Assembly (NCBI GenBank): GCA_015064355.1
Contig: SVSJ01000014.1
Coordinates: 1 to 55,990 of the forward strand
DNA: 55,990 nucleotides
Source: Oscillospiraceae bacterium
Lineage (GTDB): Bacteria > Bacillota > Clostridia > Oscillospirales > CAG-272
Direction: 5' to 3'
Made by a program: the position numbers and the translations under genes. Below the pieces are notes generated by a model. The model saw only the letters and a list, made by a program, of their open reading frames with translations, was not told where the DNA came from and ran no database searches. Shown piece after piece: positions 1 through 55,990 of the stretch (the first letter of the stretch is position 1; each line of letters begins with the position of its first letter).

Positions 1-3000
1 ACTGAGTGTGATGCGGTAACCACCGCGGCAAAGACACACGTCGACGGAGATGACAAGAACCACGTTTGTGATAACGATGGCTGTAACGTTGACAATGTAG
101 ACGGTGGTTGCTACGATACAACTCCCAAGGATCACATCTGCGACGAGTGCGGTGCAGAAAACGTAACCGAACATATCGACGGTGACGATGACAACCACCT
201 TTGTGACAACGGATGCGGTCAGGTAGCTGACGAAGGATGTCACGATGCAGATAACGACACTGATCACACTTGTGACGAATGCGGTAAGGAAAATGTGACC
301 GAACATGAGTACGGTACAGCGTCCTACACCTGGACAGAAGACGGTAAGTCTTGCACAGCAACTCGTGAGTGTAACTGCAGTGATATTCAGACAGCAACAG
401 CAAAGATCGAAAGCGAAGTTGTAAAAGAAGCAACATGTACAGCAACCGGAGACACCAAGTACACAGCAACGTTTGAAGGTGTTGAGTGGACAGCCACACA
501 GTACAAGACAGTTGAAGGCGACATTCCTGCAATTAACCACAATTGGAACACCGACGTGGCTTACGATTGGACACAGACTGATCTCAAGTGGACATGCACA
601 GCGACACGTACATGTGAAAACAGCACGGATTGCACATTGTCCATAACAGTAACTGCAGTCAAGGCAGAGAAGACTCCTGCAACATGTACAGAAAAGGGCT
701 GGAATACATACACAGCAACATTCGAGGAAGACTGGGCGACTCCCCAGACCAAGGATGTACAGGACATTCCTGTAAATGCAAATGCACACGCTTATCCCGT
801 AAGCCCAAGCGGCTATACAGATAACAAAGACGGTACTCATACTGCGTATTACGTTTGTGGAAACAACGCTGAGCATAAAAAAGAAGATGCAGCTGATTCC
901 CATACATATGAAAACGGCGAGTGCGTTTGTACCGCTGTTCAGACGTTCACAGTAACATGGATAGTTGATGGTAAAACTCACAAAACGGAATCCGTCAAAT
1001 ATGGACTAGATGCTTCTGTAATCGATGTTCCCGAAAAGACTGGTCACACCGGTATGTGGGACAAGACTGCAACGGAAGTTACTTCCGATGTAACAATTAC
1101 TGCGGTTTATACAGCTAACGAGTACTCATACACCATCGAAACCTATATTATGGATACCAACGGAAATTATGGTGATCCTACAAAAGAAACCAAAGAAGCA
1201 ACGTTTGGTGATACGGTAACTATTACACCTACCATTGATACAGGTTTCACTCTCGACAAGGGAGCAAGCACTCTTGAGATTACAATTAATACCGAGAACA
1301 ATGTTCTTAAGGTTTATATCAAGCGTAATCAGTACAAGCTTTATACAAAGGTGGATAATGGTGAAGCTGTTGAAGTAGCTACCTACTATTACGGAGAGAG
1401 CGTTACTGCTCCTGAATGTCCTGAAAAGGAAGGCTATACATTCTCCGGATGGACAGTCTCCGGATGGACAGGAGTTCCCGAAACGATGCCTGCAGAAGAT
1501 GTAACTATCAGCGGTACATTTGAGGTGAAAACTTACTCCGTAACATTCACGGTTAACGGGGCAACGTATAAAACTGTAGAATTTAAATACGGTGCTCAAG
1601 TTACTGCTCCGGAATACACAATACCCGATGGTCATACTTTCTCTGGCTGGACCCTTCCCGCAACGATGCCAGCAACTGACATCACTGTTAATGCAACCCT
1701 GAAGATCAACAGCTATACAGTAACATGGATAGTTGACGGTAAGGAAATAACCGAAGCCTATGATTACGGTGAAACACCCAAATTCGTAGGCAATACCGAT
1801 AAAGCTAAGGAAGGCTGTACAGTATATACCTTTAATGGTTGGGATAAGGAAATAGTTGCTGTAACCGAAGATGTAACTTATACGGCACAGTACACGTCCG
1901 GAATCGAACATACCTTCGGCGAAATTACTGAATACAAAGCAGCAACCTGTATGGCAGCAGGTAATGAAGCATACAAGCAGTGTACTGTATGTAAAAAGTA
2001 CTTTGCAGCAGATGCCGAAACAAACTCTACTGATGCGAAAGATCTTGCAGAGGCCTTTGTAATTCCTGTAGATGCAGATGCACACGCTTATCCCGTAAGC
2101 CCAAGCGGCTATACAGATAACAAAGACGGTACTCATACTGCGTATTACGTTTGTGGAAACAACGCTGAGCATAAAAAAGAAGATGCAGCTGTTTCCCATA
2201 CATATGAAAACGGCAAGTGCGTTTGTGGCAACAAAGCAGAGGCTATGATTGGTAGCAATTACTACTACACATTTGCAGAAGCTGTAGGGGCAGCCAATAA
2301 CGAGGAAACCGTTATTCTCCTCGAGAATATTACTCTGAATGAAGCAATTACTGTTTCGGGAAAGAGAGTGACCATTGAGGCAAACACAAACAATATCGCA
2401 ATCATAACAGCAGAAATAACGTCAAGCGACGTAAAAGGCGTATTCACCGTTACAAACAGCGGCACACTCACAGTGGGTGAGAATCTGGTTGTAAAGAGCA
2501 ACATAGCAATTCTTTATGCTAATGGTGGAACGATTAATGTTATCGGTTCAACTTTGGATTGCTCAGACCCTGCCAAAGATCTTGTATTGGTGGAAAATGG
2601 CGGTACTATCTATATTACAGGCGGTAAATTCTCGGATGATGTTACCACGTATTGTGCAGAAGGTTACCACACTGTAAAGAAGAATGACGGTGTTGACTTT
2701 GAGTATGGCGAACACAGCTACAGTGAAAACTGGACAATCAGTGAGGCAAAACACTGGCGCGCATGTGTATGCGGAGCAAAGACCGAAGAAGCAGAGCACA
2801 GTGACGTAACAACTGATGATAATCACAACTGTGACGTATGCGGTAAAGAAAACATAACCGAACACGTATACAGTGAAGGCTGGACGGTTGGTGAAACAAC
2901 ACACTGGCACGAATGTAACTGCGGAGCAAAGTCCGAAGAAACAGCTCACAGTGACGTAGATACCGACACCAATCACGGCTGTGACGTATGCGGCAGGGTA

Positions 3001-6000
3001 GGAGTAACTGTTCACACTTACACAAAGGTTGTTACAGCTCCTACATGTACAGAACAGGGATACACAACATACACATGTAACTGTGGTCATACATATACCG
3101 ATAACAAGGTTTCAGCACTCGGTCACAGCTACATTGGTGTAGGAACTGCTCCGACCTGTACAGAGAAGGGCTATACCACTTATACGTGTTCTGTCTGTGG
3201 TGACAGTTATACGGACGATGAAAAAGACGCCCTCGGTCACAAAGAAGTAATCGACAAAGCAGTAGATCCTACATGTACCGAAACGGGACTTACCCAAGGC
3301 TCGCATTGCTTGGTATGTAATGAAGTTTTCGTTAAACAGGAAACTGTTGCAGCTCTCGGTCACAACTGGGGAGATGCAACCTACAGCTTTGCAAAAGATG
3401 GATCTTCTTGCACAGCAACTCGCGTATGCGGTAATGACTCCGCTCACGTAGAGGAAGCAACTGCAACGATCACAAGCGCAGAGAAGACACCTGCAACATG
3501 TACAGAAAAGGGCTGGAATACATACACAGCAACCTTTACTGAAGCATGGGCGGCTCCCCAGGCCAAGGATGTTCAGGACATTCCTGCAATCAACCACGAC
3601 TGGGCAGACGCAACCTACGACTTTGCAGCTGACGGAAAGAGTTGCACAGCAACTCGCGTATGCGGTAATGACTCCGCTCACGTAGAGGAAGCAACTGCAA
3701 CGATCACAAGCGCAGTGAAGACCCCTGCAACATGTACAGAAAAGGGCTGGACAACATACACAGCAACCTTTACTGAAACATGGACAGAAACCAAGACCAA
3801 GGATGTTCAGGACATTCCTGCCAAGGGACACACCGAAGTGACCGACAAGGCGGTAGCTCCTACATGTACCGAAACCGGTCTTACAGAAGGTAAGCACTGT
3901 GGCGTATGTGGTGAAGTACTTGTAGCACAAACGGTAGTCGATGCACTCGGTCACACCGAAGTAATCGACGAAGCTAAGGCTCCTACATGTACCGAAACCG
4001 GTCTTACAGAAGGTAAGCACTGCTCTGTATGTGATACAACAACAGTAGCTCAAACAGTAGTCGATGCTCTCGGTCACATAGACGATAACACCGACCATAT
4101 CTGTGACCGCAACTGCGGAAAGACAGATATGAACATGGATAAGCATGTTGACTCCGACACGAATCACACATGTGACTACGGCTGTTCTGTAGCAATCGGC
4201 ACACACGCAGACGGCGACATGGACCATGACTGTGACTACTGTGGTGTAGTGGACTATGTGGAATTTGGCCCATGTGCCGACGGTGCAAACGACGGCGACC
4301 ACGTATGTGATTACGGATGCAAAAAGATACTGACCAAATGTGGTGACGAAGGCAAGGATCACGTTTGTGATACCGACAGCGCATGTGATGAATACAGAAC
4401 TGGCAACAATGCATGTGCCGACAAGGCTGACGACGGCGATCACGTATGTGATTACGGATGCAAAAAGATACTGACCACATGCGGCGACAGTGACACGAAT
4501 CACACATGTGACACCGACAGCGTATGTGATGAATACAGAACCGGTAATAACGCATGTGCCGACAAGGCTGATGATGGCGACCATGTATGTGATTACGGAT
4601 GCGGAGCAACCAAGACCATATGCGGTGACATCAATCCTAAGGATCACGTATGTGACACCGATAGCGCATGTAAAGTATACAGCACCGGCAATAATGCACA
4701 CGCCGACGGCGACGACAACAATCACCTTTGTGATTACGGATGCGGTAAGATAGCCGATGAAGGCTGTTATGATGCAGACAATGACGGCAATCACAAGTGT
4801 GACGAGTGTGGTGAGGACGGAGTAACAGAACACACCTACACCTCCGTTGTAACTGCTCCTACCTGTACGGCTGAAGGTTATACAACCCATACTTGCTCGG
4901 AATGTGGAGACAAGTATACCGATGGTAAGACAGACGCTCTTGGTCACAAGTATGATTCTGTAGTAACCAATCCCACTTGTACGGTTGGCGGTCATACAAC
5001 TCATACTTGCTCGGTATGTAAGCACTCTTATACCGATACTACAACAGCAGCCCTCGGTCATAGCTATGGTGAAGTTACATTCAGCTGGAGTGCAGATAAT
5101 TCAAAGTGTACTGCTACCCGCGGATGTATCAGATGTACAGACACCAATACTCAGACAGTAGATTCTACTTCTGCAATCACCACTGAGGCAACATGTACAG
5201 ATAAGCAGGTAACAACTTACACTGCTGTGTTTACTGCTGAGTGGATTTCCAACAAGACACAGACCAAGGATGTTGTAGGCGATATTGCAGAGAACAACCA
5301 TACACAGAATTATACGTATACAGACAATAAAAACGGCACTCATACAAAGATTTATCCGTGTTGTAAAGCGAATATTGAGGAAGGCCATACCTATACTAAC
5401 GGTGTGTGCGTATGTACCAATGTTCAGACATTCACTATAACATGGGTAAACGGCAAAACCACAACAACCACGACTGTGGAATATGGCAAAGTTCCTGAAG
5501 TACCTGGCACGGACAAGATCGGAGAGCTTAAAAAGGCTCCTGAAAAAGGCGGACACTACACCTTTGCGGGCTGGGGTACGGTCGTTGCGGCTTATGATAA
5601 CGCGACATATACTGCAGTTTATAGCATAGCAGAGCATAATTACAAATATGACTGTGTACAATGTTATGTATGTAACTATGAGGACGATACAAATGACCAC
5701 ACAACATCAGGTAATGCTACTTGCGTAGAAGATTCTATCTGTACAAAATGTGGAAAGATACTCGAGGGCAGAATGGGCCATTTGTTTACGTATAGTACAA
5801 CGTCGAGCCATTGGTCTATTAATGAAGCCGGCAACCATGTGTATTATTTTGTGGCAACTTGTACTCGTGAAGATAGTTGTGATGCGACTGATGAAGTGGT
5901 TGTAGTTGCAGTACAACAGGCAGAAGGGTATAAGGCTCCTACATGTACTGATGACGGAAGTGCAAAGTACAAAGCTACCATTCCGTCCAATGTTGAAAAG

Positions 6001-9000
6001 TCTTGGGTAAAGACACTGTTGCAGAGCGGATTCGGCGTAGTCAGCGAAGTATTTGCTATTGATAAACTGGGTCATGATTTGACTGAAACACCTGCTCAGG
6101 CGGCAACATGTACAGAAGAAGGTACACATGGATATTGGACCTGCGGCACATGCTACAAAGTATTTGAAGATGAAGCAGCAACAATCCAAACCACTGTTGA
6201 AGCACGGAAACGCCCTGCGTTAGGACACGATTGGAAATGTACAGTAGGCGGAGGAGAAACTCTTATCTGTAGTCGTGGCTGTGGAGCATCGACAACGGAA
6301 GACATCGAAACCGCTCACATCTGGGTTCATGCGGATGCAACTCCTGCCACTTGTACAGAACCGGGATTCCGTTCCGGAAATACGTGCAGCGTGTGTGGTA
6401 AAGAAGTTGGCGGAGGAGAAATCCCTGCTCTTGGCCACAGCTACGGTGAGACTTCCTATACATGGACACAGTATGAAAATGAATGGTTCTGTACAGCAAC
6501 ACGTAGTTGTACGAGAGACGGCTGTACTCATACTGAAACTGATACTGCAACTGCAAATTCTGAAGTAACGACAGAGTCCACCTGTACCGTAAAAGGCTGG
6601 ACCACCTACACCGCAACATTTGATGTTGAGTGGGCTATCGAAAAGGTTCAGACATTGCAGGATGTAGAGTTGGCAGAACATACTCCCGATGCAGGAATCA
6701 TTACAAAATCGCCGTTCTATAATAAGACCGGTGTGAGAACATTCTATTGTACCGAGTGCGGAGTAGAGACGGGCACGGCGGTTGTGCCTGCTACAGACAA
6801 GATCCATATCTCTGTTTTAGGCGACAGTATTACAGCATTTGAGAACTATTCAAACGGTACAGCGAATCTGACTACCAACAACACTTTGGGAAACGGTAGA
6901 GTATGGTTCCCGATGAATAAAGGATATGACTCCGAATATCAACCCATTACCATTCCTGGCGAAATTCAGAAGGCAGAGCATATCTGGATCTATAAGGCAG
7001 CTGAAAAGCTGGGTGCCAATATCCTTGTAAACAACTCCTGGTCGGGAAGTGCTGTACATTTCTGGCAGTTTGAGTGTCCCGGTATGTGGCAGAACCGTGT
7101 GGTTCAGCTCCACGATAATACCGGAGAAAACAACGGTCAGGAACCCGATATCATCGTTGTCTACATGGGTACCAATGACTTTAAGTACACAGAAAAAGTC
7201 AATGGAAGTTATGCACAACTTGAGGATAAGTCGTATTACCAGTCACAGCTTGGAAGCTATGAAGCAGCAATAGAAAAATATAATACATTGATTCAAGATG
7301 GCGCAGAGCCTCAAAACGCCATGGAAGCTTATCTTATCTCCTTCTATAAGATGAAAGAGAGATATCCGGACTCTGAGATCTACGTAATGACGCTGCTCCC
7401 CTTCAAATCAACCGCGGCGCAGGGTCAGCCGACTGAGTTTAATGAAGATCTCAAACTGATGGCAAAACACTTTGGTTTGCATGTGATTAATATCGAAAAC
7501 ACCGGTATTGTGCCAAACAACTTCAAATACCTGATGGAAGACTGGTTGCATCCCAATATCAAGGGTATGGAAGTTCTTGCAAACGCAGTTGAATCTGCAA
7601 TTCGTAAGAATAGCAAGCTGTACACAGATAATTATGTAGATGTTTCCTACACTCTTGATGGCGTAACCGCTATGGAAGGTACGACTCGTGTTGTTGTAAG
7701 TGGTGAAGACTTCGATGCAAGCCTCAAGCTTAATGATCAGACCCTTACTATGCAGGTAGAAGTTCTTATGGGTGGCTATCCCATTCCTGAGAACTGCATT
7801 ACCGTGGCAGATGATGCAAAGCTCGGCGGTAAGATAGTCAATATCCACATTGACAACGTTACCGAGGATATCGTAATTACAGCGAAGGCTCATGCACATG
7901 AGTACACCTCTGTTGTAAAAGATCCTACTTGTACCGAAAAGGGCTACACCACATACACTTGCGGATGCGGTCACACCTATACGGCGAACGAAGTAGACGC
8001 TAAGGGTCATAGTTACACAGTGATTTCTGAAGAGTTGGCGAAAGCTGCTACTTGTATAGAAAACGCTACATACTATGCAATGTGTGAACATTGCGGAGAT
8101 GTACATGCTACCGAGACGTTTGAAGATGAAAACTCCAAGCTGGGTCATAGTTTCAATAATAAGGCTTCCGAGACAGAAGCATCTCCGGCTACATGTACAG
8201 ATCCTGCGAGATATTATGTACAGTGCGACCGTTGTGAAGTGTATACCAACGACAAGACTATTGCTGTAGGTGAAGCACTTGGTCACGACTACGCAGATGC
8301 AACCTATGATTGGCAGTATGATGCTACTAATAAAGTTTGGATTTGCACCGCTAAACATGTGTGCTCCAATGACGGCAGCCATGTTGAAACTGCAAAAGCA
8401 ACAGTAAGTTCCGTTGTAACAACAGAAGCTACCTGTACCGAAAAGGGCTGGACAACCTACACTGCAAACTTTGAAGCAGAGTGGGCTGTTGACGGTCAAA
8501 CTAAGGACGTGGAAGACATTGCCGCATTGGGTCATGCATATGGTGAGACATCCTATGAATGGTCGAATGGCAATGGAAACTGCACCGCTACGCGAGTGTG
8601 CTCCCACGACGCAAGCCATGTTGAAACACTAGAAGCAACTGTAAACTCCGTTGTAACAACAGAAGCTAAATGTACAGAAAAGGGTCTGAGAACATACACA
8701 GCAACCTTTGTTGGAACTTGGGCAACAGAGCAGACTACAACTGCGGATATTCCCGCCAAGGGTCATACCGAGGAGACGATCCCCGCAGTGGCTGCAACCT
8801 GTACTGAAACCGGTCTTACCGTGGGAACTAAATGTTCCGTTTGTGGCGTAGTTCTGGTTGAACAGGATACAGTCAATGCGCTTGGCCACGATGAAGTTGC
8901 TCACGAAGCAAAGGCACCGACCTGCACAGAAAAGGGCTGGGATGCATACGTAACCTGCTCGAGATGCGACTACACAACGTACGTTGAGAAGGGAGCTCTT

Positions 9001-12000
9001 GGTCACAAGATGACTAAGACCGATGCGAAAGTAGCAACCTGTACAGAACCCGGTAACAATGAATACTACACATGCGATAGATGTAATGGCGTATTCAAGG
9101 ATGAAGCCGGTGAAAATGTAACCACCGTTGCGAAGGAGACCATTAAGGCTAAGGGCCATGACATCGCAACAGTGGCAGCAAAGGCAGCTACATGTACCGA
9201 AAAGGGTTGGAATGCATATGAGTATTGCAAAGTATGCGATTACACCACGTATAGCGAAATTGGTGCTCTTGGTCACAACACGACCCTGACCGCAGCTAAG
9301 GCAGCAACTTGTACTGCAACCGGTAATAATGAATACTACACCTGTAACAGATGTAACGGCGTATTCAAGGATAAGGACGGTACAGTAGCAACAAACGTTG
9401 CAGCTGAGACTATTGCTGCTACCGGTCATAAATATGATACCGGCGTAGTTACCACTGCTCCTACATGTACAGAACAGGGTGTAAAGACCTTTACCTGTCA
9501 GAATGATGAGTCTCATACCTACACCGAAAAGATTGATCCTCTCGGACATGCTCCCGAGAAGGTTGAGGCTAAGGCTCCCACTTGTACCGAGCCCGGATAC
9601 AAGGAACATTACAAGTGCAGCCGTAAAAATTGTGGCGTTCTCTTCCTGGATGAAGCAGGAACACTCACAACCACTGAAGCAGCTCTTGTAGTTGATGCTA
9701 AGGGACACACCAATGAGACTATCCCCGCAGTAGCTGCAACCTGTACAACTCCCGGTCTTACCGCAGGAACTAAATGCTCCGTATGCGGCGTGACTTTGGT
9801 AGAACAGACGGTAGTTGCTGCTAAGGGCCACACCGAAGTAGTTGACGCAGTTAAGGCTCCTACATGTACCGCAACTGGTCTTACAGAAGGTAAGCACTGC
9901 TCTGTATGTGGCGTAACTTTGGTAGCGCAGGAAACGGTTGATAAGCTCGGTCACAGCTATGTGGCGGTAGTAACTGCACCAACCTGCACCAAGGGTGGCT
10001 ATACTACCTATACCTGCTCGACTTGTAAAGATAGCTATATTGCTAATGAAACAAGTTCCCTTGGACACACACTAGTGATCGACGAAGCAGTTAATCCAAC
10101 ATGTACTACAACCGGACTTACGATGGGTAAGCATTGCTCCAGATGTAACGAAGTTCTGTTAGCACAGACGGTAGTTGCGGCTACGGGACACAGCTATGAG
10201 GGCGTTGTAACCGCTCCCACCTGTACCGAGCAGGGCTATACTACCTATACTTGCTCGAATTGTAAAGGCAGCTACGTACATAATTACGTAGATGCAAAGG
10301 GTCACCAGTATGACGACGACTTCGACAAGGACTGTAACAGAAATTGCGGAGCAGAGAACCCCAACTTCAAGATTCTGGTCGCTATGATCGGCTCTAAGAA
10401 GTTCGACTCTCTCTATGCTGCACTCGATGTAGTACGTAGTGGTGAGACCATCGTTCTCTACGAGGATGTTTCACTGACAGAAGCAATAACTATAACAAAT
10501 AATGTAACAATTAAGGCAAACACGAACGCAACGATCACAGCAAACGGCGTAGTTGATGCGTTCACCGTTACCGCAGGCGGCAACCTTACTCTGAGTAAGG
10601 GCCTGACGGTAAACAGCAACACCTCTATCCTCTGGGCAAACGGCGGCACGATCAATGTTGACGGCGCAAGCCTGGTAGCGGCAAATTCTCCTTATGCGGT
10701 CGTATTCGTTGAAAATAGCGGCGTGATCAATGTCAAGTCCGGCGAAATCAGCGGAAGCGGAACGAATAACGTAACAATATCTGCTTCCGGCGGAACCGTA
10801 AATATCTCCGGTGGTGTTGTTGAAAGCGCTAACTCCTCAGCAGTTGCGGCGAAGAACAATGCTATCGTGAATATCTCCGGCGGTGAAGTCAAGAGCACAT
10901 GTGCTGACCCCTCATACTGCGCGGTATATGCTGGCCTCGGCGGCACAGTCAATGTTACCGGCGGTAAGGTCAACTCTGAGGCGGGCACCGGTCTCGTAGC
11001 AGTAACCGGCGGTACTGTAAAGGTAAGGGCCGGTACAGTGGATGGCGTAGTTGCTCATGAAGCTTCTACAGCTAAGGCAGAGATCTCCGGCGGTAATATC
11101 ACCGGTAAGGCTTACACAAGAGATGGCGCAACATTGACAGTCAGCGGCGGTACATTCGTAAATGATGTTACCGAGTATTGTGATAATACTCACCACACCG
11201 CTCTCAGAAATGACGTTTATGTGTATGAGAATTGCGTTGTTAACCGCACAGTGCGTGAAAACGAAATTGCTCCTGAAGTTGATGGCGACACCGGATCATA
11301 CGAAACAGTTGGTTACTGTGCTTGCGGACACGAATTGAGTCGTGTAAAGACGCAGACAAATCTTGTAAAAGATACGTTTGAGGAACAGGACGCTCAGGAT
11401 ATTATTGAAAATATCGTACAGCCTGGAACTACCGTTGAAGGCAACACCGCTGTCGAAAAGCTCGAAAACGTTATTACTGATGCTGCAGTTAAGGAAGAAA
11501 AGATCACTGAAGTGATTGAGAAGAATCCGCTTGTAAGCGTAGAAGACGTTCAGTCCGAACTCCACGATGTAACTCTCGAGTATTACGACGATAAAAACAA
11601 GAAATGGACCAAGGCTGACGAGGAGCACTTCCCCGAAAGCGGCGTGATTGAAATCATCCTTCCCGTACCGAGTGATACAAACCATGAGCAGTACACTTAC
11701 TTCGTGGCTCATATGTTCACAACAGGTGAAAAGGCAGGCCAGATCGAGTATCCCACTGTTTACGAGGTGGTAATCGACGGTCAGCAATTCATCAAGTTCT
11801 CCGTAACAGGATTGTCTCCTATGGTTGTAAACTATCTTAAGACTGATCCTTGCGCACTTGGAGACACCGAAGGCGTAGCAGTTGTTGAGAATAAGGTTGA
11901 TGCAACCTGTACAGAAGACGGTAACTACGACTCAGTAGTATACTGTACTGTATGTAAAAAAGAGCTTAGTCGTGAAAATAAAACAATTTCTGCAACAGGC

Positions 12001-15000
12001 CATGCATGGAGCGTAACCTATAACTTTGCGGCTGATGGATCTTCTTGCACAGCAACTCGCGTATGCGGTAATGATGCAGCACACGTAGAGACGGCAAATG
12101 CAGAGATCACAAGCAAGGTTGTTAAAGCAGCGACATGCACAGAAACAGGTAACACTCAGTACATAGCAACATTCACCGAAGATTGGGCAAAGACCCAGTA
12201 CAAGACGGTTGAAGGTAACATTGCTGCAACCGGCCACGCATGGAGCGTAACTTACAACTTTGCAGCAGATGGAAAGAGCTGCACGGCGACACGTGTATGT
12301 ACGCGTGATGCAAAACACGTAGAAACAGCAAATGCAGAGATCACAAGCGAAGTTGTAAAAGAAGCAACATGTACAGGAAATGGTGACACCAAGTACACAG
12401 CAACGTTCTCTGAAGACTGGACAGAAACTCAGTACAAGACGGTTAAAGGCGACGTTGCTGCAACCGGCCACGACTGGGCAGACGCAACCTACAGCTTTGC
12501 GGATAATGGAAAGAGTTGCACAGCAACTCGCGTATGTAAGAATGATGCAAAACACGTAGAGACAGCAAATGCAAAGATCACAAGCGCAGTGAAGACTCCT
12601 GCAACATGTACAGAAAAGGGCTGGACAACATACACAGCAACCTTTACTGAAACATGGGCAGCTATCCAGACCAAGGATGTACAGGACATTTCTGCAATCA
12701 ACCACGACTGGGCAGAAGCAACCTACAGCTTTGCAGAAGATGGATCAGCTTGCACAGCAACTCGTGTATGTAAGAATGATGCAACACACGTAGAGACAGC
12801 AACTGCAGAGATCACAAACGCAGTGAAGATCCCTGCAACATGTACAGAAAAGGGCTGGACGACATACACGGCAACCTTTACTGAAACATGGGCAGCTATC
12901 CAGACCAAGGATGTTCAGAACATTCCTGCTAAGGGCCATAGCTATAACGCAGTAGTAACAGCACCGCTGTGTACTGATAAAGGATACACAACACATACTT
13001 GCTCCAAGTGCGGTGACAGTTATATTGATAATGAAGTTCCAGCAACGGGTGTTCATTATGTCACTATGGTTCACGGTGCTTATCAATGTCCCACCTGTGG
13101 TGGAGCGGATAGTAGCAACGTAGCATTTATTGGACAATACGGAGACAATGATTTCTGGAAACTTAAGAATGGTGTGTTAACGATCTATCCAGCTGAAAGT
13201 GTAACAAACGCCAATCACGATGAATCCTGGATATTTGATTCTATTGGAACATATTCTTCGTGGTATAGTGTATATGAAAGCTTTGAATTCAATTATCATG
13301 TAGAACTTCCTGAGCTCCACACAGTGATCATTGAACCTGGTATTACACACATAATGGATGAAACTTTCAGCTATGCTAGTATTATTACAGAAGTTATTAT
13401 TCCTGATACGGTTGTAAGTATTGGTAACTATGCGTTTGCATGGTGCCAGAATCTGATAACTGTACATATTCCAGATAGTGTTACCACAATCGGAGAAGGT
13501 GCATTCCAAGGTTGCGATAAATTGACAAGCATTACTATCCCTAAGAGCGTTGAAAGTATTGCAACCAATAGCATTGCAGTCGACGCATTTTGGTATTGTG
13601 ACAGTCTAGCAAGTATTTGGGTCGATAAAGAGAATATTCACTATTCTAGTGATGAAGCAGGTGTGCTATATAATAAGGATAAGTCTGTACTTATGTTGCT
13701 GCCTCCTGCCTTTGAGGGAGAATATATAATTCCTGATGGTGTTACAGAGATTGCTAACCATGCAATTGGCGGTGCATCAGCCGGATGTTCAAATGTAACT
13801 AAGATTGTAATTCCTGCTAGTGTTACAAGAATCGGATATGGAATGTTCTATGGTTGTGATAATCTTGAGACTGTAGTTTACTGCGGTACCGAAGAACAAT
13901 GGAATAGCATTGTTGTGGAAACCGAGTATATTGCTCAAGTGCAGTATCACATGTATGGAGATTGGGATGTTGTTACAAGCCCTTCCTGCCAAGAAAGTGG
14001 TTTGAAGCAACGTGTATGTAAGTATTGCAACAATATTGATGTTCAGGACATTCCTGCAATTAACCACGACTGGGCAGACGCAACCTACGACTTTGCAGAA
14101 GATGGATCTTCTTGCACAGCAACTCGCGTATGTAAGAATGATGCAAAACACGTAGAGACAGCAAATGCAAAGATCACAAGCGCAGTGAAGACTCCTGCAA
14201 CATGTACAGTAGATGGTTGGACGACATACACGGCAACCTTTACTGAAACATGGGCAGAAACCCAGACCAAGGATGTTCAGGACATTCCTGCAATTAACCA
14301 CGACTGGGCAGACGCAACCTACGACTTTGCAGAAGATGGATCTTCTTGCACAGCAACTCGCGTATGTAAGAATGATGCAAAACACGTAGAGACAGCAACT
14401 GCAACGATCACAAGCGCAGTGAAGACCCCTGCAACATGTACAGTAGATGGTTGGACGACATACACAGCAACGTTCTCCGAAGACTGGGCAGCTATCCAGA
14501 CCAAGGATGTTCAGGACATTCCTGCAACTGACCACAAGTGGAACAGCGACGTGGCTTACGATTGGAATAAGGATGGAGTCAAGTGGACATGCACAGCAAC
14601 CCGTACTTGTGCAAACAGCACGGACTGCACATTGACTGAAACAGTAACTGCAGAGAATGCAGAGAAGACTCCTGCAACATGTACAGAAAAGGGCTGGAAT
14701 ACATATACAGCAACCTTTACTGAAGCATGGGCAACCACACAGACTCAGGATGTACAGGACATTCCTGCTAAGGGTCATACTCCCGGCGAAATTGTTGTGG
14801 AAAATGCAGAAAATCCCAATTGTACTATTGACGGAAGCCATGATAATGTGGTATACTGTGTTATTGAAGATTGTAAAGCAGAAATCAGTCGCGTGACGGT
14901 TGTTGATCCTGCAACAGGACACACCGAAGTGATCGACGAAGCTGTAGCTCCTACATGTACCGAGACAGGTCTTACAGAAGGTAAGCACTGCTCCGTATGT

Positions 15001-15543
15001 AACGAAGTACTCGTAGCACAGGAAACCGTAGACGCCCTCGGACATAAATACGTTGATAACGTATGTTCAGTATGTGGCGAATGCGGCGGCTTTACAGTAA
15101 ACTTCAAGGGTAATACATTAGAAAATGTATTCACAATAGACAAGCAGGTTATCACAGTAACTTACCCCATAGCATGCCGCGTAGGCTATATGGATAACGG
15201 AAGTTACGTTGATCTCCTGGCTACCGAAAACGGTACAAACACCTACAGCTTCACAGTTCCTACATATGTAACTGAAGTGATTCTGGTAGTTGCAGGTGAC
15301 ATTAACGGCGACGGAATTCTTAACTACAAGGATAAGGATTCTTACGAAGACGTTATTCTCGCCTCCTTCACAGGTCAAAACTCCGGCCTTGAAGCATGGC
15401 AGATTTTCGCAGCAGATATAAACGGCGACAAAGCAATTGACCTTGTTGACGTAATTCTGTTTGCACGAAGCATGGTTCAAAATCATCCTACAATTACGAC
15501 CCTGCCGATTACATGGCGCGACGTTGTTGTAGCTAATTATTAA
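1..15543 (+). CDS. Giant cysteine-rich repeat surface protein with SGNH hydrolase, beta-helix, LRR and C-terminal dockerin (5' partial)
   Basis: The frame is open from base 1, so the start and any signal peptide lie upstream; over 5,180 codons are visible. Most of the protein is interleaved repeats: units of about 78 residues (SCTATRVC ... PATCTEKGW ... DVQDIP), units of about 37-41 residues (APTCTETGLTEGKHCSVC; GYTTYTCSVCGDSY) and Asp-rich DHVCDYGC units (1-300 and 4090-4815). Embedded segments are InlB-like beta repeats (940-1905), two beta-helix-like segments (2240-2700, 10380-11200), an SGNH/GDSL hydrolase (6796-7620), BspA-type leucine-rich repeats (13290-13910) and a C-terminal type I dockerin (15298-15490). 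It is probably a secreted protein displayed through cohesin-dockerin binding. The next gene starts 23 bases downstream with a strong RBS, so the three genes look like one operon. Its biological role is not recognisable. The many Cys residues (C-x-x-C pairs) are unusual for an extracellular Firmicutes protein. Confidence 0.93.
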   Translation, partial: TECDAVTTAAKTHVDGDDKNHVCDNDGCNVDNVDGGCYDTTPKDHICDECGAENVTEHIDGDDDNHLCDNGCGQVADEGCHDADNDTDHTCDECGKENVTEHEYGTASYTWTEDGKSCTATRECNCSDIQTATAKIESEVVKEATCTATGDTKYTATFEGVEWTATQYKTVEGDIPAINHNWNTDVAYDWTQTDLKWTCTATRTCENSTDCTLSITVTAVKAEKTPATCTEKGWNTYTATFEEDWATPQTKDVQDIPVNANAHAYPVSPSGYTDNKDGTHTAYYVCGNNAEHKKEDAADSHTYENGECVCTAVQTFTVTWIVDGKTHKTESVKYGLDASVIDVPEKTGHTGMWDKTATEVTSDVTITAVYTANEYSYTIETYIMDTNGNYGDPTKETKEATFGDTVTITPTIDTGFTLDKGASTLEITINTENNVLKVYIKRNQYKLYTKVDNGEAVEVATYYYGESVTAPECPEKEGYTFSGWTVSGWTGVPETMPAEDVTISGTFEVKTYSVTFTVNGATYKTVEFKYGAQVTAPEYTIPDGHTFSGWTLPATMPATDITVNATLKINSYTVTWIVDGKEITEAYDYGETPKFVGNTDKAKEGCTVYTFNGWDKEIVAVTEDVTYTAQYTSGIEHTFGEITEYKAATCMAAGNEAYKQCTVCKKYFAADAETNSTDAKDLAEAFVIPVDADAHAYPVSPSGYTDNKDGTHTAYYVCGNNAEHKKEDAAVSHTYENGKCVCGNKAEAMIGSNYYYTFAEAVGAANNEETVILLENITLNEAITVSGKRVTIEANTNNIAIITAEITSSDVKGVFTVTNSGTLTVGENLVVKSNIAILYANGGTINVIGSTLDCSDPAKDLVLVENGGTIYITGGKFSDDVTTYCAEGYHTVKKNDGVDFEYGEHSYSENWTISEAKHWRACVCGAKTEEAEHSDVTTDDNHNCDVCGKENITEHVYSEGWTVGETTHWHECNCGAKSEETAHSDVDTDTNHGCDVCGRVGVTVHTYTKVVTAPTCTEQGYTTYTCNCGHTYTDNKVSALGHSYIGVGTAPTCTEKGYTTYTCSVCGDSYTDDEKDALGHKEVIDKAVDPTCTETGLTQGSHCLVCNEVFVKQETVAALGHNWGDATYSFAKDGSSCTATRVCGNDSAHVEEATATITSAEKTPATCTEKGWNTYTATFTEAWAAPQAKDVQDIPAINHDWADATYDFAADGKSCTATRVCGNDSAHVEEATATITSAVKTPATCTEKGWTTYTATFTETWTETKTKDVQDIPAKGHTEVTDKAVAPTCTETGLTEGKHCGVCGEVLVAQTVVDALGHTEVIDEAKAPTCTETGLTEGKHCSVCDTTTVAQTVVDALGHIDDNTDHICDRNCGKTDMNMDKHVDSDTNHTCDYGCSVAIGTHADGDMDHDCDYCGVVDYVEFGPCADGANDGDHVCDYGCKKILTKCGDEGKDHVCDTDSACDEYRTGNNACADKADDGDHVCDYGCKKILTTCGDSDTNHTCDTDSVCDEYRTGNNACADKADDGDHVCDYGCGATKTICGDINPKDHVCDTDSACKVYSTGNNAHADGDDNNHLCDYGCGKIADEGCYDADNDGNHKCDECGEDGVTEHTYTSVVTAPTCTAEGYTTHTCSECGDKYTDGKTDALGHKYDSVVTNPTCTVGGHTTHTCSVCKHSYTDTTTAALGHSYGEVTFSWSADNSKCTATRGCIRCTDTNTQTVDSTSAITTEATCTDKQVTTYTAVFTAEWISNKTQTKDVVGDIAENNHTQNYTYTDNKNGTHTKIYPCCKANIEEGHTYTNGVCVCTNVQTFTITWVNGKTTTTTTVEYGKVPEVPGTDKIGELKKAPEKGGHYTFAGWGTVVAAYDNATYTAVYSIAEHNYKYDCVQCYVCNYEDDTNDHTTSGNATCVEDSICTKCGKILEGRMGHLFTYSTTSSHWSINEAGNHVYYFVATCTREDSCDATDEVVVVAVQQAEGYKAPTCTDDGSAKYKATIPSNVEKSWVKTLLQSGFGVVSEVFAIDKLGHDLTETPAQAATCTEEGTHGYWTCGTCYKVFEDEAATIQTTVEARKRPALGHDWKCTVGGGETLICSRGCGASTTEDIETAHIWVHADATPATCTEPGFRSGNTCSVCGKEVGGGEIPALGHSYGETSYTWTQYENEWFCTATRSCTRDGCTHTETDTATANSEVTTESTCTVKGWTTYTATFDVEWAIEKVQTLQDVELAEHTPDAGIITKSPFYNKTGVRTFYCTECGVETGTAVVPATDKIHISVLGDSITAFENYSNGTANLTTNNTLGNGRVWFPMNKGYDSEYQPITIPGEIQKAEHIWIYKAAEKLGANILVNNSWSGSAVHFWQFECPGMWQNRVVQLHDNTGENNGQEPDIIVVYMGTNDFKYTEKVNGSYAQLEDKSYYQSQLGSYEAAIEKYNTLIQDGAEPQNAMEAYLISFYKMKERYPDSEIYVMTLLPFKSTAAQGQPTEFNEDLKLMAKHFGLHVINIENTGIVPNNFKYLMEDWLHPNIKGMEVLANAVESAIRKNSKLYTDNYVDVSYTLDGVTAMEGTTRVVVSGEDFDASLKLNDQTLTMQVEVLMGGYPIPENCITVADDAKLGGKIVNIHIDNVTEDIVITAKAHAHEYTSVVKDPTCTEKGYTTYTCGCGHTYTANEVDAKGHSYTVISEELAKAATCIENATYYAMCEHCGDVHATETFEDENSKLGHSFNNKASETEASPATCTDPARYYVQCDRCEVYTNDKTIAVGEALGHDYADATYDWQYDATNKVWICTAKHVCSNDGSHVETAKATVSSVVTTEATCTEKGWTTYTANFEAEWAVDGQTKDVEDIAALGHAYGETSYEWSNGNGNCTATRVCSHDASHVETLEATVNSVVTTEAKCTEKGLRTYTATFVGTWATEQTTTADIPAKGHTEETIPAVAATCTETGLTVGTKCSVCGVVLVEQDTVNALGHDEVAHEAKAPTCTEKGWDAYVTCSRCDYTTYVEKGALGHKMTKTDAKVATCTEPGNNEYYTCDRCNGVFKDEAGENVTTVAKETIKAKGHDIATVAAKAATCTEKGWNAYEYCKVCDYTTYSEIGALGHNTTLTAAKAATCTATGNNEYYTCNRCNGVFKDKDGTVATNVAAETIAATGHKYDTGVVTTAPTCTEQGVKTFTCQNDESHTYTEKIDPLGHAPEKVEAKAPTCTEPGYKEHYKCSRKNCGVLFLDEAGTLTTTEAALVVDAKGHTNETIPAVAATCTTPGLTAGTKCSVCGVTLVEQTVVAAKGHTEVVDAVKAPTCTATGLTEGKHCSVCGVTLVAQETVDKLGHSYVAVVTAPTCTKGGYTTYTCSTCKDSYIANETSSLGHTLVIDEAVNPTCTTTGLTMGKHCSRCNEVLLAQTVVAATGHSYEGVVTAPTCTEQGYTTYTCSNCKGSYVHNYVDAKGHQYDDDFDKDCNRNCGAENPNFKILVAMIGSKKFDSLYAALDVVRSGETIVLYEDVSLTEAITITNNVTIKANTNATITANGVVDAFTVTAGGNLTLSKGLTVNSNTSILWANGGTINVDGASLVAANSPYAVVFVENSGVINVKSGEISGSGTNNVTISASGGTVNISGGVVESANSSAVAAKNNAIVNISGGEVKSTCADPSYCAVYAGLGGTVNVTGGKVNSEAGTGLVAVTGGTVKVRAGTVDGVVAHEASTAKAEISGGNITGKAYTRDGATLTVSGGTFVNDVTEYCDNTHHTALRNDVYVYENCVVNRTVRENEIAPEVDGDTGSYETVGYCACGHELSRVKTQTNLVKDTFEEQDAQDIIENIVQPGTTVEGNTAVEKLENVITDAAVKEEKITEVIEKNPLVSVEDVQSELHDVTLEYYDDKNKKWTKADEEHFPESGVIEIILPVPSDTNHEQYTYFVAHMFTTGEKAGQIEYPTVYEVVIDGQQFIKFSVTGLSPMVVNYLKTDPCALGDTEGVAVVENKVDATCTEDGNYDSVVYCTVCKKELSRENKTISATGHAWSVTYNFAADGSSCTATRVCGNDAAHVETANAEITSKVVKAATCTETGNTQYIATFTEDWAKTQYKTVEGNIAATGHAWSVTYNFAADGKSCTATRVCTRDAKHVETANAEITSEVVKEATCTGNGDTKYTATFSEDWTETQYKTVKGDVAATGHDWADATYSFADNGKSCTATRVCKNDAKHVETANAKITSAVKTPATCTEKGWTTYTATFTETWAAIQTKDVQDISAINHDWAEATYSFAEDGSACTATRVCKNDATHVETATAEITNAVKIPATCTEKGWTTYTATFTETWAAIQTKDVQNIPAKGHSYNAVVTAPLCTDKGYTTHTCSKCGDSYIDNEVPATGVHYVTMVHGAYQCPTCGGADSSNVAFIGQYGDNDFWKLKNGVLTIYPAESVTNANHDESWIFDSIGTYSSWYSVYESFEFNYHVELPELHTVIIEPGITHIMDETFSYASIITEVIIPDTVVSIGNYAFAWCQNLITVHIPDSVTTIGEGAFQGCDKLTSITIPKSVESIATNSIAVDAFWYCDSLASIWVDKENIHYSSDEAGVLYNKDKSVLMLLPPAFEGEYIIPDGVTEIANHAIGGASAGCSNVTKIVIPASVTRIGYGMFYGCDNLETVVYCGTEEQWNSIVVETEYIAQVQYHMYGDWDVVTSPSCQESGLKQRVCKYCNNIDVQDIPAINHDWADATYDFAEDGSSCTATRVCKNDAKHVETANAKITSAVKTPATCTVDGWTTYTATFTETWAETQTKDVQDIPAINHDWADATYDFAEDGSSCTATRVCKNDAKHVETATATITSAVKTPATCTVDGWTTYTATFSEDWAAIQTKDVQDIPATDHKWNSDVAYDWNKDGVKWTCTATRTCANSTDCTLTETVTAENAEKTPATCTEKGWNTYTATFTEAWATTQTQDVQDIPAKGHTPGEIVVENAENPNCTIDGSHDNVVYCVIEDCKAEISRVTVVDPATGHTEVIDEAVAPTCTETGLTEGKHCSVCNEVLVAQETVDALGHKYVDNVCSVCGECGGFTVNFKGNTLENVFTIDKQVITVTYPIACRVGYMDNGSYVDLLATENGTNTYSFTVPTYVTEVILVVAGDINGDGILNYKDKDSYEDVILASFTGQNSGLEAWQIFAADINGDKAIDLVDVILFARSMVQNHPTITTLPITWRDVVVANY
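782..930 (+). repeat. In-frame direct repeat copy 1 (partner 2078-2226)
   Basis: About 149 bases are nearly identical to 2078-2226, at an offset of 1,296 bases (432 codons, so in frame). Only a few substitutions are seen. The segment encodes the HAYPVSPSGYTDNKDGTH ... CGNNAEHKKEDAA unit. Near-identity at DNA level points to recent duplication or gene conversion within the giant gene. Confidence 0.9.
2078..2226 (+). repeat. In-frame direct repeat copy 2 (partner 782-930)
   Basis: Second copy of the 149-base in-frame repeat. It follows the InlB-like segment, as copy 1 precedes it, so the two copies bracket the 933-2070 region. Recombination between them would remove 432 codons without a frameshift. 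Confidence 0.9.
6796..7620 (+). other. SGNH/GDSL hydrolase domain inside the giant protein
   Basis: The translated segment has block I LGDSIT (Ser codon 6826-6828), a block III-like MGTND (Asn/Asp codons just after 7171) and the C-terminal DWLHPN (Asp codon 7540-7542, His codon 7549-7551), giving the Asp-x-x-His pair. These are the SGNH catalytic signatures, so the domain is probably an active esterase or lipase-type enzyme, for example a carbohydrate deacetylase. The substrate is unknown. A beta-sandwich-like stretch of about 90 residues follows (7621-7890). The surrounding repeats have no enzymatic signature. Confidence 0.85.
10381..11235 (+). other. Right-handed beta-helix-like segment inside the giant protein
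   Basis: The segment begins AMIGSKKFDSLYAALDVV and continues with short iterated strands of the type GGTVNISGGVV, NNAIVNISGGEV and GGTVNVTGGKV. These resemble the rungs of pectate-lyase-like parallel beta-helices. A shorter, homologous segment lies at 2240-2700 (AMIGSNYYYTFAEAVGAA ... NGGTIYITGGKF). No catalytic residues can be assigned, so it may be structural or carbohydrate-binding. Confidence 0.7.
13290..13910 (+). other. BspA-type leucine-rich repeat segment inside the giant protein
   Basis: It encodes several copies of the pattern I-P-D-S-V-T-T-I-G-x-x-A-F-x-x-C-x-x-L, for example IPDTVVSIGNYAFAWCQNL followed by IPDSVTTIGEGAFQGCDKL. This is the LRR_5/BspA signature of surface adhesins. 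The segment interrupts the cysteine-repeat region and has a different base and codon texture (more AT-rich), which suggests a separate origin. Confidence 0.85.
14041..14508 (+). repeat. Tandem 234-bp repeat (2 units) in the giant gene
   Basis: Units 14041-14274 and 14275-14508 are each 234 bases (78 codons) and nearly identical over their first half. They encode the DWADATYDFAEDGSSCTATR ... VQDIP module. Similar but more diverged units occur at about 3361-3830 and 12001-12950. This shows the 78-residue unit of the type A repeat and recent tandem expansion. Confidence 0.9.
15298..15490 (+). other. Type I dockerin domain at the C terminus of the giant protein
   Basis: Two calcium-loop repeats are visible: D-I-N-G-D-G-I-L-N-Y-K-D from 15298 and D-I-N-G-D-K-A-I-D-L-V-D from 15415. 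Both keep acidic or Asn residues at loop positions 1, 3, 5 and 12, each followed by a hydrophobic helix. Dockerins bind cohesins; the next two genes both encode cohesin-like domains. Confidence 0.9.
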
Positions 15544-15566
15544 AAAACAAGGAGGAACTACATACA

Positions 15567-16271
15567 ATGAGGACAAAGCTTATTAAAGTGGTTTCATTAC
15601 TGTTAGCAATTTCATTGTTAACAATAGCCGCAACCGTGGTTGCCACAGCTTCTGAAGAAACTGCTCCATTCACGCTTGTAAGCAGCGAAGTTCAGGCTGG
15701 AAAAGTAACGATCAGCGTTACGAGCACGAGCGATCGCTATGCAGTGCAGGGAACATTCAGCGTGAGTGATGAGAATTTTGAACTTGAATCAATCAGCGTC
15801 GAAGCATATGATGCACCTAAGGGAGAGGAGATCAGCGACTTAATAATCGAAGATCCAACTTCCGGTAAGGTTTCGTGGGCTGACCTCAATTTCGATAGTA
15901 ATGGTGAAGTGATTGTCACAGCGACTTATAAAGTCGCTGATGACATCACCCCCGGCGACTACACCCTGTCATTCGCACTGGATGCTTACGGTGACGAAAA
16001 TGGTAACCCTGTCAGGTATACCGGTGGCGCTCTTACAACAACAGTTACGATCGCTGACGAGTCTGCAGGTCTCAAGGGTGACGTTGATTTGGATGGTAAG
16101 GTTGGTTCAGGTGACGTTACCCGCTTGCTTGAACATGTAGCAGGAATTCAGGACTTAACTGATCCTGTAGCGATTTCAAATGGCGAGGTTACTGGAGATG
16201 GAGAATTGAGTTCAGCAGATGTTACTAAGATTCTCGAATATGTTGCGGGTATCATTTCAAGTTTAAACTAA
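15567..16271 (+). CDS. Secreted cohesin-like plus dockerin adaptor protein
   Basis: 234 residues. There is a signal peptide at about 1-28 (basic start, hydrophobic LLLAISLLTIAATVVATA core), then a beta-rich cohesin-like domain at about 33-162 (FTLVSSEVQAGKVTISV ... GDYTLSFALDAYGDENG). A type I dockerin follows at about 170-232. Its first calcium loop (172-183) is canonical DxDxDG. The second (207-218) has Glu and Thr at positions 1 and 3 and may bind calcium poorly. The RBS is AAGGAGGAA. It lies 23 bases after the giant gene and about 20 before the next, so it is very likely co-transcribed. A protein with both partner modules could link the dockerin of the giant protein to another cohesin. 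The cohesin call rests on fold pattern only and is less certain than the dockerin. Confidence 0.82.
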   Translation: MRTKLIKVVSLLLAISLLTIAATVVATASEETAPFTLVSSEVQAGKVTISVTSTSDRYAVQGTFSVSDENFELESISVEAYDAPKGEEISDLIIEDPTSGKVSWADLNFDSNGEVIVTATYKVADDITPGDYTLSFALDAYGDENGNPVRYTGGALTTTVTIADESAGLKGDVDLDGKVGSGDVTRLLEHVAGIQDLTDPVAISNGEVTGDGELSSADVTKILEYVAGIISSLN

Positions 16272-16292
16272 TATCATAGGAGGATTATGATA

Positions 16293-19200
16293 ATGAAATT
16301 TCTTAAAAATCTTCTTCCTCTCATTCTTTGCATAGCTATGGTTTTGTCATTTGCTTCAGTAACCGTATATGGTGCTGGTGGTAGTACAAATGTAGCTGTT
16401 TCTGCAAGCAAGAGCGAAGTTAACGTCGGAGACACGTTTACTGTTACACTCGAATATTCAGCGATGACAGTAAAAACATTTACTGCCGGTGTGAAATTTG
16501 ACAATAATCTTGTTGAATGTATTTCGATGGAAGCATGCGATCCTGAATATCCCGACGATTTTGGCCTTTGCACAAAACGCGGATTCACGCAGGGAAGCAT
16601 ATCTACCATAGCCCAGGCCAACCAAAATTCAAAAATCGGCTTTGGCGTTGCAAGCACAGACGATATTAGTTATAAGGCTTGTACCATTTTCATTGCAACA
16701 TTCAAGGCATTAAAGTCTGGAACTGCTAATTTTACTTCTTACGAAGACAGCGATGGTACCGATGCGTTTGTATCGACTAACATTGACACTGTTTCCGTAA
16801 CAATCAAGGGTGCTTCCGAACCCGAGTGTAACCACGAAGGCAAGACATACACTTATGAAGCCAACAATGACGGTACTCACAAGGTAATTTGCTCTTGCGG
16901 TGAAACCGTAGAAGCGGATGAACCTTGTGATATCAACAAGTCTACAAAGGAGTGTTACGACTGCGGAGCAGCTTGCTTGCACCTTCATTTTGCTGCATCC
17001 AGTGTTAAATATGATTACAATGGTAACGGCACACATATATACAAGGTATTATGTAACTACTGTAATGATTGGGGCGTAAAGGACGCTGCACAGGCTTGCG
17101 AAGATGCAAACGGTGACGGTGCTTGTGATCTTTGCGGCGGTAACAACACTGCTCACACCCACTCTTTCACAACGGTTTCTGGTACTCCTGCTACATGTAC
17201 TAATTATGGTACAAAGGACTACTACGTATGCTCCTGCGGCTACTATGCTGATGCAGAAGGCAATGTGAAAATCGGTGATACAATCGGTGCTGTTAATACT
17301 TGGTTGAGCACCAGCGGCGATAACGGTGGCTTGATTGAGAAAGAAGACCACGGTTATAACCTTGGGTTTCGTTATACTAGCGACGGTGCTGATACTAATA
17401 CTCATACTAAGTATTGTAAAGATTGTGGTGAAGCGATCGAAGGCGAAAAGAACATAGCTTGCGAAGACGCTTCCGGTGATAACAACCACGCTTGTGATGC
17501 AAATTGTGGCAATACAAGTGTAACCGCTCATACTCCTGAATCTGATGACGGCGACTGCACAACTCCTGTTCTGTGTACCGAATGTGGCACAGAGACAACT
17601 GCAGCAAAGACACACGTTGCAGGTGAAGATGACGGCGACTGTACAACTCCTGTTAAGTGTGTAAACTGCTCCAAGAACGCAATTGAAGCAAAGACACACG
17701 CAGATGCTGAAAACGACGACGACCACATCTGTGATAATGATGGATGTAATATTGAGTGCAGCACTCACACCGGCGGCACAGCAACTTGTGTAATACAGGC
17801 TGTATGTACAGAGTGTGGTAAGAGCTACGGCGAACTTGATCCTGCCAACCATATAGCGACCGAGGATCCTTTCTACGAAAATAACGGAGATGGTACACAT
17901 AAGTTTTGGATTGGCTGTTGGCAATGTGACACAAAGCTTAACCTGATGAAAGAGAATGATCCTTGCATTGATAGTTATGATAATGATGGCAAGTGCGATT
18001 GCTGCGGTGCTGTAATGCACACTTGCACTCTCACTCACGTAGAGGCAAAGGCTGCTACATGTTCTGCTACAGGTAACATAGAGTACTGGTACTGCTCAGA
18101 CGAAACATGCGGCAAGTATTACAGCGATGCAAATGGTGAAAATGAAATTACCGACAAGACTTCCGTAACAATTCCTGTTGATGCGAACAACCATGGTAAA
18201 ACCAAAGGGTTTCGTCTTGATGATAATGGCGACGGTACTCATTCTAAGCGTTGTAATGATTGTGATTCGCTGGTTAAGATCGATGGCGAAGATAAAGTAA
18301 ACCACATCTGCGACCACAATAATCATGTTTGTGAGTGCGGCGCAAAGGTTCCCGTTTATGTTGTTATTACCGATTATAATGACTTTGATAGCAAGCTGAG
18401 CGATCTGGTTCAGCTTACCGATGAGGATAATGACGGCAGATACACTGCTACTGTCATTTTGAAGAAGAAAACTATTGCTAACGCTAATGGCAATATAGAT
18501 TTCTATGTTTGCCATGCAGACGGTACGAAATGTGATGCACATCCCGGCGCTTATTTCCATATTGATAATTCTGATTATAGAAATCTCGTAGCTAAATTTG
18601 AGTATATCATCAATGAAAACGGTGAAAATGTATTTGGGCTTCTCGAAACCAGTTGTATGCATACCTACGATAATGACTATAAGTATGAAGACAACAAAGA
18701 TGGCAGCACACACACCGTTAAGTATTCTTGCTGTGGCCAGATGACCGACGACAGTATTAAACAACACGACTACACCACAGACGAAGATCCTTACACATGT
18801 ATCTGCGGTGCTAAGTTCACCGGTTGGGAAAACAAGTGCTACATTAAGGATGCAGTGATTCTTAAGGGCTGGAACGAGATCGAAGGCAACTGGTACTACC
18901 TTGATTCCACCACCGGCGTTCGCGCTGAAGGCCTCACAAGAGTTCCTTATCCCGAGACTGCAATCAACGGTGTAACTTATGCTCCTAACGCTGAAGACGT
19001 GACATACCACGCTAACAAGGAAATTGCATTCGAGGATGCAGATGAAGCTTGGTTCGTATTCGGTGAGGACGGTAAGTTCCAGAACAACAAGACCGGTCTT
19101 GAAAATGGCAAGTACATCGAAAACGGTATGATCGCATGGCACCCCGGTTTTGTAAATGTTGGCGGCACATGGTACTACTTCGTAGCTGATACTAATAACG

Positions 19201-19955
19201 GCGGTAACAAGTTTGCACAGGGCCAGATCTACGTTACAAGAAATGCTGAGGCTGCTGGCTACAAGAGTGGCGATCAGCTCGTATTCAAGGACGGTAAGGT
19301 TGATACTACTGTAAATGGCATCATTGATGGCTACTACTACATTAGCGGTCAGCTCGTAGTTGGTGAGGGCCTTGTTAAGCTTGACGGCAGCAAGTACATC
19401 TTTGTTCGTTCCGCAGGTCAGCTTGCTATAGGTGATTACTGGGTAACACCCGATAAGGCTAACGGTATTGTTGAAGGCGGCATGCTCTACAACTTTGGTG
19501 CTGACGGTTACCTGACAATCGATCCTACCAAGAATGGTATAGTTGATGGCACCTACTACAAGGAAGGCGTTCCTTACTATGCAGGTCTCATCGAGATCGA
19601 CGGTGAAACATATTACGTTAAGTCCAACGGCGAAATCGCTAAGGGCTGGTACTACGTAACAAAGACCAATGGTATCGAACTTGAAACCAACAAGCTCTTC
19701 TTCGACGAAGAAGGTAAGATGGTTGAACTCAAGAACGGTATCCATGAAGGCACTGATGGTAAGCTGTACTACTATGTTAACGGCGAGGCTACCGGCGTAG
19801 GTCTCATCGAAATCGACGGTGACATCTACTACGTAAGAACTACCAACGGTGAAGTTGTAACAGGTACTTACTATATTGCAGCGACAAACGGAATCGAAGG
19901 CTTCGAAAATGGTGATAAACTCACATTCGGCGCTGACGGTAAGCTTGTTAAATAA
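16293..19955 (+). CDS. Secreted cohesin-like, cysteine-repeat and wall-binding-repeat protein (candidate anchor scaffold)
   Basis: 1,220 residues from ATG 16293, which sits 9 bases after GGAGG; the in-frame ATG at 16287 is only 3 bases from it. Signal peptide about 1-28. A cohesin-like domain lies at about 30-172 (SKSEVNVGDTFTVTLEYS ... CTIFIATFKALKSGTANF). Cysteine repeats of the same style as the giant protein span about 180-680. A separate domain with DEDNDGRYTATVIL lies at about 686-785, and Tyr/Trp/Gly-rich repeats (GWNEIEGNWYYLDSTTG, GLIEIDGETYYVKSNGEIAK GWYY-type) span about 856-1220. The last class resembles choline- or glucan-binding cell-wall repeats, which attach proteins non-covalently to the wall. 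The protein could therefore be the cell-attached cohesin partner. A strong terminator follows. Confidence 0.85.
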   Translation: MKFLKNLLPLILCIAMVLSFASVTVYGAGGSTNVAVSASKSEVNVGDTFTVTLEYSAMTVKTFTAGVKFDNNLVECISMEACDPEYPDDFGLCTKRGFTQGSISTIAQANQNSKIGFGVASTDDISYKACTIFIATFKALKSGTANFTSYEDSDGTDAFVSTNIDTVSVTIKGASEPECNHEGKTYTYEANNDGTHKVICSCGETVEADEPCDINKSTKECYDCGAACLHLHFAASSVKYDYNGNGTHIYKVLCNYCNDWGVKDAAQACEDANGDGACDLCGGNNTAHTHSFTTVSGTPATCTNYGTKDYYVCSCGYYADAEGNVKIGDTIGAVNTWLSTSGDNGGLIEKEDHGYNLGFRYTSDGADTNTHTKYCKDCGEAIEGEKNIACEDASGDNNHACDANCGNTSVTAHTPESDDGDCTTPVLCTECGTETTAAKTHVAGEDDGDCTTPVKCVNCSKNAIEAKTHADAENDDDHICDNDGCNIECSTHTGGTATCVIQAVCTECGKSYGELDPANHIATEDPFYENNGDGTHKFWIGCWQCDTKLNLMKENDPCIDSYDNDGKCDCCGAVMHTCTLTHVEAKAATCSATGNIEYWYCSDETCGKYYSDANGENEITDKTSVTIPVDANNHGKTKGFRLDDNGDGTHSKRCNDCDSLVKIDGEDKVNHICDHNNHVCECGAKVPVYVVITDYNDFDSKLSDLVQLTDEDNDGRYTATVILKKKTIANANGNIDFYVCHADGTKCDAHPGAYFHIDNSDYRNLVAKFEYIINENGENVFGLLETSCMHTYDNDYKYEDNKDGSTHTVKYSCCGQMTDDSIKQHDYTTDEDPYTCICGAKFTGWENKCYIKDAVILKGWNEIEGNWYYLDSTTGVRAEGLTRVPYPETAINGVTYAPNAEDVTYHANKEIAFEDADEAWFVFGEDGKFQNNKTGLENGKYIENGMIAWHPGFVNVGGTWYYFVADTNNGGNKFAQGQIYVTRNAEAAGYKSGDQLVFKDGKVDTTVNGIIDGYYYISGQLVVGEGLVKLDGSKYIFVRSAGQLAIGDYWVTPDKANGIVEGGMLYNFGADGYLTIDPTKNGIVDGTYYKEGVPYYAGLIEIDGETYYVKSNGEIAKGWYYVTKTNGIELETNKLFFDEEGKMVELKNGIHEGTDGKLYYYVNGEATGVGLIEIDGDIYYVRTTNGEVVTGTYYIAATNGIEGFENGDKLTFGADGKLVK

Positions 19956-19963
19956 GCGAAACT

Positions 19964-20020
19964 AAAAGACAATCGAGCGGACGCTCTGCCGTAGGGCGAG
20001 GGCGTCCGCTGTCTTTTATT
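19964..20020 (+). terminator. Terminator of the cohesin/dockerin operon
   Basis: Stem GCGGACGC (19977-19984) pairs with GCGTCCGC (20002-20009), flanked by AAAAGAC/GTCTTTT which extends the stem. It ends in a T-rich tail directly after the last gene of the operon. Confidence 0.9.
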
Positions 20021-20048
20021 AATATGGATTAAATGGTAAAACAATGAT

Positions 20049-20082
20049 AGAAAGCCGATGGACAGCGTCGGTTTTCTATTGT
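20049..20082 (+). terminator. Second hairpin, possible backup terminator
   Basis: AGAAAGCCGA (20049-20058) pairs with TCGGTTTTCT (20068-20077), 10 pairs with one G-T, followed by ATTGTAGTTTT. It lies 30 bases after the first terminator and before the flippase gene. Confidence 0.65.
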
Positions 20083-20114
20083 AGTTTTAAATATTATAGA
20101 GATTGGTTAGAACG

Positions 20115-21593
20115 ATGAAGATAGATAAAAAACGCATTGGCGGTGCTTCAGCAGATGCAATTTTGCTGACCATCATTAAGTTGATCACTGCAGCTATGGG
20201 TCTCGTTGTTAGCAGACTCCTCTCCGAACATCTAGCAGTTCGTGATTACGGTACTTATTCGCAGATGTTGCTTTTGGTATCGAGTATATCTGCGGTTACA
20301 ATATTTGGTATGATGGATGGTGTCAATTTTTTCTATGCAACCAAAAAGGAAACTGGAGAGCAAGAGTCATATATCGCGACTATGTTTGCCTTGCAGGTTA
20401 CAGTAAGTACAGTTGCAGGTATTATGGTTCTGGCCTTCACATCTCCACTTGTTCGATATTTCAATAATAAAGAGTTGGCTCCGATATTGATTTTCGCGGC
20501 TGTGTTGCCGTTTTTGCAAAACATAATGTTTATGTCACAGGCTCTCTTTGTTGCTGTAGGGAAGGCGAGATTGCTGGCATACAGAAACTTTGTTGTATCA
20601 TTAATCAGACTGGTTGTAGTATATATTGTTGCAATGCTAGTACCCAACATTACTATCGTTTTAACAACTAGTGCAGTGCTTGATATTGGCCAGATTATGT
20701 TTTTTTGGATCGTTCTTAACAAAAACGGATGCTATATCAGACTAAGGAGGATTCAGCCTAAACTTATCAAAAACATACTGCGCTATTGTACACCTATGGC
20801 AGTATATATTATGATTAATTCGCTTAACCGAGATCTTGACAAGTACTTGGTATCACTTGTGACTGATACAGAGACTCTTGCACTTTATGCTAATGCATCA
20901 AAGCAACTGCCATTTGATATTCTCATGTCATCGTTTTGCACTGTGCTTGTTCCGTATATCACAAGATATATTTCCGAAAAGAAAAATGATATGGCATCGA
21001 ATACATACAAGTTATTTTTGGAGATTACATACATATCAACGGGTATACTGTGCTGTGCGGCATTGGCATCTGCTCCTCAGTTCATGAAACTACTTTACTC
21101 AAATAAGTATACCGCTGGTTTAGCGATTTTTTGTGTTTACATATTGGTGGATCTTGTGAAATTTACTAATATCACCCTTGTGTTGACTGCAGCAGGAAAA
21201 ACACGTTGGCTAATGACCCTTGGATTTGCCACTATTGGACTGAACGCGGTTCTCAATGTGATTTGCTATAAGCTTATGGGTCTGATAGGACCTGCTATTG
21301 CAACCCTTGCTACCACAGCTTTGATGGGCTTGCTTATGATGATCTGCAATGCTAAAGTGCTGAATACACGACTTTCAGCATTCTTTGACTTAAAATATAT
21401 GGTCGTGTTCGTACTAGAAAGCGTGGCTTTGACATTTGCTTTGAGCGCTCTTCGAGATACTCTTGACAGGCTGGATGTGCACTATTTCATTATTGTTGTA
21501 CTCATAGCATGCTTGTATATATTGACAATGTTCCTTCTCAATGGCAAAAGATTGATAAAAGATATGAGAAAAGTAAGTCGTATGTCAATATAA
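20115..21593 (+). CDS. Oligosaccharide flippase family (Wzx/MATE-like) membrane protein
   Basis: 492 residues from ATG 20115. A TTG four codons earlier (20103) is an alternative; neither has a strong RBS. The protein has about a dozen or more hydrophobic segments and an N-terminal pattern (SADAILLTIIKLITAAMGLV ... RLLSEHLAVRDYGTYSQMLL) typical of polysaccharide/lipid-linked oligosaccharide flippases. The length fits the family. Members move lipid-linked sugars or peptidoglycan precursors across the membrane. No glycosyltransferase cluster is adjacent, so the substrate cannot be inferred; it may serve a surface polymer related to the neighbouring surface proteins. Confidence 0.85.
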   Translation: MKIDKKRIGGASADAILLTIIKLITAAMGLVVSRLLSEHLAVRDYGTYSQMLLLVSSISAVTIFGMMDGVNFFYATKKETGEQESYIATMFALQVTVSTVAGIMVLAFTSPLVRYFNNKELAPILIFAAVLPFLQNIMFMSQALFVAVGKARLLAYRNFVVSLIRLVVVYIVAMLVPNITIVLTTSAVLDIGQIMFFWIVLNKNGCYIRLRRIQPKLIKNILRYCTPMAVYIMINSLNRDLDKYLVSLVTDTETLALYANASKQLPFDILMSSFCTVLVPYITRYISEKKNDMASNTYKLFLEITYISTGILCCAALASAPQFMKLLYSNKYTAGLAIFCVYILVDLVKFTNITLVLTAAGKTRWLMTLGFATIGLNAVLNVICYKLMGLIGPAIATLATTALMGLLMMICNAKVLNTRLSAFFDLKYMVVFVLESVALTFALSALRDTLDRLDVHYFIIVVLIACLYILTMFLLNGKRLIKDMRKVSRMSI

Positions 21594-21680
21594 TAAATTT
21601 TGCTAAGAGATGTAAAATTTTTCTGCTTTCCAGCAGATATCTCCAACAACACAGAACGATAATACATAAGAGGTATATTT

Positions 21681-23129
21681 ATGACAGGAAATGAGCATAA
21701 TAATATGAAACCTGAAGAAAATATAAAAATCACAATGGACGACACCCAAAACGGTGAGATTCGGCTGATAAATACAGCAAGCGAATCAGACTCTCCTGCT
21801 GACTCTCATAGTAGCGGTAGCAGCAGTCATCACCACAGCGGGCACAGTCATCATCATCACCATCACTCTTCAAGCTCGAAGAAGAGAAAACGCAATAATA
21901 ACAAAAAGAATAAAAACAAAGAGAAATTCAAAGAATTTGTTGCGAAGAACAAAAAGATCCTGGCTTACGCAGCAATCACCCTCGTGCTTTTTGTAGGTTT
22001 AATTTACCTGGGCAGTCATCTTGATAACAGAGGGAGCGATGCAAGTAACAATCCTGGCGATTCCCAGAACCCTGATGTTGAAATTGCATCCAATGAGCTT
22101 CAGATTAAAGTTCCGCTGCTTTTTGATAGCGTTTCCACTGTTACTCCTGTAGTTGAAGAGTTTATGAAGTTGGAGGAAGGTGCTGACATTCATGCTTTCT
22201 GCAAGAAGTATCAGAATGCAAACACCCGACTTGACGTGGGATTGCCTGTTGAGCTTTATTATGATCTGTCCGGCGTTCCACAGGGACAAGCAGTAAAGAC
22301 CTCCGAGTTCATTGTTTCGGAATATGCGGATTACAGCAGCCCTTACGTTGTAAAAACCACGGGCAGCAATGCAAAGGCGGAAATATACAATTTGAAATCT
22401 GCCACCAAGTACTATTACTGTATCAACCTGACATTCACCAACGGCTCCACAACCTCTGTCAGCGGCAGCTTTAACACCGCCTCAGGGCCTCGTGTGCTTC
22501 TTGTGGACGGCGTTCGCAATATAAGAGATATTGGTGGCTGGAAGACTGCAAACGGCACTGTGATCAAGCAGGGACTCTTGTACCGCGGTCGCGAGATCGA
22601 CGGGCTTGTTGAACCTGAGTATCTTATTACATCCGCGGGCGTCAGCACAATGTTAACACAGCTTGGAATCAAGACAGACATGGACCTGAGACCCTCGGCT
22701 GAAAATCCTTACGGAATCGACGTGCTTGGCCCCGGAGTGAATCATATTTACTATGCGGCACCTATGTACGCAAACATTTTCAATGGTGACGAAAACCGCG
22801 AGAAGATTCGCCAGATTTTCTCCGACCTTGCTGACGAGAGCAATTACCCGATCTACCTCCACTGCACATACGGCCAGGACAGAACGGGAACAGTATGCTA
22901 TCTGCTCGAGGCGCTCCTCGGACTTGACTCTGCAAGCCTGGAGAAAGAGTACAATATGTCTGCCCTTTGTTACGGCAACGTATCCACCCAGCAGTTTAAC
23001 GAATTTGTTTCGCTGATAAAGGCACAGCCCGGATACACCCTTGCCGAAAAGGTAGAGAGATACCTTGTTTCAATCGGTGTAACTTACGAGGAGATCGAAG
23101 CTATACGTAACATTTTCCTTGAGAACTAA
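21681..23129 (+). CDS. Membrane-anchored tyrosine-protein/lipid phosphatase (Y_phosphatase3 type)
   Basis: 482 residues; the RBS AAGAGG lies before ATG 21681. The N-terminal 90 residues have a Ser/His cluster (SHHHHHHSS-type, with HSGHSHHHHHH) and a strongly basic stretch (KKRKRNNNKKNKNK). One transmembrane segment at about 95-113 (ILAYAAITLVLFVGLIYLG) follows. With the positive-inside rule the rest is extracellular. A beta-rich, FN3-like part (about 140-270) precedes the phosphatase domain: NIRDIGGW, DLRPSAE and the P-loop HCTYGQDRTG with Cys395 and Arg401 (C-x5-R). This resembles the MptpB/LipA family of Tyr and phosphoinositide phosphatases, with Gln where many have Lys. The substrate is unknown. 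Confidence 0.88.
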   Translation: MTGNEHNNMKPEENIKITMDDTQNGEIRLINTASESDSPADSHSSGSSSHHHSGHSHHHHHHSSSSKKRKRNNNKKNKNKEKFKEFVAKNKKILAYAAITLVLFVGLIYLGSHLDNRGSDASNNPGDSQNPDVEIASNELQIKVPLLFDSVSTVTPVVEEFMKLEEGADIHAFCKKYQNANTRLDVGLPVELYYDLSGVPQGQAVKTSEFIVSEYADYSSPYVVKTTGSNAKAEIYNLKSATKYYYCINLTFTNGSTTSVSGSFNTASGPRVLLVDGVRNIRDIGGWKTANGTVIKQGLLYRGREIDGLVEPEYLITSAGVSTMLTQLGIKTDMDLRPSAENPYGIDVLGPGVNHIYYAAPMYANIFNGDENREKIRQIFSDLADESNYPIYLHCTYGQDRTGTVCYLLEALLGLDSASLEKEYNMSALCYGNVSTQQFNEFVSLIKAQPGYTLAEKVERYLVSIGVTYEEIEAIRNIFLEN

Positions 23130-23132
23130 ACG

Positions 23133-23158
23133 AAAAGGGCGCTTGGGCGTCCTTTTTT
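23133..23158 (+). terminator. Terminator after the phosphatase gene
   Basis: AAAAGGGCGC pairs with GCGTCCTTTT across a TTGG loop, followed by further T residues. It begins within 5 bases of the stop codon. Confidence 0.88.
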
Positions 23159-23177
23159 GCAGGTAGAGAAACAACAG

Positions 23178-23206
23178 TTGTATTTTATCGGAGACTATGG
23201 TATAAT
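23178..23206 (+). promoter_or_regulatory. Sigma-A promoter of the GH3 gene
   Basis: -35 TTGTAT (23178-23183), a 17-base spacer, and -10 TATAAT (23201-23206) preceded by TGG, an extended -10. The predicted start is about 23213, some 30 bases before the ATG. Confidence 0.8.
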
Positions 23207-23242
23207 CAGGTTAAGAGAAAACACACCGTTTGGAGAGAAAAT

Positions 23243-24832
23243 ATGGACAGAATAGAAAAAATGCTCGCCGGGATGAGCACCCGAGAAAAGGTTTACCAGA
23301 CAATGATCCAGCGATCCGAGGCGTATATTTACGACGATGACGCCCAAACAAAGCTTGAGGAATCTCCCTTTGGCGGATTTTTCGTTGGTGAGGAGATCAT
23401 CGGTAGCGAAACAATGAAGGGCGACGCAATTATTGAAGCGGTAAAGAGAGCAGAGAAATACTCAAAGACCCCGCCGATAATTTGCGCGGACACAGAATTC
23501 GGCTGCGGCTATATGTTCCCGGACGGACGCTATTCCGCTTTCCCCTGGCAGATGACCCTTGGCGCAACCTATGACAAGGATCTGGCATACGGCTTCGGTA
23601 AATACACCGCAATTCCTGCTCGCGAGATCGGCATCAACCTTTCTCTTGGTCCTGTGTCAGACATAAATATGAACTTCCTCAATCCTGTAGTAAACACGAG
23701 AGCGATCGGTGACGATCCCACTCTCGTTAAGGATATGCTTACTAGTATGATCCGTGGTATGCAGGAATACGGCATGGGTGCAACAGCAAAGCATTTCCCC
23801 GGTGACGGAGTTGACTACAGAGACCAGCATTTCGTGCTCACAAGCAACACTCTTTCCTTCGAGGAATGGAAAAATACCTTCGGGATGGTGTACAAGGAGC
23901 TGATTGACGCAGGACTTCTTTGCGTAATGATGGGGCATATCTCGCTTCCTGCATATCAGAAGGAGAGAATCGACGGAATAGCACCTCCCGCAACCTTGTC
24001 AAAAGAGCTGATCGTTGATCTGCTCAAGGGTGAGCTTGGTTTCAAGTATGCAGTAATGTCCGATGCGCTCTGCATGAACGGATTTAGAACCACGTACTGC
24101 GACCAGGTGAAGAGCGAGATCGAGTGCTTCAAGGCTGGCATGGATTTGATGCTTTGGCCTTGTGCCGAATTTGCGGATGCACTCCTTGCGGCTGTTGAAT
24201 CCGGTGAAGTGCCTATGTCCCGCCTTGACGATGCAGTGAGAAGAATCCTCCTTCTCAAAGAGGAGCTTGGCTTGTTCGGAAACAAGGAATTCAAGACCGA
24301 CAAAATGGACGGACTTTTCGCTTTTTCAAAAGAGGTTTCAGAGCGCGCCGCAACTCTTGTCAGAGACAGAAAGAACATTCTTCCGTGCAAGGGGGCAAAA
24401 AAGATCGCTGTTATAGCGGTCACAAGCTATGACGATGAAATCGAGTCTTTGAATGTGTTTAAGGAAGAATGGGAAAAGAACGGCGTGGCTGTTGATATGT
24501 ATCGCGAGGACTGTTGGGAAGACCCGTCCCAGTACGATCTCATAGTTTACTGCACATTCTGCCATCAGCACAAGCCCAGAGGCTTTTTGCAGGTGGTTTC
24601 ATCCTGGCAGCTCGGTGCAATAGACCGTGATAAAACGGTTATAGTTTCCTTTGGCTCACCTTATCTCATTGAGACTAATTTCCCCACGGTTAATGCCGCA
24701 GTTGCTATGTACTCCGACACTCCCGACTGTCAGCGTGCGGCAGTTGCTGCAATGCTCGGACAGATCCCATTTAGCGGCAAGCTCCCGGTTAAGCTTCCCG
24801 GACACGAGCTGGGACACTTGAAGCTTGATTAA
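23243..24832 (+). CDS. Glycoside hydrolase family 3 protein (NagZ-like)
   Basis: 529 residues, RBS GGAGAG. No signal peptide is seen, so it is probably cytoplasmic. The N-terminal TIM barrel has KHFPGDG at 183-189. The Asp194-x-His196 pair (RDQH) lies at the place of the acid/base dyad of NagZ-type beta-N-acetylhexosaminidases. The likely nucleophile is Asp274 in VMSDAL. The C-terminal part (about 370-529) looks like the GH3 C domain (KIAVIAV, VSFGSPYLI). Likely substrates are N-acetylglucosaminides or other beta-glucosides from wall recycling or diet; NagZ-like activity is inferred from the dyad only. It has its own promoter. Confidence 0.88.
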   Translation: MDRIEKMLAGMSTREKVYQTMIQRSEAYIYDDDAQTKLEESPFGGFFVGEEIIGSETMKGDAIIEAVKRAEKYSKTPPIICADTEFGCGYMFPDGRYSAFPWQMTLGATYDKDLAYGFGKYTAIPAREIGINLSLGPVSDINMNFLNPVVNTRAIGDDPTLVKDMLTSMIRGMQEYGMGATAKHFPGDGVDYRDQHFVLTSNTLSFEEWKNTFGMVYKELIDAGLLCVMMGHISLPAYQKERIDGIAPPATLSKELIVDLLKGELGFKYAVMSDALCMNGFRTTYCDQVKSEIECFKAGMDLMLWPCAEFADALLAAVESGEVPMSRLDDAVRRILLLKEELGLFGNKEFKTDKMDGLFAFSKEVSERAATLVRDRKNILPCKGAKKIAVIAVTSYDDEIESLNVFKEEWEKNGVAVDMYREDCWEDPSQYDLIVYCTFCHQHKPRGFLQVVSSWQLGAIDRDKTVIVSFGSPYLIETNFPTVNAAVAMYSDTPDCQRAAVAAMLGQIPFSGKLPVKLPGHELGHLKLD

Positions 24833-24914
24833 ATTTTGCTATGGATGATTTTTTGCATATTTCTTCTTTCTTATGGGAATAGCTATATCGAACTCAATTG
24901 AAAGGATGAAAATT

Positions 24915-25358
24915 ATGCAAACAATGATCGAGCAGGATACGATCCGCCTTCTCAGAGAATGCGATGCGGGCGTGAAAATGGGCACAGCCTCAATTGACGA
25001 TGTGTTTGATTACGTAAGCAATGGAGAACTGAAGAAATACCTTGAAAAGTGCAAGGCGGAGCACGACAAGCTGGGGGATGAGATCGAGACCCTTCTTCAC
25101 AAGTACCACGATGACGGCAAGAATCCCAACCCAATGGCAAAGGGAATGTCTTGGATGAAAACCAACGTGAAGCTTGCGGTGAACGAATCTGACCACACTA
25201 TTGCTGACCTGATCACAGACGGTTGCAACATGGGTGTAAAGTCTTTGAACAAGTATCTGAACCAGTACGAAGCGGCTGACGAGGTGTCAAAGGACATTAC
25301 AAAGAGGCTTATTAATCTGGAAGAAAAGCTGGCAATTGACATTCGCAAATATTTATAA
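24915..25358 (+). CDS. Helical-bundle protein of unknown function (DUF2383/ferritin-like style)
   Basis: 147 residues from ATG 24915, chosen because AAAGGA lies 9 bases upstream; upstream ATGs at 24873 and 24906 lack a properly spaced RBS. The protein is almost entirely helical, with conserved-looking blocks LLRECDAGVKMGTASIDDV, GKNPNPMAKGMSWMKTN and TDGCNMGVKSLNKYLNQY. The pattern resembles small ferritin-like or DUF2383-type bundles of Clostridia, but I cannot assign a function or a metal site. It is cytoplasmic. It is followed at once by a terminator shared with the convergent gene. Confidence 0.75.
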   Translation: MQTMIEQDTIRLLRECDAGVKMGTASIDDVFDYVSNGELKKYLEKCKAEHDKLGDEIETLLHKYHDDGKNPNPMAKGMSWMKTNVKLAVNESDHTIADLITDGCNMGVKSLNKYLNQYEAADEVSKDITKRLINLEEKLAIDIRKYL

Positions 25359-25361
25359 AAA

Positions 25362-25403
25362 AGAAAACTCCCGAAGAAAAATTCGGGAGATTTTTTGTTT
25401 TTT
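25362..25403. terminator. Bidirectional terminator between convergent genes
   Basis: CTCCCGAA (25368-25375) pairs with TTCGGGAG (25382-25389). It has A-rich and T-rich flanks on both sides, so it can serve both the helical-bundle gene (+) and the TIM-barrel gene (-). Confidence 0.9.
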
Positions 25404-26278
25404 TATTCTCTTGCGGCGAGGATTGATGTCATAACCGGGCTTGAACGTTTGCCAAGGGTTGGACGGCGACGTTCAATAGCGGCGAGGGCTATCTCAACGT
25501 CCTCGTGAACCTCTGTGGGAGTCATGGCGCCCAGAGTTACCATGTCGCAGGGACGAATCGTTGCGTAATTAAACGTAAGTCCAACAAAAGGTGTGCAACG
25601 GCCTGCCGCCATGGATTTTATAGTCATAACAGGCTTTTTCGCATTCCAGATAATACTGTTGACCCCTTCAACCTCGATCTGCATCAAAAATCCCATGCAG
25701 TTGTAAAGTTGAATGTAGGTTTCAACATCGTATTCGTTAGCGTCGGAATATGTAACAAGCTCAGGCATATGAGCGGAGAGACCGGGGATCATTCCTTGCT
25801 CTCGGATCATATATAGATAGTCGGGCAAACGATCTATTGTCTGTTTGTTCTTGTTTACAAGCTGTTCGGCAGAAGCGTGGTGGATCAGACAGAATGTTGC
25901 GCCGGATTCCTTTGTTTTCTTAATCTTTTCTTCTGCCTGACGGCGGGCATCCGCACTGTCGTCAACATTTATACCGGGGGTCGCGATCTTTATCATAGAC
26001 TTGCCAAACTTTTCTTCAGTCAGTCTGATTCCCTCAAGTAGAGGGCTCCCTTCCTCGAAATCCGGTGCCATGATTGCATCAATGCCATAGAGCATATACG
26101 CATCCATAAGCTCTGACACAGCTTCAGGAGTTGCGTGCTTGTCTCTGATCAGCGCGTCTGACGCCGGGCCTCTGTGACTGAAGCCGAGTATCCAGTTTGT
26201 GCCTGCAAGCATACGTGGCAGGGAAATTCCGCCTACCTCAGTTCTGGGAAACTTGGGAAACTCGGGAAATTGTTTCAT
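25403..26278 (-). CDS. Probable TIM-barrel protein of unknown function
   Basis: 291 residues; GAGG lies 7 bases before the ATG. The sequence alternates strand and helix: AGTNWILGFSHRG, YGIDAIMAPDF, MIKIATPG, ATFCLIHHASAEQ, PVMTIKSMAAGR, VTLGAMTPTE. This resembles aldolase, aldo-keto-reductase-like or LLM-like barrels, but no family signature is certain. It has no signal peptide. It is the last gene on the strand of the ilv operon, 46 bases after the DUF815 ATPase gene and probably co-transcribed with it. A link to branched-chain amino acid metabolism is not shown. Confidence 0.75.
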   Translation of the reverse strand: MKQFPEFPKFPRTEVGGISLPRMLAGTNWILGFSHRGPASDALIRDKHATPEAVSELMDAYMLYGIDAIMAPDFEEGSPLLEGIRLTEEKFGKSMIKIATPGINVDDSADARRQAEEKIKKTKESGATFCLIHHASAEQLVNKNKQTIDRLPDYLYMIREQGMIPGLSAHMPELVTYSDANEYDVETYIQLYNCMGFLMQIEVEGVNSIIWNAKKPVMTIKSMAAGRCTPFVGLTFNYATIRPCDMVTLGAMTPTEVHEDVEIALAAIERRRPTLGKRSSPVMTSILAARE

Positions 26279-26324
26279 ACTGCAACCTCATAAATTCTCA
26301 ATATGTTTGCGATGGTTCGTTGTC

Positions 26325-27509
26325 TTAAAGAAGACTTGCGATAAATTGCTCTGCGGCTCTGGGGGAGCGACTTCCCTTGGCGAGCGCAAATGCCTCAGCC
26401 TTGAGATCAAGCTCACTCTTATCCATTGTGACACCGTTCTTTTCAGCCAGCGCGTGGATAATGTCAAGGTACAGAGACTTGTTGGGACGTTCAAAGTAAA
26501 CCGTAAGTCCGAATCTGTCGGAAAGGGACATAAGCTCCTGGACCGTATCGCTATGGTGCACGTCATCACTCTCGCCGCGGTCGGAGAAGTTCTCCTTAAC
26601 GATGTGGCGGCGGTTACTTGTGGCGTAGATCACAGCGTTCTTTGCCTTTGCGGAAGCGGAGCCTTCAAGAGCGGCCTTGAGCATACTGAAGCAGTCGTCA
26701 TTCTTGTTAAAGGAAAGGTCGTCAATGAAAATTATGAACTTCAAGGGATTCTCTGCGATTCTGCCCATTACGTAAGACAGGCTGAAAAGCTGGTCCTTGC
26801 GAATTTCAATCAGGCGAACACCGTCATTGGCGAAATAGTTGGCACAAGCCTTGACTGTTGAGGATTTGCCAGTACCTGCGTCACCGAAAAGGAGAACGTT
26901 TGCAGCGGTCTTTCCCTCAACCAAAGCCCGTGTGTTTTCGAGGACTTTGCGGCGCTCTTCCTCGTATCCTACGAAGCTGTCAATTGAGATGTCGTCTGCT
27001 GCTTCAACAGGTACGATACCTTCATCAGCCACGCGGAACATCTTTGCAGAAGCAAAAATGCCGTAGCCGTAACGACCGATGTGGTCAAGGCGTTCCTTGT
27101 AAGTGGAAACAAAATCCACGTATTCATTTTCAAATTGGGGAACATAGCCGCTATATTCGATAGAACGGCACAATTCTCCTGCATTAAGTCGGCTTATACG
27201 CGAAAACAGCTCCAGTTCAGCGGCCGCATTCTCGAGAAGCACTGTGGGAAGCTTTGAACCGCGGGCTGTTCCGATTATGTAATTGTTTTCGTCCTCGTAG
27301 ATTGCACGACAGAGGAAACGGGAGAATGAGTAGTTGTCCTCAGCCAAGGAATAAACGAACTCGCCGAACAGACGCATTTTTATCTGCTTATCTCCCTCTG
27401 ATGAGAGAAAATCAAGGAGCGCGATTATTGGCTTTTTGTTGAGTATTCCGCGAAACACGCTGATTGACGATATTTCGCAGGCCAAATTTTTCTTTTGTGT
27501 ATCAGTCAT
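26325..27509 (-). CDS. DUF815-family AAA ATP-binding protein
   Basis: 394 residues from ATG 27509, with GAAGAG in the end of ilvD as RBS. A TTG five codons upstream (27524) would overlap ilvD and has no RBS. The C-terminal half holds the P-loop GDAGTGKSS, a Walker B FIIFIDDLSF, a sensor-like IYATSNRRH and ATSN-type polar residues, typical of DUF815 ATPases. The N-terminal half is helical and of unknown role. DUF815 members are conserved but poorly characterised, and are thought to be single-copy AAA proteins related to DnaA/IstB-like ATPases. The start lies 4 bases after the ilvD stop, so translation is probably coupled. The reason for linkage to ilv genes is unclear. Confidence 0.88.
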   Translation of the reverse strand: MTDTQKKNLACEISSISVFRGILNKKPIIALLDFLSSEGDKQIKMRLFGEFVYSLAEDNYSFSRFLCRAIYEDENNYIIGTARGSKLPTVLLENAAAELELFSRISRLNAGELCRSIEYSGYVPQFENEYVDFVSTYKERLDHIGRYGYGIFASAKMFRVADEGIVPVEAADDISIDSFVGYEEERRKVLENTRALVEGKTAANVLLFGDAGTGKSSTVKACANYFANDGVRLIEIRKDQLFSLSYVMGRIAENPLKFIIFIDDLSFNKNDDCFSMLKAALEGSASAKAKNAVIYATSNRRHIVKENFSDRGESDDVHHSDTVQELMSLSDRFGLTVYFERPNKSLYLDIIHALAEKNGVTMDKSELDLKAEAFALAKGSRSPRAAEQFIASLL

Positions 27510-27513
27510 AATA

Positions 27514-29184
27514 TCACTCTTCAAATTTATTGATTACAGCACCGCGGTCAGCAGAAGAAACCTGGGCAGCATATCTAGCGAGTGCCCCCTTGATACCGGC
27601 TTTCTTCTTGATTGGCATTTCTGCCTTGCGGGCTTCGATCTCGTCATCAGAAACCTTGAGCTCGATTGAGTAGGCGGGAATGTTAATTGAGATAATATCT
27701 CCGTCCTTAACGTATGCGATAAGTCCGCCGCGTACTGCCTCGGGAGAAACGTGACCGATGGATGCGCCTCGTGTAGCACCGGAGAAGCGTCCGTCGGTAA
27801 TGAGCGCAACGTCTCGTCCAAGACCCATACCCTGAATAGCGGAGGTGGGGGAGAGCATTTCGCGCATACCGGGGCCGCCTGCAGGACCTTCATAGCGGAT
27901 AACAACAACGTCACCCTTGACGATCTTGCCACCGTAAATAGCCGCGATGCAGTCTTCCTCGCTGTCGAATACCTTTGCAGGACCTTCGTGAACCAGCATT
28001 TCGGGAGCAACCGCGCTACGCTTTACAACGCATCCGTCGGGAGCAAGATTACCCTTGAGAACAGCGATACCGCCGGTCTTTGAGAAGGGATTGTCAATAG
28101 TGCGGATAACAGATGTGTCACGATTTGCCGCACCTGCGATATTCTCGCCGAGAGTTTTACCTGTGCAGGTCATAACGGAGGTGTCGAGAAGTCCAAGCTT
28201 TGCGATCTCACGGAGAACTGCGTAAACACCGCCCGCTTCGTTCAGGTCTTCCATATATGTAGGACCGGCAGGGGCAAGGTGGCAGAGATTCGGTGTCTTT
28301 TCACTGACTTCGTTTGCCATATCAAGGTTGAATTCAATACCGCACTCGTTTGCAATAGCGGGGAGGTGGAGCATACTGTTAGTGGAGCAGCCCAGCGCCA
28401 TGTCCGCTGTAAGTGCGTTTTTAATTGCAGCAGGAGTCATAATATCGCGAGGACGGATATTGTTCTTCACAAGCTCCATGATCTGCATACCTGCGTGCTT
28501 TGCAAGCTCGATTCTTGCAGAGTAAACCGCAGGGATCGTGCCGTTTCCACGGAGTCCCATGCCAAGAACCTCGGTGAGGCAGTTCATTGAGTTGGCTGTG
28601 TACATGCCGGAGCAAGAGCCACAGGTGGGACAGGTGTTTTCTTCGCAAACGCAAAGCTGATGCTCGTCGATCTTGCCGGCAGAAAAAGCACCAACCGCCT
28701 CAAACATACTTGAGAGGGATGTTTTCTTACCGTCAACGCGACCTGCCAGCATAGGACCGCCACTTACGAAAATTGTGGGAATGTTGACTCTTGCCGCCGC
28801 CATAAGAAGTCCGGGCACGTTTTTGTCGCAGTTAGGAACCATAACAAGTCCGTCGAATCCGTGAGCCAGAACCATGGCCTCGGTGGAGTCGGCAATAAGA
28901 TCGCGGGTGATGAGGGAGTACTTCATCCCCGTGTGACCCATTGCGATACCGTCGCACACCGCAATAGCAGGGAACACGATGGGAGTTCCCCCTGCCATAG
29001 CAACGCCAAGCTTTACTGCGTCAACGATTTTATCAAGATTCATATGTCCCGGAACGATCTCGTTATAGGAGCTAACGATACCGATAAGGGGACGGGACTG
29101 TTCTTCTTTGGTCATACCAAGGGCGTGATAAAGGCTTCTGTGAGGGGCGTTCTGGAAGCCGTCAACGATCGTGTCTTTGATCAT
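27514..29184 (-). CDS. ilvD: Dihydroxy-acid dehydratase
   Basis: 556 residues, the usual length. It converts 2,3-dihydroxy-isovalerate and 2,3-dihydroxy-methylvalerate to the keto acids that precede valine and isoleucine. Fe-S ligand and active-site motifs are clear: [50 protein letters not shown] and [19 protein letters not shown] lies before the ATG. It is fourth in the ilvB-N-C-D operon, 73 bases after ilvC with a strong hairpin in the gap. It is probably a cytoplasmic, oxygen-sensitive cluster enzyme, as in the family. Confidence 0.97.
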
Positions 29185-29214
29185 AATACTACTCCTTTTT
29201 GGGTGAAAGAGGTT

Positions 29215-29248
29215 CGGGGAAAAGCTTTTTTACAAAAAGTTTTCCCCG
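29215..29248. repeat. Strong palindromic hairpin between ilvC and ilvD
   Basis: CGGGGAAAA (29215-29223) pairs with TTTTCCCCG (29240-29248). Inner CTTTTT/AAAAAG arms extend it to about 15 pairs with one bulged base and a TAC loop. No run of T follows on the minus strand, so it does not look like a normal terminator. It may be a REP-like intergenic palindrome or an mRNA-stability/processing element. Confidence 0.75.
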
Positions 29249-29257
29249 CAAATAAAA

Positions 29258-30319
<1,062 letters not shown>

Positions 30320-30805
30320 TTACAGAATGTTTGCGCCGCGCTCCAGTGCAACAACACCGGTACGGCAAATCTCCACGATTCCGAGGGGCTTCATCGCTTC
30401 GATAAACGCGTTGATCTTGGTGGGCTCACCCGTTACCTCGATACACATTGATTCCACATTGTAGTCAATGACTTTGGCGCGGAATATTTCGGAAGCGGTC
30501 ATGATCTCGCTTCTGGTTTCGGGGGAGTTTTTTACCTTGATAAGCATAAGCTCTCGCTCAACGGAGGCATTTTTCTCAAGAAGCTTGACCTTCTTCACGT
30601 TTTGAAGCTTGTAAAGCTGATTGATTATCTGCTCACAGAGGTGATCGTCTCCCACCAGAGTAATGGTAATACGGGAGAAATTGGGATCATCCGTTTCACC
30701 AACGGTAAGGGAGTCAATATTGTATCCGCGTCTCATAAAGAGGCCGGAAACTCTTGCAAGTACGCCGTATGTGTTTTCAACGTAAACAGCAATTACGAAT
30801 CTCAT
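30320..30805 (-). CDS. ilvN: Acetolactate synthase small (regulatory) subunit
   Basis: 161 residues, the typical length of IlvN/IlvH. The N-terminal ACT domain (YVENTYGVLARVSGLFMRRGYNIDSLTVG) binds valine and mediates feedback inhibition in the family. The C-terminal ALS-small domain ends GIVEICRTGVVALERG. The start is 2 bases after the ilvB stop with GGGAGG inside the end of ilvB, so the two subunits are translationally coupled. The long form is closer to IlvH in naming. Confidence 0.95.
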   Translation of the reverse strand: MRFVIAVYVENTYGVLARVSGLFMRRGYNIDSLTVGETDDPNFSRITITLVGDDHLCEQIINQLYKLQNVKKVKLLEKNASVERELMLIKVKNSPETRSEIMTASEIFRAKVIDYNVESMCIEVTGEPTKINAFIEAMKPLGIVEICRTGVVALERGANIL

Positions 30806-30807
30806 GA

Positions 30808-32511
30808 TTATTTAACCTCCCGATCTTTTGTTGTGATTATGTCATCTATTGATCCGCCGGGGGGGAGCATGGGGAGAACGAACTCGTCCATGTCAATAAG
30901 CGTATCAATAAGATAAGGGCCGTCATAATTCATTCCACGCTCAAAGGCGGCACGGAAATCCTCAATATTCGATACTCGTTCACCTGCCGCGCCGAAGGCC
31001 TCGGCAAGCTTTACGAAATCTGTCTTTCGCTCAAGTACTGTGCTCGAATATCTTTTGCCGAAGAACAAGGTCTGCCACTGGCGAACCATTCCAAGCACAC
31101 CGTTGTTCATAAGAACGATAACAACGGGAATGTTGTATGAAACAGCGGTTGCAAGCTCGTTCAAGTTCATGCCAAAGCTACCGTCTCCGGTAATAAGAAC
31201 GGCACGGTCACCACTGCCTACTGCTGCGCCGATAGCTGCGCCAAGCCCGTAACCCATTGTACCAAGTCCGCCGCTTGAAGCAAAGCGTCTTGCCTTTTCA
31301 AAGTTAACATACTGTGCAGTCCACATCTGGTGCTGACCTACGTCTGTTGCAATGACTGTGTTTTTATCCTTTACGGAATTGATTACATCAAATACCTTGC
31401 GGGGAGTCATTTCGTTGCCCGCTCTTCTTTCAGCTTCAGCGGCAATCTCTTTTTCCCTCACCTTATACTTTTCTATAGCTTCCTGCCAAGCGGGGTGTGA
31501 CTGCTTATCGCATCGCTCAAGGATTTTTGTAAAGGACGAAACAATGTTTCCTACGAGTCCTATGTCAACGCCAACATTCTTACCGATCTCCGAAAGGTCG
31601 GTGTCAAGCTGAATGATCTTTGCATTTCTTGAATACTTCGCCGCGTTTCCTGTGGCTCTGTCGCTGAAGCGCACGCCAATACCGATGATCAGGTCGGCGT
31701 CCTTGTTCGCCATAGAAGAGGCGTAGTGTCCGTGCATGCCCTGCATACCAAGGAATCTCTCGTATGAATTTGGCATGGCAGAGAGACCCATGAAGGTGCA
31801 ACCTATATAACCGTCGATCTTCTCGGCGAGAGCCATAATGTCCTTTGTCATATGTCTGCCCGCAGCGCCGCCGCCGATATATATATAAGGCTTTTTTGCA
31901 GAATTGATCAGCCAAACTGCCCGATCAATGTCGGCGTCAGAAACGATCTCCTCGGGATAGGGGGTTACTACATCCTGTGGAACGAACTCGCAGGTTGCGG
32001 TCTGAACGTCCTTTGGAATATCAATAAGCACAGGCCCGGGTCTGCCGGATTTGGCTATCTTGAAAGCCTCGCGGATGGTATCTGCAAGCTCACTTACATT
32101 TGTAACAAAATAGTTGTGCTTGGTTATGGGCATTGTGACGCCGGTGATGTTTATTTCCTGGAAGCTGTCTCTTCCTATGAGGGAAGTGGGAACGTTGCCT
32201 GTAATCGCTACCATGGGAATTGAGTCGAGCATTGCGGTTGCAATACCGGTAACCAGATTCGTAGCACCGGGGCCTGAGGTTGCGATAACAACGCCGACCT
32301 TGCCTGTAACTCTTGAGTATCCGTCAGCCGCGTGGGAAGCGCCCTGTTCGTGAGCTGTGAGAACGTGATTCAGCCGATCACTTGCCTTGTAAAGCTCATC
32401 GTAAATATTGAGAACTTGTCCGCCGGGGTATCCGAACACGTCGGTAACGCCCTGCTCGATGAGAGTCTCAATGACTATTCTCGAACCTGTCATAATATTA
32501 TTGCCGCTCAT
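30808..32511 (-). CDS. ilvB: Acetolactate synthase large (catalytic) subunit
   Basis: 567 residues. It is the ThDP- and FAD-dependent condensation of pyruvate with pyruvate or 2-ketobutyrate. The catalytic Glu lies in TAHEQGASHAADGYSR. The ThDP-Mg binding motif is GDGSFGMNLNELATAV ... MNN, and the FAD region includes GIGVRFSDRATGNAAKY. RBS AAAGGAGG lies 9 bases before the ATG. It is the first gene of ilvBNCD. The leader from the predicted start site (about 32687) to the ATG is about 175 bases and holds an inverted repeat but no visible T-box or leader peptide. Confidence 0.97.
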   Translation of the reverse strand: MSGNNIMTGSRIVIETLIEQGVTDVFGYPGGQVLNIYDELYKASDRLNHVLTAHEQGASHAADGYSRVTGKVGVVIATSGPGATNLVTGIATAMLDSIPMVAITGNVPTSLIGRDSFQEINITGVTMPITKHNYFVTNVSELADTIREAFKIAKSGRPGPVLIDIPKDVQTATCEFVPQDVVTPYPEEIVSDADIDRAVWLINSAKKPYIYIGGGAAGRHMTKDIMALAEKIDGYIGCTFMGLSAMPNSYERFLGMQGMHGHYASSMANKDADLIIGIGVRFSDRATGNAAKYSRNAKIIQLDTDLSEIGKNVGVDIGLVGNIVSSFTKILERCDKQSHPAWQEAIEKYKVREKEIAAEAERRAGNEMTPRKVFDVINSVKDKNTVIATDVGQHQMWTAQYVNFEKARRFASSGGLGTMGYGLGAAIGAAVGSGDRAVLITGDGSFGMNLNELATAVSYNIPVVIVLMNNGVLGMVRQWQTLFFGKRYSSTVLERKTDFVKLAEAFGAAGERVSNIEDFRAAFERGMNYDGPYLIDTLIDMDEFVLPMLPPGGSIDDIITTKDREVK

Positions 32512-32642
32512 TAGTCGAATACCTCCTTTTGACCGAGTAAATATTATTCATAAATATAAGAAAACTCTTTAATCCCTTCGTTATCTGTCGGAAGAATTCA
32601 AAAGAGACGAAAGAGCTGATTTCAAGTATGGATTTTTTGCCG

Positions 32643-32667
32643 TGGTGAATAGCCAAATTTTTCACCA
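32643..32667. promoter_or_regulatory. Perfect inverted repeat in the ilv leader
   Basis: TGGTGAA (32643-32649) and TTCACCA (32661-32667) are separated by 11 bases. They lie at about +20 to +45 of the predicted ilv transcript. This could be an operator for a repressor or an RNA hairpin; the sequence does not match the T-box or CodY consensus that I know. Confidence 0.5.
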
Positions 32668-32693
32668 TACTGCATTTTGTCTATAGTGAAAAC

Positions 32694-32722
32694 ATTATAT
32701 CACCCTCCCGGAGGATTGTCAA
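32694..32722 (-). promoter_or_regulatory. Sigma-A promoter of the ilv operon
   Basis: On the minus strand: -35 TTGACA (32722-32717), a 17-base spacer, -10 TATAAT (32699-32694). All 12 consensus positions match. The predicted start is near 32687. Confidence 0.9.
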
Positions 32723-32807
32723 GGTTTTTTCGTTTTTTTATACATTATTATGTAGAAAAATTCAATATACAGTGAATATAATACTGTATTGGACGGAATT
32801 TTTTACA

Positions 32808-32836
32808 TTGACAATACAATTTTGATATGATATAAT
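32808..32836 (+). promoter_or_regulatory. Sigma-A promoter of the heparinase-like gene
   Basis: -35 TTGACA (32808-32813), 17-base spacer, -10 TATAAT (32831-32836), a full consensus match, about 50 bases before the ATG. It diverges from the ilv promoter, so the 375-base gap 32512-32886 is a two-promoter regulatory region. Confidence 0.9.
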
Positions 32837-32886
32837 CGGGACAAGGAAAACTCTTGTGATTATACTCAAACATTGGAGGACATACA

Positions 32887-34905
32887 ATGATTATCAGAGA
32901 AAAAATGCGTGGAATTCATCCGCGTTGTGAATTTACTAAAGAGAAGATCGAGCGTGTCAGAAAAGCTGTAGCCGAATCTGAAAAGCTTCAGGCTGAGGTG
33001 AAAGAGGTTTACGCGCGCGCCGAGGAGATGATAAAGGAAGAGCTCCTTACATATTCCCCCGGAATGAATATGGCGGCGGCTTGCGGTCAATTTGGTAATA
33101 TGACGGGTACCTTCACCTGCCTCTATATGCTCGGTGATAATAAATATATCGAATACGCAAAAAAGGCTGCCCTTCATTTTGCGTCTTACCCCATGTGGTG
33201 CAACGCAGGGCTTCTTGACAAGAGATACCCCTGGCACTCGGAGCTTAACAACACCATGCTCCTAAACACTATGTCGAATATTTACGACGTAATGTACGAT
33301 GTGTTCACTGAAGAAGAGAGAGCGATTCTCCGTGCAGCAATGCTGAAAAACGGTATTGATCCTCTTCTTAACGACTGGATGCACCCCGGCACAAGAATCC
33401 ACGCCCTTGACTCAATGGGTCACAACTGGTGGGGCGTTTGCGTAGGCAGTGCAATCGGTGCTCTCTGTGCGATCTACGACGAGATCGATCCTATTTACAC
33501 AAAATATATCGAAACCGGTATCAAATCCATAAATGAATATTGCGAATACAAGGGCGACACCCTTATTGCAAAGCCTGCAACCTTTGACGAAAACGGAATG
33601 CTGTACGAGGGCGCACTTTACACAAACTACGGTGTAGGTGAAATGTGCTGCTGCCTCCTCAGCTATAAGCACTGCTTCGAGGACGAGGGAGAGGGAGACA
33701 TCCCGCTTCTCAAAAAGGTTCCCGATGCCTTCATGGCTCACGCATACCCTGTGTCAAGCGGCGGATATCTTTTCGTTGACTTTGGTGACAGTAACCCCTG
33801 GATCGGCGGACATTCACCTATGACAAAGCTCCTTCTGAAGCTTGACAGCAGCAACGAAAATCTGAAGAGATTTTTTGTTCGCGCATACGGTGAAAAGCAC
33901 CTTTGGGACGATGCATATGCTGAAATCTTCGAATGTGACGAAAAAAGGCCCACCCTTCCCAAAACAATGGTTGCCGAAACCGGCGGTCTTTGCCTGGTTC
34001 GCACCTCTGATGAGGATGACGCAACCCTGCTTGCAGTTCGCTGCGGACATTCCTGGAACCACGCTCACGCAGACGCAGGCTCATTCCAGATCTTCCACGG
34101 CGGCGAGCAGCTCTTCTGTGATTCTTCTTCCACTGCATACGGCAGACGCGAATACGGTAACTACTACACTCAGTCTGTTGCACACAGCGTAATGATGATA
34201 AACGGAGAGGGTATGCCCGGTTGGAACGTATCCCGCGGCAGCCGACTCCCCGGCAGAATCACCCACTTTGTTGAGGACGGAAAGCTTTGCTACTTTATTG
34301 CTGATGCAACCGGTCCTTATTCAAACCAGTGCTACAGAAATCAGAGAAGCTTCTTCCGCCTTGACGACGAGCTTTACGTTATCATGGACGACGTTACCTG
34401 CTACAACGAGTCCGAGTACGAATTCCTCCTTCACTATAACGGTGAAATTACAGAGGACGGCGACCGTATGATCCTTAACACAGAGCGCAATCACGCTGTT
34501 GTTACTACATACGTTGACCGCGGATTTACCCGCCAGTTCAATGAATTTGAAGGACACAAGTGGGTATCCCTGAAGGTTGGCGGCAAGGACAGACGCTGTG
34601 CAATGATGAATGTGATCACTCTCGGCGACGAAGAGGGCGAGATTACCCCAATCACCGGTTACCGCTACTACGGATTTGAGATAAAGTACCGCGGCAACAC
34701 CTACAAGATCTACTACAACCACGAGGCTGACGGTCAGAGAGTACACGATAACAGCATCAACGAAATGGGCGACTGGCTTACCGATGCATACGCTCTTTGC
34801 GAAGTAAATGACGGTGAGCGCCTTATTATGGTTCTGGGCAGTTTCCTGCGTAAGAACGGAGAATCCCGATACGAGAACTGGACCAAGCACACAGAGATCC
34901 TGTAA
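32887..34905 (+). CDS. Heparinase II/III-like family protein
   Basis: 672 residues; RBS TGGAGGA. There is no signal peptide, so it is probably cytoplasmic and acts on imported oligosaccharides. The N-terminal half is helical (an alpha/alpha toroid-like part: MYDVFTEEERAILRAAMLKNG, SMGHNWWGVCVGSAIGAL). The C-terminal half is beta-rich. The family signature is HAHADAGSFQIFHGGEQLFCD at 392-412 (His392, His394, Asp396), followed by SVAHSVMMINGEGM. Members cleave uronic-acid glycosaminoglycans or alginate-type polymers by beta-elimination. Which polymer is unclear. It has its own promoter and a terminator, and no neighbouring transporter. Confidence 0.88.
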   Translation: MIIREKMRGIHPRCEFTKEKIERVRKAVAESEKLQAEVKEVYARAEEMIKEELLTYSPGMNMAAACGQFGNMTGTFTCLYMLGDNKYIEYAKKAALHFASYPMWCNAGLLDKRYPWHSELNNTMLLNTMSNIYDVMYDVFTEEERAILRAAMLKNGIDPLLNDWMHPGTRIHALDSMGHNWWGVCVGSAIGALCAIYDEIDPIYTKYIETGIKSINEYCEYKGDTLIAKPATFDENGMLYEGALYTNYGVGEMCCCLLSYKHCFEDEGEGDIPLLKKVPDAFMAHAYPVSSGGYLFVDFGDSNPWIGGHSPMTKLLLKLDSSNENLKRFFVRAYGEKHLWDDAYAEIFECDEKRPTLPKTMVAETGGLCLVRTSDEDDATLLAVRCGHSWNHAHADAGSFQIFHGGEQLFCDSSSTAYGRREYGNYYTQSVAHSVMMINGEGMPGWNVSRGSRLPGRITHFVEDGKLCYFIADATGPYSNQCYRNQRSFFRLDDELYVIMDDVTCYNESEYEFLLHYNGEITEDGDRMILNTERNHAVVTTYVDRGFTRQFNEFEGHKWVSLKVGGKDRRCAMMNVITLGDEEGEITPITGYRYYGFEIKYRGNTYKIYYNHEADGQRVHDNSINEMGDWLTDAYALCEVNDGERLIMVLGSFLRKNGESRYENWTKHTEIL

Positions 34906-34920
34906 GTTAAGAAAAAATAA

Positions 34921-34962
34921 AAGCGATCTATCGAATGAACGGTAGATCGCTTATTTTTTATT
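34921..34962. terminator. Bidirectional terminator between convergent genes
   Basis: AAGCGATCTA (34921-34930) pairs with TAGATCGCTT (34943-34952), extended by TCG/CGG-side bases. T-rich on the plus side and A-rich upstream (GAAAAAATAAAA), so it can serve both the heparinase-like gene and the isomerase gene. Confidence 0.9.
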
Positions 34963-35842
34963 TTGCGGCTGCTTTTTTGCGTTCTGCTTCGTCAGCCAGG
35001 TGACGGACGATCATCACGCAAAGGCGTTCCATTTCCTCGCGGATGTGCACAGGCAAAATACGGCTGTGGGATATGCCTGCCTCCAGGGAGACAGATCCCG
35101 TGTAACCCACCTCAGCCAGGGCGTCGGTGAAGTTATCCCAGTTGATTGAGCCGTAGTAGGGAAGGTCGTGCTGGTCTTCTGAGGCGTTGTTATCGTGAGT
35201 GTGCAGACAGCGGAGATATTTACCACAGTCACGCACCGCATCTCCAAGATCCAGCCCGTTAATTGCAGCGTGACCGGTGTCAAGGCAAATTCCAAGGTAT
35301 GGAGAATCGATCTCGCCTACCGCTTCTGCAATTACAGCAGGGAAGAAGAAGTCGGCATTTTTGCCCGGCAGATTTTCAATGCAAAGGCAGATGCCGTATT
35401 TCTCGCAGTCGGGAAGCAGATCCTTCACACATTGAATGGTGCGTTCCTTAACCTGATCGCCGGTGAAGAAGGTGCGCTCGTACCAGAATCCGCTTTCGCA
35501 CAAAGGATGGAGAACGTAATTTTTCGCTCCCATAAGATGCGCGCCGTATAGACCAAGGCGGAGAATATCGAGGATTCCCGCGTATGTTTCATCCCAGGTT
35601 TCCTTTTCATACCACACACCGTATGACGCGTGAACCTGGAACACTTCTATACCGTATTTCTCGGAGGCTTCGCGAATGGGCTTGCAGTGGTCCTCCATAG
35701 CCTCGCGGCTTGCGTAATACGGCATTTCTGTTTCGCAAAGGCTTTCGTCAGTTGTATCAAATCCAAGTTCCTTCAGACGGGCGTACTGGGCATCAACGTC
35801 ACCTGCGTATCTCGCCATTCCGCGGCAAATTCCTATTCTCAT
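34958..35842 (-). CDS. Sugar phosphate isomerase/epimerase (AP-endonuclease-2-like TIM barrel)
   Basis: 294 residues from the ATG at 35842, which has GGAGGA 6 bases upstream; the frame stays open upstream but the extra 19 residues lack an RBS. The start MRIGICRGMARY, followed by GFDTTDESL, VFQVHASYGVWY, GAKNYVLHP, ICLCIENLPG, LGICLDTGHAAING, LRCLHTHDNN and GSVSLEAG, is the xylose-isomerase-like/AP_endonuc_2 barrel. The metal ligands Glu, Asp, His and Glu fall in the usual places. The substrate is unknown. The gene diverges from the nucleoside hydrolase with back-to-back promoters. Confidence 0.9.
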   Translation of the reverse strand: MRIGICRGMARYAGDVDAQYARLKELGFDTTDESLCETEMPYYASREAMEDHCKPIREASEKYGIEVFQVHASYGVWYEKETWDETYAGILDILRLGLYGAHLMGAKNYVLHPLCESGFWYERTFFTGDQVKERTIQCVKDLLPDCEKYGICLCIENLPGKNADFFFPAVIAEAVGEIDSPYLGICLDTGHAAINGLDLGDAVRDCGKYLRCLHTHDNNASEDQHDLPYYGSINWDNFTDALAEVGYTGSVSLEAGISHSRILPVHIREEMERLCVMIVRHLADEAERKKAAAK

Positions 35843-35950
35843 AATTAATCCTCCGTTTTTCTCGTTATTTACATCGTTTTGCTTCTGCTTCGTTTGCAAT
35901 GCTGATCTTCAGAGTGGTATATATCCTTTTCTTTTGCAGTTTATAATGCA

Positions 35951-35979
35951 ATTATATCATAAACATCCGCGTTTTTCAA
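35951..35979 (-). promoter_or_regulatory. Sigma-A promoter of the isomerase gene
   Basis: Minus strand: -35 TTGAAA (35979-35974), 17-base spacer, -10 TATAAT (35956-35951). The predicted start is near 35944, giving a leader of about 100 bases. Confidence 0.75.
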
Positions 35980-35997
35980 CGGTGATATAAAGTTTGC

Positions 35998-36026
35998 TTG
36001 ACTTTTTGTCCGTAATTCAGTACAAT
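35998..36026 (+). promoter_or_regulatory. Sigma-A promoter of the nucleoside hydrolase gene
   Basis: -35 TTGACT (35998-36003), 17-base spacer, -10 TACAAT (36021-36026). It is back to back with the minus-strand promoter at 35951-35979. Confidence 0.78.
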
Positions 36027-36054
36027 GAAGAAAAATCCCTTTTGAGAGGTGCGT

Positions 36055-36984
36055 ATGCACGAGCAACAGAAACAGCTAATTCGCGACATTTACGCTGATA
36101 TTAAATCAGGCAGAAAAAAGAAAGTTATAGTAGACTCCGACGCGTACAACGAAATGGACGATCAGTTTGCCATTCTGTACGCACTTTGCGCCACGGACAA
36201 GATGGACGTGCTTGCCATAAACGCAGCTCCTTTTGTTAATGACAATGCTGCCACCTTTGAAGAGGGAATGGAGAAAAGCTGGGAGGAGATAAAGAGGCTG
36301 ACCGCTTGTCTGCCTGACGGGGACGATATTCCGATTTATCTCGGCTCCCGCAAGTCTATTGAGGAAACAGGTATGCCCGACTGCTCCCCTGCGGCTGAAA
36401 ACATCATAAAGACTGCTATGGCATCTGACGAGGTGATCTACATTCTCACTATGGGTTGCATCACCAACGTGGCGTCTGCGATTCTTCTTGAGCCTCGCAT
36501 CAAAGAAAAGATCTGCGTGGTATGGCTGGGTGGCAACGAGTTTCACAAGGAAGATGTGAGAGAATTTAATCTTGAAATGGACTACGCCGCAGGACAGGTG
36601 GTGCTCAACAGCGGTTGTCCGTTGGTGCTTTGTCCGGCTCAGGAAGTTACTGTGAAGCTTGAATATACTCTTGAGCAGCTTACATCCCTTGGTTATGACA
36701 AGCCTCATTGTGCGTATTTGACAGAGCTGACAAAGAGATTTCACCGCGGCGCAGGTGCTCCCGACAACTGGACTTGGATAATGTGGGATATGGCGGCTCC
36801 AGCGCTTCTTGACGATCCCAACTCCGCGGAGATCGAGATCGTGACAGCTCCTGCGTTTACCGACGATTTCCACTATGCTTTTGACAAGACCCGCCACGAT
36901 ATGATTATTATGCGAAAGCTCTATCCCGAAAAGGTTTTTGAGAATGCATTTGGAAAGATAAAAAATGGGAAGATGACCTTGTAA
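36055..36984 (+). CDS. Nucleoside hydrolase-like protein
   Basis: 309 residues from ATG 36055, placed 5-6 bases after GAGAGG; the in-frame GTG at 36049 lies inside the RBS. The N-terminal metal-binding signature is VDSDAYNEMDDQFA (Asp27, Asp29, Asp35, Asp36), equivalent to the D-x-D-x3-x-DD calcium site of inosine-uridine preferring nucleoside hydrolases. The later motifs TMGCITNVASAI, NEFHKEDVREFNLEMDY and NWTWIMWDMAAPALL fit the fold (the DxA near the end). It probably hydrolyses ribonucleosides to base and ribose, cytoplasmic. A related non-nucleoside role is possible. It has its own promoter. Confidence 0.85.
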   Translation: MHEQQKQLIRDIYADIKSGRKKKVIVDSDAYNEMDDQFAILYALCATDKMDVLAINAAPFVNDNAATFEEGMEKSWEEIKRLTACLPDGDDIPIYLGSRKSIEETGMPDCSPAAENIIKTAMASDEVIYILTMGCITNVASAILLEPRIKEKICVVWLGGNEFHKEDVREFNLEMDYAAGQVVLNSGCPLVLCPAQEVTVKLEYTLEQLTSLGYDKPHCAYLTELTKRFHRGAGAPDNWTWIMWDMAAPALLDDPNSAEIEIVTAPAFTDDFHYAFDKTRHDMIIMRKLYPEKVFENAFGKIKNGKMTL

Positions 36985-37089
36985 ATAATGAAGGGACGCC
37001 CTGGAGTTGATGTGCCTCAGGAAATGATAGATGCCGGATGGAACGTCGAACGCTTGTGGTAAAACAAACAGCAATACGGAGGAGAGCTT

Positions 37090-37866
37090 ATGAACTTTAT
37101 GAAAGCATTTGATGATAGAATTGAGCGAGAACTTGAAAGCCAAGAAGATTATTTCGAAGGAAATGACAAACAATTATTTTATGAAATGCTTGCTGAGCTT
37201 GACAGCAATCGCTCGTACAAAATGAGGACATTTACAGAGCTTCATAGCGCTGTTTGCCCTTCAGGCGCGGGGCATATAATAGTAAAATATATAAATAGGT
37301 TTGAGAATGAATTGGCAAAGTCGAGGCTTATTTTGCGCCTTTATACTGACAAAGTTCCTAACAGAGATAGAATAATAATGGATTTGTATCACAAGTATAG
37401 AGAGTCAAAATACTATTTGCATGCCGATAAAGGTGGAATTCAAATGTGCATCTGTATGGACTATGACAATGCATTCTATAAAATGAAATCAAAGAAGCTT
37501 TTGCCTGAACTTATAGAAATATCAAAATCTATTGCAGAGACGCGAAGACTATCAGTAACTTATGGTATGATAATGAAAAAATGGGCACCGCCTGAAATGG
37601 AAGAAATTATGGTGGGACATTTATTGAACAGAACCCCTTCAAAATTAGAAATGGGTTTTGCAGATGGTCCTGAAACTGATAAAAGATTCTATTTTGACCT
37701 AACCCAGTCTCGTTTTTGTCAAATTCGTACTCTCTCTTATTTCCCCTCCGAGAGGAACCATGATCTGATCTTAACTTATGCCGATCACGAAGACAAAGAT
37801 CTCTCAAAGTATGCAAAAAAGACAGCCGAAATAATGGCTGCGAAACTAACACCATTGGGGCAATAA
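37090..37866 (+). CDS. Hypothetical protein, paralogue 1 of a tandem pair
   Basis: 258 residues, with GGAGGAG before the ATG. No known family is recognised. It is helix-rich and charged, without signal peptide or membrane segment. It is clearly homologous to the next gene along most of its length (LYHKYRESKY/MYRQFRLSKY; MVGHLLNRTPSK/MVGHLLNTSPTR; YFPSERNHDLILTYADHEDKDLSKYAKKTAE/...), so the pair arose by duplication. The two genes are 16 bases apart and probably one operon. AT-richer than most neighbours, next to the tRNA-Ser element repeats, which suggests accessory DNA. HEAT-like helical repeats are possible. Confidence 0.75.
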   Translation: MNFMKAFDDRIERELESQEDYFEGNDKQLFYEMLAELDSNRSYKMRTFTELHSAVCPSGAGHIIVKYINRFENELAKSRLILRLYTDKVPNRDRIIMDLYHKYRESKYYLHADKGGIQMCICMDYDNAFYKMKSKKLLPELIEISKSIAETRRLSVTYGMIMKKWAPPEMEEIMVGHLLNRTPSKLEMGFADGPETDKRFYFDLTQSRFCQIRTLSYFPSERNHDLILTYADHEDKDLSKYAKKTAEIMAAKLTPLGQ

Positions 37867-37882
37867 TCATTAGGAGAAAACA

Positions 37883-38683
37883 ATGTACTATAATCCAAAG
37901 TATGATCAAAGTTGGAATGACGCGATAAATAGAGAACTTAATGGCGAAATCTACACTTTTGAAGAGGGAGATAGAGAGCTTTTGAAAGAAATGTGTGATG
38001 AAATATATGCCTCTTCCGGAAAGCAGGTGTGTACAATATACGAGCTTATCACATGTCTCAAACCCAGTAGAATTGCTCCTATTATTAATAAATATATTCT
38101 TGGTTTTAAGTCGGAATATATGCGGTCGCATCTCTTATATAGTATTATCCTTGATTCTATTGAGATCGAAAATATGGATGAACTTGTCGTGCAAATGTAT
38201 CGCCAATTCAGACTATCAAAATATAATATTTCCCCGCCCGGTCCGAATAAATCATGGGTTATTTATATGAAATATGATAACATTTTAGCTCAAATAAAAT
38301 CAAAGAAATATGTTCCTGAAATAATAGAGTGGTATAAATCTTTGAGAGAAATGGATCGCTTAGCAGTTACGCTTCATAAAATAGCGCGCAAATGGCGCCC
38401 GAAAGAGCTTGAGCAAATAATGGTGGGGCATTTGCTAAATACATCTCCAACACGAGCCGATATTGATTTGCCAGAGACTGGAGATTATCGTCCTACTCTT
38501 GAATATATATATTTACAATCTAGATTTAACGCCATATCAGCATTAAAGTATTACCCCTCCGAGCGCAACCGTGATCTAATCTTAACTTATGCTGACCACG
38601 AATATAAGGAACTCTCAAAGTTCGCTAAAAAGACAGCAGAAAAAATGGATGCGAAACTAAAAGAGATGAAAGAAAACGGATGA
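37883..38683 (+). CDS. Hypothetical protein, paralogue 2 of a tandem pair
   Basis: 266 residues, RBS TAGGAG before the ATG. It shares the same C-terminal core as the upstream gene: IMVGHLLNTSPT, YYPSERNRDLILTYADHEYKELSKFAKKTAEKMDAKL. The N-terminal halves are more diverged, although both have a D/E-rich start and ELhs/ELIT blocks (FTELHSAVCPSG and IYELITCLKPSR). It is cytoplasmic, and the role is unknown. A terminator follows. Pairs of diverged paralogues with a conserved core occur among immunity and target-binding proteins, but nothing here shows that role. Confidence 0.75.
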   Translation: MYYNPKYDQSWNDAINRELNGEIYTFEEGDRELLKEMCDEIYASSGKQVCTIYELITCLKPSRIAPIINKYILGFKSEYMRSHLLYSIILDSIEIENMDELVVQMYRQFRLSKYNISPPGPNKSWVIYMKYDNILAQIKSKKYVPEIIEWYKSLREMDRLAVTLHKIARKWRPKELEQIMVGHLLNTSPTRADIDLPETGDYRPTLEYIYLQSRFNAISALKYYPSERNRDLILTYADHEYKELSKFAKKTAEKMDAKLKEMKENG

Positions 38684-38714
38684 TGTCGAAAACAGCGATT
38701 AATACCTCAATAAT

Positions 38715-38745
38715 AAAAAGGAGATTCGAAAGAATCTCCTTTTTA
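38715..38745 (+). terminator. Terminator after the paralogue pair
   Basis: AAAAAGGAGATTC (38715-38727) pairs perfectly with GAATCTCCTTTTT (38732-38744) across a GAAA tetraloop. It is a strong hairpin with T-rich end. Confidence 0.92.
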
Positions 38746-38803
38746 GTTTTGAGACAAGACTTGAATTTTCGGGATGAGCAGTCTCTTGGCAATCTCACAG
38801 AAG

Positions 38804-39029
38804 GCAGAAGGAGAGATTTGAAAAGGCTTCACCTTCCAGTCGTAGAAATAGTCGTCTCGTTCACTCTGGCGAGCTCGCGATACTCGTTTTCTACGACCTT
38901 CTCGAGCCACCTTCATCCTCCCCCGGAGGCGGTGACTCTCGAAGCCCTTGCCGGTGCCCGTCGCTCGAGTTCAAATCTTTCAGAATAAAGAAAAACGAAC
39001 CCACAAAAGTGGATTCGTTTTTTCTTTAC
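38804..39029. repeat. tRNA-Ser-3'-end-bearing element, copy 1 (226 bp)
   Basis: It starts with 19 bases identical to the tRNA-Ser 3' end (on the plus strand GCAGAAGGAGAGATTTGAA). It contains long self-complementary arms GTCGTAGAAA (38839-38848) with TTTCTACGAC (38888-38897) and GGCTTC (38825-38830) with GAAGCC (38941-38946), and ends with the AACGAACCCAC-AAAA-GTGGATTCGTT terminator hairpin. Copy 2 differs at only a few positions. It probably does not encode protein; the overlapping reading frames are shadows of the repeat. Confidence 0.88.
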
Positions 39030-39253
39030 GCAGAAGGAAAGATTTGAAAAGGCTTCACCTTCCAGTCGTAGAAATAGTCGTCTCGTTCACTCTGGCGAGC
39101 TCGCGATACTCGTTTTCTACGACCTTCTCGAGCCACCTTCATCCTCCCCCGGAGGCGGTGACTCTCGAAGCCCTTGCCGGTGCCCGTCGCTCGAGCTCAA
39201 ATCTTTCAGAATAAAGAAAAACGAACCCACAAAAGTGGATTCGTTTTCTTTAC
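39030..39253. repeat. tRNA-Ser-3'-end-bearing element, copy 2 (224 bp)
   Basis: Nearly identical to copy 1: two substitutions seen (39041-region GGAAAG for GGAGAG, GAGCTC for GAGTTC) and two fewer T in the terminator tract. It is immediately followed by the real tRNA-Ser gene, whose 3' end (39254-39272) gives the third copy of the 19-base direct repeat. Confidence 0.88.
39216..39250 (-). terminator. Terminator of tRNA-Ser
   Basis: On the minus strand AACGAATCCAC-TTTT-GTGGGTTCGTT forms a hairpin followed by a T-rich tract, 3 bases after the tRNA. The same hairpin is present in copy 1 of the element. Confidence 0.85.
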
Positions 39254-39340
39254 GCAGAAGGAGAGATTTGAACTCTCGCGCCGGTTACCCGACCTACACC
39301 CTTAGCAGGGGCGCCTCTTCGGCCTCTTGAGTACTTCTGC
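39253..39340 (-). tRNA. tRNA-Ser (GCU anticodon)
   Basis: 88 bases on the minus strand. The acceptor arms GCAGAAG and CTTCTGC pair fully. D arm CTC...GAG, anticodon arm CGCCC-CTGCTAA-GGGTG with anticodon GCT, a long variable arm (class II tRNA) and T arm GAGAG-TTCAAAT-CTCTC are all present. CCA is not encoded. It reads AGC/AGU serine codons. Confidence 0.95.
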
Positions 39341-39403
39341 GTACCAAGTATTCGTCCAAAATTGAACGGCGAATGCGGCTTTGTCATCACATTCAGCCTG
39401 TAT

Positions 39404-39432
39404 ATTATAATATAATCTGCCGTTTTTGTCAA
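39404..39432 (-). promoter_or_regulatory. Promoter of tRNA-Ser
   Basis: Minus strand: -35 TTGACA (39432-39427), 17-base spacer, -10 TATAAT (39409-39404). A perfect consensus; the predicted transcript starts near 39397, 57 bases before the mature 5' end. Confidence 0.88.
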
Positions 39433-39478
39433 GTCTTTTTCCTAAAAAATAAATATTTTCATTATTTTCATATAATGA

Positions 39479-39507
39479 TTGACTTTTTGACAGAAATATA
39501 TTAAAAT
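39479..39507 (+). promoter_or_regulatory. Promoter of the transketolase genes
   Basis: -35 TTGACT (39479-39484), 17-base spacer, -10 TAAAAT (39502-39507), about 60 bases before the first ATG. A second TTGACA at 39487 has no good -10. Confidence 0.65.
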
Positions 39508-39570
39508 TAATGTGGTCAATTATGTCGCAGGATATGCGACTCTACAATAAAACAGAAAGGCAATGTAAAA

Positions 39571-40395
39571 ATGGACACACAAAGAAAAACCGAACTCAAA
39601 GAAATTGCCCGTAAGATCCGCGTTGGTATCATTGACGCTGTTCACTCGGCAAAGAGCGGTCATCCCGGTGGAAGCCTTTCCATCGCGGACGTACTGACTT
39701 ATTTATACTTCGAGGAGCTTAACATTGATCCTGCAAATCCTAAGATGGAGAACAGAGACCGTCTCGTTCTTTCCAAGGGTCACTGCGCTCCCGGTCTTTA
39801 TTCCGCACTTGCTAACCGCGGATTCTTCCCTGTAGAAGATCTCAAGACCTTCAGAAAGACAACAAGCTATCTTCAGGGCCACCCTGATATGAAGCACACT
39901 CCCGGTGTAGATATGTCCTCCGGCTCTCTCGGTCAGGGCACATCCGTTTCCTGCGGTATGGCTCTTGCAAACAAGCTTGACGGCACTTCCGTTCGCGTTT
40001 ACGCCATCCTCGGCGACGGCGAAACACAGGAAGGTCAGGTTTGGGAAGCTGCAATGTTCGCAGGTCACTACAAGCTGTCCAACCTCTGCTGGCTCGTTGA
40101 CTTCAACGGTCTCCAGATCGACGGACCTATTGCTGAAGTTATGAACCCCGCACCTTACACAGAAAAGTTCACTGCATTCGGCTGGAACGTGGTTGACTGC
40201 GACGCTCACGATTTTGATTCCATCGAAGCTGCTTACAAGGCTGCTCGCGCTTGCACAGATAAGCCCACAGTAATCATTTCCCACTCCACAAAGGGTAAGG
40301 GCGTTTCCTTCATGGAAAACAACGTTGCATGGCACGGCGCTGCTCCCAACGACGAGCAGTATGAAATCGCTATGGCTGATCTCGGTGAGAGATAA
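39571..40395 (+). CDS. Transketolase N-terminal (ThDP-binding) subunit
   Basis: 274 residues, half of a split transketolase. It forms the thiamine-diphosphate site that moves two-carbon units between sugar phosphates. Visible motifs are KSGHPGGSLSIADVLTYLYF, DRLVLSKGHCAPGLYSAL, SSGSLGQGTSVSCGMAL and the ThDP motif GDGETQEGQVWEAAMFAGHYKLSNLCWLVDFN. The partner subunit begins 43 bases downstream with its own AAAGGA RBS, so the pair forms one operon. Split transketolases are common in Clostridia. Confidence 0.95.
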   Translation: MDTQRKTELKEIARKIRVGIIDAVHSAKSGHPGGSLSIADVLTYLYFEELNIDPANPKMENRDRLVLSKGHCAPGLYSALANRGFFPVEDLKTFRKTTSYLQGHPDMKHTPGVDMSSGSLGQGTSVSCGMALANKLDGTSVRVYAILGDGETQEGQVWEAAMFAGHYKLSNLCWLVDFNGLQIDGPIAEVMNPAPYTEKFTAFGWNVVDCDAHDFDSIEAAYKAARACTDKPTVIISHSTKGKGVSFMENNVAWHGAAPNDEQYEIAMADLGER

Positions 40396-40438
40396 GTCCG
40401 GACACAAAATAAGCTAACATCGAAAGGAATATAATAAA

Positions 40439-41380
40439 ATGGCTGAAAAAATTGCTACCCGTGAGGCATACGGTAAGGCCCTTGCGGAATTCGGTGCAGA
40501 ATACGAAAATCTCGTAGTTCTTGACGCGGACCTTGCTGCCGCTACAAAGACAGGCACATTCAAGAAAGCATTTCCCGATAGATTCTTCGACTGCGGTATC
40601 GCTGAAAACAACATGATCGGTGTTGCAACCGGTATGTCCCTCAGCGGAAAGATCCCCTTTGCTTCCTCCTTCGCAATGTTTGCGGCAGGCCGTAGTTTCG
40701 AGCAGATCAGAAACTCTATCGGTTACCCCCACAACAACGTAAAGATCGGTGCAACACACGCAGGTATCACTGTTGGTGAAGACGGCGCGACACACCAGTG
40801 CAACGAGGATATCGCTCTTATGCGTACAATCCCCGGCATGATCATTCTCAATCCCGCTGACGCTACAGAAGCTCGCCTTGCTGTTAAGGCTGCTATCGAG
40901 CACAACGGTCCTGTATATCTCCGCTTCGGCAGAATGGCAGTTCCCACTCTGTTCGACGAAACATACGACTTCCAGATCGGTAAGGGCGTAAAGCTTGCAG
41001 AAGGTACTGACGTTGCTCTCGTTGCAACAGGTATCGAAGTTGAGCAGGCACTCCTCGCACGCGATATTCTCGCAGAAGAGGGTATCTCCGCTTCAGTTAT
41101 CAACATCTGCACAATCAAGCCTCTTGATGAAGACCTCATCGTAGCAGAAGCTGAAAAGTGCGGCTGCATCGTAACCTGCGAAGAGCACACCGTTATCGGC
41201 GGTCTTGGCGCGGCTGTTTGCGAATGCCTTGCTGAAAAGTGCCCCACACCTGTACTCCGCGTTGGTATCAATGATGAGTTCGGTCGCAGCGGCCCTGCAA
41301 AGGAACTTGTTTCCTACTATCACCTTGATGGACAGTCCATTGCTGAAAAGGCAAAGGCTGCTATCGCACTTAAGAAATAA
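40439..41380 (+). CDS. Transketolase C-terminal subunit
   Basis: 313 residues, the pyrimidine-binding plus C-terminal domains of a split transketolase. Recognisable blocks are DADLAAATKTGTFKKAFPDRFFDCGIAENNMIGVATGMSLSG (with the catalytic Glu in AENNM) and the ThDP-interacting HAGITVGEDGATHQCNEDIALMR. The C-terminal domain includes CEEHTVIGGLGAAVCE. It must pair with the upstream subunit to work. RBS GAAAGGAA. Terminator at 41392. Confidence 0.95.
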   Translation: MAEKIATREAYGKALAEFGAEYENLVVLDADLAAATKTGTFKKAFPDRFFDCGIAENNMIGVATGMSLSGKIPFASSFAMFAAGRSFEQIRNSIGYPHNNVKIGATHAGITVGEDGATHQCNEDIALMRTIPGMIILNPADATEARLAVKAAIEHNGPVYLRFGRMAVPTLFDETYDFQIGKGVKLAEGTDVALVATGIEVEQALLARDILAEEGISASVINICTIKPLDEDLIVAEAEKCGCIVTCEEHTVIGGLGAAVCECLAEKCPTPVLRVGINDEFGRSGPAKELVSYYHLDGQSIAEKAKAAIALKK

Positions 41381-41391
41381 GTGAATAAGAG

Positions 41392-41419
41392 AACGGGCAC
41401 TTTCGCGTGTCCGTTTTTT
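41392..41419 (+). terminator. Terminator after the transketolase genes
   Basis: ACGGGCAC pairs with GTGTCCGT across TTTCGC, followed by TTTTTTC. Confidence 0.88.
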
Positions 41420-41475
41420 CATTTCAACTACAGATTGAGGTGCATTTTTCACCGATTCAATTACTGCTTGCTGTA

Positions 41476-41510
41476 TTGTGAGTGAGAATTTTGCTAAAAT
41501 TCAGTCACAA
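41476..41510. promoter_or_regulatory. Imperfect palindrome upstream of the XRE gene
   Basis: AGAATTTT-GCT-AAAATTC at the centre, extended by TTGTGAGTG on the left and GTCACAA on the right with a two-base offset. It lies about 100 bases before the XRE regulator and might be its operator; no direct evidence. Confidence 0.5.
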
Positions 41511-41531
41511 GCAGGAAAGGAAGCGAACGAT

Positions 41532-41597
41532 ATGCTTGGTGAAACAACGGCCGGAATTAAAATTGTTAAAAACGGCAAAAACGTATTCATAAAGTAG
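41532..41597 (+). CDS. Possible 21-residue small ORF
   Basis: ATG 41532 has AAGGAA 9 bases upstream and reads MLGETTAGIKIVKNGKNVFIK before a stop at 41597. It ends 16 bases before the XRE start. The spacing fits a real small ORF, but the length is too short to support it without conservation data; it could be a leader or chance. Confidence 0.3.
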   Translation: MLGETTAGIKIVKNGKNVFIK

Positions 41598-41613
41598 GAA
41601 AGGTGGAGTAATT

Positions 41614-42549
41614 ATGTTTGACATGACAAAGGTAGCAGCAAATATCGCAAAGCTACGCAAGGAAAAGGGACTTACACAAATGGCTCTCGCAGATAGGCTT
41701 GGCATCAGTTTTCAGGCTGTCAGCAATTGGGAGAGAGGACTCAGTATGCCTGACATTTCAAAGCTTGGTGAGCTGTCAGAACTGTTTGAAGTTTCTATTG
41801 ATGAGATCCTCTGGAATAAAAGAGGGACGGAGATCACCGAAAAGGTCATAAATAGCGAGCCTATTTGTGACATCAGCATCAAGGAAATTGAAGAGGTTGC
41901 TCCGATTCTGTATGCGGAACAGGTAGAGGAGCTTATGGAAGGGATAGCCGAGCCGGAAATAACAGCAGAAGATATGGCTTCTGTTGCACCGTTTGTCAGC
42001 CAGAACTTTATTGATAGTTTTGCAAGAAAGCAAGTGAAAAAGCACGGAACAGTCGAGGCAATTGAACCGATTCTCATGGACCTCAGCGATTCTTGCATTG
42101 ATGAGATCGCAATGACTTTGTATGAAAAGGGTGGTATCGAATCAATCGAAGATATCGCAGAGCTTTTAAGCGACGAAACTATTGGTGAAATTGCTATGAA
42201 ATCATACGAGACGCACGGTATCGAATCAATCGAAGATATCGCAGAGCTTTTAAGCGACGAAACTATTGGTGAAATTGCTATGAAATCATACGAGACGCAC
42301 AGTATCGAATCAATCGAAGATATCGCAGAGCTTTTAAGCGACGAAACTATTGGCGAAATTGCTATGAAATCGTACGAGACGCACGGTATCGAATCAATCG
42401 AAGATATCGCAGAGCTTTTGAGCGACGAAGCTCTTGGCAGAATTGCCACCGATGCGCTCAAAAAGCACGGACTTAAGGGAATAGCTCCCTTGCTGGAGTA
42501 TATTGATGAGGACGTTATAGAAAGCTATCTCCATTCGCGCGGATTGTAA
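41614..42549 (+). CDS. XRE-family transcriptional regulator with tandem helical repeats
   Basis: 311 residues, RBS GGTGGAG. The N-terminal helix-turn-helix (about 5-60) is typical XRE: IAKLRKEKGLTQMALADRLGISFQAVSNWERG. A linker with ITEKVINSEPICDI and helical regions follows. The C-terminal part holds four 28-residue repeats GIESIEDIAELLSDETIGEIAMKSYETH, encoded by nearly identical 84-base units (42133-42468), then a closing part ending ESYLHSRGL. It probably represses or activates nearby genes as a cytoplasmic DNA-binding protein; the repeats may sense a ligand or promote oligomers. An upstream palindrome is a candidate site. The target is unknown. Confidence 0.88.
   Translation: MFDMTKVAANIAKLRKEKGLTQMALADRLGISFQAVSNWERGLSMPDISKLGELSELFEVSIDEILWNKRGTEITEKVINSEPICDISIKEIEEVAPILYAEQVEELMEGIAEPEITAEDMASVAPFVSQNFIDSFARKQVKKHGTVEAIEPILMDLSDSCIDEIAMTLYEKGGIESIEDIAELLSDETIGEIAMKSYETHGIESIEDIAELLSDETIGEIAMKSYETHSIESIEDIAELLSDETIGEIAMKSYETHGIESIEDIAELLSDEALGRIATDALKKHGLKGIAPLLEYIDEDVIESYLHSRGL
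42133..42468 (+). repeat. Four tandem 84-bp in-frame repeats in the XRE gene
   Basis: Unit starts at 42133, 42217, 42301 and 42385. Units 1-3 differ by only a few bases; unit 4 is diverged at its end. Each encodes GIESIEDIAELLSDETIGEIA-type residues. Near-identity means recent expansion, so copy number may vary between strains. Confidence 0.95.
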
Positions 42550-42560
42550 AGAAGAGGCTA

Positions 42561-42589
42561 AACAGGCATTTTCGGATGCCTGTTTTTCT
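42561..42589 (+). terminator. Terminator after the XRE gene
   Basis: AACAGGCAT (42561-42569) pairs with ATGCCTGTT (42575-42583), then TTTCT. It directly precedes the next promoter. Confidence 0.92.
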
Positions 42590-42590
42590 A

Positions 42591-42619
42591 TTGACAAAGT
42601 TTGGCAGGTAATGTATAAT
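42591..42619 (+). promoter_or_regulatory. Promoter of the histidine phosphatase gene
   Basis: -35 TTGACA (42591-42596), 17-base spacer, -10 TATAAT (42614-42619), a full consensus match. The predicted start is near 42626, which rules out the in-frame GTG at 42624 as translation start. Confidence 0.9.
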
Positions 42620-42668
42620 AACTGTGTATAGACTGAATATTATTATCATTTTTCAAGGAGGATTGGAC

Positions 42669-43391
42669 TTGTCTCAGATCAAAAGAAGAACTCTGAAAAC
42701 AACACCCGTTGTGCTGATGCAACCGTCGGCAGCGGCTCATATTCTCCTTGAGGGACGCACTCTCGTGTGCCTGGCTCGTCACGGCCAGACCGACTGGAAC
42801 CTGGTGAAAAGGCTCCAGGGACACGAAAACGTACCCCTTAACGCTATGGGACACTCTCAGGCGGAGATTCTTGCCGGACTTGTGACGGATATAAAAAACT
42901 GCGGTGTTTCCTTTGCTGCGGTTTGTACCTCTCCTCTTGACAGAGCACACGAAACTGCAAAATATGTATCAAAGGCTCTCGGATTGGGGGATCCTATTGT
43001 TGTGGAGCGTCTTATTGAGCGAGACTATGGCAGTCTGTCGGGGCTTACCCTTGAAGAACGCATACAGAAATACCCCAGAGGGGAACGCCAGGCAGGGGAT
43101 GTTGAAGTAGTGCCGGTGGCGGCTAAGCGAATGCTTCGGGCTATTGACGATATGCTTGAAGTATCCGACCGCAAAACTGTGGTTGGCGTAACTCACGGCG
43201 GTATCATCAACGCGGTGTTCTCCCGACTTACCCAGGGTGAGATCGGCACAGGCAAGACCTTGTCAGTCAACTGTGGTTTGAGTCTTGTGGCGGCAGGAAT
43301 AGGCGAGGCAGTACCGATTGCGTTCAATCTCCAGGGAGAAAACGCCGTTCAGTTTATTAAGAAAATGATACACTTCGGCGCTGAATTATAA
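42669..43391 (+). CDS. Histidine phosphatase family (phosphoglycerate-mutase-like) protein
   Basis: 240 residues from TTG 42669, six bases after AAGGAGGA; upstream in-frame codons precede the transcript start. The catalytic motif is LARHGQTDWN (RHG, His nucleophile), with VPLNAMGHSQA, SPLDRAHETA, ERDYGSLSG and the second His in VGVTHGGIINAV. This is the cobC/PhpP-like branch of the family, acting on phosphorylated small molecules; the substrate cannot be named. It is cytoplasmic. It is single-gene with its own promoter and a terminator, just upstream of copA. Confidence 0.9.
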   Translation: MSQIKRRTLKTTPVVLMQPSAAAHILLEGRTLVCLARHGQTDWNLVKRLQGHENVPLNAMGHSQAEILAGLVTDIKNCGVSFAAVCTSPLDRAHETAKYVSKALGLGDPIVVERLIERDYGSLSGLTLEERIQKYPRGERQAGDVEVVPVAAKRMLRAIDDMLEVSDRKTVVGVTHGGIINAVFSRLTQGEIGTGKTLSVNCGLSLVAAGIGEAVPIAFNLQGENAVQFIKKMIHFGAEL

Positions 43392-43395
43392 AAAA

Positions 43396-43427
43396 CGCTC
43401 CGCACGGCTTGTTGCGGAGTCTTATTT
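43396..43427 (+). terminator. Terminator after the histidine phosphatase gene
   Basis: CTCCGCA (43398-43404) pairs with TGCGGAG (43413-43419), preceded by A5 and followed by TCTTATTT. Confidence 0.75.
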
Positions 43428-43431
43428 GGGG

Positions 43432-43455
43432 GCCAGTTACTCATTGCTAACTGGC
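43432..43455. promoter_or_regulatory. Perfect inverted repeat upstream of copA
   Basis: GCCAGTTA (43432-43439) and TAACTGGC (43448-43455), 8 pairs with an 8-base spacer, lie 35 bases before the copA start. It does not match the CopY box (TACANNTGTA). It may be an operator or a structure in the leader. Confidence 0.5.
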
Positions 43456-43489
43456 TGTTGAAAAGTCTTAAATCGAAAGAAGGTGGAGT

Positions 43490-45754
43490 ATGACAACAAA
43501 GAAATTTTCCGTTGGTGGAATGTCCTGTGCGGCTTGTCAGGCGGCGGTGGAAAAGTGCGTCCTTTCACTGGGTGGAGTGGAGGAGGGGGCAGTCAGCCTT
43601 ATGACAAACTCCATGACACTAACCTTTGACGAAAAAACAATAACCGAGGAGGAGATCTTCAAAGCCGTAGGCGACGCGGGATATTCCGCAGGTGCTTGGG
43701 TGAAGAGAGAAACATCCGAGGAAGAAGAAAACAAGAAATATCATGCGATGATAAAGCGGTTTGTGGCCTCTGCTGTCCTTGCCGTTATTATGATGTATGT
43801 CACTATGGGACATATGGTGGGCTTGCCACTTCCCTGGTTTATGGATCCTCACGGTGAGGGGCTTGCTCCCATTATTTATGCAGCAGTTCAGCTTGTCATC
43901 ACGATTCCCGTGATTATTATCAACATTCACTACTTCATTGACGGAGCGAAAAGCGCCCTTCACAAGAGTGCGAATATGAACACTCTCGTTGCAACAGGTG
44001 CCGCGGCGTCAATGGTGTACGGACTCTATATTCTCGGATGCATGATCCACGCGTATTCCACAGGCGGCGAGGCTCACGTTTACTCGGAGGAGCTGTATTT
44101 CGAGTCTGTGACTATGATTTTGACCCTAATCACTCTTGGCAGGATCCTTGAATCCCGTGCAAGACGGCACACGTCAGACGCGGTCAGGAAGCTTATGGCG
44201 CTTACTCCCAAAACTGCCGAGGTTATCAGAAACGGCGAGACCTTAACCGTTCCCTCTGAAGAGCTTGTGGTAGGTGATAGAGTTATCATCCGTGCTGGTG
44301 CGGCAATTCCTTGCGACGGAGTTGTGCTCGCGGGTGGCGGTACTGCTGACGAGAGCATTATCACCGGCGAAAGCGTACCTGTTCAGAAAAACGAGGGAGA
44401 CACCCTCATCTGCGGCACTATCCTCACCTCCGGTTATGCCGAAATGGAAGCCACACACGTTGGCGAGGACACCACTGTTGCGAAGATAACCCAGCTTGTG
44501 GACGATGCGGCGTCAAGCAAAGCACCTGTGCAGAAGCTTGCCGACAAGATCAGCGGCGTATTCGTGCCGATAGTTTGCGGAATAGCCATTCTCACGTTTA
44601 CCTTGTGGATGATATTCGACGGCTCACTTCACCGCGCCGTTGGATTTGGTATATCTGTTCTTGTAATCAGCTGTCCCTGCGCCCTCGGACTTGCAACACC
44701 TACCGCAATTATGTGCGGTGTGGGCAGAGGTGCGGGACTTGGTATTCTCATAAAATCCGCTGACGCTATCGACGTGCTGCACAAGGCAACCGTTGCGGTT
44801 CTTGACAAAACAGGCACCGTTACCGAAGGAAAGATGAGTGTTGCGGATGTTTACGGAAAAGAGGAGCTTCTCTCCGTTGCTGCATCACTTGAAAGCATGA
44901 GCGAGCATCCGATCGGGATTGCCATAGTTGAACACGCTCTCGCCGAGGGTGTGGAAGCTACCTTGGTAGAGGACTTCACCCAGTCGTTTGGTGGTGGCCT
45001 GCGAGGAATCATAGACGGCTGCGAATGTATCGGCGGCAACGCGGAATACCTGGAAAAATGCGGTGTGAAAGTGCCCGGGGAAATGCTCGACCGGCTTGAC
45101 ACATATGCCAAAAGCGGCAAGACCCCCGTTATGTTTGCAAAAGATGGGGAAGTGCTTGGTATAGTAGCCCTGGCAGACCGGATCAAGCCCTCCAGCCGTG
45201 AAGCGGTGCGTAAGCTGAAGGAACAGGGATTTGACGTGTTTATGCTGACCGGCGACTGCGAAACAACTGCACTTGCCATTGCGGCGGACGCAGGAATCGA
45301 CCATGTGATCTCCGGCGTAAAGCCTGACGAAAAGTCCGCTTATATTGAGAAACTCATGTCGGGAGAATACTTTGGAGACGGCAAACGGCGGTATGCAGTA
45401 ATGATCGGTGACGGTGTAAACGATGCACCTGCCCTTGCTATGGCGGACTGCGGTATGGCAGTTGCACACGGCACGGATATTGCCATAGAATCTGCCGGGG
45501 TTATTCTTGTTAAGAACGATCTGACAGACGCCGCACGTGCGGTAGACCTGTCTCATGCAGTAATGAGGAACATCGCGCAGAATCTGGCGTGGGCATTCGG
45601 CTATAACGTGCTTTGCATACCTGTGGCGGCGGGAGCTTTGTTCCCCCTGTTCGGAATTGCCCTGACACCCATGATCGCGTCGGCAGCAATGTCATTGTCC
45701 AGCGTGTGCGTGGTGACAAACGCCCTGCGCCTGCGGACTTATAAAGCGAAATAA
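43490..45754 (+). CDS. copA: Copper-translocating P-type ATPase
   Basis: 754 residues, RBS AAGGTGGAG. One N-terminal HMA domain (GGMSCAACQ, Cys13 and Cys16) precedes eight predicted membrane helices. The actuator motif is ITGESVPV, the ion-binding CPC is ISCPCALGLATP (Cys395, Cys397), the phosphorylation Asp439 is in DKTGTVTEG, and the nucleotide region has SEHPIG and GDGVNDAPA. The late-helix patterns YNVLCIPVAAG and MSLSSVCVVTNALRL match the Cu+ subtype (IB-1). It exports Cu+ across the membrane. The HMA gene 29 bases downstream likely forms the export module. Confidence 0.95.
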   Translation: MTTKKFSVGGMSCAACQAAVEKCVLSLGGVEEGAVSLMTNSMTLTFDEKTITEEEIFKAVGDAGYSAGAWVKRETSEEEENKKYHAMIKRFVASAVLAVIMMYVTMGHMVGLPLPWFMDPHGEGLAPIIYAAVQLVITIPVIIINIHYFIDGAKSALHKSANMNTLVATGAAASMVYGLYILGCMIHAYSTGGEAHVYSEELYFESVTMILTLITLGRILESRARRHTSDAVRKLMALTPKTAEVIRNGETLTVPSEELVVGDRVIIRAGAAIPCDGVVLAGGGTADESIITGESVPVQKNEGDTLICGTILTSGYAEMEATHVGEDTTVAKITQLVDDAASSKAPVQKLADKISGVFVPIVCGIAILTFTLWMIFDGSLHRAVGFGISVLVISCPCALGLATPTAIMCGVGRGAGLGILIKSADAIDVLHKATVAVLDKTGTVTEGKMSVADVYGKEELLSVAASLESMSEHPIGIAIVEHALAEGVEATLVEDFTQSFGGGLRGIIDGCECIGGNAEYLEKCGVKVPGEMLDRLDTYAKSGKTPVMFAKDGEVLGIVALADRIKPSSREAVRKLKEQGFDVFMLTGDCETTALAIAADAGIDHVISGVKPDEKSAYIEKLMSGEYFGDGKRRYAVMIGDGVNDAPALAMADCGMAVAHGTDIAIESAGVILVKNDLTDAARAVDLSHAVMRNIAQNLAWAFGYNVLCIPVAAGALFPLFGIALTPMIASAAMSLSSVCVVTNALRLRTYKAK

Positions 45755-45782
45755 CTTGACTACAAATAAAGGAGAAACTAAA

Positions 45783-46001
45783 ATGTTGTTCGGAAAAAAG
45801 AAAAAGGTAAATCTCAAGATCGAGGGAATGCATTGCCCCAAGTGCGTTGCAAAGGTTGAGACGGCTATGAAGAATCTTGGCGGCAAGGCGGAAATTGATC
45901 TCAAGCTTGGACGCGCAACAGTAACTTGCCCCGAAAAGCTTGACGTTGCGACTATCATCGCAGCAGTAGAGGCTCTCGGCTTCAAGTGCACTGCGCTGTA
46001 A
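45783..46001 (+). CDS. Heavy-metal-associated (HMA) copper chaperone-like protein
   Basis: 72 residues from ATG 45783 with GGAGAAA upstream; an in-frame TTG at 45756 has no RBS. It is one HMA fold: IEGMHCPKCVAKVETAMKNL with the metal pair Cys-x-x-Cys, then DLKLGRATVTC and VATIIAAVEALGFKC. It has a very basic N terminus (GKKKKV). It probably delivers Cu+ to CopA, as CopZ does. Gene order copA-copZ with short spacing supports a shared transcript. Other soft metals are possible. Confidence 0.88.
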   Translation: MLFGKKKKVNLKIEGMHCPKCVAKVETAMKNLGGKAEIDLKLGRATVTCPEKLDVATIIAAVEALGFKCTAL

Positions 46002-46016
46002 GATAATAAAACAAAA

Positions 46017-46052
46017 AGAAAAGACGGAGGAGAGTCCGTCTTTTTTTATATT
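46017..46052. terminator. Terminator after the copper module (bidirectional)
   Basis: AAAAGACGGA pairs with TCCGTCTTTT across the GGAGAG loop, with long A- and T-rich flanks, between convergent genes. Confidence 0.9.
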
Positions 46053-47366
46053 TTACTCGAGCACACCCATATCCCACATGAGCTTGCCGAGGACATATTT
46101 GTCGCGGATGTCCTTGGCCATAGCAAATGCCTCGTGCATGTCTTCGTCAGTCAAGCCGATTTCGGTGAATGAGGTGGGATGTCCGATATCTCGCATAAAT
46201 TGTAGGAGCCATGAGGAGGAGGGAAGGGTGTCGATTATCTCTACGACCTCGTCCCATTTTTCGCATATCCTCTTGATTCGAGCCTCGTGCTTTGTGATGT
46301 CATACTTTTGCTCGCGGAGGTCCCCTTCGATTATGATCTCAGCCCCTTTGCCCAGCTTTTCGCGAAGGTGGTCATTCCACTTGTCGAGGTCAAACTCCCG
46401 GGCGGATTTTAAAGCGTACTCCATATCCGGACGCATTTTCGCAAGCTTTTCGTATGCGCGGACAGTCTCAAGGGTGGCAATACCACATTGGATACCGTGG
46501 AGATCCCATGGTGTACCGAATTCCAGCGCACGCATATCTATGATATGGGAGATGTAGTGCTCCATTCCCGATGCCGGGCGGGATACACCTGCATAATTCA
46601 TGGCAAGTCCGGAGATAACAAGCCCTTCCATAACGGCGCAAAGTGCGTCCTCGTCACCGTTCACAGCCTGTGCAGCAGATTTCACGCAAACTGCAAGAGC
46701 TTCCTCCACCATTTCGGAAACGGCAGGACAGTAGTATTCGTCAAGGATGACCCGGGCGATCTTCCACTCAACCAGGCTGACGTATTTTGCCAGCATATCA
46801 CCGATTCCCGAGGCAATCATATGCTTTGGCGCGGAGGCGAGAATTTGAGGGTCACCGATCACTGCGTCAGGGCATTTTGTGTTAATGGACACCTTCAGCC
46901 CCCCTCGCTCCATTGAAGAGGTTGCGGAAGCAAAACCGTCCATTGAAGGAGCGGTGCCCACAATAATATCGGGAACGTTTTTCGCAGAGGCTATGACCTT
47001 GCCTGTGTCGTTTATTACACCGCCGCCTACTGCGATTACCGAGTCGCAGGAGAGGGGACAGTACATCATCGCCTCACCAACAATACGCTCGTCCGGTGCG
47101 GGATGCTCTCGCTCAATTATGTGAATGGCGTAAGAAATACCGGCACCTGTCAGGATCTTGCAAACCAGCTCACCTGCTACCTCATATGTGCGCCTGTCAC
47201 ACAGGATATATGGGTTTGACACGCCGTACTTTTTGAGTAAGCTCGGCAGCTCGTAAACCGCACCCCGTCGGATAATGCAATCCTTGAGCTTGCCGAAATG
47301 GCGTTTGCCGCAGGAGTCGCACAAGAAGCCGTCGTTTTTAATTAAAGAATCAATACCGTGTTTCAT
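46053..47366 (-). CDS. Glycerol-1-phosphate dehydrogenase (NAD(P)) family protein
   Basis: 437 residues. It is of the EgsA/AraM type: an N-terminal Rossmann-like part with ERE...GGGVINDTGK at 114-123 and GTAPSMDGFASAT at 137-149, then a helical C-terminal metal-binding domain (GIGDMLAKY, SGMEHYISH, LHGIQ, His residues as ligands). These act on dihydroxyacetone phosphate to make sn-glycerol-1-phosphate, used for unusual lipids or wall polymers in bacteria. The N terminus has an extra CDSCGK pair. The gap to the upstream SLH gene is only 12 bases and no RBS is visible, so the start is uncertain or it may be coupled. Confidence 0.88.
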   Translation of the reverse strand: MKHGIDSLIKNDGFLCDSCGKRHFGKLKDCIIRRGAVYELPSLLKKYGVSNPYILCDRRTYEVAGELVCKILTGAGISYAIHIIEREHPAPDERIVGEAMMYCPLSCDSVIAVGGGVINDTGKVIASAKNVPDIIVGTAPSMDGFASATSSMERGGLKVSINTKCPDAVIGDPQILASAPKHMIASGIGDMLAKYVSLVEWKIARVILDEYYCPAVSEMVEEALAVCVKSAAQAVNGDEDALCAVMEGLVISGLAMNYAGVSRPASGMEHYISHIIDMRALEFGTPWDLHGIQCGIATLETVRAYEKLAKMRPDMEYALKSAREFDLDKWNDHLREKLGKGAEIIIEGDLREQKYDITKHEARIKRICEKWDEVVEIIDTLPSSSWLLQFMRDIGHPTSFTEIGLTDEDMHEAFAMAKDIRDKYVLGKLMWDMGVLE

Positions 47367-47378
47367 AAGTGAATTATA

Positions 47379-49067
47379 TTACTGAAGCTTCAGATTGATA
47401 CCGTACTGGATCTCCATTCCGTCGGGTGCGTCAACTGTGTAATAAAGGATAGTTCCTTCGTCGTTGATTCTGACCTTGTTAAGGCGTTCCTTTGATACAA
47501 CCAAGGGTGAGCCGTCGCGGAATATGAGAATGAGACGGTAGTCGCTGTTATAACCGCCGTAAAGCCCTCTGCCGTAGAGAATAGTGCAACGGTCGCATTC
47601 GTATTCGAAAATAATAGTTATAGCATTGTATTTCGCATCTTCAATAGCTGCCTTGTATGCCTGCTCGTCGTAAACAGGAGTGCTGACATCCTCACCGGAG
47701 GGCGGGGGAGTTTCTTTTCCTGCGTTCTCAATTCTGTCTGCTATAATGTCAAGACCGTAGCCGCGTGCAGCATCTGCCGAAACCTTACCAAACATAAACT
47801 CAAGCTCGGTGATACCGAAAATGAAGCCGATTTTCTCTTCAAAATAGAACTCGTAGGTGGTGTATTCGCCGTGGTCGGTGTACCAAAGCTCGGAGATTAA
47901 ATATCTGTCGCCATCGATCCAGATGTAGAACAGCTCATTGATCCTGGTGTATACCTCGTTAGCGGAACGGACAGCCTTGCCGTCGATTCCCACAGCAGCA
48001 TCACCAAGCCAACCGCGGATAATACCCAGTGCCTCAAAACCGTATCCCTCGTAGAGATTGAAGGATATGTAGTTCTCGTCAAGCATTACGTCGTTGATGA
48101 GATCAATGGAATATGATGTGTTAAGGGTCGGTTCATCAAATTTGTTAGTGAATTCCGCACCTACAGCGGTAATTCCCGTGAAGGACTGCTCTTCAAGCTC
48201 CCCTTTGTATAATTCGCGAGGGGGATAGTCGTAAGTTCCGGGGGGATAAGTCTCCTCAGGCTCTTTCGGATCCTCTTCGGGAGTAGTTTCGTCAGGGCCT
48301 ATTTCCTCGGGATCAGTTTCAAGAGGCGCATCCGGTTCAACAGGCTCGGTTTCAGTTGGATCAGTTTCAGCGGGAGCGGAGAAATCAACTCTTTCGTCTT
48401 CGTCAATAATTCTGATAACGATAGCGGCGATCTCGCTGCGCTTTACCTTTGATTCCGGATTTATGTATCCGTTGCCGTCACCTGTGATAATGCCCCAGCG
48501 GTACATTTTATAGATTGCTGATATGTACCAGGCTGAGGAGGGAACGTCCTTGATCGTGTATTGCTGGATGGTATTTATATCGTAAATTTCAGTTTTTGAC
48601 GAGGTTATTGCGCGAGAGAACAAAACCGCAACTTGCGCGCGGCTTGCGGCAGCGTTGTAGTCAGGATAAGCTTCCGTAACGATGCCGTTTGTGGTGCAAT
48701 ATCTTACGTAGGGATCGTACCAGTTTCTGCTTCCGGGATAACGCGCAGTGAAATAGCTGTCCTCAACTCCGCCACTTACAAGAAGACGGTGTACAACTGC
48801 CGCCAGCTTTATGGTCTCGGCAATAGTCACGTTTCCGTCGGGAACGTAAGTTGTGTCTGTCTTGCCGTTGATCAGCCCAAGCTCATATGCGTCTGCAACA
48901 TTTGAATAGAACCAGTCGCTCTTTTTGATGTCTGTAAACTGATCGTTGTAGGAACGGACAGTTTTGTATCTTGCGGCTGACAGGGGAATTATTGCTGCGG
49001 AAAGCACGGTAGCGCAAATGATAATTACTGCCAATGTGCGGGTGAAGATTTTTTTAGATCTAAACAT
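47379..49067 (-). CDS. Secreted SLH-domain protein with acidic linker
   Basis: 562 residues with a signal peptide (about 1-32: RTLAVIIICATVLSAAIIPLSA). Three S-layer homology-type repeats lie at about 43-225 (FTDIKKSDWFYSNVADAYELGLINGKTDTTYVPDGNVTIAE; WYDPYVRYCTTNGIV; DVPSSAWYISAIYKMYRWGIITGDGNGYINPESKVKRSEIA). A Pro/Glu/Thr-rich linker (about 235-285) follows, and a C-terminal domain of unknown fold ends MEIQYGINLKLQ. SLH repeats anchor proteins to wall-linked secondary polymers. Close spacing suggests co-transcription with the downstream glycerol-1-phosphate dehydrogenase-type gene. Confidence 0.9.
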   Translation of the reverse strand: MFRSKKIFTRTLAVIIICATVLSAAIIPLSAARYKTVRSYNDQFTDIKKSDWFYSNVADAYELGLINGKTDTTYVPDGNVTIAETIKLAAVVHRLLVSGGVEDSYFTARYPGSRNWYDPYVRYCTTNGIVTEAYPDYNAAASRAQVAVLFSRAITSSKTEIYDINTIQQYTIKDVPSSAWYISAIYKMYRWGIITGDGNGYINPESKVKRSEIAAIVIRIIDEDERVDFSAPAETDPTETEPVEPDAPLETDPEEIGPDETTPEEDPKEPEETYPPGTYDYPPRELYKGELEEQSFTGITAVGAEFTNKFDEPTLNTSYSIDLINDVMLDENYISFNLYEGYGFEALGIIRGWLGDAAVGIDGKAVRSANEVYTRINELFYIWIDGDRYLISELWYTDHGEYTTYEFYFEEKIGFIFGITELEFMFGKVSADAARGYGLDIIADRIENAGKETPPPSGEDVSTPVYDEQAYKAAIEDAKYNAITIIFEYECDRCTILYGRGLYGGYNSDYRLILIFRDGSPLVVSKERLNKVRINDEGTILYYTVDAPDGMEIQYGINLKLQ

Positions 49068-49237
49068 AAAATACCTCGTGCGGCAAAAGCCGGAATTTTG
49101 TGTTTGTTTTACTTATATTATAAGATAATATTGTTAACAATTCTATGCTTGGGTGTCAAAATGTAGGACATATTGCAGGAAATTCAGTAAAATATTGGAA
49201 TATATAGGGATTATTTGCCGAATTATCGAATTAACTA

Positions 49238-49266
49238 TTGATTTTGCGCTCGTTTTGTATTAAAAT
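49238..49266 (+). promoter_or_regulatory. Promoter of pfkA
   Basis: -35 TTGATT (49238-49243), 17-base spacer, -10 TAAAAT (49261-49266), 60 bases before the ATG. Confidence 0.65.
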
Positions 49267-49325
49267 AAAACGATGAGAAAAATATAATAATAAAATCATA
49301 AAGATTTTCGAAAGGGATAAAAATT

Positions 49326-50426
49326 ATGGCACAGAAATTCAGAAAGATCTGCGTTCTCACATCCGGCGGCGACGCTCCCGGTATGAATGCGGCAGTAAGA
49401 GCAGTTGTTCGCGCGGCTAACGCAAGAGGCGTTGAGGTTATGGCGAGTGTTGGCGGTTACAGGGGTATGATCCATGACGAGCTTATTCCTATGACAAACC
49501 GTGACGTTTCCAATAAGATCCAGCTTTCCGGTACATTCATTTACTCTGACAGATGCCTTGAGTTCAAGGAAGAAGCAGGTATGCAGAAGGCTATCGCAAC
49601 CCTGAAGAAGCACGAGATCGACGGCGTTATCGCTATCGGTGGTGACGGTACATTCAGAGGTGCTACTGACCTTTCCATGAGAGGTATTCCCACTATCGGT
49701 ATTCCCGGTACAATCGACAACGATATTACCGCATCTGACAACACTATCGGCTTCAACACAGCTATGCAGTCTGTTGTATACGACGTTGACAAGCTCCACG
49801 ACACCTGCGAATCTCACGCACGTTGTAATGTTGTTGAGGTTATGGGCAGAGGTGCCGGTGACATCACTCTCAACACCGCTATTGCTACAGGCGCTGTTGC
49901 GTGTGTTATTCCCGAGTGTCCTTTTGACGAAGACGCTTGCATCGAAAAGATCATTCGTCTCCGCAGAGAAGGCAAGAGAGGCTTTATTATTATCGTTTCC
50001 GAAGCATTCCCCACACTTGGTCAGGAACTTACAAAGAAGATCAACGACACAACAAAGGAACTTGCTGAAAAAGAAGGAAACGACAGACTTTGGGTTGAAA
50101 CAAAGTTCTGCCGTATGGCACACATCGTTCGCGGCGGTACTCCCACACTTTCTGACAGAGTTCTCGCAACCAAGATGGGCGTAAGAGCTGTTGAGGAGCT
50201 TCTCGCAGGTAACTCCGATCTTGTTGTAGTTGAAAGAGCAGGTGAGATCACAACCTGCGGTATTGGCTGGTCCCAGGTTCTCGACCGCAAGTACAAGGGC
50301 ACACTCAAGCCCGGTATGACCGACAAGTATTCCGCTGAAGAACTTGCCGAAATGGATAAGTTCATTGAAGCGAAAAAGGCTGAATTTGCAGCGACATACG
50401 CAATGTTCAACGAGCTTGCTAACTAA
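49326..50426 (+). CDS. pfkA: 6-phosphofructokinase (ATP-dependent type)
   Basis: 366 residues, RBS GAAAGGGA. It phosphorylates fructose-6-phosphate at the committed step of glycolysis. Motifs are TSGGDAPGMNAAVRAVVR, AIGGDGTFRGATDL (GGDG as in ATP-type enzymes, not the GGDD of typical PPi-type), GTIDNDI with catalytic Asp, and VEVMGRGAGDI. It is slightly longer than the usual 320 residues; the added C-terminal helix (DKYSAEELAEMDKFIEAKKAE) is plausible for clostridial homologues. Own promoter and terminator. Confidence 0.96.
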   Translation: MAQKFRKICVLTSGGDAPGMNAAVRAVVRAANARGVEVMASVGGYRGMIHDELIPMTNRDVSNKIQLSGTFIYSDRCLEFKEEAGMQKAIATLKKHEIDGVIAIGGDGTFRGATDLSMRGIPTIGIPGTIDNDITASDNTIGFNTAMQSVVYDVDKLHDTCESHARCNVVEVMGRGAGDITLNTAIATGAVACVIPECPFDEDACIEKIIRLRREGKRGFIIIVSEAFPTLGQELTKKINDTTKELAEKEGNDRLWVETKFCRMAHIVRGGTPTLSDRVLATKMGVRAVEELLAGNSDLVVVERAGEITTCGIGWSQVLDRKYKGTLKPGMTDKYSAEELAEMDKFIEAKKAEFAATYAMFNELAN

Positions 50427-50439
50427 TTCCGAAATAAAG

Positions 50440-50470
50440 AAAAGAGACTCGAGAGAGTCTCTTTTTGTTT
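50440..50470. terminator. Terminator between pfkA and the zinc-ribbon gene
   Basis: AGAGACTC (50443-50450) pairs with GAGTCTCT (50455-50462) across GAGA, with A-rich and T-rich flanks for both strands. Confidence 0.9.
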
Positions 50471-50471
50471 G

Positions 50472-50819
50472 TTATTTATCCCAGTTTTTCGGAATTATGA
50501 AATTCAGGTCATCTTCGGAATATTCAGAGTCATCCTCGAAGAGAGGAAACTTTGCTTCACTTATGGAGTCCCAGTCATCCGGAATTGCGAAGTTAAGTCC
50601 ATCATCTTTGGAAATATCGTTATCAGATAAGGCAAAACTGAAAAAGTCCGGAGCCTCATCTGGCTTTTGTTCATCTTCAACCGGTGTAAACAATGAATCA
50701 TAATCTTCGTTTTTATAAGTGTTTTCTGCATCTGTTATTTCTTTTGGCAACTTGGCGCCACAAGCGTGGCAAAAGGCAGCATTTTCTGTGAGTTTTACAC
50801 CGCACTTCGGACAATACAT
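50472..50819 (-). CDS. Small zinc-ribbon protein with acidic tail
   Basis: 115 residues, with GGAGGG before the ATG. The N terminus MYCPKCGVKLTENAAFCHACGAKL has two C-x2-C pairs 12-13 residues apart, the zinc-ribbon_2 pattern. The rest is very acidic (Asp/Glu-rich) with three similar FxIPDxWD or FxIPKxWD motifs (LNFAIPDDWDS, LNFIIPKNWDK) and no membrane segment. The acidic tail may bind a partner. The function is unknown. It has its own promoter. Confidence 0.85.
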   Translation of the reverse strand: MYCPKCGVKLTENAAFCHACGAKLPKEITDAENTYKNEDYDSLFTPVEDEQKPDEAPDFFSFALSDNDISKDDGLNFAIPDDWDSISEAKFPLFEDDSEYSEDDLNFIIPKNWDK

Positions 50820-50874
50820 ATGTTTCCCTCCTGCTATAAAATATCATGGTTAACTATTCTTTCGTGGTAATTAT

Positions 50875-50903
50875 ATTTTACTGTATTATTCGCTTTCTGT
50901 CAA
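50875..50903 (-). promoter_or_regulatory. Promoter of the zinc-ribbon gene
   Basis: Minus strand: -35 TTGACA (50903-50898), 17-base spacer, -10 TAAAAT (50880-50875). It leaves a 48-base leader. The 318-base gap 50820-51137 otherwise contains only this and the plus-strand promoter. Confidence 0.8.
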
Positions 50904-51047
50904 GCGTATAATTTTTCCTTTGAGAATTATTCAGTAGCTGTTCGAGGGGCAGATATTCATATCGCTGTATTAATTTTAGAAAAAACAAAGCATATTTTTC
51001 GGATTTTTGGTAAATAAGTCGAAAAGAAGTGAAGTGGAAAATCTTTC

Positions 51048-51076
51048 TTGACACTTGTCTTATTTTATGATATCAT
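51048..51076 (+). promoter_or_regulatory. Promoter of the methyltransferase gene
   Basis: -35 TTGACA (51048-51053), 17-base spacer, -10 TATCAT (51071-51076), about 60 bases before the ATG. Confidence 0.8.
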
Positions 51077-51137
51077 AATTACAATAGGTAAGTGTGCATT
51101 TCGCCGCCATCTTTGATATAATTAGGAGCGAATTATT

Positions 51138-51932
51138 ATGGATATGTTTGAATATTACGGCTTTTTCCGTGAGGAAGATTCCATAGATCGCCTTACAATT
51201 GCCGAAACACACATAATTGAGCATTTATTTGATAAATATCTTCCCAAGGAAGGACGTGTCATTGATACCTGCGCCGGATTTGGCACATTTGCTTTCAGAT
51301 TTGCCGAAAAGGGGTATGATGTAACCGCAGGCGACTGGATCATGGATCACGTTGAAAAGATCAAGGCTGACCCCAGATCCGAAAAGCTCCGTAATATATA
51401 CTGCTCAAGTCCCAGAAGCTTGTCTCAGTTTTCAGACGGCTCCTTTGATGTTCTCGTTTCATTAGGCTCTGTTTATCATATGAGAACAAAGGCTGAGAGA
51501 GAGGCGTTCATTAAGGAATCCATGCGGGTTCTCAGTGACGACGGATATCTTGTGTTCTCTTATATGACCCCTATGGCAATGACTCTCGGCCAGTATTTTA
51601 ATGCTATGCGCACTTACGATGCTACAGAAAGAGTAAAGGCGTACCGCAAACTGGCAACTGTTGAAAAGAGCCATAGCTGTGACATGTTCTACGGTCTTAC
51701 CCTTGAAGAAATGACCGATTTATCACGTGAATACGGACTTGACATTATTACTGTCGCATCCACGTACGGTATGCTTTACAATATGGTTGATGAGGTTGAG
51801 GCAATGACTGAGGAGCAGTTTGAACAGTTCCTCCAGGTACAGTACAAGACCTGCGAGGATCCCTTCGTATCCCGCTACTGTATGCGCGGCATATTTATTG
51901 CTAAAAAGAAACCGAAAGAATTTCTAGACTAA
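51138..51932 (+). CDS. Class I SAM-dependent methyltransferase
   Basis: 264 residues, with TAGGAGC before the ATG. Motif I is VIDTCAGFGTFAFRFAEKGYDVTAGD, with SLGSVYHMRTKAEREAFIKESMRVLSDDGYLVFSYM as motif IV and post-motifs. The N terminus MDMFEYYGFFREEDSIDRLT is typical of small-molecule methyltransferases of the Methyltransf_11/25 type. The target molecule is unknown. Cytoplasmic, single gene with promoter and terminator. Confidence 0.9.
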   Translation: MDMFEYYGFFREEDSIDRLTIAETHIIEHLFDKYLPKEGRVIDTCAGFGTFAFRFAEKGYDVTAGDWIMDHVEKIKADPRSEKLRNIYCSSPRSLSQFSDGSFDVLVSLGSVYHMRTKAEREAFIKESMRVLSDDGYLVFSYMTPMAMTLGQYFNAMRTYDATERVKAYRKLATVEKSHSCDMFYGLTLEEMTDLSREYGLDIITVASTYGMLYNMVDEVEAMTEEQFEQFLQVQYKTCEDPFVSRYCMRGIFIAKKKPKEFLD

Positions 51933-51941
51933 AAATAACCC

Positions 51942-51975
51942 GGGTGCAGGAAAAAACTTGCACCTTTTTTCTTTT
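51942..51975 (+). terminator. Terminator after the methyltransferase gene
   Basis: GGTGCA (51943-51948) pairs with TGCACC (51959-51964), extended by G/T pairs, followed by TTTTTTC. Confidence 0.85.
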
Positions 51976-52006
51976 GCTATAGCTGGACAAAATTCGACAT
52001 ATTATC

Positions 52007-52035
52007 TTGCTATTTCCGGCTGGTTATGTTATAAT
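52007..52035 (+). promoter_or_regulatory. Promoter of the G5/3D-type gene
   Basis: -35 TTGCTA (52007-52012), 17-base spacer, extended -10 TGT-TATAAT (52030-52035). Confidence 0.72.
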
Positions 52036-52077
52036 AAACTGAATATATATTGTTATAGTAGGAAAGGAACTGAAACC

Positions 52078-53373
52078 TTGACAAACTACGATAAGGAAAA
52101 ATATGAAAATACCGACGACATCGGCGAAGACATAAATGAAACTTTAGAGGAAGAGACTGAAGACGAAGCTTTACAAGCGGCTGACGCAACAGACGAGACA
52201 GAGACTCCGGAAGAAGAAACCGAAGCTGACGCAAAAGCCGAAAGAGAAGCGGAGCAGTATCAGGTTGATGGAGCAGGGGACGAAGAGATTGCTGCAGTAG
52301 CCGAGCGTATAACCGGAAGCCGCCATTCAAGTGTTTCAACAGCCGCGCCTATCCGCACTCGTTCTCCCGAGCAGAATCGCAATATAACAAACGGAATTCC
52401 CGTGAGACATTCCGCGATCTCCGACGGCGAGATCATCGAGGCGGAAGAACCGAGAAAGAGCAATAAGACCCTCACCATAATCATAGCGGCGGCTATTGCT
52501 CTGTTTGTTATCATTATGGGAGCGATCGTTGCCTTAAATGCTTTCAGCATTGCAGCGAGTATGCGCCCGTCTGATTACGATATTAACGACACAGTTGAAA
52601 CAACAGGCACTACAACTGTTCCCGACCCGGTTACTGAATCTACCCAGTACAGAGTTACTCTTGATTTTTACGAGAGAAAGGATATTGAGCTGTCCACCTC
52701 CGAGATCACCCTTTCAAAGCTTCTTGAAGGAATCGGCTGTGTTCTCGAGGAAAACGAAAAGCCTTCCATCTCTCTTGACACGGTAATTAAAGAAGATATC
52801 ATCATAACCGTTGACAGATACGAGTATAAAACCGAAGTTGTGGAAGAGGTTATTGCTCACGAAACTGAAACTATAGAAACCGACCTTATCATGAAGGGCA
52901 CAGAAGAGCTTATCACAGGTGAGGACGGCGCAAAAACTGTTGAGTATCTCATTACCTATGTAAACGGTGTAGAAACAACCAAGGAATTTGTGACCGAAAC
53001 TATCACAAAAGAGCCTGTAACAGAAACTCGCACTATTGGTGTTGGCGGCGAGATCGTTGGTGCTGACGGAAAGACATATACTTACTCCTGGCGCAAGGAA
53101 GTAACCGCCAGATATTACAGCCTCGAGGGGCCCACATATTTCGGGCCTGACGCTGACGAAACGGTTATCGTTGTTGACAACAAGGTCATCCCTCTGGGTA
53201 CAAAGCTGTACGTGAAGAACGATACTTATGATTTCGGTGTGAGAACCGCTGCAGACATTGCAAGCTCTGTTGTGGGCGATCAGATCTACATCTGGATTTC
53301 CCCGAGCAACCCGAATTACGCGGCTCTGAAGGCGTCTGAGCCTCATCAGGTTGATATTTACTACATTGATTAA
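52078..53373 (+). CDS. Membrane-anchored G5/3D-domain-like cell-wall protein
   Basis: 431 residues from TTG 52078, with AAAGGAA upstream; the longer frame from 51958 would start before the predicted transcript start. The N-terminal 110 residues are acidic (ENTDDIGEDINETLEEETEDE), then one membrane helix at about 133-155 (IIIAAAIALFVIIMGAIVAL). The extracellular part has DUF348-like segments (about 190-270), a G5-like stretch with EETITKEPVTETRTIGVGG, and a C-terminal 3D-like domain (about 320-430; VDNKVIPLGTKLYVKN). This is the YabE/Rpf-like architecture of peptidoglycan-remodelling proteins. In the 3D domain Asp367 and one Asp of the ADIASS block are kept, but the third Asp is replaced by Tyr (GDQIYIW). 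Confidence 0.85.
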   Translation: MTNYDKEKYENTDDIGEDINETLEEETEDEALQAADATDETETPEEETEADAKAEREAEQYQVDGAGDEEIAAVAERITGSRHSSVSTAAPIRTRSPEQNRNITNGIPVRHSAISDGEIIEAEEPRKSNKTLTIIIAAAIALFVIIMGAIVALNAFSIAASMRPSDYDINDTVETTGTTTVPDPVTESTQYRVTLDFYERKDIELSTSEITLSKLLEGIGCVLEENEKPSISLDTVIKEDIIITVDRYEYKTEVVEEVIAHETETIETDLIMKGTEELITGEDGAKTVEYLITYVNGVETTKEFVTETITKEPVTETRTIGVGGEIVGADGKTYTYSWRKEVTARYYSLEGPTYFGPDADETVIVVDNKVIPLGTKLYVKNDTYDFGVRTAADIASSVVGDQIYIWISPSNPNYAALKASEPHQVDIYYID

Positions 53374-53388
53374 CTAACAGGTGACAAA

Positions 53389-54528
53389 ATGAACTTTGAC
53401 AGACTTCGCGCCTTTCAGGATAAACTGGTGGCGGATAGGATTCCCGGAAACGATTGCATGATCTGCAAGAATCACGAGGAGATCTATCGCTACAATACCG
53501 GATTTGCAAATATGGAAACGCGCCGTGAGATGCAGGGAGACGAGCTTTATTTCTTCTGGTCAGCTACAAAGGTGATCACTACCTCTCTGGCACTTCGACT
53601 CCACGAAGAGGGAAAGTTCTTGATGACTGACCCGCTTGAGGAATATATGCCTGAGTTTGGCAATATGACCATACGAAAAATGATCGACGGCAAAGAGGAG
53701 ATCGTGCCTGCGGAGAAGAAGATCAGGGTAGATCAGCTATTCAATATGACAGCGGGCTTTGACTATAACTTTAGCACAGATCATATTGCTGCAGTCCGCG
53801 ATAAAACGGGCGGTCGCTGTCCTACTCGCGAGATCATGGGTGCGATAGCAAAGTCTCCTCTGCAGTTTGAGCCCGGTGAGCTATGGTCTTACAGCCTTTG
53901 CCACGACGTGCTTGGTGGATTGGTTGAAGTAATTGCAGGAAAACGCCTTCGTGATTACGCAAGGGAAGTGCTGTTCGATCCTCTTGGAATGGACGACACC
54001 TGCTACAATTTCCCCGCAGAAGATAAGCTTGAGAGAATGGCGGTGCAGTATTACTGGAGAGAGGACCTTGGCAAATGCCTGCCCACCAACAACGTGTGCC
54101 AGCATATCCTTGGCCCCGATTACGACTCCGGTGGCGCGGGCGTTATCTCAACCTGCGAGGATTACATGAAGTTTGCTGACACAATAGCCAACTACGGCAA
54201 GGCAGCAAACGGATACAGATACCTCTCGCCTGCGTCAATTAATCTGTGGCGCACCAACACCCTAAGCTGCGAGCAGAGTAAGGCGTTGGTTTGGCCTCAC
54301 CTTATGGGATACGGATACGGTTACGGTGTGAGAACAATGATGCAACCGGAAAAGTGCGGCAGCTTGTCTCCCGTAGGCGAGTTTGGCTGGGGAGGCGCGG
54401 CTGGAGTTTGGGTAATAATTGACCCGAATAATTCCATGGCTCTGGTTTACACCCAGCATATGCTTGGCAACAACGAAGAATACATCGCACCTCGTCTGCG
54501 TAACATTGCTTACGCTTGTATGGAATAA
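53389..54528 (+). CDS. Beta-lactamase family serine hydrolase
   Basis: 379 residues, with AGGTGA before the ATG, 15 bases after the G5/3D gene. It has the class C beta-lactamase/esterase fold: SATK at 58-61 (SxxK), YSL at 168-170 (YxN is YSL here), WGGAAGVW near 340 as the third motif region, and LFDPLGMDDTCY. No signal peptide is seen, so it is cytoplasmic or acts on imported substrates. It is not likely to give antibiotic resistance; such proteins act as esterases or peptidases. It is probably co-transcribed with the upstream gene and the small membrane gene below. Confidence 0.88.
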   Translation: MNFDRLRAFQDKLVADRIPGNDCMICKNHEEIYRYNTGFANMETRREMQGDELYFFWSATKVITTSLALRLHEEGKFLMTDPLEEYMPEFGNMTIRKMIDGKEEIVPAEKKIRVDQLFNMTAGFDYNFSTDHIAAVRDKTGGRCPTREIMGAIAKSPLQFEPGELWSYSLCHDVLGGLVEVIAGKRLRDYAREVLFDPLGMDDTCYNFPAEDKLERMAVQYYWREDLGKCLPTNNVCQHILGPDYDSGGAGVISTCEDYMKFADTIANYGKAANGYRYLSPASINLWRTNTLSCEQSKALVWPHLMGYGYGYGVRTMMQPEKCGSLSPVGEFGWGGAAGVWVIIDPNNSMALVYTQHMLGNNEEYIAPRLRNIAYACME

Positions 54529-54537
54529 GGAGGCTTT

Positions 54538-54708
54538 ATGACAAACATCAAGAAAATGCTTCTCGGAATCGCATTGTTGATCGTGGCTGCCATGGGTGTA
54601 TCATTTTGGATGGCGGGCTCTGTGATCGGTGCAATTATGTTCTTCGGCGGACTTATCGTCGGCGGATTTTTCTTGGTGGACGGCTATTTGAGCGTTGATA
54701 AAGACTGA
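54538..54708 (+). CDS. Small two-segment membrane protein (56 residues)
   Basis: ATG 54538 has AAGGAGG 5 bases upstream, and the start is 9 bases after the previous stop. The protein reads MTNIKKMLLGIALLIVAAMG... and has two hydrophobic segments (LLGIALLIVAAMGVSFWMAG and IGAIMFFGGLIVGGFFLVDGY) ending in SVDKD. It is likely a real small membrane protein in the same operon as the serine hydrolase. The function is unknown. Confidence 0.8.
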   Translation: MTNIKKMLLGIALLIVAAMGVSFWMAGSVIGAIMFFGGLIVGGFFLVDGYLSVDKD

Positions 54709-54729
54709 AGCGAAAACAAATAAAAAATT

Positions 54730-54760
54730 CTCCCTCGATTAGCTGTCGGGGGAGTTTTTG
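54730..54760 (+). terminator. Terminator after the small membrane gene
   Basis: CTCCCTCGA (54730-54738) pairs with TCGGGGGAG (54746-54754), followed by TTTTTG. Confidence 0.88.
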
Positions 54761-54771
54761 TGTCTGATACA

Positions 54772-54802
54772 AAACAAAAAACGTCCCACGTGAGTGAGAC
54801 GT
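54772..54802 (-). terminator. Terminator of the rplK-rplA transcript
   Basis: On the minus strand ACGTCTCAC pairs with GTGGGACGT, followed by a T-rich tract (complement of 54772-54780). It lies 16 bases after the rplA stop. Confidence 0.85.
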
Positions 54803-54817
54803 TTTGTTATGCTTAAA

Positions 54818-55510
54818 TTAACCAAGCTTAGCGGTGTTAACCTTGATACCGGGGCCCATTGTAGCAGCGATTACGCAGCTCTTAATGTACTGACCCTTTG
54901 CAGCAGCAGGTCTTGCCTTGATAACTGCGCCAACGAGAGTAGCGAAGTTTTCGGAAAGCTTTTCGATACCGAAGGAAGCCTTACCGATGGGGCAGTGGAT
55001 GATGTTGGTCTTGTCGAGACGGTACTCGATCTTACCAGCCTTAGCTTCTGTAACAGCCTTAGCAACATCCATTGTAACAGTACCAGCCTTGGGGTTAGGC
55101 ATGAGACCCTTAGGACCGAGAACACGACCGAGACGACCGATAGTACCCATCATGTCGGGAGTAGCGATAACAACGTCGAAGTCGAACCAGTTTTCCTTCT
55201 GGATCTTTTCTACGAGGTCTGTGTCACCAACGTATTCAGCGCCGGCAGCCTTAGCAGCTTCTGCCTTGTCGCCCTTTGCGAATACGAGAACGCGAACCTT
55301 CTTACCTGTACCGTGAGGGAGAACTACTGCACCACGAACCTGCTGGTCAGCGTGACGGGAGTCAACGCCCAGACGAAGGTGAACTTCGATTGTTTCATCG
55401 AACTTAGCCTTGGATGTCTGGCAAACAAGGTTCATTGCTTCTGCAGTATCATAGAGTCTATTCTTTTCGAGCAGCTTTACGCTGTCAACATATTTCTTAC
55501 CCTTAAACAT
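54818..55510 (-). CDS. rplA: 50S ribosomal protein L1
   Basis: 230 residues, the usual length. It starts [17 protein letters not shown] and ends with the L1 signature [13 protein letters not shown]. Typical blocks are [55 protein letters not shown] and IGKASFG. It binds 23S rRNA and its own mRNA in many bacteria. RBS AAGGAGG. It is 14 bases after rplK, in the standard rplK-rplA order. A terminator at 54772-54802 ends the transcript. Confidence 0.98.
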
Positions 55511-55524
55511 ATTTCCAGCCCTCC

Positions 55525-55950
55525 TTATTCTTCAACGGTAACGCCCATAGAACGAGCTGTACCGGCGATCATGCTCATAGCTGCTTCGATGGAGCCTGCG
55601 TTGAGGTCCTTCATCTTTGTTTCAGCGATCTGGCGAACCTGATCCTTAGTGATCTTAGCAACCTTTGTCTTGTTAGGTGTGGGGGAAGCTGTTTCGATAC
55701 CGCAAGCCTTCTTGATTAGAACGGGTGCGGGAGGAGTCTTTGTGATGAATGTGAAAGAACGGTCAGCATAAACTGTGATAACAACGGGGATAATGAGACC
55801 GATGTCGTTCTTTGTTCTTTCGTTGAATTCCTTTGTGAAGTTAGGGATTGCAACACCGTAAGCACCAAGCGCAGGACCTACAGGCGGCTGGGGTGTAGCC
55901 TTACCGGCAGGAAGCTGAAGCTTGATATAGCCAATAATTTTCTTTGCCAT
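55525..55950 (-). CDS. rplK: 50S ribosomal protein L11
   Basis: 141 residues, the usual length. Signature blocks are [29 protein letters not shown] at the N terminus, [37 protein letters not shown] and [14 protein letters not shown] at the C terminus. RBS TTTGGAGG lies in the 40 bases before the window's end. It is normally preceded by secE-nusG, outside this window. Confidence 0.98.
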
Positions 55951-55990
55951 AGCAAATATACCTCCAAATGTGGTTTCTGACGGGAAACAT

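Follow-up and report, generated by a model that had tools for sequence, protein, structure and literature searches.

The three genes that open the window, the whole 55,990-nucleotide stretch of DNA analysed here, on balance probably encode a surface chain assembled by cohesin-dockerin contacts. This chain would lead from a giant cysteine-repeat protein (gene 1) via an adaptor (gene 2) and an anchoring scaffoldin (gene 3) to the cell surface. The giant would be secreted and bind through its C-terminal type-B dockerin to the single cohesin of gene 2, the type-A dockerin of gene 2 would engage the single cohesin of gene 3, and the C-terminal repeats of gene 3 would hold the complex at the surface. 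The likely role is that of a cell coat or of an adhesive or editing layer, rather than fibre digestion, given that the cargo is for the most part a long repeat protein outside the cell, in which InlB-type and leucine-rich repeats accompany a domain of the GDSL esterase type.

The window is an entire contig (C6) of a 2.17 Mb draft genome (G000, 79.9% complete) and begins inside the giant, hence the start of the giant and anything upstream of it lie outside view. Three same-strand frames form one operon-like block (Table 1). The gap between genes 1 and 2 is 23 bases (15544-15566), with AAGGAGG preceding the ATG at 15567. Gene 3 begins with the sequence ATGATAATG after AGGAGG; the ATG at 16293 is the likelier start as it is better spaced from this ribosome site, and the gap from gene 2 counted to this ATG is 21 bases. 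The original prediction of a single operon with strong ribosome binding sites is supported as far as an operon-like block. Its single terminator is a probable one: a long stem with a T-run can be seen by eye, but the terminator scan matched only a portion of it, and the five terminator-like sites found within 14500-20300 are at chance level (mean of 4.5 in shuffled sequences). No Rfam family was found in the window at gathering scores, and no NCBIfam model exceeded its cut-off for gene 2, gene 3 or the giant stretch 1-7800.

Table 1. Features of the three-gene block and its downstream flank (positions in the window).
Feature	Position	Strand	Basis
Gene 1, giant cysteine-repeat protein	1..15543	+	5180 residues; open at contig start, 5' end lost
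List_Bact/InlB-type repeat, best stretch in gene 1	1354..1506	+	PF09479, 41.2 bits, E 1.8e-10
Unit-I repeats of gene 1 (Cys, Cys-x2-Cys, then Gly-His)	3046..15045	+	24 regex matches
GDSL-type lipase/acylhydrolase domain in gene 1	6814..7590	+	PF00657 and PF13472, both exceed cut-off
BspA-type leucine-rich repeats, best stretch in gene 1	13345..13629	+	PF13306, 101 bits
Small X-like domain beside the giant's dockerin	15118..15297	+	Common to other dockerin cargoes; named by analogy
Type-B dockerin, C terminus of the giant	15298..15480 (limits approximate)	+	Alignment with orthologous giants
Gene 2, putative adaptor	15567..16271	+	234 residues
Probable cohesin domain of gene 2	15651..16064	+	PDB profile search, fold model
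Type-A dockerin of gene 2	16074..16241	+	PF00404
Gene 3, putative anchoring scaffoldin	16293..19955	+	ORF-list start 16287; 1,222 residues
Cohesin domain of gene 3	16380..16814	+	Sequence profile, relatives, fold
Choline-binding-type (cell-wall-binding) repeats of gene 3	18867..19952 (limits approximate)	+	PF19127 36.7 bits, PF01473 31.7 bits, both over cut-off
Long stem-loop with T-run, probable terminator	19964..20017	+	Seen by eye; terminator scan matched only part
Polysaccharide flippase	20103..21593	+	63% identical to the flippase after gene 3 in G142

The partial giant contains 238 cysteines in 5,180 residues, the full protein being longer. A profile trained on relatives detects 43 unit-I repeats in the whole of this partial sequence. 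The Cys3-His pattern was picked after the repeats had been inspected, and 1 of 3 of gene 3's own cores shows it. A Pfam scan of the partial giant found no glycosidase domain, in agreement with the prediction that the cargo is mostly repeat. The dockerin predicted on the giant is likewise supported, by way of its orthologues: Pfam makes no dockerin call in this giant's own copy, while the orthologous giants score 32.0, 31.1 and 22.3 bits with PF00404 (the last below the cut-off of 22.9), and the C-terminal stretches of this giant and its orthologues align.

The N-terminal domain of gene 3 is, by sequence comparison, a cohesin. Gene 3 alone scores 11.5 bits with PF00963 (E 0.34), below the cut-off of 24.1; scores of 25.4, 26.0 and 47.2 bits exceed this cut-off among its orthologues, with that of G142 (17.7) below it. 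A search of the PDB with the single sequence returned one row (E 0.98), whereas 14 of the 15 rows obtained with the gene 3 profile are scaffoldin chains. The domain was found to adopt a cohesin fold, with the non-cellulosomal Clostridium perfringens cohesin modules 2vo8, 2w1n and 2jh2 nearest, and other Ig-like domains match within 1 Z of the cohesins. According to their PDB titles, 2vo8 and 2w1n stem from glycoside hydrolases themselves, unlike gene 3. The wall-binding repeats noted at the other end of gene 3 are recovered over cut-off (Table 1). The tails of gene 3 relatives interchange between wall-binding repeats, SLH domains and hydrophobic tails, and this exchange of anchor types supports the suggestion that the third protein could serve as the wall anchor.

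The N-terminal domain of gene 2 is probably also a cohesin. Pfam gives no cohesin match in gene 2, and a PDB search with the single sequence returned 16 rows covering the dockerin region only. The top four rows obtained with the gene 2 profile (A6) are scaffoldin chains (4.6e-4 to 1.5e-3), the nearest sequence being a ScaB cohesin of Ruminococcus flavefaciens. The model of this domain is weak (pLDDT 66.6, pTM 0.64; L137 was dropped from A6 before folding owing to poor alignment), and its fold matches pilin and adhesin Ig-like domains as well as cohesins. The profile support for the predicted cohesin-like domain is moderate, and the fold matches are mixed. The dockerin predicted on gene 2 reaches 25.5 bits with PF00404 in one scan and 22.1 in another (cut-off 22.9). 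As genes 2 and 3 share one frame, a single-chain construct was possible, consisting of mature gene 2 with its TAA read as Gly, the short spacer, the gene 3 signal peptide and the gene 3 cohesin. Row L063 was dropped from its alignment (A4) before folding, since the cohesin of that row had lined up with gene 3. The domains of the construct folded (pTM 0.42), and the model offers no interface read-out. The top Foldseek rows for this joined model, long Ig-like adhesins, span both domains with an rmsd of about 15 or more and were rejected as chain-level artefacts.

The same trio recurs in other genomes, as a genome search suggested with the original prediction has now established: orthologous blocks occur in G142, G143 and G135, and a differently anchored analogue in G099, where Pfam detects no cohesin in the anchor. 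The G143 gene 3 has no Pfam choline-repeat match; in G135, the gene 2 dockerin is not of type A and the N-terminal domain is a cohesin candidate only. An order-level search gave matches in 21 of 394 genomes at E ≤ 0.001. From the distant stretches only that of G386 was used, those of G512, G427, G319, G253 and G477 having been set aside as weak or partial matches; stretches of G013, G088 and G045 were also left out of the comparison. Among the 10 genomes with a gene-3-type cohesin, 6 have neighbouring cohesin and dockerin genes, with differing anchors. A separate upstream dockerin gene was not seen in the other 4 (G057, G007, G138 and G128), and in G057 cohesin and dockerin are found in one protein. 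Genes 1 and 2 end in two different dockerin types. Types A and B were assigned from pairwise scores, to which G135 does not conform, and the dockerin tree displays two loose groups whose long branches meet (0 of 11 inner branches starred).

An alternative we consider unlikely is that dockerin proteins bind straight to the gene 3 cohesin. Gene 2 would then be a parallel cargo with an Ig-like adhesive or carbohydrate-facing domain, and the giant would bind another cohesin, for example on contig C1, where further cohesin-like proteins of the same genome were seen in a scan, below the cut-off, and by eye. This is consistent with the mixed fold matches of the gene 2 domain, with G186, where the gene in the adaptor place encodes a dockerin only and no cohesin was seen, and with G017, where a GDSL-dockerin protein lies directly upstream of the anchor. 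The scaffoldin cohesins ranked first by the gene 2 profile argue against it, as does the type-B dockerin gene that directly precedes a gene-2-type domain in four genomes (G000, G142, G143 and G011). It is improbable that the modules have lost their mutual binding and serve neighbouring ordinary surface proteins as Ig-like spacers and as end caps stabilised by calcium. The second EF loop of the gene 2 dockerin is degenerate at its calcium positions, and surface proteins often have Ig-like folds; nevertheless, cohesin and dockerin genes remain adjacent in the six genomes above despite their different anchors.

We regard it as very improbable that the block forms only the anchoring branch of a conventional degradative complex (cellulosome, amylosome or mucinolysome), with enzymes encoded elsewhere docking onto it. 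Dockerin places do exist on other contigs of the genome (C1, C16 and C30), one protein at or beside them combines a lectin-like domain with a phosphodiesterase/sulfatase-like one, and gut Limousia mucinolysomes use a wall-anchored cohesin protein, as described in PMC12997984. However, no glycosidase domain was found in the 7 proteins scanned at or beside the dockerin places or in the partial giant, and no dockerin-bearing glycosidase among the scanned proteins of this 79.9%-complete genome. Furthermore, genes 2 and 3 carry one cohesin each, in place of the several-cohesin scaffoldin expected of a cellulosome, and PF00963 finds two single places genome-wide, none over cut-off, although this model also misses gene 2.

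The surface chain favoured here has a known precedent in its logic. The ScaE protein of R. flavefaciens is held on the cell by sortase. As described in PMC5429695 and PMC5934362, the ScaA/ScaB/ScaC/ScaE system comprises cargo, cohesin-plus-dockerin adaptor and cell-surface cohesin protein, so that the layout, not recognised at first, is not wholly an unfamiliar one. In strain FD-1 (PMC5429695, PMC5934362), the cargo dockerin binds the adaptor cohesin and the adaptor dockerin the surface cohesin, with distinct dockerin groups for each step, a scheme that the pairing we infer here would follow. New relative to this logic are the giant repeat cargo, the choline-type-repeat anchor and the polysaccharide-locus setting, since the block comes after a surface-polysaccharide cluster in relatives; there is also one cohesin per protein, unlike in FD-1. 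The Limousia mucinolysome is similarly a cohesin-dockerin complex of gut bacteria on a cell-wall cohesin protein, but it has mucin-degrading glycosidases, multi-cohesin scaffoldins and a sortase-type anchor, and the word choline occurs 0 times in the main text (PMC12997984). Section 15 of PMC11557425 describes single cohesin-dockerin adaptors of Paenibacillus guangzhouensis that could dock on surface anchors; these differ in often carrying glycosidases and in their SLH anchors, and that section has no giant cargo.

No cohesin-dockerin system in a polysaccharide-synthesis locus was found among the matches listed, at the level of titles and abstract starts of open-access papers. Most work on cohesin-dockerin pairs concerns machinery for the breakdown of fibre or mucin; if our reading is true, the same plug serves cell-coat architecture, in a compact three-protein form of conserved order. 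The set can be expressed and tested by pairs, may yield orthogonal cohesin-dockerin pairs, and offers a handle on the attachment of a very large repeat protein. A wider proposal, which we put forward tentatively as a possibility, is that such plugs build rather than digest. A surface-polysaccharide locus would then also encode the protein layer held on its product: two cargoes, one a phosphodiester glycosidase and the other a giant of metal-binding (Cys3-His) repeats, together with an adaptor and an anchor of one cohesin each. The anchor would grip the locus's own polymer, with SLH domains swapped in for the anchor module where that polymer is absent.

The orthologous blocks of G142, G143 and G135 come after a capsule-type polysaccharide cluster that includes LicD, the three clusters being orthologous rather than independent events, and they have a second cargo with a dockerin, cargo 1, in which a phosphodiester-glycosidase domain is present. 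One repeat protein of G156, whose dockerin scores 22.8 bits (cut-off 22.9), has polysaccharide genes after it and neither adaptor nor anchor. A search of G000 found no LicD, and LicD is also present in G007, whose gene 3 relative has a hydrophobic tail. The LicD association stands at 3 of 3 against 0 of 4, counts that are not independent. The cargo 1 query matched four places in G000, the giant's C terminus and shorter frames on C23, C44 and C45 that match the cargo 1 stretch with the NAGPA domain; none of these was taken as the orthologue of cargo 1. Choline-binding surface proteins together with LicD are of the Streptococcus pneumoniae type. Phosphocholine was considered as the ligand, as the LicD neighbours are suggestive, and was set aside because choline kinase exceeded its cut-off in 0 of 9 genomes (with sub-cut-off matches in G143 and G099). 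The ligand guess is hence narrowed to a phosphate-substituted polysaccharide from the neighbouring cluster, which the gene 3 repeats may grip. The block resembles the S. pneumoniae type in its C-terminal choline-binding-type repeats, in the LicD-family gene near the relatives' blocks and in a flippase, and differs from it in this choline kinase result and in that the repeats sit on a cohesin protein.

The giant cysteine-repeat protein (gene 1), a putative adaptor (gene 2) and a putative anchoring scaffoldin (gene 3) are separated by gaps of 23 bases (giant/gene 2) and 21 bases (gene 2/gene 3, counted from the likelier gene 3 start at 16293), with AAGGAGG and AGGAGG boxes, respectively. The short gaps together with these boxes support a single operon. 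A long stem with a T-run was read by eye downstream of gene 3; the automatic terminator scan recovered part of this stem only, with sites not above chance. The source genome (G000) is a draft of 2.17 Mb in 57 contigs, 79.9% complete, and the window corresponds to its entire contig C6 (55,990 bases).

Coordinates of features in the window and in other stretches (L) from genomes (G); L134 is from G142, L135 from G143, L137 and L146 from G135, and L153 from G011
Feature	Source	Position	Strand	Remarks
Gene 1, giant	window	1-15543	+	5180 residues; frame open at contig start
Cysteine-repeat class	window	3046-15045		within the giant
Gene 2	window	15567-16271	+	234 residues
Gene 3	window	16287-19955	+	1222 residues; start by frame call
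Stem with T-run	window	19964-20017		
tRNA-Ser (gct)	window	39252-39341	-	
NAGPA cargo	L134	1118-5416		
NAGPA cargo	L135	6592-10983		
NAGPA cargo	L146	3-3344		
Lgt-family gene	L135	11089-11772		
Lgt-family gene	L137	13098-13799		
Lgt-family gene	L153	8588-9298		
Cohesin-like protein	L065 (G000, contig C1)	1849-3891		
Cohesin-like protein	L066 (G000, contig C1)	5183-6994		
Gene 3 cohesin paralogues	L098 (G386, contig C50)	6731-12612		three paralogues

Most likely, gene 2 would receive the giant and would itself dock on gene 3, which in turn would attach to the wall or a wall polysaccharide; gene order would mirror assembly order. This resembles R. flavefaciens, in which a cargo, an adaptor and a scaffoldin at the cell surface, with their dockerins in separate groups, are established (PMC5429695, PMC5934362). 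The gut mucinolysomes (PMC12997984) and SLH-anchored systems that use one-cohesin adaptors (PMC11557425) are further relatives. Three features are new with respect to these systems: a giant repeat protein as cargo, an anchor with choline-type repeats, and the setting in a polysaccharide locus; no paper among the matches listed from the open-access literature describes such an arrangement.

Pfam identifies List_Bact/InlB-type repeats, a GDSL acylhydrolase and BspA-type leucine-rich repeats in the giant; cysteine repeats make up much of the remainder (238 cysteines in the 5180 residues). In one repeat class, for which Pfam scans of the giants called no family, a core of Cys, 7-14 residues and Cys-x2-Cys is followed ~10-32 residues later by Gly/Asn-His, contiguous or with one residue between. 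This pattern, picked once the repeats had been seen and counted over units related by descent, follows 93 of the 100 cores in four giants (G000 21/21, G142 41/41, G143 10/16, G135 21/22), 1 of 3 cores in gene 3, and 14-24% once the four giant sequences are shuffled. The resulting Cys3-His signature resembles a metal site, possibly of the zinc type. At its C terminus the giant carries a small domain, common to the type-B cargoes, followed by a dockerin-type EF loop pair. Pfam does not call this dockerin in the window copy; orthologous giants, whose C-terminal ends can be aligned with it, score 32.0, 31.1 and 22.3 bits (cut-off 22.9).

The gene 2 dockerin (type A) is distinct from those of the giant and other cargoes (type B), with normalised alignment scores of 0.09-0.20 against cargo dockerins within G000, G142 and G143, compared to means of 0.43-0.49 against other type-A rows. 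G135 is an exception (0.24 versus 0.20), and a tree of 14 dockerins did not resolve the branching.

The N terminus of gene 3 was used to query 196 genomes of the family, a subset of a larger group, and matched in 10 of them. Six of these (G000, G142, G143, G017, G186 and G075) have a co-directional dockerin gene immediately upstream, while a single G057 protein carries both cohesin and dockerin; Pfam called no dockerin in the scanned neighbours of the gene-3-type gene in G007, G138 and G128. The complete block is present in G142 and G143, and also in G135, reached by a search with the giant's C terminus. G099 contains an analogue in the order transglutaminase-dockerin, cohesin-dockerin adaptor (cohesin 23.0 bits, slightly below cut-off) and SLH protein; Pfam finds no cohesin in the latter, a putative anchor by gene position and reading by eye. 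There are counter-cases, however: G186 has only a dockerin at the adaptor place, and in G156 a dockerin (22.8 bits) ends a repeat protein that is followed by pyruvyl and hexapeptide transferases and by neither an adaptor nor an anchor.

The surface module of gene 3 is exchanged between relatives. Choline-type repeats exceed the Pfam cut-off in G000, fall below 27 bits in G142 (24.5) and G135 (22.6), and are seen by eye only in G143. SLH domains occur in G017 (84.1 bits), G186 (60.3) and G386 (116.1), and hydrophobic tails, by eye, in G007, G138 and G128; no anchor is visible by eye in G075. A conserved cohesin with a swapped surface module is the pattern expected of anchoring scaffoldins.

In G142, Pfam places Wzz, CpsB/CapC, LytR-CpsA-Psr, a sugar transferase, three glycosyltransferases and a LicD-family gene 5' of the block, alongside a polymerase-like membrane protein recognised by eye (no Pfam match). 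Gene order, read by eye, is the same in G143 and G135 (LicD 119 and 131 bits), with LicD ~7-8 kb upstream of the giant. A second cargo with a phosphodiester-glycosidase (NAGPA) domain is next in all three, beside this LicD-containing cluster; Pfam calls its dockerin in two of them (G142, G143), and in G135 the dockerin is matched by the giant's C-terminal end. In G143 and G135 the giant is immediately preceded by an Lgt-family (prolipoprotein diacylglyceryl transferase) gene, as is a large dockerin protein in G011. Among 13 genomes LicD was found in G142, G143, G135 and G007 only, with no match in the four SLH-anchor genomes (G099, G017, G186, G386); the family base rate is 50/196, and the three block-linked positives, being orthologous clusters, are nearer to one observation than three. 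No choline kinase exceeded the cut-off in any of nine genomes, hence the ligand need not be phosphocholine. Neither LicD nor the NAGPA cargo was recovered from the G000 genome as assembled. The flippase 3' of gene 3 is 63% identical between window and G142, which suggests the window retains the tail of the same cluster.

The three-gene system does not look like a cellulosome. Gene 3 possesses a single cohesin, and gene 2 a single probable one. Seven proteins at or beside the other dockerin places of the incomplete G000 genome include no glycosidase, and have phosphodiesterase/sulfatase-like, lectin-like, leucine-rich, SLH or unassigned domains. Of two further cohesin-like G000 proteins, one combines a cohesin-like match (20.1 bits, under cut-off) with a dockerin-like stretch and leucine-rich repeats, the other, by eye, cysteine repeats and a hydrophobic tail. 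In G386, from another family of the same order, the three gene 3 cohesin paralogues are carried by an SLH protein, a Big_2-dockerin protein and a frame running into a masked stretch, with a two-cohesin SLH protein located between them.
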